NCBI GenBank assembly: GCA_946628965.1
Contig: CAMOXI010000013.1
Coordinates: 1 to 37,244 of the forward strand
Origin: an uncultured Clostridia bacterium
GTDB taxonomy: Bacteria; Bacillota; Clostridia; Oscillospirales; Oscillospiraceae
Reading direction: 5' to 3'
DNA length: 37,244 bases
The translations under genes and the position numbers were made by a program. Below, in pieces: positions 1-37,244 of this stretch (the stretch's first letter is position 1; every line of letters begins with the position of its first letter). Below the pieces are notes generated by a model. It worked only from the letters and a program-made list of their open reading frames with translations, made no database searches and was not told the origin of the DNA.

Positions 1-253
1 AGGAGAAGGACGCGTTCGCCACAGGGGCATTGCTCCTGCCGTTGCCCATGTAGTAGCCTGCCGTCCAGTCCGCGTCGGAGCGGGAGTGGTTCCGGCTCTC
101 CCTCAGCGCGAGCTTATCCGTGACGCGCGACAGGACGGCTCCTGTCGCCGCCGCGTCTGCCGCAATCCTGATAAGCTCATCCTGTATGGCGTTGAGATTA
201 TCAGCGCCGATTAAAGTGAGGCCATCTTTGTATACAACTTTTTCAAATGGCAT
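1..253 (-). CDS. N-terminal part of a phage tail fibre/appendage protein (cut by window edge)
   Basis: The first 84 residues of a minus-strand gene whose remainder lies beyond position 1. The start codon overlaps the stop of the upstream tail gene (TAATG at 255-251), so it is translationally coupled to it. The visible part begins MPFEKVVYKDGLTLIGADNL and continues with a helical stretch rich in Ala and a His/Ser/Asp/Trp-containing segment. No enzymatic motif is visible. The position directly after the DUF859-like tail protein, at the distal end of the tail operon, suggests an appendage or host-contact component. The exact family is not recognised. Confidence 0.6.
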   Translation of the reverse strand, partial: MPFEKVVYKDGLTLIGADNLNAIQDELIRIAADAAATGAVLSRVTDKLALRESRNHSRSDADWTAGYYMGNGRSNAPVANASFS

Positions 254-2070
254 TAGATCCCACCTCTCTCAAGTCGTTGTTCAATGGCTTGCATCCATGT
301 CCCGAGGTCTACCCCGGCCAGTCGCAGGGTCTGGCAGATCAGTGTCCAGTCCGGACACACCTCCAGCGCGGCCTGCGTCTCGGCGACCTTGCCGAAAGCG
401 ACGCCCTTGCCGCCGCTGAGGATGTCCAGGATCACGCCGGCCGTGGAGAGCCGTACCGTGCGCGTAAACGTGGCGAAGGCATCCTGCAGAGTCAGGCTGA
501 TGTTGTAGCTGTGCTCGGTGTCTGCCGCGACGATCATCTGACCGGTCTGCTGGTATGCGCTGAGAGTCACCACACTGCTTCCCTCCGGGTGATGTACCGT
601 CAGGCCCCGTGTATTATGATCGTTGACGGGCGCAAAGCTCACGCCCCACTCGATCAAAACATGATCTCCGCTGTCGTTGAGCACCCCCGCCGACGTACAG
701 CGGTGCACGGCCAGGGCAGTCACCCGGGGCGTGAACCACTCGACGATGCTGATGGTGTATTCCGTGACAGCGGTCACGCCCCGGCTGTCGGTGACTTCGA
801 TGGCCACGGTGTTATAGTCCAGGCTCTCCAGCACCTCGGTAATGGCCTCGGCGCCGGTGTAATATGTGCCGTTTGCGATGATCTTCAAGGTCTCCAGCGT
901 TGCGCCGTAGCGCAGGGCGGCGCTGGCCGTGATGTGCAGCCGGGACTGCAGCAGCACATAATCCCCGTAGGTCGCCCGCAGCTCTGCATCGTCCTCGATC
1001 ACTGCCGTCGGCTGCGGGCAGACGTCAATTTCCCGCAGTCTTACGGTGACGTCAGACAGCGCAAACGGCAGACCGACCAAAACGCTGTGGTAATAGGTCT
1101 GGACCTTGCAGCTGAAGGTCTTGCTCATGCTGTCCGGCATCAGCGGAGCAAAAGCGGATGCGGCTGGCGTCCAGCTTCCTGTCTCTGTGAGGGCCGGCGC
1201 GGTGACGGAATCCTCCGCCGCTGTCAAGATGAGAGAATAGCCGTAGCCGCCGGGGTCGGTCAGGGTGATCGTATTGGCCGCGCCGGCGGTAATCTCCTCC
1301 GGAAGTGTCACATCGCCAAAGCTCGGGTATGTCAGCCTGGCTTCGATGGATTCAGAGTACCGCTGGACACCGTTGATCGAGCACTTGAAGTAGTATCTGT
1401 AGTACGAGACATGATCGAGCCGTGTGTGGCCGATGTTGTTGCCCTTGCCACGAATTCCGATTGCAAAGACTTCCGGATCCGGCATAAACTGATATGTTGC
1501 GCTTCCGGTCGCATCCTGCGCGATATTCACGCTTGCCACGCGGGAATCCCCAGAAAGCGGGCTGTAAACAAAGGCGTAGATTGTGTATGAATACCGGTTG
1601 TCAACGGGATCGACGGTGATTGTGGCTGTGTCTCCAGGTGACAGGTTGGTCGCGGAAAAGCTGATGCTCGGGATCACAGGGGACTCTTCGGTGAACGTCC
1701 CGAGCGTGTATTGGAACGCCGGAGGATTGCCTGCCCCCTCCAGTGTGACGGTGAACGAAGCAGAGCTCGCTCCCTGGAAATCCAACGTGAATTTTGCAGA
1801 ACCGGAGGCCGACGTCCAGGATGTGTTATAGGTCCCGATGTAGACTGCAACATACCCCAGATAGGTCCCGTTCTGCCACACCTTGACAGGCCAGGCCTCT
1901 GACTTCATCGTCCCTGCGTTTGCGTCCTTCGTGACCGTGAGGTAGATGGTAAGCACAGGACTCGAAGACGCGTCCTCTTGGGATATGGCATACCTGGCAC
2001 TAACGTGCATGGTCGCATCCTCGTGCTGCATATCGAACTCCGTCAAAGCGGCGCCGGTACTGTATCCCAT
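253..2070 (-). CDS. DUF859-like phage tail/appendage structural protein
   Basis: A 605-residue beta-rich protein of the distal tail. Its C-terminal part (about residues 540-575) carries a Gly-rich turn with LDILSGGKGVAFGKV, a signature I know from DUF859-type phage minor structural proteins. Upstream come several repeated beta-sandwich-like segments rich in Thr, Ser and Tyr, and no enzymatic motif is seen. It follows the tail protein ending at 2071 without a gap, with GGAGGGAG before the ATG. One of the nine 17-bp prophage palindromes (342-358) lies within its codons about 30 residues from the C-terminus and encodes the residues around VCPDWT. The probable role is tail tip or receptor contact, inferred from position and fold type. 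Confidence 0.7.
   Translation of the reverse strand: MGYSTGAALTEFDMQHEDATMHVSARYAISQEDASSSPVLTIYLTVTKDANAGTMKSEAWPVKVWQNGTYLGYVAVYIGTYNTSWTSASGSAKFTLDFQGASSASFTVTLEGAGNPPAFQYTLGTFTEESPVIPSISFSATNLSPGDTATITVDPVDNRYSYTIYAFVYSPLSGDSRVASVNIAQDATGSATYQFMPDPEVFAIGIRGKGNNIGHTRLDHVSYYRYYFKCSINGVQRYSESIEARLTYPSFGDVTLPEEITAGAANTITLTDPGGYGYSLILTAAEDSVTAPALTETGSWTPAASAFAPLMPDSMSKTFSCKVQTYYHSVLVGLPFALSDVTVRLREIDVCPQPTAVIEDDAELRATYGDYVLLQSRLHITASAALRYGATLETLKIIANGTYYTGAEAITEVLESLDYNTVAIEVTDSRGVTAVTEYTISIVEWFTPRVTALAVHRCTSAGVLNDSGDHVLIEWGVSFAPVNDHNTRGLTVHHPEGSSVVTLSAYQQTGQMIVAADTEHSYNISLTLQDAFATFTRTVRLSTAGVILDILSGGKGVAFGKVAETQAALEVCPDWTLICQTLRLAGVDLGTWMQAIEQRLERGGI
342..358. repeat. Prophage palindrome copy 1 (GTGTCC-N5-GGACAC)
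   Basis: GTGTCCAGTCCGGACAC, a perfect 6+5+6 palindrome inside the 3' end of the DUF859-like gene. Read on the minus strand the spacer is GGACT, matching the GG-R/T-N-T/C spacer trend of the other copies. It is the only copy far from a gene start other than copy 9. Confidence 0.85.
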
Positions 2071-3705
2071 TTAACTCCCTCCTACCCACAGAAAACTCAG
2101 GTTGCCGGAGCTGCGCGGCTGCAGCAGAATCCGGCCGAGCTGTAGACTGCCGCCCTCCGGGATCTCCACCTTCTTCGGTGCAAGGAAACGGTTCTGGTCC
2201 CAGACCGTTGTGGGCTCCCCGTTCCAGAGCAGCGCCGCGTCCTGGTGCGAGACCTGGAAGGCGGACGGGCTGTCGCTTTCGCCCAGCTTCACATAGCCGT
2301 CAGCATAGCGGATATACTGCCGCACCTCGTTGTAGCCGGCATTTGCCTCTTGCCGCACAGTGCTGATGGAGACCTCCAGGCTGTTTTTCGTCTGCACGAT
2401 CTGGCTTTCCACCGCCGCGATCCTGCTCTCCGTCTCCGCTTCGTTGTCGTTGATTTCGTCCTGCAGGGCCTCGGCCTCTTCCTTGGTGGCGTAGGTCTCT
2501 CCCACCGTCAGCAGAATGGCGTCGGCGCGCTGTTCGAATGCGCTATACGTGCGGGCCACCATAGCCTCATCTGCAGCGAGAGCCGCCCTCAGAGCCCTGG
2601 ACGCCTCGCTGGGCGCTGAATACTCATGGTCGACCTCCGTTTCCGCCGGGGCTTCCAGATCCGCGAAGATCTTCGGCCCGATGGTCCAGGTGATGGCCAC
2701 CAGCGGGTACAGCGTATCGTCCAGCCTTACCAGGTCGCCCAGCTCCGCCGCAGGATCCAACTCCACACCGGCTGCAGAAAAGGGTCTGTAGACATAGCTC
2801 TCTGCTGCTTGCAGGCAAAGATCAGCGGCGACGCTGTCGGAGAAGTTGCAGGCCGCCTTCAGCACATATCCGGTGGTGGTGCCGGCCTTGGCGATGCCGC
2901 CGCTGTCCGTCTGCAGCTCGACACCGGATATTGCCGGCACTGGTTCCCCCGGATCAAAAGAGCGTACGGAGAGCCCCAACAGGTGCACCGCGGCTGTGTC
3001 CATGCTGGACGCGCGCCCTGCCACGGCCAAGCCAGCTATCGCAATGCCTGCGATAGCTCCGCTTCCAGCACTTTCATCGGTCTTCAGCGGCACAAGGCGG
3101 ATCCGGCCCGTGGCGCTGATCAGCAGATTCGCACCTGTCGCCGCGGCGATCGTCGCCCAGGTCTGGCGCGCGGTCGCGGTGGTGTCCAGGCCGACAAAGG
3201 GGACGCTGTTATCCAGGACGGTCCCGCTCTCCAGCAGGACACCGGTGGCCTCCTGCAGCAGCGCAGCCGCTGCGCTGGCTGTGATCGGCCAGCTTGTGGG
3301 AAGCGTTTGAACCTTGTCGGTCCAGGGCTGCTCCAGCAGCAGCATCCCGTCAAATGCAGTAATGCTCAGCTCTCCGCTGTAGCTGGGGTGCCGTTCGTCC
3401 GTGTAATAAGTGCCCAGCGGGAGCCATTCCGAGGTCTGCTGACCGTCGGCGCTCTGCAAGCGGACGCGCAGGGTGAAGCTGGCCATGCGTGGCCAGCTTC
3501 CTTTCTCTTCCAGCAGCTGCAGATCGCAGCGGGCTGCGTGGTTTCCTCCCACCTGAGGCCCGCTGCCGTCAAACAGCGCCCAGCTGAGCTTAACGCTCCG
3601 GATCCGATCCGGACCGTAGATGATCGGCCCGCGCAGCACCTGAACCTCGTATAGCGCATCCGGATCTGCGCGGAGGGTTCGATAAAGACTTGATGTCGTC
3701 TGCAT
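2071..3705 (-). CDS. Phage tail protein with C-terminal coiled coil (tail-tip/hub candidate)
   Basis: A 544-residue structural protein encoded after the tape measure and a small DUF6711-like gene, the position normally held by distal tail or hub components. The N-terminal 200 residues are beta-rich (ALYEVQVLRG, PLGTYYTDE and similar strands), consistent with a hub domain. Residues about 400-460 are strongly charged and heptad-like, with repeated Glu/Ala/Ile, predicting a coiled coil. No peptidase motif was found. The start ATG at 3705 follows an AGAGAGGTG-type ribosome site. The hub assignment is inferred from order and general fold rather than from a recognised domain. Confidence 0.65.
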   Translation of the reverse strand: MQTTSSLYRTLRADPDALYEVQVLRGPIIYGPDRIRSVKLSWALFDGSGPQVGGNHAARCDLQLLEEKGSWPRMASFTLRVRLQSADGQQTSEWLPLGTYYTDERHPSYSGELSITAFDGMLLLEQPWTDKVQTLPTSWPITASAAAALLQEATGVLLESGTVLDNSVPFVGLDTTATARQTWATIAAATGANLLISATGRIRLVPLKTDESAGSGAIAGIAIAGLAVAGRASSMDTAAVHLLGLSVRSFDPGEPVPAISGVELQTDSGGIAKAGTTTGYVLKAACNFSDSVAADLCLQAAESYVYRPFSAAGVELDPAAELGDLVRLDDTLYPLVAITWTIGPKIFADLEAPAETEVDHEYSAPSEASRALRAALAADEAMVARTYSAFEQRADAILLTVGETYATKEEAEALQDEINDNEAETESRIAAVESQIVQTKNSLEVSISTVRQEANAGYNEVRQYIRYADGYVKLGESDSPSAFQVSHQDAALLWNGEPTTVWDQNRFLAPKKVEIPEGGSLQLGRILLQPRSSGNLSFLWVGGS

Positions 3706-3709
3706 CGGA

Positions 3710-4084
3710 TCACCTCTCTGTCAGCACGTACGTGACGCCGTTCCAGAAAAGTTGCCCTTTCTGCACCAGCATGACGGCCGCCTCGATCTCGGTGCCGTAA
3801 AAAGTCTTGGTGGTCGGCCCCAGCTGCGGATCCGGATACGTGATCTGCACGAACTCGTGGTCCAGCGCCGCGCACAGCTGCCGGAGGCGCGCGTCCGGGA
3901 TCTTCGGCTTGCAGGTGTGTGTAAGCTGCCGCTTCTTGCCGATCCTCGCGCGGCGCATCATGGTGTCCAGCGTGCGGCCAGCCTGGTCGCTCTCAAGATC
4001 GAACTTTTTCCACTTAAGCCCGCCGTCCATTTTGATGACGTCGGTAAAATCGACACCGTCGATCTTGTACTTAATTTCAGCCAT
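3710..4084 (-). CDS. DUF6711-like small tail protein
   Basis: A 124-residue protein directly after the tape-measure gene. The pattern KKRQLTHTCKP, then FVQITYPDPQLG, TKTFYGTEI and a C-terminal LFWNGVTYVLTER matches my memory of the DUF6711 family (KRKLECEW ... FEVEYPDP ... TFYVGDRTAP ... LWEGLSMNF). Those proteins sit between tape measure and tail tip in siphoviruses of Bacillota. Its role is probably in the tail distal end, perhaps as a Dit-like adaptor, but no function is established for the family as far as I know. Confidence 0.6.
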   Translation of the reverse strand: MAEIKYKIDGVDFTDVIKMDGGLKWKKFDLESDQAGRTLDTMMRRARIGKKRQLTHTCKPKIPDARLRQLCAALDHEFVQITYPDPQLGPTTKTFYGTEIEAAVMLVQKGQLFWNGVTYVLTER

Positions 4085-4092
4085 ACGTCACC

Positions 4093-6663
4093 TCAGATCT
4101 TGGAATAGCCGGCGGCGCGGTTCTGCTGGCCGAGCAGACGTTTGACGACCTTGCCGACACGCTGATCATCCAATATCACATCCCGATCCAACCGGATTGC
4201 CCGCAGAATGTCGCCCAGGAGATCCAGCAGGGCATCGTAGCCGGTCTCCTCCCGGATGATCTCCCGGAGAAGGTGCTCCGGCGTCTCAATGTTCATGCCC
4301 TGCGTCTGATCGCCCAGAATCGCCGCGAACTCCTTGTTCGGCGGAATCACCGCGCCGGTGGCCAGACGCGGCAGCTGCACCAGGTCCAAAGATTTGATGC
4401 TGAGGCCAAAGTGCTTGCCGCCGATCAGCGGGATCCAGTCCGGGATATCGATGCTGATCCTGTTCAGCAGCGAAATGAGCATGTTAATGCCCTGAATGTA
4501 AAAATTGATCTTGGCCTCGAACATGCTGATGATGTTGTTTACGAAGCGCTTAAATGCGTTCACGACATAGTCGATTGCTGCCTTAGCGCCGGACTTGATG
4601 CCCTCCCAGGTGTGGGCAGCTGCCGCGGCGATTTCCTCCCAATTGTCCTTGATGAGCAAAACGAGTGTAGCTACAGCAGCAACAATAGCAGAAATCGCAA
4701 ACGCAACAGCGCCGGGAACGCCCATAATCGCAAGGCCAATACCTGCGATAGCAATTCCGAGTAGCATGGCTGCCTCCTTGGCCAGACTCATGCCGTTCTC
4801 CCACTGGTCGACGAAGTTCGCCACCGCCAGGACAATACCGCCGATCAACGCGCCGACGCCTGCCAACACGGAGTTTGGCCCGAAGACGGCGGCCATGGCC
4901 TCCTTCAGCGTTCCGGCGCCGCCGGCGGTCAGGGCAATGACTTCGCCAAGCTTTCCGACCAGCGTGGCGCCAAGCTCCAGGTTCTTCAGGTTCTTCAGCC
5001 AGACAATGGCCTCCATGCCCAGGGCCGCCAGCTTCACGGCTGCGATCGCAGTCCCAACGGCCAGCAGCGCCTTTTCCAGCGGGGTCAGCTCTGCCAGCCA
5101 TTCCCGGAAGCTGATTCGCCCCGAGATCAGATCTGCAAGCCTCTGGAGCCCGTCGGCCACATCCCGCAGGAACTGCACGAACTTGTCGCCCACGTAGGCC
5201 GCGATCGGCTGTAGGAAGTTGTCCCAGAGCCAGCCGGCCAGGGGCTTCAGCCGCTCCAGCGCGGCCACCACCGCCGAGATGGCGGCGCCCAGCAGGTCAA
5301 AGAACGCCGGCAGCGCCTCCGAGATCGTCCACTGCGCCAGGGGCGCCAGGATATTCTCCCAGGCCCAGCCCAGGCCCTCCACGATGAGGTTGACCAACAG
5401 ATCGATGGATTCCTTCAGCCGGCCGAAACTCTCCTGTAGAGGCCCGAAATCGAGCTTGGAGGTAAAATCGCGGAATTTCTCCAGAAGCGACTGCAGCCAG
5501 CCGATGCCCTCGCCCGCCGCCTCCACGCCGGTGTTCATCTCCACGAGCCCGGCGGCAGCGCCGGAAGAGCTGTCTCCGGACGATCCGGAGGAGGCGTCGC
5601 TGGTCGCGGCGCTGGTGTCCTTGCTGTTGTCGGCCAGAATGTGCAGCGTGTCAAAACTGGCCTGCTGCAGGTTGTTCTTCGCCGCCTTTCCGGCCTTCTC
5701 CGTGGACTTGGCCAGATCGTCCATGCCCTCTGCCGCGTCCTCGGCTGCCGCAGCGGTACCCGGCGGCACATACTGCCATTCCTTGCCGGCTACCTGGCCG
5801 CCGAAGACGTTGGCGATCGTCTGCGCCACCTTGTTTGCGACCGTGGCCACGGCCGCGAGGACTGAGGCCACGGCGTTCAGGATCGGCAAAAAGGTCGTGC
5901 TGATGGTGCGTACGGCCCTGCCGAAGGTTTCCTTGATATCCCCGAGGGTATTGCTCAGCTGCTTCATGCGCCCCGTGGGCGTAGCTGCGAGGGCTGCGTT
6001 CATGCCTCCCACGCTTTGGCCAACGACCTCCGCCAGCATGGCGGCGCGCTCCGCCTCTGTGCCATACTTCAGGACGGCCTCCTGGGCCTCTGTAAAGTAA
6101 TAACCGTACCGGCTCAGGCCGGAGACCTGCCCAGACATGACCTTGCCCAACATGGTAGCGATTGTTGCCGTCTGTTCGGCGGTCACATTGTAGCCGTACT
6201 GCTGCACGGCCATGTTGTTCAAAACGGGGATCAGGGTACGGAGACTATCCGCATATTCCAGATAGGTGGCCAGCTCCTGAGCGCCGGCCAGCTGCACCTC
6301 ATCTCCGACAATGCCCAGTTCCTGCTGGGCGGCGGTGAGATCCAGGATGCTCTGGATCTCCTCATTCGAGGCGTTCATGGTGTTGCGCATGACCCGCGCA
6401 AGCCGCATCTCGCCTTCGACCTGTGTGTCGTAGGCCTCCGCAGCGGCTTTGGAGAAGTTCACCAGAGCTGCAACAGAGATCCCTACGCCCAGAGCGCCGA
6501 AGACCTTCTTTAAGCCCGTGGCCGCGGAGCTCATCAGATTGCAGGATCGGCAGACGCTGGTCTGCATCTCCTTCATGGAACCGGCGGCTTTCTTGGATTG
6601 TTTGGTGATCGCGCTGAAGTCCGCGCCTGCGCGCACCATCAGGTTTTTTACAACGCCGGCCAT
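4093..6663 (-). CDS. Tail tape measure protein
   Basis: An 856-residue protein that sets tail length and is threaded through the tail tube. It has the classic architecture. There is a helical N-terminus with LMVRAGADFSAITKQSKKAA. Residues about 80-290 hold the region usual in tape measure proteins (GYYFTEAQEAVLKYGTEAERAAMLAEV split across helices). A Ser/Ala/Asp-rich linker follows at about 340-370. Long hydrophobic segments lie at about 520-680 (for example AAMLLGIAIAGIGLAIMGVP). The open frame extends upstream to 6714, but ATG 6663 is preceded by GGAGG at ideal spacing and lies just after the stop of the chaperone gene, so it is preferred. Tail length is proportional to gene length, so a tail of roughly 130 nm would be expected. 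That estimate uses the general family rule. Confidence 0.9.
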   Translation of the reverse strand: MAGVVKNLMVRAGADFSAITKQSKKAAGSMKEMQTSVCRSCNLMSSAATGLKKVFGALGVGISVAALVNFSKAAAEAYDTQVEGEMRLARVMRNTMNASNEEIQSILDLTAAQQELGIVGDEVQLAGAQELATYLEYADSLRTLIPVLNNMAVQQYGYNVTAEQTATIATMLGKVMSGQVSGLSRYGYYFTEAQEAVLKYGTEAERAAMLAEVVGQSVGGMNAALAATPTGRMKQLSNTLGDIKETFGRAVRTISTTFLPILNAVASVLAAVATVANKVAQTIANVFGGQVAGKEWQYVPPGTAAAAEDAAEGMDDLAKSTEKAGKAAKNNLQQASFDTLHILADNSKDTSAATSDASSGSSGDSSSGAAAGLVEMNTGVEAAGEGIGWLQSLLEKFRDFTSKLDFGPLQESFGRLKESIDLLVNLIVEGLGWAWENILAPLAQWTISEALPAFFDLLGAAISAVVAALERLKPLAGWLWDNFLQPIAAYVGDKFVQFLRDVADGLQRLADLISGRISFREWLAELTPLEKALLAVGTAIAAVKLAALGMEAIVWLKNLKNLELGATLVGKLGEVIALTAGGAGTLKEAMAAVFGPNSVLAGVGALIGGIVLAVANFVDQWENGMSLAKEAAMLLGIAIAGIGLAIMGVPGAVAFAISAIVAAVATLVLLIKDNWEEIAAAAAHTWEGIKSGAKAAIDYVVNAFKRFVNNIISMFEAKINFYIQGINMLISLLNRISIDIPDWIPLIGGKHFGLSIKSLDLVQLPRLATGAVIPPNKEFAAILGDQTQGMNIETPEHLLREIIREETGYDALLDLLGDILRAIRLDRDVILDDQRVGKVVKRLLGQQNRAAGYSKI

Positions 6664-6664
6664 A

Positions 6665-7320
6665 TCAGTCCTCCTTCCCTCCGAATAAGGCGTTGAGCGC
6701 TTTGACCGTTTCAAACATCTGGTCGTCCGTCATGGCCTCTTTGGGAGTGCGATCCGGGAACGCGGTCTCATACCGCGGCGGGTGCTTGGCCCAAACCATG
6801 ACCCGGATCAGCGCCGCCAGGTTGAAAATATCGACCTGGCGGCACTCGCGCTCCAGCTTCAGGCGGTCCACATAGGCGTCGGCATAGAGCTTTAGCTCTG
6901 CCGGCGTCATATCTTCCCATTCTCGGACGCTGATGCCGAGCCGCGCGGCAAGGCTCAGGCTTTCTCGCCAGTCCCAGCCGCCTTCGGAGGGTTTCCCTCC
7001 AGCTGTTCGCTCTCCGATTCAGACTGCGGGAAGGCCGCCTGCGCGGCCTGGCCGACCTTCTCGAAGACCTCCATCAGATCCGTTTCCTCTAGCCAGTCGT
7101 CCAGCTGAGCGTTGGTGACGGTGTGATCCTGTACCCACAGCATGGCGTACAGCAGCTCGCAAAGCAGATCATAGCGGTCGAGCGCGTCAGACAGGCGGGA
7201 CATGGGGATCTTGGTCTGTGTGGTGAAGAACTTCAGGGCCTTGTGGCCGAGCTTCAGGATCCAGAGCTTCCCACCCAGAGCAACGGTGACAAGCGTGTTG
7301 TTCTCTTCGGGTCTGTCCAT
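6665..7320 (-). CDS. Tail assembly chaperone GT, made by a -1 ribosomal frameshift (218 aa)
   Basis: This fusion joins the frame starting at 7320 to the frame ending at 6665. The zero frame meets the heptamer G_GGA_AAC at 6997-6991. After a -1 slip the reading continues GKPSEGG and then WDWRESLSLAARLGIS, runs open through 6910 and into the residues MTPAELKLYADAYVDRLKL. The bridging stretch is clearly protein-like and has no good start codon of its own, so the lower frame is probably expressed mainly as the C-terminal T domain of a GT protein, as in phage lambda. Product length is 110 + 108 residues. In lambda, G and GT bind the tape measure and recruit tail tube subunits. The gene sits between major tail protein and tape measure, exactly as expected. 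Confidence 0.85.
6955..7320 (-). CDS. Tail assembly chaperone G (unshifted product, 121 aa)
   Basis: The zero-frame product of the same start (ATG 7320, preceded by AAGGAGGGCAC). It has a beta-rich N-terminus (LVTVALGGKLWILKLG), a helical middle around LCELLYAMLWVQD and an acidic Ser/Glu tail ending in GTGEKA. The shape is typical of G-type chaperones of long-tailed phages. About 11 codons before its stop lies the GGGAAAC slippery heptamer, so a fraction of ribosomes should make the longer GT form instead. The balance of the two forms normally matters for tail assembly. Confidence 0.8.
   Translation of the reverse strand: MDRPEENNTLVTVALGGKLWILKLGHKALKFFTTQTKIPMSRLSDALDRYDLLCELLYAMLWVQDHTVTNAQLDDWLEETDLMEVFEKVGQAAQAAFPQSESESEQLEGNPPKAAGTGEKA
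6991..6997 (-). promoter_or_regulatory. -1 frameshift slippery heptamer GGGAAAC
   Basis: In the G frame the codons are GAG GGA AAC, giving X_XXY_YYZ with X=G, Y=A, Z=C. Both tRNAs can re-pair on GGG AAA. The heptamer forms the loop and part of the stem of a perfect inverted repeat, GGAGGG-AAA-CCCTCC (positions 7000-6986), an unusual place because stimulatory hairpins normally lie downstream. Confidence 0.85.
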
Positions 7321-7329
7321 GTGCCCTCC

Positions 7330-7743
7330 TTACGCCTGGGGCGTAGCGCCGAGGGTAGGCTGGCCGGTGACGGCGAGCGTCGCCTCGAAGCTGACCGCAC
7401 TGCCGACCTCCGCCCCGGTGCTGAAGCGGATCACGGAAGCGTTGAAGGACCAGGTCTTGCCGATCTTGGGGGGGAAAGTGATGCTGCAGGGGACGGTGGT
7501 GCCACTGTTCAGCAGCGTCATGCACTCCTCCTGGCCTTCGTCCTCGCCATCCAGGAAACCGGAAACAGTGACGTCGCCCACGTCCTTGAAGCCAGGCTCC
7601 TTCTCACGGTAGCCGGTGGCATTATCCAGGGCGGTGACGTCGATAGTGTCGGCGGTGATCTCGATGCCGTTGATGTTCGTCAGGCCGCCCACGGTCTTGC
7701 TGTTGACCTTGAGGGCGGTCCCGATTGCGTTGGATTTGCTCAT
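7330..7743 (-). CDS. Major tail (tube) protein
   Basis: A 137-residue beta-rich protein of the major tail tube type. Features are an N-terminal IGTALKVNSKTVGGLTNING strand pair, DTIDVTALDNATGYREKEPG, a VTVSGFLDGEDEGQ segment, and a C-terminal FEATLAVTGQPTLGATPQA strand. The spacing VTALDNATGYREKEPGFKD-VGDVTVSG is typical of Gram-positive siphovirus tube proteins. The ATG at 7743 follows AGAAGGAGG. It is preceded by a terminator-like hairpin (7766-7807) that carries a 17-bp prophage palindrome, as is the capsid gene. It should be one of the most abundant virion proteins. Confidence 0.85.
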   Translation of the reverse strand: MSKSNAIGTALKVNSKTVGGLTNINGIEITADTIDVTALDNATGYREKEPGFKDVGDVTVSGFLDGEDEGQEECMTLLNSGTTVPCSITFPPKIGKTWSFNASVIRFSTGAEVGSAVSFEATLAVTGQPTLGATPQA

Positions 7744-7765
7744 AAAAGCCTCCTTCTCATAATAG

Positions 7766-7807
7766 AAAAAGCCGGGGCGGTGTCCGGAATGGACACACGG
7801 CCCCGGC
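7766..7807 (-). terminator. Terminator-like hairpin with embedded palindrome, before the major tail gene
   Basis: Minus strand: GCCGGGGC arm, an inner stem formed by GTGTCC-N5-GGACAC, GCCCCGGC arm, then TTTTT. It lies in the 81-base leader between the connector gene and the major tail protein. It could be a partial terminator/attenuator or a 5' stabilising or processing structure. The palindrome makes up the upper stem. Confidence 0.7.
7780..7796. repeat. Prophage palindrome copy 2
   Basis: GTGTCCGGAATGGACAC, in the leader of the major tail protein gene and forming the upper part of the hairpin there. Confidence 0.9.
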
Positions 7808-7824
7808 CCTTGTTGGCTCTGGCC

Positions 7825-8124
7825 TCAGAAGAGGCCGTTCAGCCCCTTCAGCTGGTTCAGGATCGGGCGCAGCCCGGTGGGAAGCGGAGCCTCCGTCCCG
7901 ACCGCGTCCCTGTGGTCGTAGTAATGCAGGGTCAGCGAGTTGAGCGCCAGAGAGTAGAGCGGCGACGGCTCTTCCGGCTCCGGGATACCGGCGTTCCTGA
8001 GGTATTCGCCGGCGGCTGCCATCAGCGCCTTGATGGTCTCGTCGTCCTCATCCCCGTCGACCCGCATATAGCTCTTGCAGGCTTGCAGCGCCCGCGCGGC
8101 ATCTGCCGCCGCCTGGTCTCTCAT
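7825..8124 (-). CDS. Head-tail connector protein (gp6-like)
   Basis: A 99-residue helical protein encoded right after the capsid gene. The stretch ALQACKSYMRVDGDEDDETIK, followed by a helix ending at AAGEYLRNAG, then LYSLALNSLTLHYYDHRDA, is the usual pattern of the HK97 gp6-like adaptor family, which forms a ring under the portal. The ATG at 8124 has only a weak ribosome site, and the start lies 6 bases from the capsid stop, suggesting translational coupling. The length is normal for the family. Confidence 0.8.
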   Translation of the reverse strand: MRDQAAADAARALQACKSYMRVDGDEDDETIKALMAAAGEYLRNAGIPEPEEPSPLYSLALNSLTLHYYDHRDAVGTEAPLPTGLRPILNQLKGLNGLF

Positions 8125-8130
8125 GGCTTA

Positions 8131-9312
8131 TCAGGCGCCGGTCTTCGAGTAGTACACGAAGCCCTCGTGCTCCACAACATTGCCGCCCAGCTTTACATCG
8201 CCGAGAATGGTGTGCATGCGCTCGATGGACTTGACGCTCTCATCCACGCGGATGGAGTAGTCACCGAACAGACCCAGGATGTAGTTCATCGGCGCGCCGT
8301 AGATCAGATCGCCGGCGCTCAGGCCGGGAACCAAGACATAGGGAAGCTGCACACCGCCATCGGCGATCACGCCGGTATTGCCGTTGCCGCCGGGCGTGAT
8401 GGTAAAGAGCCGACGCTTCTCATTGGTTCCGCGCAGACGGCCGATGGCCTTCAGGTCAGCCTTGGTCAGCTGCAGCACGGCGCCGCCGGCCAGCTCGGAG
8501 TCGGAACCGTAGGCGAAGTACAGCTCATCCAGGGTGTTCTCATCGATCGCGGTATAGGTGCCAGCTTTGGTGATGGCAGCGCCGGCCTTGTTTTTGGCGG
8601 TTTTGATGCCATAGATGGTCTTGGTGCCATCCACAGCGCCGTTAACGATGATCTTCACAGCCTCGCGACGCAGAGCCCGCAGCGCCAGGGAGAGCACCTT
8701 TTCGTAGTACCGGGCGGGGCTCAGGTCAGAGATGCTCTTGTCAACGAAATCGGTGACAGAGACCTCCATGGGCACGATCTGCGCGACGCCGAAGGTCGGG
8801 CTGGCAGTATTGCCGCGGGCCTGGCCGGACTTGGCGACGGGGTCGTTGACCTCGGCGCCGCTCTCGGTGATCAGATAGGCCTCCTCCCAGCCGCTCAGGC
8901 CGGTGTAGTCCTCCACGCGGACCATGTCCAGGATGCTGGAGATCGGCGCGTTGCCGCCTTGGATCTCGCTGCCGGCGCCGGTGGGCTGCACCAGCGCCCC
9001 TGTAATGGTCACGCTGTTGCGCAGGCACCGCAGCACCTCGTTCTCGGGGAGGCGGACATCCTTGTGCTGCATCAGCAGGTTGCCGCGCTCCTCGGCCATG
9101 TCCCTGGTCTCGGCGGCGGAGGGAGTGGACTCCAGGATCTGCCGCTCCTGCGCCTGCAGGAAATTCTTCACGGTCTCGATCTCTTTGTCCAGATTCGCGA
9201 CCTTCTCCATCTGGCTGTTGTACTCAGCCTGGTTTCCGGCCTTGTAGGCGGCCTCGGCAGCGTTGAGCGCTGCGGTGCGGTCGTTGGCCAGTGCGATCAG
9301 TTTTCTTTTCAT
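8131..9312 (-). CDS. HK97-fold major capsid protein
   Basis: A 393-residue protein. An N-terminal helical delta-domain-like region (about 1-85, rich in Ala/Glu/Lys/Gln) is followed by the capsid core with GGNAPISSILDMVRVEDYTG, a LSGWEEAYLITESGAEVNDP segment and a C-terminal VDESVKSIERMHTILGDVKLGG region, typical of the family. The frame is open to 9420, but ATG 9312 has TTTGGAGG at correct spacing and is chosen. The delta-like region would be removed by the ClpP-type protease encoded two genes earlier. The leader holds a palindrome-bearing hairpin (9375-9416). Confidence 0.9.
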   Translation of the reverse strand: MKRKLIALANDRTAALNAAEAAYKAGNQAEYNSQMEKVANLDKEIETVKNFLQAQERQILESTPSAAETRDMAEERGNLLMQHKDVRLPENEVLRCLRNSVTITGALVQPTGAGSEIQGGNAPISSILDMVRVEDYTGLSGWEEAYLITESGAEVNDPVAKSGQARGNTASPTFGVAQIVPMEVSVTDFVDKSISDLSPARYYEKVLSLALRALRREAVKIIVNGAVDGTKTIYGIKTAKNKAGAAITKAGTYTAIDENTLDELYFAYGSDSELAGGAVLQLTKADLKAIGRLRGTNEKRRLFTITPGGNGNTGVIADGGVQLPYVLVPGLSAGDLIYGAPMNYILGLFGDYSIRVDESVKSIERMHTILGDVKLGGNVVEHEGFVYYSKTGA

Positions 9313-9374
9313 GTGGTACCTCCAAAGAAAAAATTGATATATCAGCGGCCACGCCGCAGATATGCAAAAATAAG

Positions 9375-9416
9375 AAAAGGGCCGGGCGGTGTCCGGGATG
9401 GACACGGCTCCGGCCC
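9375..9416 (-). terminator. Terminator-like hairpin with embedded palindrome, before the capsid gene
   Basis: Minus strand: GGGCCGG arm, inner GTGTCC-N5-GGACAC stem, CCGGCCC arm, followed by TTTTCTTATTTTT. This is a good intrinsic-terminator shape about 65 bases upstream of the capsid start. It mirrors the structure in front of the major tail gene. Confidence 0.7.
9389..9405. repeat. Prophage palindrome copy 3
   Basis: GTGTCCGGGATGGACAC in the leader of the major capsid gene, inside the hairpin described at 9375-9416. Confidence 0.9.
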
Positions 9417-9432
9417 TCAAGGCTCCGGCCTG

Positions 9433-9591
9433 CTATTTGGATGTGGGCTCTGATCGACTCTTTCCTCGGATCCAGACAAGGCCCAGAGCCACCAGGGACG
9501 CGCCTGCGGTGATGATGCCTGCGGGGATGCAGAGCATCCCTACGCCCACGGAGATCGCGCACAGACCCAGGAGAACGCAGAGAACGGCCAT
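9433..9591 (-). CDS. Small two-segment membrane protein between portal and capsid genes (52 aa)
   Basis: A short gene with clear translation signals. GGAGGTG lies just upstream, and the ATG overlaps the portal stop codon (TGATG). The protein begins MAVLCVLLGLCAISVGVG, turns through a short Pro/Gly link, has a second hydrophobic stretch (IITAGASLVALGLVWI), and ends with a basic/polar tail RGKSRSEPTSK. It is therefore a predicted two-helix membrane hairpin. No family is recognised. Coupled translation with the portal suggests late expression. Membrane proteins in this place are odd for a morphogenesis operon, and it could be a holin-like or assembly factor, but nothing visible decides this. Confidence 0.65.
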   Translation of the reverse strand: MAVLCVLLGLCAISVGVGMLCIPAGIITAGASLVALGLVWIRGKSRSEPTSK

Positions 9592-10859
9592 CAGGCACCT
9601 CCATTCCCATTGCGCGTCAGTGCCAACTGCGGCCAGAGGCGCAGCGGCACATAATTCAGGGACGCATAGCGTTCATCGCCGCCCTCTACATCCGGCATAT
9701 CCTCAAGTGCCAGGATGTCGTTGACGGAGAAGCCGCCGATCTCCCGCATGGCCTTGTACCATTCGCCGCGGGTCTTCCAGTCGCCCCGCAGTTCCGCCAT
9801 CATGTTGCCGCGGATCTCCAGGCCCTTTTCCACGTCCTGGGGCGGCAGAATCTTGTAGGTGAACTCCTGCTCCCACAGCGTGGTATTGGGGTGCAGCGTG
9901 CCGACGACGTATTCAATGGCGTTCTGCTCGTTGGAGCTGTAGCTCTGCTTGCCGGCCTGCAGCTTGTAAAGCGGCACACCGAAAAAACGAGCGAGATCCT
10001 GCACGCTCAGATCGGACTGCTCCACGAACTGGGCGTCCCGGTTGGAGATACTTAGAGGCTTGTAGTCCAACCCCATGTCCAGCACCGCGATCCGCTGGGC
10101 GTTCTGAGGGCCGCTGTGACGCTTTTCCCACTCCCGGCGCACCGCTTCCTTCTTGCTGATCGTCTCGGCATTCCCCGCGGCGTCCCTGACCTCCACATTG
10201 CCGCCCAGGTCGCTCTCGGTCTTCAGGATCCCGCTGGGCTGGCCGCCGTTGGCGTAGTAGCTGCTGGCGTATTCCTGCGCCGCCCTGGAGCTGCGGATTA
10301 CCTCCGCCGCCCGCTCCAAGTAGCTGATGCCCAGGTACCCGTTGCGGGAGTAGGCAATGCCGTGCAGCACGTCCATTCGGCCGCAGCGGATGGTTTCACC
10401 TGTATAGGGGTGGATCAGGGTATATACGACCGCACCGGAGGAGTCCAGCGTGACGCTGTACTTTCCCCGCGGGATCGGCACATACTCCAGCGCCTGCATC
10501 GTGCCGGGATCCCTGCGGATCCAGGCGATCCCGTTGCCGTTGATCCGTTCCACCTCCAGCTGCTTTTTGGCAACAAAAGGTGTCTGCCAGGGGTTGGGGC
10601 GGACGCTCAGCAGCTCACAGGCCGGGTGATCGGTGATCCGCCGCCGGCTGCGGCTGTCGAACACATAAAAGGGCATCTTGGCGATGCTGTCGCTCAGGAT
10701 CTCGATGCAGCGGTTCACCGTCGACAGCCGCATGGCAGCCTCGGCGTCCGCGCGAATGGGAGAGGATCCGCCGGAGAGACCCAAATCAGACGCCAGGATC
10801 GTGTTCTGCGCCCTGGGCGGCCCCAGCAGCGAGGCAAGGCCTCTTTCAATGGCGTTCAT
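9591..10859 (-). CDS. Portal protein (HK97 family)
   Basis: A 422-residue portal forming the DNA-entry ring of the head. The N-terminal part has the typical SPIRADAEAAMRLSTVNRCI followed by ILSDSIAKMPFYVF, then HPACELLSVRPNPWQTPFV, then NGNGIAWIRRDPG, and later VQDLARFFGVPLYKLQAGK and NAIEYVVGTLHPNTTLWEQE, all usual portal segments in order. ATG 10859 overlaps the protease stop (ATGA) and has GAGGTG upstream. The frame is open further to 10907, but that extension lies within the protease gene. The product fits the usual 400-450 residue range. Confidence 0.92.
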   Translation of the reverse strand: MNAIERGLASLLGPPRAQNTILASDLGLSGGSSPIRADAEAAMRLSTVNRCIEILSDSIAKMPFYVFDSRSRRRITDHPACELLSVRPNPWQTPFVAKKQLEVERINGNGIAWIRRDPGTMQALEYVPIPRGKYSVTLDSSGAVVYTLIHPYTGETIRCGRMDVLHGIAYSRNGYLGISYLERAAEVIRSSRAAQEYASSYYANGGQPSGILKTESDLGGNVEVRDAAGNAETISKKEAVRREWEKRHSGPQNAQRIAVLDMGLDYKPLSISNRDAQFVEQSDLSVQDLARFFGVPLYKLQAGKQSYSSNEQNAIEYVVGTLHPNTTLWEQEFTYKILPPQDVEKGLEIRGNMMAELRGDWKTRGEWYKAMREIGGFSVNDILALEDMPDVEGGDERYASLNYVPLRLWPQLALTRNGNGGA

Positions 10860-11701
10860 GCCCGGCACCTCGCTCTCGCCAGGTCGATAGCGGCCTGAAG
10901 CTTCCAATCGGAGGCCATGTGGCTCGCAGATTTAGCGGCGTCGCCGAGCTTGCCGATCGCGTCGGCGGCTGCGTTTACCGCGTCGGCGGCCTTGCTGAGC
11001 GCGTGTGCCGCTTCACGAGCAACAGGATGCCCGGGGACCTCCTCCATCGTTCCGGCCCGCACAGCGGCCTCGTAGCGCTCCAGGAGGGCCTGGGGCGTCA
11101 CGGACAGGCTCGCCACGTTACTGATGACGATACCGCCTGACGCGGTGATCCGCTGTGCGGCGTCCTCATCCGCGTCCAGCAGCCCGTCAACGAGCCCCAG
11201 CGCCATGGCGTCCTGTACGGGCATCCAGGTGGAGTTGTCCACCAACTCCTCGAAGCGAGCCCTGGGCGTCTTCCCTGCGGCCTTGATCACGTAGCCGTTG
11301 ATAATGCTGGCCCGGACCGAGTCCAGGAACTGCACCAGCTCCCGTGCGCCGTCGTTATTCAGGTACCCGCCCCTTGCCGCCGGCTGGTGGATCATCACCT
11401 GAGCCACCGGAGAGGCCAGCACCGTATCGCATCCGCTTGTGACAGTTGTGGCCGCGCTGGCCGCCATGGCGATGATGTGCGCCTCAGTGTGGGCGCTGCA
11501 CGCCTGCAGCAGCCCGAAGATCTCGAAGCCGGCCCAGACGTCTCCGCCCGGGCAGTTGATCTCCACGATCAGATCCTCGCCCTCCGGCAGCTGTTTGATC
11601 GCCTCGCGCACCTGCATGGGGCAGCAGTGCGGGATCTCCCAATAGCTGTAGATCCAATCCCATTCATCGCTGATAAGCTCACCGTAAAGCTGTACCGTCA
11701 T
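10856..11701 (-). CDS. ClpP-like prohead maturation protease
   Basis: A 281-residue head maturation protease of the ClpP/S14 type. The core VEINCPGGDVWAGFEIF matches the GG-D-V oxyanion strand. IIAMAASAATTV carries the likely catalytic Ser, and MIHQPAARGGYLN the His. An Asp would follow in the helix region around GYVIKAAGKTPRARFEELVD. The C-terminal 80 residues are Ala-rich helices, possibly a scaffold-like tail. ATG 11701 has AGGAGGG upstream and overlaps the preceding gene by ATGA. It is expected to cleave the delta-like region of the capsid protein during head maturation. Confidence 0.88.
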   Translation of the reverse strand: MTVQLYGELISDEWDWIYSYWEIPHCCPMQVREAIKQLPEGEDLIVEINCPGGDVWAGFEIFGLLQACSAHTEAHIIAMAASAATTVTSGCDTVLASPVAQVMIHQPAARGGYLNNDGARELVQFLDSVRASIINGYVIKAAGKTPRARFEELVDNSTWMPVQDAMALGLVDGLLDADEDAAQRITASGGIVISNVASLSVTPQALLERYEAAVRAGTMEEVPGHPVAREAAHALSKAADAVNAAADAIGKLGDAAKSASHMASDWKLQAAIDLARARCRA

Positions 11702-12162
11702 ACGCTTCCCTCCTCTGTTTGATAGTGAATATCAACGTCATAGATCCTGCGGTACAGCCCCACCTCCGTCTCCAGAAGGTCGGGACTGTTCTCCTGGATC
11801 GTAACATCCTCGATGAAAATGGCGTCAGCGTCCCCTTCATGCGGAACCGGGGCGGTTTCAATCAGCATAAAGCGGTGGCCGCGCAGCCTCAGGATTGCCC
11901 GGCGGATCTGATCGCCCAGGACGGAAAGATCCTCGTAGCGTGCGGTCACGAGATGCAGGGCGAAGGATGCCTGCTGCAGCCCCGTGCCGCCGTCGAGGGC
12001 CTGTTCCTCTTCGCAGCTGCGCCGGATATAAAACGTGAAGGGCGGCGCCGCGTTCTTCGCGGGACCCAGCGCATAGACCTGCGCGCCTGACGGACCGCTG
12101 AGAAAGTCCAGCTTCTCCAGCTCATACACGAAGACGCGCTCCGGCGTCAATCTTGGGTCCAT
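11698..12162 (-). CDS. Tail terminator/completion protein (gpU/DUF3168-like)
   Basis: A 154-residue protein. The order of strands and helices (PPFTFYIRRSCEEEQALDGG, then ASFALHLVTARYEDLSVLGD, then IRRAILRLRGHRFMLIETAP, and an aromatic C-terminus LYRRIYDVDIHYQT) fits small tail-terminator proteins that cap the tail tube. ATG 12162 lies 15 bases inside the upstream gene, with AAGGAGGCG preceding it. Its stop overlaps the protease start. In most HK97-type phages this gene follows the connector genes and precedes the major tail gene, so its place before the protease is unusual. Confidence 0.65.
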   Translation of the reverse strand: MDPRLTPERVFVYELEKLDFLSGPSGAQVYALGPAKNAAPPFTFYIRRSCEEEQALDGGTGLQQASFALHLVTARYEDLSVLGDQIRRAILRLRGHRFMLIETAPVPHEGDADAIFIEDVTIQENSPDLLETEVGLYRRIYDVDIHYQTEEGSV

Positions 12163-12737
12163 ATCTTAGTCGCCTCCTTGATGAGTGTGTCCGCCATAGT
12201 GTTCTTGACCGTCGGCTCAGCCTTCTGGGCGCCACGCTGCATGAAGTGCTGGCCGGCGACCTTTTGACTTCCCCAGCCCTGCACGGTCTGCTTTACCTGC
12301 TTCCGGTGTCCGCGGACGCTGTCCCGCTCGTTGTCTGACTCGCGGGAGAAAGTGCGGTATTCGATCCCGCCGCCCTTCTTTCTGGCCAGGAAGCCGTACT
12401 CGATCGAATTGGGATAATAGGCGTGGGAGGCATGCTTGCCGCCCAGAACGCCGGGGTTCTGGATCGGCTTCTGAAAGTCGGAATTCATCTTGGGATTGAA
12501 GGTCAGCTCATAGACCTTCCTTCCTTTGAGCCTGGTTTTCTCGCCCTTCCGGTAAAGCCCACGCTTGAGCTTGCCGGTTCTCCCAACAGGCACAAGCTTC
12601 CGGACCTCGCGACGGACGACGGTCAGACCCTTGGAGGCCGCCTTGGTGGCCGCCTTCTGCGGAACGCCGCCCATGCGTTGCATGGTCTTCTCAAATTTCC
12701 GCAGGTCACGGGTGTCGAAGCTCAGCTCCTGCCTCAT
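12147..12737 (-). CDS. HK97 gp10-like head-tail joining protein
   Basis: A 196-residue basic protein. The N-terminus has LSFDTRDLRKFEKTMQRMGG, then AATKAASKGLTVVRREVRKL and VPVGRTGKLKRGL, the usual HK97 gp10 pattern (a helix of Ala/Lys followed by a V-P-x-x-T-G-x-L motif). A His/Tyr-containing central segment (GKHASHAYYPNSIEYGF) and a C-terminal helix follow. It overlaps the head-closure gene by ATGA and the next gene by 16 bases. It probably contacts the neck ring. Like its neighbours it sits upstream of the portal instead of after the capsid. Confidence 0.8.
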   Translation of the reverse strand: MRQELSFDTRDLRKFEKTMQRMGGVPQKAATKAASKGLTVVRREVRKLVPVGRTGKLKRGLYRKGEKTRLKGRKVYELTFNPKMNSDFQKPIQNPGVLGGKHASHAYYPNSIEYGFLARKKGGGIEYRTFSRESDNERDSVRGHRKQVKQTVQGWGSQKVAGQHFMQRGAQKAEPTVKNTMADTLIKEATKIWTQD

Positions 12738-13069
12738 CGCACAAGCTCCTTGACCTTGATCTGCAGCTGTTCGTGACGGTTTTCCCAGTCGATGATCGCG
12801 ATGATCCGGAAGATCCTGGTGCCCAGGATGATCCGCATCTCATTCTCAAGCCCGGCGCGGTACCGGCAGCCGATGTTGTGGGTCACTTCGCTTTCGTGCT
12901 GCTCCGCCGCGTAGAACTCGCGGCCGGCGATCGGCTTCAGAGAGGCCCACGCATAGGCGAAATCCCGCCAGTTTGCCGCATCCATATACTGCAGATCGCC
13001 CAGGTTGTCCCGGGCCCCGTTGAACTTCTGGAAGGTGATGTGGTTTCGCATCTCGCCAGCGTCGTACAT
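12734..13069 (-). CDS. Phage head closure protein
   Basis: A 111-residue head-closure (Phage_H_T_join type) protein. The pattern MRNHITFQKFNGARDNLGD, then WRDFAYAWASLKPIAGREFY, then a QHESEVTHNIGCRYR stretch, and finally ILGTRIFRIIAIIDWENRHE is highly characteristic of this family. An upstream in-frame start at 13096 would add nine residues made partly by the palindrome, but ATG 13069 has CAGGAGGAACC directly before it and is preferred. That leaves the palindrome (13080-13096) in the short gap after terL. Confidence 0.88.
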   Translation of the reverse strand: MYDAGEMRNHITFQKFNGARDNLGDLQYMDAANWRDFAYAWASLKPIAGREFYAAEQHESEVTHNIGCRYRAGLENEMRIILGTRIFRIIAIIDWENRHEQLQIKVKELVR

Positions 13070-13079
13070 GGTTCCTCCT

Positions 13080-13096
13080 GTGTCCGGAACGGACAC
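13080..13096. repeat. Prophage palindrome copy 4
   Basis: GTGTCCGGAACGGACAC in the 28-base gap between terL and the head-closure gene, immediately before the ribosome site of the latter. Confidence 0.9.
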
Positions 13097-13097
13097 G

Positions 13098-14900
13098 TCA
13101 CATGCTCCAGCTGCCGTCTGCGATCCGGTCGGGCAGCGTGGGGTTATTTTTTCGCACCAGAGCCCGGGCCAGCGCGTTCATGATCGCTGCCAGGGGGTCG
13201 ATGCGTTCGGTGTCGTCTTTATGCTTCTTGGAAAGCTTGATGTCCTCGTAGTTGTTTTTGATCTCAACGGCGTTGGCCATGCACCAGAGTAGCAGGGGAT
13301 TGTACTCGATCACAAGCTTGTCGGCGAGCAGCAGCTCCCGGAAGCCCTTGCAGGCCAGATTCTGCCCGGCGCAGGTCTGTGAGATCTCCACGCACAGATC
13401 TTCGTTGTTGTACTTTTCGCACAGGCTGATCGCCAGATCCGTGGCATTGTGGCCGTCATAGCAGATCTCCGTCACCTTCCAGCGGTGTTGGAGGATCCCG
13501 GCCTCGATCCAGCTGGCCACGTAGCTGTTATCGGTTACATCGCCAGGCGTCAGGGTGCAGTAGCCGTCCTTCGCCCAGGCGGTATAGGGGACGCGATCGG
13601 AGTGCTCGTGCCGGGTCGCGGCGTTCTCCGGCAGAAAGCCCTGCGCCTTGACAGCCACCCGGCCGTCCGGAAGCAGGAATACCGCTCCGGCGCCGCTCAG
13701 GTCGATCCGCTTTCCCAGATCGAAGCCTGCCCAGCATTCCAACCCGTCAGTGAGGGTTGCAAAGGCTTCCGGGGGGATCATGGCCGCCCTGGCCAGCTCC
13801 ATGCAGCGCTCGTTCAGGTAGCGATTGACCGCGCCTGTCTGCCACATGCACATGCGGCGGGTTAGAAACTGCCGGATCTTGTCCGGATCGTTGCTGCCGT
13901 AGGCGGCAGTGTATTCGTCGTTGATCTCCTTCAGGAGATAGCGGCTGTACTCGTTGGGATAGCGGAGGCAGGGGTTTGCCATGACCCAGAGGGCCTTATT
14001 GTGAGGATCCGCGCCGTCCGGCAGCTCCCGGATCATCACGAAGTACGCCTCATCGGCCACGTCGCCGTCCAGGACGCGCTTTGCGTACTGTTCTTCACGG
14101 TAGCAGGGCTTGGACTGGGCGTCGTCGCCGGCCGTTGTGATCACATCCAGCAGCGCCTGGGCACGCTTGCCGAAGCTGTTCACGCCCAGCTCATATATGT
14201 CGGAGACCTTATGGGCATGATATTCGTCGACGACAAAGTAAGACGGAGCGCCGGAGTCCTTGTTCTTGGTGTCCTTGCTCAGGGCCATCATGAAGCCGCC
14301 CAGCGTCTTGTGGGTGACCGGGTTGGCCTTGGGGATCCGGAGCCGCTTGCGGATCTTCGGGGAGGCCTCGGCGATCTTCTTGGCGTCACCGAAGACGCGC
14401 TGCGCCTGGCCCTTATCGACGGCTGCACAGAGAACCTCGGGCTCGTGCTCAAAGCTCGCCAGCTCCGGCCGGTACGGCGGATAAATGGCGTCGCCGCACA
14501 TGTGATACAGACACTGGCCGGATTTCTCGGTGGACTTGAAGTTCCCTCGGGCGCGCTTGTTGTAGGTCTTAGAGAAACGCCTGGCGCCGGTGTCCATCTC
14601 CACCCAGCCGTAGGTGCAGCCCAGGTCGAAGATCTGCCAGGGCTGCAGCTGAATGGGCTGTCCGGCCTCCACGCCGCGGGTCTGGATGCACTGGCTGAAC
14701 CAGCGGATAATCCGGTCGGCGCGGGTCGTGTCGAACACATAGGGGAACTCCGGGGTGCCCTGGCGCTTCAGGTCGTCCAGGTGCCGCTGACATGCCTTGA
14801 TCTCATACGGGCAGCACTGGTCATGGAGCTTGCCCTGGGTGACCTGCTTGGCATAGACGCTGACAGGATGGTGCAGCCCGCTCTTCCAGCGCTCCATCAT
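13098..14900 (-). CDS. terL: Terminase large subunit
   Basis: A 600-residue packaging motor ATPase and nuclease of the HK97/Terminase_1 kind. In order there is an N-terminal Q-motif-like IQLQPWQIFDLGCTYGW; a Walker A-like KRARGNFKSTEKSG (deviant P-loop, as usual in this family); a Walker B FVVDEYHAHK at about residue 223; and a motif around AGDDAQSKPCY. The RNaseH-like nuclease part includes AGFDLGKRIDLSG and ends with ERIDPLAAIMNALA. Asp in these motifs are the expected metal ligands. ATG 14900 overlaps the small subunit stop (ATGA). The length is normal. It is adjacent to an HNH gene, as in cos-type HK97 phages. Confidence 0.93.
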   Translation of the reverse strand: MMERWKSGLHHPVSVYAKQVTQGKLHDQCCPYEIKACQRHLDDLKRQGTPEFPYVFDTTRADRIIRWFSQCIQTRGVEAGQPIQLQPWQIFDLGCTYGWVEMDTGARRFSKTYNKRARGNFKSTEKSGQCLYHMCGDAIYPPYRPELASFEHEPEVLCAAVDKGQAQRVFGDAKKIAEASPKIRKRLRIPKANPVTHKTLGGFMMALSKDTKNKDSGAPSYFVVDEYHAHKVSDIYELGVNSFGKRAQALLDVITTAGDDAQSKPCYREEQYAKRVLDGDVADEAYFVMIRELPDGADPHNKALWVMANPCLRYPNEYSRYLLKEINDEYTAAYGSNDPDKIRQFLTRRMCMWQTGAVNRYLNERCMELARAAMIPPEAFATLTDGLECWAGFDLGKRIDLSGAGAVFLLPDGRVAVKAQGFLPENAATRHEHSDRVPYTAWAKDGYCTLTPGDVTDNSYVASWIEAGILQHRWKVTEICYDGHNATDLAISLCEKYNNEDLCVEISQTCAGQNLACKGFRELLLADKLVIEYNPLLLWCMANAVEIKNNYEDIKLSKKHKDDTERIDPLAAIMNALARALVRKNNPTLPDRIADGSWSM

Positions 14901-15382
14901 CCGAACAAATCCGCGTCCGGATCGTCCTCTTCCTGCTCTGCCAGCTTCCTGGCGAGCCGCGCCCGGCCGTCTGGCGTCAGGCCCAGCTTGGTGGCATAGG
15001 CCAGAATCCCTACCTCCAGCGCCTGCATCTCAGAGCTGATGGAGACCAGGAGCTTCAGGTCAGTCTTGGAAAGCTCCTCGCCGCCGTCCGCGGCTTTGCG
15101 GAGCCTGGTATAAGCCGCCTGGGCCTCGATCCAGCGTACCATCTTGGAGCAGTAGAGCCCCAGCACGTCGGAGTCCAGGCAATCCAGGATCTCGTAGTCC
15201 TTCATGTCCGCCAGGACCCGGTCCCAGATCTTGCGCTCCGGCGTCTTGGACTTGATGAAAGAGGGCGGCTTCGTAGGGAAGCGGGTCGGCATCACGCCGG
15301 CCTCGGCGCTCTGCCTGGCCTCAATCTCCGACCGGGTCAGGTGCTTGCTCATGTTGTCAAGGGTCTTGGCCTTTGTCGGCAT
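14897..15382 (-). CDS. terS: Terminase small subunit (P27-like)
   Basis: A 161-residue DNA-recognition subunit. It shows the P27-type pattern: a basic N-terminus (MPTKAKTLDNMSKHLTRSEI), then PPSFIKSKTPERKIWDRVL, a long helix with LGLYCSKMVRWIEAQAAYTR, and a C-terminus LGLTPDGRARLARKLAEQEE plus an acidic tail. The frame is open to 15550, but ATG 15382 has GGAAGGAG upstream at good spacing. The ribosome site itself abuts palindrome copy 5 (15401-15417). It should pair with TerL to pick and cut the genome at its packaging site. Confidence 0.85.
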   Translation of the reverse strand: MPTKAKTLDNMSKHLTRSEIEARQSAEAGVMPTRFPTKPPSFIKSKTPERKIWDRVLADMKDYEILDCLDSDVLGLYCSKMVRWIEAQAAYTRLRKAADGGEELSKTDLKLLVSISSEMQALEVGILAYATKLGLTPDGRARLARKLAEQEEDDPDADLFG

Positions 15383-15400
15383 CCTGCTCACTCCTTCCCA

Positions 15401-15417
15401 GTGTCCAACCCGGACAC
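15401..15417. repeat. Prophage palindrome copy 5
   Basis: GTGTCCAACCCGGACAC directly upstream of the terS ribosome site. Read on the minus strand the spacer is GGGTT. Confidence 0.9.
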
Positions 15418-15508
15418 ATCGCTGCCCCTCCGCCGCTGCCACCAGATTTCCGCTCCGCGATCGGGGAATTTTTCTCGCAGACGAGGCGACACGGGGCATC
15501 AGGAGGGC

Positions 15509-15528
15509 GGGTTCAAAACTTTTTGACC
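15509..15528. other. Near-palindrome in the HNH-terS gap, candidate cos/packaging site
   Basis: GGGTTCAAAACTTTTTGACC is an imperfect inverted repeat within the 256-base gap between the HNH gene and terS. No gene is evident in that gap (15383-15638). HK97-type phages with an adjacent HNH nuclease generally cut cohesive ends here, so this is a reasonable place to look for cos. The link is by position only. Confidence 0.3.
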
Positions 15529-15638
15529 CCCGGGGAGGGTCTGCGACCATAGCCGCGCCTGCGCGTCCCCGAGCACCAGGCGCCGCTCACCTGCACACGC
15601 CCGGCCGCGCCGGCGTAGCTTCCCCGCGAAAAGGACGG

Positions 15639-16007
15639 TCAGATCTGGCCAAATTCTCGCCGATCCTGCGCCTGCTCTCGGGCGGTCTTCTGGTCGTGGT
15701 GATGCTTGCACAGGCTCTGGTGGTTGCCAGCGTCCACGAACAGCGCCCAGTCGCCCCGGTGCGGAATGACGTGGTCGACCACCGTTGCCCTGGTGCGTAT
15801 GCCCTGGCGGGCGCACTCCCGGCAGAAGGGCTCCCGCAGCAGTTGTGCCGGGCGCAGCCTGTCCGTCCAGATCGGCAGGTTGTACCAGCCGTGGTACTCT
15901 GCGCTCACGCGCCTGCGGTGCGGCGGCCGATGCCTGGGGCACCAGCCCTCGCGGGTCAGCTCTGGGCAGCCGGCGTGTTTACATGGCTTCAGCGGCTTTT
16001 GTGCCAT
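15639..16007 (-). CDS. HNH endonuclease (packaging-associated)
   Basis: A 122-residue HNH nuclease. The first half holds a zinc-type pair (CKHAGCPELTREGWCPRH) and the second the HNH core: REPFCRECARQG, VVDHVIPHRGDWALF, then NHQSLCKHHHDQKT, giving the expected D-H, N and H residues with two Cys pairs around. ATG 16007 has GGAGGTGAT upstream; an in-frame upstream start at 16034 is less likely. In HK97-type phages such HNH proteins sit beside the terminase and stimulate cos cleavage, which fits this location immediately before terS in transcription order. Confidence 0.88.
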   Translation of the reverse strand: MAQKPLKPCKHAGCPELTREGWCPRHRPPHRRRVSAEYHGWYNLPIWTDRLRPAQLLREPFCRECARQGIRTRATVVDHVIPHRGDWALFVDAGNHQSLCKHHHDQKTAREQAQDRREFGQI

Positions 16008-16035
16008 CGGGCTATCACCTCCGAGGAAACGCAAA

Positions 16036-16092
16036 AGAGCCGGAGCCAGCAGCCTCTCGCAACACTTGCGATGGCTTACTGGCTCCGGCTCT
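16036..16092 (-). terminator. Extended hairpin terminator after the KTR gene
   Basis: A perfect 14-bp stem (AGAGCCGGAGCCAG with CTGGCTCCGGCTCT) encloses a second small stem TCGCA/TGCGA. On the minus strand it is followed by TTTTGCGTTTCC. The KTR stop codon lies within the structure. It would separate the Rep/KTR unit from the HNH-terminase genes. Confidence 0.65.
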
Positions 16093-16279
16093 CATAGCAC
16101 TGGCCCTGGTGGATCGTGAGGAAGACCTCGGTCTTGCAGTCCCTGCAGAACACTCCGACGCGCTCTGCGCTCTCGTCGGGTGAGATGCGCTTGAGGCGCT
16201 TGTTCCGCCGGCAGTTCGGGCACGTGATCCACCCGTCCTGAACTGGTATCATCTTACCATATTTTCCTTGCGCTTTCAA
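16076..16279 (-). CDS. Cysteine-rich KTR-type zinc-ribbon protein
   Basis: A 67-residue protein with two Cys pairs. The pattern WITCPNCRRNKRLKRISPDE, then GVFCRDCKTEVFL, is that of small cysteine-rich KTR proteins common in Bacillota mobile elements: CxxC, K-R-x-x-x-D, x, CxxCK-x-E. It is probably a nucleic-acid-binding zinc ribbon. The start is taken as TTG 16279 because AAAGGAGG lies nine bases upstream; an internal ATG at 16252 has no good ribosome site. It sits between the Rep gene and the HNH gene and ends in a strong hairpin. Confidence 0.7.
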   Translation of the reverse strand: MKAQGKYGKMIPVQDGWITCPNCRRNKRLKRISPDESAERVGVFCRDCKTEVFLTIHQGQCYESRSQ

Positions 16280-16345
16280 GGGCTTGGGCCTCCTTTTGTC
16301 TTAGAAATAATATGCTTACCAAGTCAGAAAAATTTAATAAAAAGC

Positions 16346-17125
16346 TTACCTTTTCTTGGGCTTGCCGCGGCGCTTGGCCCTGTGTTTGGGTGTAGAGTCC
16401 CAGCCCGGCACCAGGTACTTGATTACCCGGGAGCTGCAGTGCACATCCCGGTAGGAGCTGACCTGCAGCTCCAGCGCGCCCTTAGGCACCTGCACCTGTT
16501 CGTCGTTCTCCACGCGGATAGTGTCCACCTCCGGGTGTTTTGCGTTGCGGGTGTAGCTCCAGCTGCGTTGGCCTGGCTTGTCGCGGGATTCCTTGCACAT
16601 ATAACGGGCGATCGCCTCGAAGGTGTGCTCCTTGTCCAGCTTCAGCGGCCGGATCTCGATATTACTTCCGTAGATCCAGCACTTCCGGATCAGATCATAG
16701 TCTGCGCCGGTGGCGTTGAGGACAAAGTGGTGGTGCCAGCGCTTATGCTGGAAGTAGTCCTCGTGCTCGTGCTTGTGCTCGGCGTTCCAGTGAACGACGG
16801 CCTCCTGGCCGCGTTTCTTCCGCTCCGCCTGCAGGCAGGCCCGGAAGTATTTGAACCGGAGCTCCGCTTCCTTCCTGGACTTCGGAAGGTGCGCATCGTC
16901 ATAGGTGACGGTCACCCAGAGATCTCCCGGCCCATAGTTCGCAGCCAACTGCAGCTCCAGCTTCTGCCAGCTATAGACGGCATTCATATGCTTCTGCGCT
17001 TCGCTCGACGCCTTGTGCTTGGCTGCACGGACTCGGTCATCATCCCGCCGATCAGCGCGGGGGTAGATCGCTTCGATCACCAGCAGACCGGCTGTGATGA
17101 TCTTCTTGGTTTTGTTCTTTGCCAC
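16346..17125 (-). CDS. HUH-type rolling-circle replication initiator-like protein
   Basis: A 259-residue Rep-like protein. Motif 1 is DLWVTVTYDDAHLP (the usual FxTLTF-like strand), motif 2 is RWHHHFVLNA (His-x-His metal ligands), and motif 3 is IARYMCKES with Tyr and Lys in the expected Y-x-x-K order. This is the REP_ORF2-G2P-like arrangement found in small phages and plasmids. Such enzymes nick one DNA strand at an origin and stay linked to the 5' end. A GTG at 17125 with GGAG upstream is chosen over the TTG at 17140. The nick site is unknown. A Rep in a tailed siphovirus that also encodes DnaB, a DnaD-like protein and ParAB is notable. Confidence 0.75.
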   Translation of the reverse strand: MAKNKTKKIITAGLLVIEAIYPRADRRDDDRVRAAKHKASSEAQKHMNAVYSWQKLELQLAANYGPGDLWVTVTYDDAHLPKSRKEAELRFKYFRACLQAERKKRGQEAVVHWNAEHKHEHEDYFQHKRWHHHFVLNATGADYDLIRKCWIYGSNIEIRPLKLDKEHTFEAIARYMCKESRDKPGQRSWSYTRNAKHPEVDTIRVENDEQVQVPKGALELQVSSYRDVHCSSRVIKYLVPGWDSTPKHRAKRRGKPKKR

Positions 17126-17200
17126 GGTCTGAATCTCCAATCGCAGACCGCAGCCTCCGGGGCCTCCGTCCTCTGTTATGTGTCCTTAGTGTTGTGTTTT

Positions 17201-17230
17201 ATCTTAAACCAACCTCTCGCAAAAAATCAA
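17201..17230 (-). promoter_or_regulatory. Candidate promoter upstream of the HUH Rep gene
   Basis: Minus strand TTGATT, 18 bases, TAAGAT, in the 121-base gap after the 140-aa gene. The region is visibly more AT-rich than its surroundings. This is a sequence match only. Confidence 0.35.
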
Positions 17231-17246
17231 CGCCGGATGTTGACCG

Positions 17247-17669
17247 TCACAAAAGATCGACGATTGCCCAGGGCTGCTGGCCGGGGGCATCAACAAAATC
17301 AAAGTCGCCCTGCATCCGGTGGGAGGAGGTTGCATCGGACGCTGTCCAATAGGCTCCTTCCAGCTTGGGCCTGTCGCCGTAGGCGTACAGCTTGCCGTCC
17401 GCATCCCGGGCCATCCAGCTGAAGCCCAGCGCATAGAGGTGCTGCAGCTCTGCCTCCTCATCCGGCGTCAGTCTGGGAACCGTGGTCGCCCGCGGATCCG
17501 CGATCAGACCGGCCGCGATTAGATCCTCCTGCGCGTCTTCAATGCTGCAGCCCAGCAAGATCCTGGCCGCCACACCGCGCAAGAGCACCGCAGCCTCGCC
17601 GTATGTCTCCGGATAGATCCCCACAACCTTCTCCGGGTCATACCATCCATCCCCGATTTTTACCAGCAT
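17247..17669 (-). CDS. Conserved phage protein of unknown function (140 aa)
   Basis: I do not recognise a named family. The N-terminal half is a mixed alpha/beta segment (MLVKIGDGWYDPEKVVGIYP, then ARILLGCSIEDAQEDLIAAG), and the C-terminal half contains a strand-rich piece LGFSWMARDADGKLYAYGDR resembling short phage domains that end in repeated aromatic strands. GGAAGGAGG lies before the ATG at 17669 and overlaps the end of the tiny membrane gene upstream. It is the last gene of the run of small coupled genes before the Rep gene and probably belongs to the early/middle operon. Confidence 0.6.
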   Translation of the reverse strand: MLVKIGDGWYDPEKVVGIYPETYGEAAVLLRGVAARILLGCSIEDAQEDLIAAGLIADPRATTVPRLTPDEEAELQHLYALGFSWMARDADGKLYAYGDRPKLEGAYWTASDATSSHRMQGDFDFVDAPGQQPWAIVDLL

Positions 17670-17675
17670 TTGCGT

Positions 17676-17771
17676 TTACCTCCTTCCGCCGTCCGTGGCC
17701 ATCACCGCGATGATGATCAGCACAGTAAAACCGGCGACAAATCCAAACAAAAATGCAGCGAGCGTTGTCAT
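17676..17771 (-). CDS. Tiny membrane protein, DUF3789-like (31 aa)
   Basis: Reads MTTLAAFLFGFVAGFTVLII followed by IAVMATDGGRR: a single hydrophobic helix with a Gly-rich face and a short basic tail. GGAAAGGAG lies upstream, and its start overlaps the stop of the preceding zinc-ribbon gene (ATGA). I recall DUF3789 proteins of this size and look in Bacillota phages. Function unknown. Confidence 0.65.
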   Translation of the reverse strand: MTTLAAFLFGFVAGFTVLIIIAVMATDGGRR

Positions 17772-17935
17772 GGTTGCTGTCTCCTTTCCGCGGTCTTCTC
17801 CCGCTTCTTCTGCAGGCAGCGCGCACAGAGCGCGCCGCCTGCCATGGTGCGGCTGTCCTTGGACTTACAGACGGTGCAGCAGTGCAGCCGCTTCAGCATG
17901 TCATACCGTTCGTTTCGATAAACGCGATTGTTCAT
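17768..17935 (-). CDS. Small zinc-ribbon-like protein (55 aa)
   Basis: A very basic 55-residue protein with two Cys pairs, HCCTVCKSK near residues 18-26 and LCARCLQKK near 36-44, so probably a zinc-binding nucleic-acid protein. AGGAGG lies upstream of ATG 17935. It is coupled by ATGA overlaps to the genes on both sides. The family is not recognised. Confidence 0.65.
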   Translation of the reverse strand: MNNRVYRNERYDMLKRLHCCTVCKSKDSRTMAGGALCARCLQKKREKTAERRQQP

Positions 17936-18147
17936 GACTTACGCCTCCTCTGCCGGGCATCATACAGCTCGGCCATACGGGTCATGACCAGCCAGGCAGT
18001 TATGGGTTCCAGACCGACCTGGATCATGGCGTCAAGAAAGTCTTTCATGGTCTGTTGCACTTCGGGATCCCCGCGGCAGAGCGTCCGGATCAGCTGCAGA
18101 ACAGACTTGCGCTGCGCCTCCAGCAGCTTGGCCTTGGCGCTGGTCAT
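17932..18147 (-). CDS. Small helical phage protein (71 aa)
   Basis: A predicted all-helical protein starting MTSAKAKLLEAQRKSVLQLI and ending in a basic RQRRRKS. Its middle, VQQTMKDFLDAMIQVGLEPI, faintly resembles the helices of the two larger neighbours at 18144-18464 and 18679-18957. The start overlaps the upstream stop by ATGA. No function can be given. Confidence 0.6.
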   Translation of the reverse strand: MTSAKAKLLEAQRKSVLQLIRTLCRGDPEVQQTMKDFLDAMIQVGLEPITAWLVMTRMAELYDARQRRRKS

Positions 18148-18464
18148 GCGTCATGCTCCTGGCTGCGCCCCGGTCCCGGAACCGTGATGACGCCGATGAT
18201 CGCCTCGGTGCCCATCTGCGCCTTCAGGCCTTCGACGAGCTCCTTCACATGGTTAGGGAGGGATGCCATCACGGCATCAAGGCACGAGCTCATGCATGCG
18301 ATCAGCAGCGGGAGGTCTGATGGCTGGACGGAGTCGATAACCGTCCGCAGCGCGCCGAACATCACATCGCAGCCTTCCTTCATGATCTTGTTGTACACGT
18401 CCTTGTCTCCAAACCGCAAGGCGCCCTTCGCGCACTTCATAAAGCTGAGGGGGATTCGATTCAT
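18144..18464 (-). CDS. Small helical phage protein, paralogue of the 18679-18957 product
   Basis: A 106-residue protein with no recognised domain. Its arrangement (VYNKIMKEGCDVMFGALRTV, then PSDLPLLIACMSSCLDAVMA, then MGTEAIIGVITV) lines up with the gene two places upstream: K-E-G helix, a Pro-Asp turn, a second helix with L-x-x-A, and a final hydrophobic strand I-I-x-V. The two look like diverged copies. GAGAGGAGG precedes ATG 18464. Overlaps with both neighbours show that it is part of one translationally coupled unit. Confidence 0.6.
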   Translation of the reverse strand: MNRIPLSFMKCAKGALRFGDKDVYNKIMKEGCDVMFGALRTVIDSVQPSDLPLLIACMSSCLDAVMASLPNHVKELVEGLKAQMGTEAIIGVITVPGPGRSQEHDA

Positions 18465-18682
18465 GGCGAAGCCTCCTCTCCTGTGAGATGCGTCCGGAGC
18501 TCCTCCGGGGTGATCTCGATGGCGTCCTCGCCGGGGTGGTAGATCCAGTCGGCGATGCCGAGCACACTGGCGAAGCCGTAGATCAGGATCGAGAAGTAGG
18601 TCAGCTCCTCCGGCGTCTTGCCGGCGATCACCTGCCCGCAGCAGGGGCAGGTGTCTCCATTGTGAAATCGGTAGATCTTCAT
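18461..18682 (-). CDS. Small protein with Cys-Pro-Cys-Cys motif (73 aa)
   Basis: A 73-residue protein. Near the N-terminus it has NGDTCPCCGQVIAG, a single zinc-knuckle-like pair, followed by a hydrophobic helix (LTYFSILIYGFASVLGIADW) and an acidic tail with PEELRTHLTG. The C-terminus is predicted helical. No family is recognised. ATGA overlaps couple it to both neighbours, separating the two paralogous genes around it. Confidence 0.6.
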   Translation of the reverse strand: MKIYRFHNGDTCPCCGQVIAGKTPEELTYFSILIYGFASVLGIADWIYHPGEDAIEITPEELRTHLTGEEASP

Positions 18683-18957
18683 GTACCTGCCTCCCTCCTG
18701 CGGGCGACAGAAATGATCGTCGGCGAGAAGAAACCGCGCATACCATCCATGGCCGTCTGTAAGGGCTCCGGGGTCAAGGTCCGCATCGATGCGGCCAGAT
18801 CCTCCAGGACCACGACCATCATGGCGTAGTCATCCGGCGGGACATCCCGCACCACGGCGGATAGGCGGGAGGCGTAGTCTTGCATGCCTTCCTTGACGAT
18901 TTTTGGGAAGTCCTGTGGTGTGCCGCGGCTTACACGGCGCAGATAGCTTTCAGTCAT
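18679..18957 (-). CDS. Small helical phage protein, paralogue of the 18144-18464 product
   Basis: A 92-residue protein without a recognised domain. It begins MTESYLRRVSRGTPQDFPKI, continues with VKEGMQDYASRLSAVVRDVP and DDYAMMVVVLEDLAASMRTL, and ends near FFSPTIISVARRREAGT. It shares the K-E-G helix, the P-D turn and a final hydrophobic I-I-x-V strand with the gene two places downstream. ATG 18957 has AGGAGG at good spacing; a GTG at 18966 is also in frame. It is the first gene after parB in transcription order. Confidence 0.6.
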   Translation of the reverse strand: MTESYLRRVSRGTPQDFPKIVKEGMQDYASRLSAVVRDVPPDDYAMMVVVLEDLAASMRTLTPEPLQTAMDGMRGFFSPTIISVARRREAGT

Positions 18958-18969
18958 ATCACGCACCTC

Positions 18970-20226
18970 CTATTCCTCAGGCAGCGGGTACCAGCGCAGA
19001 ACTGGCGCCGAGAAAGTGGCGTCCATGTGGTAGAAGTGCCAGCCAGCGTCATCCAGCCACCGGGCCGGCTGCCGTTTGACTTCTTTGCCGCACTGGATCT
19101 CGCACCAGTACGCCCCCTCCTTCTCCGGGGTACCCGTCTGCCAGGCCGGGCCTTGGTCTGGCTTGATCTGGGCGGCCAGCTGCAGGGCGATGGTCGAGAG
19201 CATGTCGTAGACCTCCGTCCAGGTCCGGAAGATCGGGGCCTTGCGATACATGAAAAAGCTCAGGCCCTTGGGGCTGCCTTCATAGCCGGGCGTCTTGTCA
19301 TAGGCCGAGGCGTAGCTGTGGCGCAGGCGCTGCTTGAGCGCCTCGATCCCCGCCTGGCGGGAAAAGTTGAAGCGCGGCATCTGGTCGATGAAGAACATGG
19401 CGCGGATCACCAGCATCCGGAAAAACTCCGCGTCCTCCCGGGCGCGCTCGGCCAGGTACTCGTCGGCGTTGTAGCTTCTGGCGGGCTCTGGCGCGACGGG
19501 TGCGTCCGCCTTCGGCGGCGCCTTGCGGCGGTTGATCGCCTCCTCCAGCTGGGCCTCGGTCAGCTCCTTGAGCTTGCCGCCATAGGTGCGGAAGACGCCC
19601 GTCTGGATCTCGGCCGGCTCCTGGCTGAGCCGATAGGCGGCGGTGACCGGCAGCGCGCCGGAGTTGAAGAAGGGCAGCAGGGAGCTGGCCAGGTTGTGCT
19701 GGATCGCCTGCAGCCGCGCGACCTTGGTGCGGCTCATGCCGGAGAGCTTGGCCAGCCAGTCGCGATGCCGGCCGTCGAACTTGTAGCCCTCTTTCTCCAG
19801 GCGGCGGATGCAGTCCGACAGGCGCTCCAGCTGCTGGATCTCGTCGGCGGGTGTCAGCTTGCGGTTGTCGGAGTTTCCGAGAATCAGATGGAACTCCCGC
19901 AGCGCCGTGGAGATAGCCTCCCGGTCGACGATGCAGGGCACGCCGTTGGGGAAGGCGCCGGGGTTACGTTTGAGGATCAGCCCAATAGCTGCGTGCCGGC
20001 GGTGGCCGGACACGATGCCGAAGGCCGTCTCGCTCAGCTGCCGCACGCGCGGCGGCTGCTGCAGGCCCACCAGCTCGATGTTGCGGGCCAGCTCCTCGAT
20101 CCCGTCCATGCTGTACCCGTTGTGCGGGTCGGGGATCAGCGAGGCGTAGGGCAGGTAGCGGATCTGGTCGAGGCCGGTGTCCGGAGTGGACACATCCTTG
20201 AGGATATCAGCGATATCAAAGCCCAT
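18970..20226 (-). CDS. parB: ParB family DNA-binding partition protein with extra C-terminal domain
   Basis: A 418-residue ParB. The N-terminal nuclease/CTPase-like domain (about 20-125) has YLPYASLIPDPHNGYSMDGI, then ELARNIELVGLQQPPRVRQ and GIVSGHRRHAAIGLIL, the last being the GxRR-type CTP-binding motif. The helix-turn-helix follows at about 165-200 (WLAKLSGMSRTKVARLQAIQ). After a Pro/Ala linker (about 245-260) come a helical region and a C-terminal stretch (PEKEGAYWCEIQCGK ... RWYPLPEE) resembling DUF551 domains, which are not usual in ParB. The gene follows parA by one base, with GGGAGG before ATG 20226. It should bind a centromere; the nine dispersed palindromes, one inside its own codons 12-17, are the best candidates. 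Confidence 0.88.
   Translation of the reverse strand: MGFDIADILKDVSTPDTGLDQIRYLPYASLIPDPHNGYSMDGIEELARNIELVGLQQPPRVRQLSETAFGIVSGHRRHAAIGLILKRNPGAFPNGVPCIVDREAISTALREFHLILGNSDNRKLTPADEIQQLERLSDCIRRLEKEGYKFDGRHRDWLAKLSGMSRTKVARLQAIQHNLASSLLPFFNSGALPVTAAYRLSQEPAEIQTGVFRTYGGKLKELTEAQLEEAINRRKAPPKADAPVAPEPARSYNADEYLAERAREDAEFFRMLVIRAMFFIDQMPRFNFSRQAGIEALKQRLRHSYASAYDKTPGYEGSPKGLSFFMYRKAPIFRTWTEVYDMLSTIALQLAAQIKPDQGPAWQTGTPEKEGAYWCEIQCGKEVKRQPARWLDDAGWHFYHMDATFSAPVLRWYPLPEE
20177..20193. repeat. Prophage palindrome copy 6, inside parB codons 12-17
   Basis: GTGTCCGGAGTGGACAC. On the coding strand it encodes the residues Val-Ser-Thr-Pro-Asp-Thr, so the DNA site was fitted into the protein sequence. 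Confidence 0.9.
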
Positions 20227-20227
20227 C

Positions 20228-21019
20228 TCAATACCTCCCTTCTGCGATCCGGGACGCAAAGCTCCGGTAGTCATGGCAGGCGCCGGACTTGGGGCTGGAG
20301 ATGTACAGTGGCTCCTGCCGGTAGGTCATGGTGTCCACCATCGTACTGCGCCGGATCCGGGAAAACAGAGTCAGGCCGCTTTCCTGCAGCTTCTGCAGGG
20401 CGCGGTTGTTATCCTCGGACTTGTACCACATCACCGGCAGCACACCGGCCACCCGCAGGGCGGGGTTAATGCTGCGCATGTTGTAGATCTGCCGCATAAG
20501 GTTTCCCATGCCGCGCAGGGCGAAGGCGTCCAACTTGATTGGGATGATTACTTCATCCGCTGCCAGCAGCGCCGCGGCAGCCGCCGCGTTGAAGGCTGGC
20601 GGGCAGTCGATCAGTATATAGTCATAGCCGCTGCGTTCCAGCTCCGGCCGCAGATCCCGCAGGCAGGTAACATAGGCGCTGCCCTCCTCCACCTTGCTGA
20701 GATCCAGATCCATCAGACTGTCGTCCGCGGGTAGCAGATCCACTGCGGGGATCGTGCTGGCGCGGATGGCCTGCATGGAGGCCTCAAGGTTGAGGGAGAA
20801 CTTGGTGCGCTCAGCCTTGGGCATACGCAGCAGCGTGGCCAGGCTGTGCCCCTCCCGGACAATGCTTCCGCCGAGAAATTCCGTGGCGTTGCATTGGCTG
20901 TCAGCGTCCACAACAAGGATGCGCTTGCCGTGGTAGTGGGCCAGATCCGCCGCCAGATTGACGACGGTGGTGGTTTTCGCAACCCCTCCCTTGAGGTTGC
21001 AGATGGCGATTGTCTTCAT
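20228..21019 (-). CDS. parA: ParA family partition ATPase
   Basis: A 263-residue ParA. The deviant Walker A, ICNLKGGVAKTTTVVNLA, has the signature Lys early in the loop. Walker A' is followed by ILVVDADSQCNATEFLGG, and the Walker B is YDYILIDCPPAFN. It later has EVIIPIKLDAFALRGMGNL. There is no N-terminal regulatory helix-turn-helix, so it looks like a type Ib/chromosomal-length ParA rather than a repressor-fused one. ATG 21019 has AGGAGG upstream at a longer than usual distance. Forming an operon with parB, it would move ParB-bound DNA. Such a pair is expected when the phage genome can persist as a plasmid. Confidence 0.9.
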   Translation of the reverse strand: MKTIAICNLKGGVAKTTTVVNLAADLAHYHGKRILVVDADSQCNATEFLGGSIVREGHSLATLLRMPKAERTKFSLNLEASMQAIRASTIPAVDLLPADDSLMDLDLSKVEEGSAYVTCLRDLRPELERSGYDYILIDCPPAFNAAAAAALLAADEVIIPIKLDAFALRGMGNLMRQIYNMRSINPALRVAGVLPVMWYKSEDNNRALQKLQESGLTLFSRIRRSTMVDTMTYRQEPLYISSPKSGACHDYRSFASRIAEGRY

Positions 21020-21045
21020 GTCTTCGTGTTCTACCTCCTGTTTTG

Positions 21046-21288
21046 TTATCTGTGAAAGCCGTGCTTGGTGGCCAGAGTCGCGCTGGCCGGCTCTTCTACG
21101 GGGATCGGAAAGCACTCGTGCTGCGCTCTGCCCTTCAGCAGATAGCGCACGCGGAACCAGTTCCCGCGCCGGTTGATCTGGACGATCTCGCCGGTCACCT
21201 TCGTGGGGGAATTGAGCGTCAGCATGGGAGACGCCTCGTTGGCGAGGAATGCGTGGGGAATGAATGTGTAGCTGTCGCCGACTTCCAA
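21046..21288 (-). CDS. Small beta-rich phage protein (80 aa)
   Basis: An 80-residue protein without a recognised domain. It starts at TTG 21288 with GGAAAGGAG nine bases before, reading MEVGDSYTFIPHAFLANEAS, then ITGEIVQINRRGNWFRVRYL-like strands and ending in ATKHGFHR. The pattern of short strands with Arg/Trp suggests a small OB-like or SH3-like barrel, possibly nucleic-acid-binding. It lies between the DnaB gene and parA, and palindrome copy 7 fills the gap before it. The TTG start is inferred from the ribosome site because no ATG lies in the right place. Confidence 0.55.
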   Translation of the reverse strand: MEVGDSYTFIPHAFLANEASPMLTLNSPTKVTGEIVQINRRGNWFRVRYLLKGRAQHECFPIPVEEPASATLATKHGFHR

Positions 21289-21306
21289 TCGGTCTCTCTC
21301 CTTTCC

Positions 21307-21323
21307 GTGTCCGGACTGGACAC
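21307..21323. repeat. Prophage palindrome copy 7
   Basis: GTGTCCGGACTGGACAC in the 35-base gap between the dnaB stop and the small gene before parA, directly beside the dnaB stop codon. Confidence 0.9.
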
Positions 21324-22673
21324 CTAAAACGGCAGGTCTCCGCCGGCGCCGTCCGGAAGGTCTTCCAGACGACCTTGACCGTTGATCTGCTCGTCGTCCT
21401 CGTCCTTTGGAGGCTTTTTCTTTTTGCCGGGCTTCTCCGCCTCCGGATCCCGGTACGCAAAGCGCATGTGCCTTGGATCGAAGGTCAGGAAGAAGTTGCC
21501 CGTCGGGCCGTCCTTGTTCTTGTCGATGATCAGCACGCGGTCGCTGGCCCGGTTCTGGGGAAACTCCAGATCCAGCAGCAGGATGGTCTCTCCATCCTGG
21601 AGCAGCTGCTTGCTCTCGCGCAGATCCTGCATGCAGATCCAGCGGCGGCTCTTGTCCTCCTTCAGCGGCGGAAGCGTCACCTGGCTCAGCGCAATGATCG
21701 TAACGCCCAGCTCCTGGCACATTGCGTGCAAGTCCATGCTCACCTGCGTGACCACATCCTTGCGCTCGGGGCCTGGCCCAGGCACCAACTGTACGTAGTC
21801 CAGGAAGACCACCTCGTAGCGGTGGGACAGGACATCCAGCCGGAGATCTGCCGCGGTCATGCGGGCGCTCTCGATCAAGTCGAAGGGATAGAGCTCAGAG
21901 CGCGCCCCCGCATCCGTGATCCGGAGGAAATCCGTACCGGAAAGTTTTTTCTCCTTGATCCGTTGCAGATCGACGTCGGCGTCGTTGGCCACCATGCGGT
22001 CACCTGCGTGCTCTTCGTTGGTCTCATAGCTGTAAAAGCCTACCCGCTTGCCATGCTTGGCCACAGACAGACCCAACTGCAGGGCGAAGGCCGTCTTGCC
22101 GACGCTGGAATAGGCGCCCAGGATCACGAAATCGCCCTTGCTCACGTGCACCCTCTTGTTGAGCACCGGGATCCCGAAATCCAGGTAGTCCCGCGGGGTG
22201 TTGGAGTTCTGCCGATCCAGGAATCGGTGGATCAGCTCGGTATACTGATAGCGCTTGATTCGGGAGCCGGACGTGACCAGGAGCATGGCAGCGTCCGCCA
22301 GCAGCTGCCGGGCCTGGGAAAGATCCATGTGCTCACTGCTGCCGATCCGCCAGCAGGCCTGCTGGATCGCGCGGAGCTGGCTGGAGTCCCGGAGGATCCG
22401 GGCATATTCCTCGCAGTTGGCCGCCGTGGGCGTCAGGCGCATCATGTCGGACAAGGTCGGGCCGTAGGCGTCGGAGCCCAGCTCGGCCAGTACGGTGACC
22501 GGGTCGATGGTCTTGTTTGCTAAGTACAGGCTGCGGAAGGCCTCGAAGATATGTCTGTTGGTGGCGTCCGGAAAGTCGTCCGGCTCCAGCTGGGACATGA
22601 GAACCGGGATGCAGCGTGGGTCGATCAGCATGGAGCCAATGACAGCAGTCTGGGCGGAGAGCTCTACGTCCAC
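21324..22673 (-). CDS. dnaB: Replicative DNA helicase, DnaB type
   Basis: A 449-residue hexameric helicase. The N-terminal domain carries AVIGSMLIDPRCIPVLM and FRSLYLANKTIDPVTVLAEL. The RecA-like core has the P-loop GAYSSVGKTAFALQLGL, YSYETNEEHAGDRM, the Walker B VVFLDYVQLVPG, the H3-like VTIIALSQVTLPP, and DLRESKQLLQDGETILLLD. A C-terminal NKDGPTGNFFLTFDPRHMRF is typical. The Lys/Glu/Asp-rich tail is atypical and looks disordered. The start is GTG 22673, with GGAGGG at eight bases. It should be loaded by the DnaD-like protein encoded just before it. Confidence 0.9.
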   Translation of the reverse strand: MDVELSAQTAVIGSMLIDPRCIPVLMSQLEPDDFPDATNRHIFEAFRSLYLANKTIDPVTVLAELGSDAYGPTLSDMMRLTPTAANCEEYARILRDSSQLRAIQQACWRIGSSEHMDLSQARQLLADAAMLLVTSGSRIKRYQYTELIHRFLDRQNSNTPRDYLDFGIPVLNKRVHVSKGDFVILGAYSSVGKTAFALQLGLSVAKHGKRVGFYSYETNEEHAGDRMVANDADVDLQRIKEKKLSGTDFLRITDAGARSELYPFDLIESARMTAADLRLDVLSHRYEVVFLDYVQLVPGPGPERKDVVTQVSMDLHAMCQELGVTIIALSQVTLPPLKEDKSRRWICMQDLRESKQLLQDGETILLLDLEFPQNRASDRVLIIDKNKDGPTGNFFLTFDPRHMRFAYRDPEAEKPGKKKKPPKDEDDEQINGQGRLEDLPDGAGGDLPF

Positions 22674-23515
22674 AGCTCATACCCTCCGTTCTCCTCAGGG
22701 CCGCTTCCCTCGCCAGGACGGTCCTGCTCCCTGTACCCTTCATCCCCCGGCTCCAGAGCAAAGAGCCCGCGCCAGGATCGGTCGGTCGCCTTTTTGAGCA
22801 TCCCAAGCATATAGGCCCGGTCGCCCATGGAGAGGCGCTCCAGTGTGGCGCAGGCCCGGGTCACCGTTGCCACGGTGGTCACGGCCCGCTTGATCCGGTG
22901 ACGCATCTCTGCATAGTCCATCCATGCCCGGGTCATCTCCGAGTCGTCACCGCACCAATCTCCAATCGCACAAAACACGTCCATCGGCATCCAAGCTGGT
23001 GGGGATATAGGGGTATATTTTAATTTATTATTTTCTACAATGTGTACTCCGGATTTTTTTCCGGGGCTCCCCCGGAAATTTTTCCGGGGCCCACCCCCCG
23101 ATTTTTTTCCGGGGCCCACCCCCGGAAATTTTTCCGGGGGTTCAAGAAACTCGAACGCTCGCTGCGTGGTGAAGATGTGCCGCTTATGTTCGTTGTCCTG
23201 GTGCTGGTCGATCTGAACGATGACGTACCCGGCAGCCTCCAGCTTCTTGATCAGGCCGGCAACGCTGTCAGGCTTCAGCTGGAACTTATCAGCAAACCAC
23301 TTGTTGGAGGCGAAGCAGTAGCCGTACACATTTGTCTTAGCTGCGATCTCCCCGAAGATCAGCTTCGCGCTGGGAGGGATCTGCGGGTCATAGCGCACCC
23401 GGGCTGGGATAATCGCCCACTGGGACGTGAACTCTAATTCATTGTCAATGTTGACCACCTCCTTGCAATTTCGGCAGTGGCGTGGTAAGATGCTTTTGTC
23501 TTCGTGGTCTACCAT
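22664..23515 (-). CDS. DnaD-like replication initiation/replisome organiser protein
   Basis: A 283-residue protein. An N-terminal winged-helix domain (ELEFTSQWAIIPARVRYDPQ, then AKLIFGEIAAKTNVYGYCFA and LIKKLEAAGYVIVQID) is joined by a Gly/Lys/Pro-rich linker of 8-residue repeats to a C-terminal helical domain (WMDYAEMRHRIKRAVTTVA, then YMLGMLKKATDRSWRGLFAL). This fits the phage replication proteins encoded before DnaB in Bacillota phages, which bind the origin and load the helicase. ATG 23515 is the first start, but a perfect AAGGAGG precedes an in-frame ATT codon at 23449 and the conserved domain begins there, so the true start is uncertain. It overlaps dnaB. Confidence 0.75.
   Translation of the reverse strand: MVDHEDKSILPRHCRNCKEVVNIDNELEFTSQWAIIPARVRYDPQIPPSAKLIFGEIAAKTNVYGYCFASNKWFADKFQLKPDSVAGLIKKLEAAGYVIVQIDQHQDNEHKRHIFTTQRAFEFLEPPEKFPGVGPGKKSGGGPRKNFRGSPGKKSGVHIVENNKLKYTPISPPAWMPMDVFCAIGDWCGDDSEMTRAWMDYAEMRHRIKRAVTTVATVTRACATLERLSMGDRAYMLGMLKKATDRSWRGLFALEPGDEGYREQDRPGEGSGPEENGGYELWT
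23049..23140. repeat. Four tandem 24-bp units encoding an 8-residue linker repeat
   Basis: Alternating CCGGAAATTTTTCCGGGG-like and CCGATTTTTTTCCGGGG-like units spaced about 24 bp. In the DnaD-like protein they read as imperfect repeats around GPGKKSGG. Each unit is itself an A/T core flanked by CCGG, so DNA and protein repeats coincide. The spacing is not CRISPR-like because there are no spacers. Confidence 0.75.
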
Positions 23516-23560
23516 AGATCACGGGGCCTCGACGTGGTCGCGCACGGCGGGGCCCTTTTT

Positions 23561-24211
23561 TTATGCCTTTTCTGCGGGTACAAGCGGAGCAAGCGCAAGC
23601 TCCGCCTCAGCGCGGCTGCAGAACATGTTTTTACCTAATTCCTCCCACGGGATCAGGTCGCCCATGTCGTCGGGATTGTCCGCATCGGCCGGGATCGTGA
23701 AGCCCTCAAATCCCACACCGGTGACGCGGGCGGAGTCAATGCCGGCCTCGCCGACTTTATCAAGATCCTCAAAGACCATATAGACCGTATCGCCCAACTG
23801 CAGGGGAAATTCGCTATAAGCCTTCGCGATCTTCACGCAGGACAGATCCTGGTTTAGGACCGATTTGATCACCTGCGGCGTCAGATCGGTTTCTTCGTAG
23901 GCCTTGAGCCGTTCCCGCAGTTCTGCAAAGGCCCAGCCGGCGGAATAGAGCAGCGCAATCAGGCCGTCCGCTGTGTCAACGCCATAGAACAGCATGTCAA
24001 ACAGCGCATCGGAAAGCTCCTGATCGCTTGATCCATCTACATCAATTTCATTGGATCGAAGGATCCTTCGCATAAAGTCGCAGAGGGACACGTCCGGGCA
24101 ATTCGGCTCCTGGCCGCCTCTGCGCACCCAAGCTTGCCCGTCCTTTACAAAGAACAGGTTCAGCGCAGTCTCCGTATTGTTCTGCGGGTTGTCATTCGTC
24201 AGTCGTTTCAT
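23561..24211 (-). CDS. Phage protein of unknown function (216 aa)
   Basis: A 216-residue early-region protein. It has an N-terminal MKRLTNDNPQNNTETALNLF and a short helix RERLKAYEETDLTPQVIKSV resembling the L-x-x-Y-E-x-x-L-T-P segment common in small early proteins of Bacillota phages. A strand-rich C-terminal half follows (QLGDTVYMVFEDLDKV, SARVTGVGFEGFTIPAD). There is no catalytic motif. The start overlaps the ASCH-like gene (ATGA), so the two are coupled. After its stop lies a 45-base gap before the DnaD-like gene with a GC-rich imperfect hairpin. Confidence 0.6.
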   Translation of the reverse strand: MKRLTNDNPQNNTETALNLFFVKDGQAWVRRGGQEPNCPDVSLCDFMRRILRSNEIDVDGSSDQELSDALFDMLFYGVDTADGLIALLYSAGWAFAELRERLKAYEETDLTPQVIKSVLNQDLSCVKIAKAYSEFPLQLGDTVYMVFEDLDKVGEAGIDSARVTGVGFEGFTIPADADNPDDMGDLIPWEELGKNMFCSRAEAELALAPLVPAEKA

Positions 24212-24867
24212 GTTGCCGTCTCCTTCGGTTTCTCGCAGCGCTCAAACTCGATTACCCACACCCAGGGGTTGGCCGCCCAGCCGTATTTCCCGATGTCTGT
24301 TGGTTTTAATGTGTGCGTCCAGAGATCCGCAAAAGCTCCACGTGGGTAATCATAAAGGTGGATTTTGGCTTCATTCCAATTTGAGTATCTGCTGTAAGCT
24401 GACTCGCCCATCCCAACGTAATAGCCGCAAATGCCTTCATGCTCTGCTCCTTCATCGGTGATCTCCTGCAGGCGCTCCACGCGCACATCGGTCACACGCA
24501 GGAACAGTCTCGCCGCTTTCTTCGGCATATGAATAGATGGACGCCACGGCGATCCGAAAGTAACATTTTCATAAGCCGGATTCGCTTTATAGAGATAAGT
24601 CGGTTTGCGGTCTGCGGTCTCCTTTTTCATGAATGTCTCCCGGACATACAGGACATTTCCCGGAAGATACGGCGGAGTATAGATTCGGTGATCATCTGGA
24701 CCAGGGCTCTCTATAGACATGTCCATGGCGTGCCGCTTGTCCCCGTTAAGCTCAAGTCTTGCATTTCGTGGGGGTTGCGGCTTCACCAGCCTGCGCGTCT
24801 CCTTTTTCCTGCCTTCCAGGGTCGCCAGCACCATCTCGGTATTGAACAGGATAGGCTTCAGTGTCAT
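24208..24867 (-). CDS. ASCH-domain-like phage protein
   Basis: A 219-residue protein. The pattern at the N-terminus, ILFNTEMVLATLEGRKKETR, then RLVKPQ, PPYLPGNVLYVRETFM, WRPSIHMPKKAARLFLRV, TDVRVERLQEITDEGAEHEG and a C-terminal WAANPWVWVIEFERC is highly characteristic of a phage protein family with an ASCH/PUA-like fold, which probably binds RNA or modified DNA. The G-K/R-K-x-T-R-R step is the usual start of ASCH. Its exact substrate is unknown. It sits in an operon of early genes and its start overlaps the tiny membrane gene by ATGA. Confidence 0.75.
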   Translation of the reverse strand: MTLKPILFNTEMVLATLEGRKKETRRLVKPQPPRNARLELNGDKRHAMDMSIESPGPDDHRIYTPPYLPGNVLYVRETFMKKETADRKPTYLYKANPAYENVTFGSPWRPSIHMPKKAARLFLRVTDVRVERLQEITDEGAEHEGICGYYVGMGESAYSRYSNWNEAKIHLYDYPRGAFADLWTHTLKPTDIGKYGWAANPWVWVIEFERCEKPKETAT

Positions 24868-25034
24868 GGCTCACACCTCCCGCTTCTCGAGGTCTGGAGC
24901 AGTTGCTCACACTCGCGGATTGTCGTAGGCAACTCAAGGCACTGCTGCTGATCGTAGCAGCGGCACATCAGGCTGCCGATCACTGCGCCAGAGATCATCA
25001 GCAGCGAGGTCTCAATCAAAATAATCCAGGCCAT
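24864..25034 (-). CDS. Small membrane-anchored protein (56 aa)
   Basis: Reads MAWIILIETSLLMISGAVIG, then SLMCRCYDQQQCLELPTTIR and a polar C-terminus: one N-terminal transmembrane helix followed by a Cys-containing soluble tail. AAGGTGGTG lies before ATG 25034, which overlaps the stop region of the excisionase-like gene. Unknown role; the place in the early operon is shared with other tiny phage membrane proteins. Confidence 0.6.
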   Translation of the reverse strand: MAWIILIETSLLMISGAVIGSLMCRCYDQQQCLELPTTIRECEQLLQTSRSGRCEP

Positions 25035-25035
25035 A

Positions 25036-25335
25036 TCACACCACCTTCATGCCCGGGATATAGCGCAGCTGCGGGGGCAGCTCATCGGGTGGGATACTGC
25101 GTGGTTTCCGGGGTGCCGCATGGCGCTTGCAGCGCTTCCGGGGTTCCGGCATCGGCACCGGGTGTTTGTCTACGCCGCAGGTGGACAGATACTGCAGCAG
25201 ATCATCCTCCAAAAAGCGGATCTGCCCACGAACCCGCAGACACTGCAGATTTCCGTCCGCCACGATCCGATCCAGCGTACTGCTGGAGATGGCCAGCAGC
25301 TCGCAGACCTCGTTCTTTGTCAGCAGCTTTTTCAT
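25036..25335 (-). CDS. Excisionase-like MerR/HTH_17 protein
   Basis: A 99-residue protein. The N-terminal 55 residues, MKKLLTKNEVCELLAISSST, then LDRIVADGNLQCLRVRGQIR and FLEDDLLQYL, form a winged-helix of the excisionase family: helix-turn-helix plus a GxIRF wing. The C-terminal 40 residues are basic and Pro-rich. The frame is open to 25386, but ATG 25335 has GGAGGAGG at good spacing. It could direct excision with the integrase, or regulate early genes; excisionases in this family often sit beside lysogeny genes, whereas this one lies in the lytic operon. Confidence 0.7.
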   Translation of the reverse strand: MKKLLTKNEVCELLAISSSTLDRIVADGNLQCLRVRGQIRFLEDDLLQYLSTCGVDKHPVPMPEPRKRCKRHAAPRKPRSIPPDELPPQLRYIPGMKVV

Positions 25336-25592
25336 TGGGCGGCCTCCTCCGGATTGGTGTACAGCTCCTCGATGGAGCAGCGGCACATCTCCGCCAGTGC
25401 CGGCAGGATGTTGGCGCTGGGCCAGCGCCGGCCGGCTTCCCAGTCCGCGTAGGATTGGCGGGACACGCCCAGGTACCGCGCTGCAGAGGCCTGGGTTAGT
25501 CGCCTGGCCTCCCTTCGCGGCCGCAGCCCGTGCAGCATTGTCGCGGATGCAGCACAGGGCGGCGGGGCAACGGTGCTTACGATTGTCTTCAT
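25332..25592 (-). CDS. XRE-family transcriptional regulator (86 aa)
   Basis: An 86-residue Cro-type protein. Residues 25-75, RPRREARRLTQASAARYLGV and SRQSYADWEAGRRWPSANIL, form a classic XRE helix-turn-helix with R-x-x-x-x-x-T-Q, followed by LPALAEMCRCSIEELY. The first 24 residues are Ala/Pro-rich and look disordered. It overlaps the excisionase-like gene by ATGA. As an early gene behind the second XRE gene it could act like Cro, or be a further regulator. Confidence 0.75.
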   Translation of the reverse strand: MKTIVSTVAPPPCAASATMLHGLRPRREARRLTQASAARYLGVSRQSYADWEAGRRWPSANILPALAEMCRCSIEELYTNPEEAAQ

Positions 25593-25604
25593 GGTCGTTC
25601 TCCT

Positions 25605-26108
25605 TTAGTTGGTATTGCAGAAGTCTCCGCGGGGATCTCCGGGATCCGCGCAGATGATCGTCACGCCCTGGGCATAGCGCAGCTGCATGGCCGCTTGGAC
25701 AATGGCCTGCAGCTCCCCCAGGATCTCCTGAAAAGTCTTGGCCTGCTCTCCTTCATCCACCCGGCCGTTGCTGCTGATCCACATCAGATCCTCAGGCCGG
25801 TGCTTGGCCTCGAACTCCTGCATCCGGTACAGCAGCTGCACCACGGCCTGGGCCAGGGGAAGCTGCTCAACCTCCGGGAGCAGGCCCCGGGCCAGCGCGG
25901 TGGTGGCACGCAGGTGCTCCACGGCCAGGGTGTTGGAGGAATACAGATCGCACATCAGCGTGACCTTATCATCCGGCGGGATCGTGATCCCCGCCTCCCA
26001 GTTCGCCAGGGTCCGCACGGCGCAGCCCAGCAGCTCCGCTGCCTTTTCCTGGGTCATTCCTGCAGCGCGGCGGTGTCTGGCGTACATGGTTCGGTAGTCG
26101 TCGTTCAT
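25605..26108 (-). CDS. XRE-family transcriptional regulator, first gene of the lytic operon (167 aa)
   Basis: A 167-residue protein with an N-terminal XRE domain (RTMYARHRRAAGMTQEKAAE, then LLGCAVRTLANWEAGITIPP, and VTLMCDLYSSNTLAVEHL). The helical C-terminal half is without a known domain (LARGLLPEVEQLPLAQAVVQ and so on). It is the first gene transcribed from the strong leftward promoter at 26455-26483, placing it where Cro or an antirepressor normally is. AGGTGAAAAACC precedes its ATG. The 340-base leader before it holds palindrome copy 8 and a tRNA-like element. Confidence 0.75.
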   Translation of the reverse strand: MNDDYRTMYARHRRAAGMTQEKAAELLGCAVRTLANWEAGITIPPDDKVTLMCDLYSSNTLAVEHLRATTALARGLLPEVEQLPLAQAVVQLLYRMQEFEAKHRPEDLMWISSNGRVDEGEQAKTFQEILGELQAIVQAAMQLRYAQGVTIICADPGDPRGDFCNTN

Positions 26109-26207
26109 GGTTTTTCACCTCGCTCTCGCCGTATAATAGGGTCAGGATCTGACAGATGGCCTTCTCCCGTTGGGGGCGCAGCTTAGCGGTTCTTCGCCGC
26201 TGCAGCG

Positions 26208-26224
26208 GTGTCCATTCCGGACAC
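26208..26224. repeat. Prophage palindrome copy 8
   Basis: GTGTCCATTCCGGACAC in the long leader of the lytic operon, about 100 bases before its first gene. Read on the minus strand the spacer is GGAAT. Confidence 0.9.
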
Positions 26225-26282
26225 TGCCGAGCACCCATCACTGCGCGGGTGCTTGAAGGAGCACAGGAGAGAAAGGCATGGG

Positions 26283-26311
26283 TGGTGAGGGTCGGCAGGA
26301 CTCGAACCTGC
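26283..26311 (-). pseudogene. tRNA 3'-end-like remnant in the lytic leader
   Basis: Minus strand: a perfect T-arm (GCAGG stem, TTCGAGT loop, CCTGC stem), then CGACCCTC and ACCA. This is a canonical T-arm, acceptor 3' strand and CCA end. The matching 5' acceptor strand (GAGGGTCG or similar) is not found within 100 bases upstream, so it is not a whole tRNA. It may be a relic of a former attachment site or of a lost tRNA gene. Confidence 0.45.
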
Positions 26312-26429
26312 AAGGACACTGGATCCCAGGGCAAGAGGAGCTTCAGCCTTTCAGCCTTGCTCTCTGGCGGCCGCCGTTTGCTCTGCAGCTTTTCCATTTG
26401 CTCACGGCCCTCATGTTGAAAACTTATGT

Positions 26430-26444
26430 TCGCCATATTGGCGA
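26430..26444. promoter_or_regulatory. Repressor operator 1 (TCGCC-N5-GGCGA)
   Basis: TCGCCATATTGGCGA. A 15-bp palindrome overlapping the start region of the leftward transcript. Its centre is 32 bp (about three helical turns) from operator 2. Confidence 0.7.
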
Positions 26445-26454
26445 GTACAAGCAT

Positions 26455-26483
26455 ACAATAATCGCCCCTATGGCGAATGTCAA
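26455..26483 (-). promoter_or_regulatory. Lytic (leftward) early promoter
   Basis: Minus strand TTGACA, 17 bases, TATTGT. The 17-base spacer is filled by operator 2, so a bound repressor would block RNA polymerase. It drives the early operon beginning at 26108. Confidence 0.8.
26462..26476. promoter_or_regulatory. Repressor operator 2, inside the lytic promoter spacer
   Basis: TCGCCCCTATGGCGA. It has the same half-sites as operator 1 and lies between the -35 and -10 boxes of the leftward promoter. Confidence 0.75.
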
Positions 26484-26502
26484 GAAAATCTTACACTTCA
26501 AT

Positions 26503-26517
26503 TAGACAATTCGGCGA
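26503..26517. promoter_or_regulatory. Weaker repressor half-site (operator 3 candidate)
   Basis: TAGACAATTCGGCGA. Only the GGCGA half matches. The centre lies 41 bp from operator 2, on the repressor-gene side, so it could mediate control of the rightward promoter. Confidence 0.45.
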
Positions 26518-26528
26518 ATTTGATGAAA

Positions 26529-26541
26529 ACCGATCATCGGT
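26529..26541. promoter_or_regulatory. Separate palindrome before the repressor -10 box
   Basis: ACCGATCATCGGT, a perfect 6+1+6 palindrome with half-sites different from operators 1-3, immediately upstream of the rightward -10 box. It could be the site of a second regulator such as one of the early XRE proteins. Confidence 0.55.
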
Positions 26542-26545
26542 ATTG

Positions 26546-26551
26546 TATAAT
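26546..26551 (+). promoter_or_regulatory. Repressor (rightward) promoter -10 box
   Basis: TATAAT 30 bases before the repressor ATG. No good -35 box lies 17 bases upstream (ATGAAA is the hexamer there), so it may need activation or be weak. Confidence 0.55.
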
Positions 26552-26581
26552 TTCAACAGCTTCACCAAAGGAGCGTGAAAT

Positions 26582-26911
26582 ATGAATCGGATCAAAGAAC
26601 TCAGAGAAGGCCAAGGGTGGCTGCAACGTGATCTTGAGCAGAAACTCAACCTCGGACGTGGCAATATCTCGAAATATGAAAAAGAGGATCGCAGTCTTTC
26701 CCCTGAGCTGATCGGCAAGCTCTGTGACACCTTTGGTGTCACTGCTGATTATCTATTGGGTAGATCTAACACGCCCACCGTCTATTTGACAGACGAAGAG
26801 GCTGAGCTCCTGCGAGCCTATCGCGCTGCCAGTGAGGACGCAAAGGCCGTGGTCAATCTTACGCTCAAGCCCTACATGGGAAACGCCGATCGCAAAGACG
26901 CGGTGTCATAA
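26582..26911 (+). CDS. CI-like XRE repressor
   Basis: A 109-residue repressor. The N-terminal XRE domain starts MNRIKELREGQGWLQRDLEQ, continues with KLNLGRGNISKYEKEDRSLS and ends at LCDTFGVTADYLLGRS, which is a full helix-turn-helix with the usual D-Y-L-L-G end. The C-terminal 40 residues (LTDEEAELLRAYRAASEDAK) are a short helical piece as in small Bacillota repressors. No LexA/S24 protease domain is present, so induction would need another mechanism than self-cleavage. It is divergent to the lytic operon with operators between; AAAGGAG precedes ATG 26582. Confidence 0.85.
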   Translation: MNRIKELREGQGWLQRDLEQKLNLGRGNISKYEKEDRSLSPELIGKLCDTFGVTADYLLGRSNTPTVYLTDEEAELLRAYRAASEDAKAVVNLTLKPYMGNADRKDAVS

Positions 26912-26918
26912 TAAACTT

Positions 26919-26950
26919 CAAGACCCGGCGGGTGATCCATCCGGGTCTTG
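26919..26950 (+). terminator. Hairpin after the repressor gene
   Basis: CAAGACCCGG, a 12-base loop, CCGGGTCTTG, followed by ATGATACTT. The stem is strong but the T-tail is weak, so the hairpin may terminate only partially. Confidence 0.5.
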
Positions 26951-27020
26951 ATGATACTTAAAGAGTTATATTAAAACCGTAAATTAATCATTGCATAAAA
27001 CGGTCTGAGGAGAAAGAGAT

Positions 27021-28730
27021 ATGAGCAAGTGGCTGAAAGTCCTGCGCATTGTCGCAACTGTTTTGTTGGGTTCGTTTATTCTTACATGTTTGCTCGGGGT
27101 GTTCTATAGCAATGCGCCCGTCCTGTTTCTTGTGCTGATCGCCCTCGCCGCCTTTGGGATCTTCGCCATGTATTATTTCCCCTCAGACCGCGCGAAGATG
27201 AGCAAGGAGGAGCGGCAGGCGCTGCGGGAGGCAACAAAGGATTTTCAGACCGCACAGGCCGAGGCGGCAAGGCTCCGGATGGAGGCCCAGCAGATCCGGG
27301 AGAGCGCAGAGGCCGACGCCGCGCGCATTCGCACCGAGGCAGCTGCAGCCGCAGCCCAGGAGAGAGCAGCTGCCCAAACATGGGCGGATAGCGAACGCAA
27401 CGAGGCTAAAGCAGTTAGCCAACGCGCATCCCAGAAGCTGCAGGAGGCCGAAGCACAGGCGAGTACCACAATAGCCAACGCGAATGATGAAGCTGCTCGG
27501 ATCATTGAAAGAGCCCGAAAAAACGCCGAGGAAATTGCGGGAGAAGCCTATGAGGCACGCGGTAAGGCTGAGGAGTATCGTAAGACCGCCGAAGCCATGC
27601 GAAATGTCATTGAGGGTTATGGCACCCAGTATCTGAAGCCGAGCTACTCTCTGCTGGATGAGTTGGCAGAAGACTTCTCCTTCACCGAGGCCGGACAAAA
27701 GCTGAAAGCAGCCCGGGAAACCTCCGCTCGGATGGTACGCCTTGGTTACGCTGCGAAATGCGATTATGTAGAAGCAAATCGCAGGGACACCGCGATTGCT
27801 TTTGTTGTGGACGCCTTCAACGGTAAGGTGGATTCCATTCTCTCTAAAACGAAGAAGGACAACTATGGAACATTGGAGCAGCGGATCCGGGACGCCTACC
27901 AGATCGTGAACCACAACGGAAAAGCCTTCCGTAACGCTGTGATCACCCCTGAGTATCTGGACGCCCGCCTGGAAGAACTGAAGTGGGCCTGCACGGTCAG
28001 CGAACTGAAAGCTAAGGATCAGGAGGAGCAGCGCCGCATCCGCGAGAGGATGCGCGAGGAGGAGCGTGCCCGGCGCGAGTATGAACGCGCCCAGAAGGAG
28101 GCAGCCAAGGAAGAGGAGATGCTGCGCAAGGCCATGGTCAAGGCGGAGGCCGCCCTGAAATATGCCGCCGACGCCGAGCGAGCCAAGTATGAGGAGCGTC
28201 TGGAAGATCTTCGCGCTCAGCTTGCAGAGGCAGAAGCAAAGGGACAGCGTGCGCTCTCTATGGCGCAGCAGACCCGCAGGGGAAATGTGTATGTGATCTC
28301 CAATATCGGCGCCTTCGGTGAAAACGTCTATAAGGTTGGTATGACCAGAAGGCTGGATCCGCTGGATCGTGTACGGGAGCTGGGGGACGCCTCCGTGCCG
28401 TTCCCCTTCGATGTTCATGCCATCATTGAAAGTGACGACGCCCCGACGCTGGAGGCTCAACTGCATCAGGCGCTGGCGCTGGCCCAGATGAACAAGGTCA
28501 ACCCGAGAAAGGAGTTCTTCAAGGTTCCGCTCAGCACGATCAAAGCCTTGGTCGATGCGAAGGGGCTGCAGACCACATGGACGCTTAAGGCAGAGGCGGC
28601 CCAGTATTATGAGACGCTGGCCATCGAAAAAGAGATCCAGGAGAATCCTGAGATGAAGGCGAAGTGGGAAGCCTTTGCCGCTGACATCGCCCATGAGGAA
28701 CTGAGCGGAGAGGCGGAGGATGAAGAATAA
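27021..28730 (+). CDS. Membrane-anchored DUF4041 / GIY-YIG (T5orf172) nuclease, SNIPE-like defence protein
   Basis: A 569-residue protein. Two N-terminal transmembrane helices (about 6-30 and 33-54) precede a long Ala/Glu/Arg coiled coil (about 60-190). A DUF4041-like domain (about 195-335) contains PSYSLLDELAEDFSFTEAGQ, then KLKAARETSARMVRLGYAAK and YQIVNHNGKAFRNAVITPEY. A second charged coiled coil (about 340-415) leads to a GIY-YIG fold: NVYVISNIGAFGENVYKVGM, then TRRLDPLDRVRELGDASVPF, APTLEAQLHQAL with the metal-site Glu, and NKVNPRKEFFKV. From memory, this layout matches SNIPE, an inner-membrane nuclease that cuts incoming phage DNA. It lies next to the repressor, where superinfection-exclusion genes usually sit, with GAGGAGAAAGAGAT before ATG 27021. 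Confidence 0.8.
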   Translation: MSKWLKVLRIVATVLLGSFILTCLLGVFYSNAPVLFLVLIALAAFGIFAMYYFPSDRAKMSKEERQALREATKDFQTAQAEAARLRMEAQQIRESAEADAARIRTEAAAAAAQERAAAQTWADSERNEAKAVSQRASQKLQEAEAQASTTIANANDEAARIIERARKNAEEIAGEAYEARGKAEEYRKTAEAMRNVIEGYGTQYLKPSYSLLDELAEDFSFTEAGQKLKAARETSARMVRLGYAAKCDYVEANRRDTAIAFVVDAFNGKVDSILSKTKKDNYGTLEQRIRDAYQIVNHNGKAFRNAVITPEYLDARLEELKWACTVSELKAKDQEEQRRIRERMREEERARREYERAQKEAAKEEEMLRKAMVKAEAALKYAADAERAKYEERLEDLRAQLAEAEAKGQRALSMAQQTRRGNVYVISNIGAFGENVYKVGMTRRLDPLDRVRELGDASVPFPFDVHAIIESDDAPTLEAQLHQALALAQMNKVNPRKEFFKVPLSTIKALVDAKGLQTTWTLKAEAAQYYETLAIEKEIQENPEMKAKWEAFAADIAHEELSGEAEDEE

Positions 28731-28734
28731 TAGT

Positions 28735-28751
28735 GTGTCCGGTTTGGACAC
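28735..28751. repeat. Prophage palindrome copy 9
   Basis: GTGTCCGGTTTGGACAC five bases after the stop of the DUF4041/GIY-YIG gene. It has no T-tail, so it is a poor terminator. Confidence 0.9.
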
Positions 28752-28782
28752 AAGAAAAATCATCAAGAAAACAAAATAATGC

Positions 28783-28811
28783 TTGCATCTTCCTGAGGGT
28801 ATTGCTATAAT
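28783..28811 (+). promoter_or_regulatory. Promoter of the type I antitoxin RNA
   Basis: TTGCAT, exactly 17 bases, TATAAT: a near-consensus strong promoter facing right, with no reading frame of note downstream. A second extended -10 box (TGG-TATACT, 28890-28898) lies just before the terminator. Confidence 0.8.
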
Positions 28812-28817
28812 AAACTA

Positions 28818-28956
28818 GCGCGTGTTGAAAACGATCAATGATGCTACGCTGCTCACTTGTCGTCCAGCCACGTGCAATAGCATTGTTTGTGGTATACTAA
28901 TGCGACCGCAAAGAACCCCCAGGAAGGTGGAAGCTTCCTGGGGGTTCTTTGCGGTC
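28818..28956 (+). ncRNA. Antisense RNA of a type I toxin-antitoxin locus
   Basis: A predicted RNA of about 140 nt from the promoter at 28783-28811 to the 23-bp hairpin at 28904-28956. It contains GCTACGCTGCTCACTT (28843-28858), repeated exactly at 28976-28991 where it is the complement of the toxin mRNA around its stop codon. Weaker matching continues for 16 more bases (TCG, CAGCCAC). Thus the RNA can pair in trans with the toxin 3' end and, in cis, overlaps the convergent transcript in the hairpin. This is the layout of the Enterococcus Fst/par RNA II system. It would repress toxin translation or destabilise its mRNA; the exact ends are inferred. Confidence 0.65.
28904..28956. terminator. 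Bidirectional 23-bp hairpin terminator shared by toxin mRNA and antitoxin RNA
   Basis: Perfect 23-bp arms (28904-28926 and 28934-28956) around a 7-base loop. The right arm contains GGGGGTTCTTTGCGGTC. It is positioned between the two converging transcripts. Confidence 0.8.
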
Positions 28957-28985
28957 ATTTGACCACGGGTCTTACGCTACGCTGC

Positions 28986-29078
28986 TCACTTCTCGCTCAG
29001 CCACTTCGTAATCAAGTAGACAATAACGCCTGCGATCACCTTAGCGGCGACGGCCAACAGAAATTGGTCCTCCGTCAT
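28986..29078 (-). CDS. Small hydrophobic type I toxin (30 aa)
   Basis: Reads MTEDQFLLAVAAKVIAGVIV and then YLITKWLSEK. It is one transmembrane helix with a charged N-terminus and a Trp/Lys C-terminus, typical of Fst/TxpA/C. difficile-type membrane toxins in length and composition. AAAGGAGG lies nine bases before ATG 29078. A 110-base leader separates it from its promoter, as is common in type I toxins, where leader structure holds translation down. The antisense RNA (28818-28956) matches the sequence at and after its stop codon. The predicted action, membrane damage when antitoxin is lost, is inferred from the family and not shown. Confidence 0.7.
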   Translation of the reverse strand: MTEDQFLLAVAAKVIAGVIVYLITKWLSEK

Positions 29079-29209
29079 CTGTGATCCCCTCCTTTCTTTA
29101 GGTTGTCAGAGGGGGCCGTTGAGCTTCACTCTCCGGCCGTCCTCGGGTTTTCTGGGTGAAAACAATGGGGAAGCCATAGAGCATTTGCTGGTGTTGGTTC
29201 GTGCGTAAT

Positions 29210-29236
29210 TTTATACAATTCCGTATCAAAATACAA
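29210..29236 (-). promoter_or_regulatory. Toxin promoter
   Basis: Minus strand TTGTAT, 15 bases, TATAAA (or CTTGTA with 16 bases), in an AT-rich stretch. This gives a leader of about 120 bases before the toxin ribosome site. The rest of the 29,079-29,439 region holds only this leader, the rightward promoter at 29317 and a terminator. Confidence 0.5.
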
Positions 29237-29316
29237 GGCCTGAAAGCAAAATAACATATAGAAAAACTCATGCGAAATATAGCATTTTTTTGGCAGATTT
29301 TTTCCGTATTCTTTAC

Positions 29317-29344
29317 TTGACAAGAGATTGGAAAACTGTATAAT
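29317..29344 (+). promoter_or_regulatory. Consensus rightward promoter antisense to the RelE/RHH operon
   Basis: TTGACA, 16 bases, TATAAT: a full-consensus sigma-A pair in an AT-rich island. Transcription would run right, into the 3' end of the RHH/RelE genes (29440-29951) in antisense. No gene begins downstream on this strand before the integrase at 30034. Confidence 0.7.
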
Positions 29345-29352
29345 CTCTGCTC

Positions 29353-29389
29353 AAAAAAGCCATCTCGAAGCTTTCGGCTCCGGGATGGC
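29353..29389 (-). terminator. Terminator of the RelE/RHH operon
   Basis: Minus strand: GCCATC-CCGGAGC, loop CGAAA, GCTTCGA-GATGGC, followed by TTTTTT. It is an imperfect but good intrinsic terminator, 51 bases after the RHH stop. Confidence 0.75.
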
Positions 29390-29439
29390 ATCTCATAAAA
29401 GAAAATCGCCCCAGGGGGCACCCCGGAGCGACTATTCAA

Positions 29440-29697
29440 TTACCTGGCCAGCTTGTAGAGCATATACTGATTAAGGCTTACGCCCTCCGCTTCGGCCTCT
29501 TGCTTGAGCGCTCTGTGCAGGCTCCGGGGGATCCGCAGCACCAGTTTGCCGCTGTAGCCCTCCAGGCCCGCTTTGAACGCCTCTAGAGACACGGTATCTT
29601 CATTCTCTGCCGCGCGGATCGCGGCGAGATCTGCCGCGGAAGCATCCTCAGGCTCCCGCGCGTCGATCTCAGCAAAACGTTTTTCAATATCCATCAT
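29440..29697 (-). CDS. RHH (HicB/ribbon-helix-helix) antitoxin
   Basis: An 85-residue antitoxin. The C-terminal 40 residues (YSGKLVLRIPRSLHRALKQE, then AEAEGVSLNQYMLYKLAR) form a ribbon-helix-helix DNA-binding domain of the HicB-type antitoxin kind, while the acidic N-terminal half (FAEIDAREPEDASAADLAAI) should wrap and block the toxin. The start is ATG 29697 or 29694; it overlaps the toxin stop (ATGA). It probably represses its own promoter via the inverted repeat at 29977-29998. Confidence 0.8.
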   Translation of the reverse strand: MMDIEKRFAEIDAREPEDASAADLAAIRAAENEDTVSLEAFKAGLEGYSGKLVLRIPRSLHRALKQEAEAEGVSLNQYMLYKLAR

Positions 29698-29951
29698 TTG
29701 ACCTCCCTGTACTTGATATTCGTCCTGGTGTTGATCTCAATCACCGTGATAATAATCTCTCCCTTAATCCACTCAAATATGATGCGATAGTGGTCGATCT
29801 TATACCGGTATTTGTTCTGCGTGCCTGACAGGCGGACAATGTCGCCCTCCAGCCGGGACAGTTCATCCAGCGCCTTGAACAGCTTCTTCCGGGTCTTCGC
29901 ATCGGCGGCTTCAAGGTATTTCTGAGGCTGCTTCTTCAGTCGGATCTCCAT
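29694..29951 (-). CDS. RelE/ParE-family toxin (mRNA interferase-like)
   Basis: An 85-residue toxin. MEIRLKKQPQKYLEAADAKT, then RKKLFKALDELSRLEGDIVR, the strand LSGTQNKYRYKIDHYRIIFE, and ITVIEINTRTNIKYREVK show the RelE fold: a basic strand (Y-R-Y-K-I-D-x-Y-R-I) and a final N-T-R-x-x-x-Y. Toxin precedes antitoxin in the operon, as in HigBA. It has AAGGAGGAAAGAT before ATG 29951. RelE toxins cut mRNA on the ribosome, but whether this one is ribosome-dependent is not visible. A stabilising role for the prophage is likely. Confidence 0.8.
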   Translation of the reverse strand: MEIRLKKQPQKYLEAADAKTRKKLFKALDELSRLEGDIVRLSGTQNKYRYKIDHYRIIFEWIKGEIIITVIEINTRTNIKYREVK

Positions 29952-29976
29952 ATCTTTCCTCCTTCCCCATGACTAT

Positions 29977-30005
29977 ATAGTACCATATATGATACTATGC
30001 GTCAA
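29977..30005 (-). promoter_or_regulatory. Promoter and operator of the RelE/RHH pair
   Basis: Minus strand TTGACG, 17 bases, TACTAT. The boxes enclose an inverted repeat ATAGTA-N10-TACTAT (29977-29998) with an inner CATATATG, a likely antitoxin operator that covers the promoter. Confidence 0.75.
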
Positions 30006-30033
30006 GACCTTTTTGAAAGAGATGAGGCAAAAC

Positions 30034-31266
30034 ATGCCAAAAGCAACACGCCCGGAGGGCTATTGGGACGAAAAGCGGCAGGAGTATGTTAAGAAAATCA
30101 AGGATCCGAATGGGCGCTGGATCAAGGTCTACGGAAAGACGATCGCGGAGCTGCGCAAGAACCGGAAGGAAAAGGAAGACGCCTTCGCCCTGCAGCTGGA
30201 TCTCCGGGAGAACCCGCCCGTATGGGTCTATGCCCAGCAGTGGTACAGGCTCCACACCGGCGGCTACAGCAAGAAACGGCAGCAGGACTATGCCAACGCT
30301 ATCAATAACCACATCTGCCCGGTGATCGGGAAGCAGCAGATCCGGGATGTGACCTATAGCGATATCCAGCTGATCATGGCCAACAGTGCCAAGCTGAGCA
30401 AGAGCAGCCAGCAAAAGATCGTCACCTCTCTGCGACGGATCTTCGAGGCGGCGGTGGCGGATAAGATCATCCTGGAAAGCCCCTGCAGGGGCCTGAGGCC
30501 AGGCGGGCAGGACGCCCAGGAGAAGGTAGCCCTGACCAAAAAGCAGCAGGAGGCGCTCCTGGAGGCCGTCAGAGGGCTTCCTATTGAAACCTTTGTCAGA
30601 ATATGCCTCTATGCCGGTCTGCGCCGTGAGGAGGCTCTGGGGCTCCAGTGGAGCAACGTGGTGCTGGATGGGAGCTCCCCGCATATCAATGTGCGCAGCT
30701 CCTGCAACTGGGAGGGCAAGAACCAAGCCACGCTGACGGAGCTGCTGAAGAGCGAGGCCGCCTATCGCACCATCCCGATCCCGCCGCAGCTGGTAGACTG
30801 TCTTCGGCAGGCCCAGGGCGCAGCAGGGGAGAGCCGCTTCGTGATCTCCAGGGAGGGGGACAAGCTCCTCACGGCCTCAGCCTTCCGTCGGCGCTGGGAC
30901 GCGATTCCGCTGCGCACCGTGCGTGTCTGGAAGGGCAGGATCCGGGGCAAAGACGTGGAGCGTCAGCTGAAATTGGGCGATACGGTACCCTTTCATCCGG
31001 GGGTGACAGTCTCCCTGAATTTTCATGTGACGCCGCACTTGTTGCGGCACACGTATATTTCGGAGCTGATCCTTGCCGGAGTCAGCGTGAAGCGTGTGCA
31101 ATACCTGGCCGGGCACAGCTCGCCGGTAGAGACTCTGAAGATCTACACGCACCTCATGGAGAACCGCCCGGAGGATCTGATCGCCGATGTGCTGAAGACC
31201 TTCTCACCCGACGCTGCAGCCGTTCCTACACCGTCCGTTACAGCTGCCTCCGCCCCTACCGAATGA
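30034..31266 (+). CDS. int: Tyrosine integrase
   Basis: A 410-residue phage integrase. The arm/core-binding N-terminal half has PEGYWDEKRQEYVKKIKDPN (an AP2-like beta-sheet), then YSKKRQQDYANAINNHICPV. The catalytic half has YAGLRREEALGLQWSNV (Arg I), HLLRHTYISELILAGVSVKR (His-x-x-Arg), LAGHSSPVETLKIYTHLM (His/Trp site and the nucleophile Tyr). The start is taken as ATG 30034 with AGG eight bases upstream; in-frame ATGs at 30022 and 29989 are possible. It lies next to the tRNA-Lys 3' half and faces the host side, as usual. It integrates and, with an excisionase, excises the prophage. Confidence 0.92.
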   Translation: MPKATRPEGYWDEKRQEYVKKIKDPNGRWIKVYGKTIAELRKNRKEKEDAFALQLDLRENPPVWVYAQQWYRLHTGGYSKKRQQDYANAINNHICPVIGKQQIRDVTYSDIQLIMANSAKLSKSSQQKIVTSLRRIFEAAVADKIILESPCRGLRPGGQDAQEKVALTKKQQEALLEAVRGLPIETFVRICLYAGLRREEALGLQWSNVVLDGSSPHINVRSSCNWEGKNQATLTELLKSEAAYRTIPIPPQLVDCLRQAQGAAGESRFVISREGDKLLTASAFRRRWDAIPLRTVRVWKGRIRGKDVERQLKLGDTVPFHPGVTVSLNFHVTPHLLRHTYISELILAGVSVKRVQYLAGHSSPVETLKIYTHLMENRPEDLIADVLKTFSPDAAAVPTPSVTAASAPTE

Positions 31267-31280
31267 TATCATGATATCAT
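31263..31280. repeat. Two overlapping ATGATATCAT palindromes at the integrase stop
   Basis: ATGATATCATGATATCAT: two 10-bp palindromes sharing two bases, overlapping the integrase stop codon. They lie 85 bp from the attachment core. They could be integrase arm sites or chance. Between them and the tRNA half (31281-31363) nothing else is visible. Confidence 0.5.
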
Positions 31281-31363
31281 GTTCCCGGCCTCATTTTCGG
31301 CCTCAAATAGGGCGAGATAGCAAAAAATCAAGCATTTCCAAAGCATCATACATTTGGACTAAC

Positions 31364-31410
31364 GCCTTTTAAGCAGGGTGTCCGGGGTTCGAATCCCCGC
31401 TGGAGCACCA
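31364..31410 (+). other. Attachment site: 3' half of tRNA-Lys(TTT)
   Basis: A fully canonical 3' half. It comprises part of the anticodon stem, the loop CTTTTAA (anticodon TTT), the GCAGG stem, variable loop GTGTC, T-arm CGGGG-TTCGAAT-CCCCG, acceptor strand CTGGAGC, discriminator A and CCA. No 5' half lies upstream: bases 5' of 31364 do not pair with GCAGG, while bases 31364-31365 do. So the crossover lies near the anticodon stem and the 5' half should be at the other prophage end, outside the window. The adjacent integrase supports this. Confidence 0.85.
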
Positions 31411-31443
31411 AAAAAGAAGACCCCGTCGGGGGTCTTCTTTTTT
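31410..31443 (+). terminator. tRNA terminator
   Basis: AAAAAAGAAGACCCC, loop GTCG, GGGGTCTTCTTTTTT: a perfect 15-bp hairpin with T-run directly after the CCA end of the tRNA. It is probably bidirectional. Confidence 0.85.
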
Positions 31444-31560
31444 GGTGCCCCGCGGGGATTCGAATCAGAATCGAACACCGCAGTGCGGTGTTCATCGACC
31501 AGTGCAAACACTGGTCGATTCTTCTATTTCTTTTCCCGTCCCCCGCAAGGGAAAAGAAAT
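31444..31560. repeat. Inverted tRNA-end copy and a cluster of three perfect hairpins
   Basis: First comes GGTGCCCCGCGGGGATTCGA, which on the minus strand reads as a T-arm/acceptor-like end with CACC, an inverted imitation of the tRNA 3' end on the other side of the terminator. Then hairpins: 31473-31493 (GAACACCGCA arms), 31494-31519 (ATCGACCAGTG arms, loop CAAA) and 31526-31560 (ATTTCTTTTCCC arms). No gene is present. A further GAATCCCCGCTGG copy follows at about 31566. Confidence 0.75.
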
Positions 31561-31870
31561 GCAAACGAATCCCCGCTGGCGTGCGTTGCTCCGCTTCGCT
31601 CAAATAGAGCGAGAGGGAATAACCAATCCCCTGCGGCGTTGACGAACGTTTCCGCGACCGTGTTTGATCCATGCCCGTGGGGACGGCATCCGCGGTTATG
31701 CAGCCGTGCCCGATCTACGTCCGTAGGGGCGGCTATCAGCCGCCCGTTATGCCGGATGCGGGACCAGGGATGGCGGGACGTCGAGGACGCCGTCCCCTAC
31801 GGGGTGGTGCAAATATCGGGCGTGGTACGCAAACCGCGGGAGGGGCAAGCCCCTCGCGACCGTACCGGGG
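31561..31870. repeat. Mosaic of palindromic intergenic repeat modules, no gene
   Basis: Contains CGTAGGGGCGGCTATCAGCC-type palindromes, GGGACGTCGAGGACGCCGTC (31776-31795), and a piece (31633-31678) that is the inverted copy of the stretch beside 36440 and 37105 near the right edge. Open frames here follow the repeats and are not genes. Confidence 0.7.
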
Positions 31871-31890
31871 GCGAAAAGCGGCGTGAAACG

Positions 31891-31923
31891 CAGAAAACCG
31901 GGGGATCTTCCCCCGGTTTTCTG
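31891..31923. terminator. Terminator after the rubredoxin gene
   Basis: A perfect 15-bp hairpin (CAGAAAACCGGGGGA arms, loop TCT) 53 bases after the rubredoxin stop, with T-rich arm ends on both strands. Confidence 0.8.
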
Positions 31924-31975
31924 TGCTGTCGCGGATCGTCCGCGCGATGCGGCGCCGCTGTCTTGACGATGCTGT

Positions 31976-32107
31976 TTACTCGGCCTCGAACATGTCCTTG
32001 CCGGCGCCGCAGAGCTCGCAGGCAAAGTCTTCCGGCAGGTCTTCCCACTTCACGCCGGTCTCTTCCTCGTCATAGACCCAGCCGCAAATGGTGCAAACAT
32101 ACTTCAT
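31976..32107 (-). CDS. Short rubredoxin
   Basis: A 43-residue rubredoxin. The two CxxC pairs ([20 protein letters not shown] and [17 protein letters not shown]) should hold one iron, and the D-L-P-E-D-F step before the second pair is typical. It is shorter than the usual 52 residues because the loop between the pairs is trimmed. AGGAGGAAATTC precedes ATG 32107. It probably serves as an electron donor in oxygen/peroxide defence together with the rubrerythrin encoded nearby. Confidence 0.85.
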
Positions 32108-32175
32108 AATGAATTTCCTCCTGTTTATTTTTCGGTATTACGTAAAGAAAACTAAGGGCGCTTTCGCCCGGTGGA

Positions 32176-32409
32176 TCAGGATTTGCCGAAGACACACAGC
32201 AGCGCGCCGCTCAGGAAAGAGACCACTGACGCAAGTCCGGCCCCCACCACCCAAAGGCCGTGCTCCCGGAAGGGCGGCTTGTAGCTGGAGATCTTCCCGG
32301 CGATGGGCCCCACATGCGCCATGTTCACATGAACCTGATAGATGGCGACGACCATGAGAATGACGCTCAAGACCATCAGGCAGATGCCGATAATTCTGGT
32401 GCGGCTCAT
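32176..32409 (-). CDS. Small two-helix membrane protein (77 aa)
   Basis: A 77-residue protein. It begins MSRTRIIGICLMVLSVILMV, a first transmembrane helix; a short loop (HVNMAHVGPIAGKISSYKPP) is followed by a second helix (LWVVGAGLASVVSFLSGALL) and a short CVFGKS end. The start at 32409 is chosen over an extension to 32451 because GGGTGG precedes it, though weakly. No family is recognised. It lies between rubredoxin and a zinc-ribbon protein on the same strand. Confidence 0.55.
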   Translation of the reverse strand: MSRTRIIGICLMVLSVILMVVAIYQVHVNMAHVGPIAGKISSYKPPFREHGLWVVGAGLASVVSFLSGALLCVFGKS

Positions 32410-32555
32410 TGCGTTTCCACCCCTTCTTCGAAACGGTATTCCGAGATACATGCCTTCCTTGTCCTCTCCTCTTCAGGGAAAGGGACGGCGAAGACGGGGA
32501 AAGGCTCCGCTGCGGGAGCGGCTCTCCAACCGTGTGAGGACTCGCGGCGCTGCGC

Positions 32556-32795
32556 TCAGAAAGACTTCTGGAAGCCGCAGCTGCTGCACTGATAACGCAC
32601 TTTTCCGACCTGAGCTTTTCTGACCTGAGCCTTCATGTGCGGGCTTGCCCCGAAGGGTCCCCGGACGGATGCCCCGGAGGCGTGATACAGGCCGTCGTCG
32701 GGCGTCGCCGGCTCTTCAAAAGGAACGATGCGCCAGCCGTCCGCTCTGCCGCACTTGGGGCAGACATTGGGCGGGGTTTTCTTGAACAGACACAT
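32556..32795 (-). CDS. Small zinc-ribbon protein (79 aa)
   Basis: A 79-residue protein with two Cys pairs, NVCPKCGRADGW near the N-terminus and VRYQCSSCGFQKSF at the C-terminus, separated by a polar region, so a zinc ribbon in a split form. AGGAGGTATTTC precedes ATG 32795. No known family and no link to a pathway can be seen. The 145 bases between its stop and the next gene (32410-32555) hold nothing recognised. Confidence 0.6.
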   Translation of the reverse strand: MCLFKKTPPNVCPKCGRADGWRIVPFEEPATPDDGLYHASGASVRGPFGASPHMKAQVRKAQVGKVRYQCSSCGFQKSF

Positions 32796-32865
32796 CTGAA
32801 ATACCTCCTGTCAGGATTGAAAATCCTTTCATAATGTGTTTTCAGGATCGAGGAACATACTTTGT

Positions 32866-32916
32866 TCACTCCCCGAAATACCGATCCGGCAGACCCTTGA
32901 AGGCCCTGCCGTGGCG
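32866..32916 (-). pseudogene. 3' fragment of a second rubrerythrin gene
   Basis: Sixteen codons read RHGRAFKGLPDRYFGE followed by a stop, matching the end of the rubrerythrin at 33290 ([16 protein letters not shown]). The frame begins directly after the stop codon of the membrane gene at 32917. This is the scar of a lost paralogue or of recombination at the rubrerythrin 3' end. Confidence 0.75.
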
Positions 32917-33261
32917 TCACGGAGCCAGAAAGATATCCGCGAAAGGCTCCAGCATAAAACCCAGTTCGCTTTTTCTGATCGGATCACACATGGGACAGAG
33001 CGGAATGCGTATGATCCAATAGCAGAAGAACACACATGACGCAGCAGCCAGAGCAAAAACCGCGGAAAAGCCTTTCTCCCTTCGCTTGCATGCGGATACA
33101 AAAGCTATGAGGCAGAGGATCACGCAGGGAAATCCGATCAGAATGGCGAGAAGGTCATCGTGATGGACTTGGTAATGCAGGACATCGCAGTAAAAGCGAA
33201 TGGGGAAGAAGCAGATCACAAAGATGGGAAAGACCCATCTTAAGAGCGGCTTTTTTGTCAT
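32917..33261 (-). CDS. Multi-helix membrane protein (114 aa)
   Basis: A 114-residue membrane protein. There are three to four hydrophobic segments: LLRWVFPIFVICFFPIRFY, LLAILIGFPCVILCLIAFVS, FSAVFALAAASCVFFCYWII, and a C-terminal LGFMLEPFADIFLAP. ATG 33261 lies 29 bases after the rubrerythrin stop, but no good ribosome site is seen. Its stop is fused to the rubrerythrin fragment. No family is recognised, and it may have come in with the rearrangement that made the fragment. Confidence 0.5.
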   Translation of the reverse strand: MTKKPLLRWVFPIFVICFFPIRFYCDVLHYQVHHDDLLAILIGFPCVILCLIAFVSACKRREKGFSAVFALAAASCVFFCYWIIRIPLCPMCDPIRKSELGFMLEPFADIFLAP

Positions 33262-33289
33262 GCAGATACGAGAAGGGATAGGCAGACGC

Positions 33290-33859
33290 TTACTTGCCGA
33301 AGTATCTCTCCAGCAGACCCTTGAAGGCCTTGCCGTGGCGGGCCTCGTCGCGGGCCATCTCATGAATGGTGTCGTGCAGGGCGTCGAGATTGTACTTCTT
33401 GCAGAGCTTGGCCAGGTCGGTCTTGCCGGCGGTGGCGCCGTTCTCGGCCTCCACGCGCATCTCGAGGTTCTTTTTGGTGCTGTCGGTCACGACCTCGCCG
33501 AGGAGCTCGGCGAACTTCGCGGCGTGCTCGGCCTCCTCCAGGCCGGCCTTCTCCCAGTACAGGCCGATCTCGGGGTAGCCCTCGCGGTGCGCGACGCGGG
33601 CCATGGCCAGATACATGCCGACCTCGGAACACTCGCCCAGGAAGTTGGAGCGCAGGCCCTCGATGATCTGCTCGCGGACTTCCTCGGGAACGTCCTCGCC
33701 GAAGGACTTGCCGACGCCGACGACGTGCTCGGCGGCCCAGGTCATATCGCCGGCCTGCTCAATGAACTTGGAAGCAGGGGCCTTGCAGATGGGGCACTTT
33801 TCGGGGGCGGTATCACCCTCGTGGACATAACCGCAAACGGAACAAACCCATTTTTTCAT
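33290..33859 (-). CDS. rbr: Reverse-type rubrerythrin (N-terminal rubredoxin domain)
   Basis: A 189-residue rubrerythrin. The rubredoxin-like domain comes first ([20 protein letters not shown], then [11 protein letters not shown]), followed by the four-helix di-iron domain ([58 protein letters not shown]) with Glu/His ligands in the usual ExxH and DEARH forms. The domain order is reversed relative to classical rubrerythrin, as in clostridial enzymes that remove peroxide and oxygen using NADH-derived electrons. AAGGAGG precedes ATG 33859, with a promoter at 33912-33940. Confidence 0.9.
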
Positions 33860-33911
33860 AGTAAAAATCCTCCTTGTTCCGCCGCTCAGACGGCGGAGAT
33901 TTTGCAGTTTC

Positions 33912-33940
33912 ACTTTACCATGTTTGCGGTTTTTTGTAAA
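33912..33940 (-). promoter_or_regulatory. Rubrerythrin promoter
   Basis: Minus strand TTTACA, 17 bases, TAAAGT, about 50 bases before the start codon. No clear PerR box was seen. Confidence 0.6.
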
Positions 33941-33965
33941 GCAAAAAACATAAGGCAGCCCTTGT

Positions 33966-35000
33966 TCACGTCCCCGCCGGCGGCTCCTCCGCGAGCGCCA
34001 GCAGGGCCTCGGCGGCGGCCGCGCCGAAGAGCCGCGCGGCCGCCAGCGCCTCCTGCAGGGTGTTGCCGCTGCTGCCCACCTCGAGGAGCAGGGAGCCGGG
34101 GCAGAGCTGCTGGTTATAGCGCTGCGGCACGAGCGAGACCGGGCGCATGAGCGTCGGGTGCGCGCGCACGGCGGCGGCCTGCAGATAGAGCGCGAGGGAG
34201 AGGTTGCGGTTCCAGTTGGGGTGCGGCAGGCCGCTCTCGTCCGTGCCGACAAGGAGCATCACCTGGCTGGCGACCGTGCCGGCCTCCTCGGCCATCGTCT
34301 TGTACACCACGTCGCCCGAGCCAAGCGCGTCGCGGTGCAGGTCGATCACCACGGAGATGCCCGGGTATTCGGCCAGATAGCGCTCCACGGCCTCGCCGGA
34401 GCGGCTGTAGGAGCCGGCGTAGCTGGGGGAATCGTAGAGGCTGCGGTCGTGCAGCACGCGCAGCCCCGCCTCCTCGAACACGCGCTGAAGCTCGTCCCCG
34501 ACGCGCACGACGTTGCAGCGCTCATCCTCCGTGCGGTAGGCGTCGTCGGACTCGTAGCGGTCGAGCCCGGCGGGGGTGTAGGCCTCGCTGCCGTGGGTGT
34601 GCAGGATGAGGATCTGCGGGCCCTCGGCGCTCAGGCGCAGGGAGCAGCCCGCGGAGAGGATCGCCTCGGCGTCCACGGGATAGGAGGTGGCGTTCTTGAC
34701 GCTGATCCCGCCGGGGATCGTCGTCTCCCGCGAGAGCGCAGCCTCGCTCTCCATCACGGTCGTGACGGGCTCGGGCGTCGGCGCGTCGGCGGCCGCGTCG
34801 GAGAGCAGCGCCGCGGCGGGGGAGGCGCTCGCACGCAGGCTCCGGCTGCCCTCCTTGCGCAGCGCGCGCTCGCTTTTTACCAGACCCGTCTGGGCGCAGC
34901 GCGCGCCGAGCGCCCCCGCGTCTCCCTGCTGCCCGGCCGCGCCGAGCAGCAGGGAAATCGTCGTCAGCAGCGCCGTGAGCCATTTCCAGGCTTGTTTCAT
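33966..35000 (-). CDS. spoIIP: Stage II sporulation protein P
   Basis: A 344-residue SpoIIP. An N-terminal signal/transmembrane segment ([16 protein letters not shown]) is followed by a low-complexity Ala/Ser/Glu region (about 40-120) and the amidase/endopeptidase domain: [14 protein letters not shown] at about 130, a [18 protein letters not shown] helix, [33 protein letters not shown], and [20 protein letters not shown]. The His residues and the final Glu are the expected zinc ligands. It removes septal peptidoglycan during engulfment with SpoIID and SpoIIM. Its presence identifies a spore-forming lineage. Confidence 0.92.
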
Positions 35001-35122
35001 CAGCCTTTTCCCTCCCCTCGTTCTGCCTCATTCCTATGCCGCCGGCGGCGAAGATATGTTTGCAATTGCGGGGGCGGCATGGTAGAATGAACGGGCAAAA
35101 CAGAAAAACGGAGGAAACGCAG

Positions 35123-35380
35123 ATGAAATATACCTATCGCCCCAAGGGCGTCTGTTCGCAGCTCATGGAGTTTGACGTGGAGGACGGTGTGATCCGGAGC
35201 CTCGAGGTCACCGGCGGCTGCTCGGGCAACCTGCAGGGCATCGCCCGCCTCGTGGAGGGCATGCCGGTCGAGGAGGCGATCCGCCGCCTCGAGGGCATCC
35301 GCTGCGGCTTCAAGCCCACCTCCTGTCCCGACCAGTTTGCCAGGGCGCTCAAGGCCATGCAGGCCGAAGCGCAGGCCTAA
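35123..35380 (+). CDS. TSCPD-domain protein (TIGR03905 family)
   Basis: An 85-residue protein of the TIGR03905 family. MKYTYRPKGVCSQLMEFDVE, then GVIRSLEVTGGCSGNLQGIA, RLVEGMPVEEAIRRLEGIRC, and the name-giving TSCPDQFARAL are all present, so it is full length. The Cys residues (three, in VCSQ, GGCSGN and TSCPD) resemble the C-terminal zinc end of class II ribonucleotide reductases, but the small proteins have no assigned function. CGGAGG lies eight bases before ATG 35123. Its stop overlaps the rsmG start (TAATG). Confidence 0.85.
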   Translation: MKYTYRPKGVCSQLMEFDVEDGVIRSLEVTGGCSGNLQGIARLVEGMPVEEAIRRLEGIRCGFKPTSCPDQFARALKAMQAEAQA

Positions 35381-36084
35381 TGCTGCGGGAGATCCTGCGC
35401 GCGGGCTTCGGCGAGCTCGGCCTTGCGGCGGACGAGGCCGCGCTCGAGCGCCTGGAGCTGTACTGCGCGCGCCTCACGGAGGCCAACCGCGTCATGAACC
35501 TCACCGCCATCGAGGGGGAGGAGAACGTCGCGCGCCTGCATTTTCTGGACTGCGCGGCGCTGCTCACGCTGGCAGATTTCCGCGGGAAAACGGCCGTCGA
35601 CGTGGGCACCGGCGCGGGCTTTCCCGGCCTGGTGCTCAAGTGCCTCCGCCCGGAGCTGGAGCTCACGCTGCTCGACAGTCTCGATAAGCGCGTGCGCTTC
35701 CTCTCCGCGCTCTGCGGGGAGCTCGGCTTTGCGGACGTAAACTGCCTGCACGCGCGCGCCGAGGAGGCGCCGCCCGCGCTGCGCGAGCACTTTGATCTTG
35801 CCGTCTCCCGCGCCGTGGCGCGGCTCAACCTGCTGGGCGAGCTCTGCCTGCCCTTCGTGAAGGTCGGCGGGCGCTTCCTGGCCATGAAGGGGCCGGACGC
35901 GGCGGAGGAGCTGCGCGAGGCGGAAAAGGGGCTGCGGCTTCTCGGAGGGTCGGAGGGGCGCATCGTCGAATACGCTGTCCCCGGCGTCGCGCTGCGGCAC
36001 AACGCCGTGCTGATCGAGAAGGCGGCGCACACCCCCGCCCGCTATCCCCGCAGATGGGGGCAGATGAAGAAACAGCCGCTGTAA
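35380..36084 (+). CDS. rsmG: 16S rRNA (guanine-527-N7) methyltransferase
   Basis: A 234-residue RsmG. It has the expected N-terminus LELYCARLTEANRVMNLTAI, the SAM-binding motif I TAVDVGTGAGFPGLVLKCLR with a preceding HFLDCAALL, LTLLDSLDKRVRFLSALCGE, VNCLHARAEEAP, DLAVSRAVARLNLLGELCLP, and VGGRFLAMKGPDAAEELREA, in the usual order and length. It methylates G527 in the 530 loop; loss gives low-level streptomycin resistance in other bacteria. It is translationally coupled to the TSCPD gene. In many genomes rsmG sits near the origin with gidA and parAB, which are not present here. Confidence 0.95.
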   Translation: MLREILRAGFGELGLAADEAALERLELYCARLTEANRVMNLTAIEGEENVARLHFLDCAALLTLADFRGKTAVDVGTGAGFPGLVLKCLRPELELTLLDSLDKRVRFLSALCGELGFADVNCLHARAEEAPPALREHFDLAVSRAVARLNLLGELCLPFVKVGGRFLAMKGPDAAEELREAEKGLRLLGGSEGRIVEYAVPGVALRHNAVLIEKAAHTPARYPRRWGQMKKQPL

Positions 36085-36109
36085 GGTCCGAGCAAAGGAG
36101 GCGCCCGCC

Positions 36110-36232
36110 GTGACGCTTTTTCGCCGCTCGTACCGCAGCATTACGCGCAGCGCCGAGGGGCGGGAGCTGTCACCGCTGGCGAGGCGCTTCGCGGCGATCC
36201 TGCGCGGCGTCGTGGAAGAGATCGGAGAATAA
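36110..36232 (+). CDS. Small basic protein after rsmG (40 aa)
   Basis: Begins with GTG 36110, preceded by AAAGGAGG eight bases earlier, and reads MTLFRRSYRSITRSAEGREL, then SPLARRFAAILRGVVEEIGE. It is a short, Arg-rich helical protein. The stop TAA lies before an A-rich stretch. No family is recognised. Translation is supported by the strong ribosome site only. Confidence 0.5.
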   Translation: MTLFRRSYRSITRSAEGRELSPLARRFAAILRGVVEEIGE

Positions 36233-36339
36233 AAAGAAAAAAAGCAAAGCATCGGGACTGCTGCAAAATGCGAAAACCCTGGCTGCATCGCAGGGGAGGG
36301 CCTTGGCCCTCCCGGCGGCATCGGGCTGCATGAATGGCA

Positions 36340-36386
36340 AAAATGTTCGGCGTATTCGTACAAGCTGCGAATACGCCGAACATTTT
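36340..36386. terminator. Perfect 19-bp hairpin
   Basis: AAAATGTTCGGCGTATTCG and its complement around a 9-base loop, 107 bases after the small gene. It acts as a likely bidirectional terminator, with a T-run best on the minus strand. A GGGAGGGCCTTGGCCCTCCC palindrome precedes it at about 36296-36313. Confidence 0.75.
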
Positions 36387-36438
36387 CTATGTGTATACTG
36401 CTGCGCCGCGGGCCGCCGAGGACGCCGTCCCCTACGGG

Positions 36439-36500
36439 CATGGATCAAACACGGTCGCGGAAACGTTCGTCAACGCCGTAGGGGAGGGGCTTGCCCCTCC
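36439..36500. repeat. Repeat module B, copy 1
   Basis: TGGATCAAACACGGTCGCGG ... CGCCGTAGGGGAGGGGCTTG. Copy 2 is at 37103-37160. An inverted copy of its first 40 bases lies at 31633-31678 beside the prophage end. Confidence 0.8.
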
Positions 36501-36776
36501 CCTGCGGGTCTGAGGGATCGGGAGAGGTCGGCGTCCCCGACGGCCCGTGTTATACATCCGATTTTCTGTAGGGGCCGGCGTCCCCGACGGCCCGGCGTCG
36601 GAATTGCAAACGGGTAACGATTTACGCGAAAACCTATCCGCCCGGTCGTAGGGGAGGGGCTTGCCCCTCCCGGAACCGTGAATATTCTGCCGGGGTTAAC
36701 GGTGAGGCGAAAACGAACGATCACCCCGTGTGCGTGCCGGGGGGGGCGGGACGTCGAGGACGCCGTCCCCTACGGG
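36493..36776. repeat. Long direct repeat A, copy 1 (284 bp)
   Basis: Nearly identical to 36818-37100, with a 325-bp period. It is built of GC-rich palindromes: GGTCGGCGTCCCCGACGGCC, GGGGAGGGGCTTGCCCCTCC and GGGACGTCGAGGACGCCGTC. Open frames in both strands follow the repeat and are not genes. Confidence 0.9.
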
Positions 36777-36817
36777 TGCGTTGCCGTGGGTTGGGCGCAT
36801 AACTGCGGGAGGGGCAA

Positions 36818-37100
36818 GCCCCTCCCCTGCGGGTCTGAGGGATCGGGAGAGGTCGGCGTCCCCGACGGCCCGTGTTATACATCCGATTTTCTGTAGGGGC
36901 CGGCGTCCCCGACGGCCCGGCGTCGGAATTGCAAACGGGTAACGATTTACGCGAAAACCTATCCGCCTGGTCGTAGGGGAGGGGCTTGCCCCTCCCGGAA
37001 CCGTGAAAATGCTGCCGGGGTTAAGGATGAGGCGAAAACGAACGATCACCCCGTGTGCGTGCCGGGGGGGCGGGACGTCGAGGACGCCGTCCCCTGCGGG
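36818..37100. repeat. Long direct repeat A, copy 2 (283 bp)
   Basis: Differs from copy 1 by a few bases (for example CCTGG for CCCGG near 36967, a different base near 37008, and one G lost near 37070). Recent duplication or gene conversion is indicated. Confidence 0.9.
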
Positions 37101-37244
37101 CTTGGATCAAACACGGTCGCGGAAACGTTCGTCAACGCCGTAGGGGAGGGGCTTGCCCCTCCCGGAACCGTGAAAATTCTGCCGGGGTCAACGGTGAGGC
37201 GAAAACGAACGATCACCCCGTGTGCGTGCCGGGGGGTTGCGGGA
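37101..37244. repeat. Repeat module B copy 2 and a third partial copy of repeat A
   Basis: 37103-37160 repeats module B. From 37161 to the window end the GGAACCGTGAAAATTCTGCC ... GTGCCGGGGGG part of repeat A appears a third time. The array continues beyond the window. Confidence 0.85.

Follow-up and report, generated by a model that had tools for sequence, protein, structure and literature searches.

The locus studied here, a 37,244-nucleotide stretch of DNA from an uncultured Clostridia bacterium (the window), carries a prophage along which one palindrome, GTGTCC-N5-GGACAC, recurs nine times. What reads these repeats, and to what end? All nine copies lie at the coordinates given in the first-pass annotation of this DNA, both arms being exact in each (Table 1), and an additional copy with one mismatch is found at 2996. 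The number expected by chance had been put at 0.002; the palindrome is indeed rare, but that figure was too low, as 100 dinucleotide shuffles gave a mean of 0.02 copies (maximum 1). Host DNA had been described as free of the motif, and the organism's own draft genome (2,179,651 bases in 134 contigs, 74.8% complete) bears this out, holding the same nine copies and none elsewhere; the reversed control pattern occurs there once. The spacers are alike, as previously observed, but the consensus GG-R-N-T proposed for them fits the family less well than R-A-N-T-Y, which was derived from 126 GTGTCC and 42 GTGCCC sites, all of them distinct.

Most copies had been assigned to short gaps before ribosome sites. 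This is true of six of the nine (7780, 9389, 13080, 15401, 21307 and 26208), although the distance is not short for 9389 and 26208, where the ATG is 77 and 100 nt away. The copies at 342, 20177 and 28735 do not precede genes but lie in the 3' part of a tail gene, within parB (as annotated earlier) and after a stop codon, respectively; to the right of the last, the next family-matched genes (29440-29951) are leftward. The prophage has a tyrosine integrase, host genes spoIIP and gidB to its right, and a tRNA-like 3' end that is the probable attachment site; ARAGORN found no whole tRNA at this end. With its integrase and host flank, the prophage does not correspond to a phage-plasmid, understood as extrachromosomal and without integrase.

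Table 1. Palindrome copies and selected prophage features in the window
Feature	Position	Strand	Remarks
Palindrome	342..358		Coding, close to 3' end of tail gene (253-2070, -)
Palindrome	7780..7796		37 nt 5' of major tail protein ATG; within longer GC-rich hairpin
Palindrome	9389..9405		77 nt 5' of first ATG of capsid gene (PF05065); within longer GC-rich hairpin
Palindrome	13080..13096		Between terminase large subunit and head-closure gene; adjoins ribosome site
Palindrome	15401..15417		Immediately 5' of terminase small subunit ribosome site; ATG 19 nt on
Palindrome	20177..20193		Within parB, codons 12-17 (V-S-T-P-D-T)
Palindrome	21307..21323		Between DnaB stop and small phrog_27610-like gene preceding parA
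Palindrome	26208..26224		100 nt 5' of HTH regulator ATG
Palindrome	28735..28751		Directly 3' of stop of rightward gene (27021-28730)
Replication initiation protein, shared early module	16346..17140	-	phrog_3584
parB	18970..20226	-	418 aa, ATG 20226; ParB_N-like fold; phrog_4715; AlphaFold2 model
parA, Walker ATPase	20228..21019	-	phrog_164, PF13614; stop 1 nt from parB ATG
DnaB-like helicase, shared early module	21324..22673	-	
Tyrosine integrase	29989..31266	+	PF00589
tRNA-like 3' end (TTCGAATCCCCGC...CACCA)	31374..31410	+	Read by eye; probable attachment site

The ParB encoded in the window joins a ParB-type N-terminal fold to an HTH, as indicated by its assignment to phrog_4715, by profile matches of its N-terminal part to Noc, Spo0J and ParB structures, and by a helix pair in the AlphaFold2 model, where residues 166-178 are predicted to form the recognition helix. 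A Walker-type ParA adjoins it. Among 76 loci compared, parA is directly upstream of parB in 72 and missing from L257, L261, L263 and L268. Some features of the protein count against the view that it loads on the palindromes. Its score against PF02195 is 24.1 bits, below the Pfam cut-off of 26.3 (passed by two of ten ParB proteins scanned), and it carries a GHRR motif, GERR being the usual ParB motif. Inspection by eye also showed its N-terminus to lack the consensus ParA-binding motif (L/F/I)G(K/R)G(L/F/I) given in the available part of PMC12704722, a conserved FD stretch standing in its place.

Across 79 virus loci found by ParB homology (1.16 Mb, with L207, the same phage as the window, dropped), GTGTCC and GTGCCC were the arms of the commonest 6-N5-6 palindromes, with 85 copies in 36 loci and 54 copies in 32 loci. 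The next arm occurred 11 times, and the reversed controls 0 and 2 times. Site number is uneven: among 33 long records with ParB, where G107 (the full record of L207) was included in the integrase and site counts, three have no site, four have one and one has two, and these poor records speak against ParB loading. A scan of 99 genomes returned 70 sites, 23 of them single on their contig; for the reversed control the figure in these genomes was 30. Of the contigs with at least two sites, 4 of 10 lack ParB on the contig. Of these four, G018C26 and G018C8 stop beside DnaB, where parAB would come next, G053 has ParB on other contigs, and in G001C55 the sites lie where the contig ends. A plasmid search yielded 348 records, all below 60% identity (about 27-35% in the places listed).

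Terminase relatives provide a comparison of phages with and without ParB. We sought ParB across 80 TerL loci (58 as full records, 22 as fetched loci only) and sites in 46 full TerL records plus G107, the remaining loci being covered as fetched loci only. All seven full records with ParB carry three to nine sites, and none of the 33 full records without it (14-53 kb) carries any. Retention of the sites by relatives lacking parB had been named as a refuting condition, and this check was mostly passed. Among shorter records, 15 (4.0-26.6 kb) have sites and no visible ParB. We take these 15 to be probable fragments and count them against ParB loading, noting that absence from a record is weak evidence because virus records are often fragments. 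Twenty-two of the 25 nearest TerL loci (L316-L338, L392 and L030) have sites, with ParB in the record for 7 and without it for 15. L389 and L390 have no site but contain a ParB-like frame with a weak match (E 1.2e-6).

The copy inside parB recurs across the family. A recognisable site is present close to the parB start in 65 of 92 ParB loci, and V[SPA]xx[DGN]T is encoded there in 76 of 94. Codon choice is nearly invariant at this position (GTG 75/76, TCC 42/47, CCC 29/29, GAC 47/47, GGC 22/22) relative to background usage of the same codons (53, 32, 40, 71 and 64%, respectively), and the base just beyond the palindrome is looser (ACC 50, ACA 17, ACG 7, ACT 2). The S/P and D/G residues tend to shift together with the DNA arms, and ParB residues 11-18 are predicted by the AlphaFold2 model to be disordered. 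On DNA with a pure in-parB site, the remaining pure sites agree with it in type in 79 of 81 cases; five further sites on such DNA are mixed. Where the in-parB site is itself mixed, its coding-strand RNA has a C-A mismatch in 13 cases and U-G in 6, and this excess of C-A argues for a constraint on DNA.

Comparison of ParB sequences suggests that arm types partly follow the recognition helix. We aligned by eye the residues equivalent to Caulobacter 173/174/177/178 and grouped the helices in a table made after looking at the data. For sites outside parB, helices APAR, RTAR, KTAR and ASAR go with GTGTCC (53, versus 0 GTGCCC and 1 mixed), and KSSR and APSR with GTGCCC (17, versus 0 GTGTCC and 2 mixed). 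The commonest helix, KSAR (22 rows), is found with 11 GTGTCC, 15 GTGCCC and 13 mixed sites, and the helix core SKTQIGRL with both types, namely one GTGCCC (L208) and five GTGTCC (G021C2). Two of the five ParBs with E178 carry a third palindrome, GTGTCG-N5-CGACAC, which is absent from the other 1.08 Mb when up to one mismatch and an R..Y spacer are allowed; an exact site of any type is missing from three of the five loci. The mixture in KSAR, the split in SKTQIGRL and the siteless E178 loci all count against ParB loading. In a mutual-information ranking, the leading ParB columns were the site-coded column and variable C-terminal columns. A relatedness-corrected test of residue 177, on a tree that left out G028C85 and short ParBs, covered 8 supported independent pairs; the change was as expected in about 4 and opposite in about 0 (p 0.125), and thus the helix-to-arm link alone is not significant once relatedness is removed. 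Published specificity residues of ParB and Noc include the recognition helix, according to the available part of PMC7383237. From sequence comparison, the family appears to hold at least two DNA specificities and probably three (TCC, CCC and TCG arms).

Several other explanations of the palindromes can be weighed against these data. If the in-parB copy merely reflected a protein constraint on V-S-x-x-D-T, the dispersed copies would have a separate cause. In favour of this, the peptide recurs and the site lies in coding sequence, but the S/P and D/G residues tend to vary with the arms, codon choice is almost fixed while the wobble position outside is freer, and this stretch is predicted to be disordered; we regard this as the least credible account of all. 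Alternatively, the palindromes might work as RNA hairpins, in terminators or translation control. The copies at 7780 and 9389 do form part of longer hairpins, with T-rich DNA coming next on the coding strand, and several sites adjoin ribosome sites. Yet among the copies within parB, arms unable to pair as RNA are more numerous than wobble arms, many sites are inside genes, and there is partial co-variation with a DNA-binding helix, making such a role very improbable. Equally improbable is binding by a different phage regulator, for which the palindromes would be operators; the HTH protein at 25605-26108 is one candidate. One site does lie upstream of its gene, and homologues of the protein occur on 11 of 28 contig groups compared, mostly site-bearing ones. 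However, no homologue was detected on G005C5, which has five sites and ParB, whereas L338, where a homologue is present, lacks ParB and shows just one mixed site; moreover, the arms partly follow the ParB helix, and the conserved site sits in parB.

Taken together, co-occurrence, the in-parB site, the siteless full records without ParB and the partial tracking of arms by the helix point to ParB as the binder, and the palindromes are very probably parS-like sites at which the prophage's own ParB loads. This judgement, which rests on sequence comparison, applies to loading sites as such, since partition and silencing readings share that core. The first-pass annotation had proposed a ParB-controlled network combining centromere and silencing functions; ParB as the binder is strongly supported, but the combined network is not. 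In the scheme we favour, the recognition helices of two ParB monomers would read the two 6-bp arms. With sites every few kilobases, ParB would load, perhaps in the form of a CTP-dependent sliding clamp by analogy with the wider family, and coat a large part of the phage genome; together with the adjacent ParA it might separate circular, non-integrated phage genomes at division. At the in-parB site, ParB would nucleate on the operon that encodes it, and this site may adjust parAB expression by autoregulation.

If the palindromes are ParB loading sites, partition stands about an even chance of being their main role and is favoured by the adjoining ParA. Somewhat less likely, though a serious contender, is that ParB loads on these same scattered sites chiefly to silence or organise the integrated prophage, as a regulator of the KorB or Noc kind, with ParA secondary. 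The integrated state of the prophage fits this reading, as do the tyrosine integrases of 25 of the 33 long ParB-containing records (none was seen in the other 8) and the window sites that precede genes. We also considered that ParBs without ParA lose their dispersed sites. This idea failed: five ParA-less records keep 1, 1, 1, 2 and 4 sites, the last in a 56-kb record. Partition alone does not explain these, and together with the integrated state they favour a further role. Against a mainly regulatory ParB are the general retention of ParA, the location of the 28735 copy after a stop codon, and the family-wide position of non-parB sites, 73 of 120 of which fall in gene cores and 47 in edges or gaps (as split by a crude ORF caller). 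In addition, the available part of PMC10197239 reports that Hi-C (3C) gave no signal for the related phage Cormatin, either in vitro or in vivo, arguing against strong ParB folding in that lysogen; this counts against ParB loading as well. Some other main role is unlikely. We consider it doubtful, though conceivable, that ParB coating across a widespread group of integrating siphoviruses also acts in the integrated state, where it would silence or mark the prophage without need of ParA, and that protein, operator and sites change specificity together, most of these phages having a loading site within parB.

Elements of this arrangement are known from other systems. SopAB of phage N15 is a phage ParABS with centromere sites dispersed outside the sop locus; unlike the phage here, N15 is a linear plasmid prophage and does not integrate. 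KorB-IncC of plasmid RK2 likewise pairs a ParB-family protein and a ParA partner with many scattered sites (OB, 16 bp), but is plasmid-borne rather than part of an integrated phage; KorB also has KorA as a partner, and a conserved operator within korB is not known to us. RK2 has 12 OB sites according to a cited paper's title, and the KorB clamp is described as sliding from distal sites in the available part of PMC11790492. The cluster A mycobacteriophage RedRock is, like the present phage, temperate and equipped with ParABS; in the accessible text of PMC7157519, cluster A parABS substitutes for the integration cassette, and RedRock parS is described as two loci of eight direct 8-bp repeats. 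Here, in contrast, many records contain both an integrase and parAB, and the sites are lone palindromes spread along the DNA. Palindromes read by an HTH recognition helix are also a feature of chromosomal ParB-parS and Noc-NBS (PMC7383237, as available). Noc sites are scattered too, but the chromosomal site is a different one of 16 bp. They further differ in that the present system is phage-borne and its site is coded in most parB genes compared. We found no published description of the palindromes studied here, most subscription journals lying outside the search.

One relative, the Flavonifractor phage Cormatin (ON453905), has the same ParA-ParB family and four exact sites (15329, 21480, 23600 and 28505), one of them in parB; F. 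plautii YL31 is a Cormatin lysogen. In the record, ParB is labelled hypothetical, and neither sites nor an integrase are annotated. The available part of PMC10197239 describes Cormatin as an induced prophage with chromosomal coordinates and a circularisation signal, and does not mention the sites.

In cluster A mycobacteriophages, the comparison studied in most depth, a phage has either an integration cassette or parABS (PMC7157519, in the text available), whereas many phages here have both, with probable ParB sites along their whole genome. The family offers a natural series of DNA specificities, linked in part to a small number of residues in a single helix, and a joint change of specificity, if true, would prevent cross-talk between co-resident prophages. 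Since Cormatin resides in the culturable Flavonifractor plautii, the role of ParB in an integrating phage is directly testable.

The nine exact copies of GTGTCC-N5-GGACAC described in the first-pass annotation are all present where it placed them, compared to 0.02 expected from shuffles. The motif is not equally common in the host, as the organism's own draft genome contains no copy beyond these nine. With up to three mismatches allowed, a scan of the window gave 28 matches, compared to 16 expected; hence, the palindrome signal resides in the exact sites. Two of the palindromes lie inside longer GC-rich inverted repeats (7769-7808 and 9378-9417), each with a T-rich stretch after it on the coding strand, a terminator-like arrangement.

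The prophage is siphovirus-like (tail, capsid, portal, terminase, DnaB and replication initiators) and carries a tyrosine integrase. On its right flank, a tRNA-like 3′ end was recognized by eye, and the host genes spoIIP and gidB are also found there. On contig C8 of genome G018 (loci L165 and L161), spoIIP and gidB homologues share the contig with another integrase of this family, although a common attachment site for this neighbourhood is uncertain because that integrase lies more than 10 kb from them. No homologue of the DUF4041 protein was found in the 28 contig groups compared.

Additional features of the window
Feature	Position	Strand	Context
HicB-like / ParE-like gene pair, probable toxin-antitoxin module	29440-29951	-	beside integrase
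DUF4041 / T5orf172-MUG113 protein	27021-28730	+	lysogenic region
Repeats with AGGGGAGGGGCTTGCCCCTCCC hairpins	36288-37236		host DNA

In the window, parA ends 1 nt upstream of parB. The encoded ParB, identical to that of contig L002, matches phage ParB families; its Pfam ParB_N match is sub-threshold, and its N-terminal profile matches Noc, Spo0J and ParB structures. An AlphaFold2 model of residues 1-230 (mean pLDDT 84.6) places two paired helices at residues 154-162 and 166-178. The C-terminal part varies among phages (e.g. L203:27022-28569, L149:8878-10344 and L204:12343-13812) and gave no significant match in a Pfam search. Several of these C-termini combine a Cys-rich stretch with a DYLLG-like tail, reminiscent of XRE regulators.

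A ParB homology search of IMG/VR yielded 128 loci, of which the best 80 were taken. In 79 of them, the top 6-N5-6 palindromes have arms GTGTCC (85) and GTGCCC (54), compared to 11 for the next commonest arm and 0 and 2 for the reversed controls. Among ParB-encoding records of at least 30.7 kb, GTGYCC-N5-GGRCAC occurs 3-9 times in 25 of 33, once or twice in five and never in three. Among named phages, Cormatin of Flavonifractor (ON453905) and MT835558 carry four GTGTCC sites apiece, and two GTGCCC sites occur in each of MT836068 and MT837589.

As a control, we collected the best 80 of 104 loci related to the window terminase. Full records with ParB contain 3-9 sites (7/7). Full records lacking ParB contain no sites (33/33), although these are also the more distant terminase relatives; sites are likewise absent from the more distant loci L339-L394 minus L392 (0/55). 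Against this, sites occur in the records of 15 nearer relatives in which ParB is not seen. These are short (4.0-26.6 kb), the largest being L329 (26.6 kb, four sites), L331 (22.2 kb, one site) and L338 (20.7 kb). L329 cannot be judged for ParB, because the record starts ∼6.5 kb before the replication gene; L338 includes DnaB, a replication protein and one mixed-arm site, and parAB was not found in this record. In 99 genomes of the same order, ten contigs have at least two exact sites, six of them with a ParB homologue. The remaining four comprise two that break off beside DnaB, one from a genome with ParB on other contigs and one with its sites at the contig end. Sites single on a contig numbered 23, versus 30 for the reversed control. 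Contigs G060C80, G005C5 and G026C89 have only early genes in common with the window, including DnaB, ParA, ParB and the replication protein, whereas other contigs also share structural genes.

A recognizable site is coded within parB in 65 of 92 ParB loci, and all 12 arm bases are exact near the parB start in 38 of the best 80 of 128. The peptide reads V-S-x-x-D-T or V-P-x-x-G-T in 50 of the 76 loci with a peptide pattern, the remainder being intermediate, and falls within a predicted disordered stretch. Codons are almost fixed within the palindrome and looser one base beyond, with p-values that are too small because the loci are related. The pattern seems to reflect selection for symmetry at the DNA level. 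It does not fit RNA pairing as the constraint, since mixed arms of the C..A kind exceed U..G, 13 to 6, several of the 13 being close relatives. The in-parB site is kept in L257, L261, L263, L268 and L308, loci with ParB homologues in which ParA was not detected; in these, the stretch upstream of parB seems by eye to encode the C-terminus of a small protein resembling HTH proteins.

Where the in-parB arms are pure, 79 of 81 other pure sites on that DNA are of their type. In Caulobacter ParB, residues 173, 179, 184 and 201 set parS versus NBS preference, and N178 contacts parS (PMC7383237). With this numbering mapped onto the prophage family by eye, helix types separate by arm type in part. Outside parB, APAR, RTAR, KTAR and ASAR helices accompany GTGTCC, GTGCCC and mixed sites in the numbers 53, 0 and 1; for KSSR and APSR these are 0, 17 and 2, and for KSAR 11, 15 and 13. 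Locus L208 and contig G021C2 share one helix core with unlike arms (one GTGCCC versus five GTGTCC). Five ParBs have glutamate at the position equivalent to 178. A third palindrome, GTGTCG-N5-CGACAC, accompanies two of them and did not turn up in the other 1.08 Mb searched; the remaining three ParBs have no exact site. Arm class changes at least 14 times on a tree built without helix and site columns, but an independent-pairs test of helix versus arms gave only about four for and none against (p 0.125). One genome, G005, has three ParB homologues (contigs C2, C5 and C173), with GTGTCC arms accompanying the C5 ParB and GTGCCC the C173 ParB, as if co-resident prophages avoid cross-talk.

ParA lies directly upstream of parB in 72 of 76 loci, an arrangement that favours partition of a circular form. 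For the relative Cormatin, PMC10197239 gives chromosomal coordinates, a circularization signal and induction; it also reports that a 3C signal is absent, which speaks against strong folding by ParB. The integrated state, and the sites in five ParA-less ParB records (1, 1, 1, 2 and 4), favour an extra regulatory or organizing role, by analogy with KorB (PMC11790492). Site placement does not decide the role: by crude gene calls, sites outside parB are enriched at gene edges and gaps (47/120, compared to 17% of the DNA), yet 73 of 120 lie inside genes. Provided that ParB binds the sites, we give partition roughly an even chance of being the main role; regulation is possible but less probable, and other roles make up the rest.

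Neither ParABS nor scattered ParB sites nor phage partition is new in itself. We found no description of this prophage ParB-site family in the literature searched. What is new is that integrase and ParB occur together in 25 of the 33 long records, that most of the parB genes compared encode a site, and that there appear to be several DNA specificities, partly following the ParB helix.
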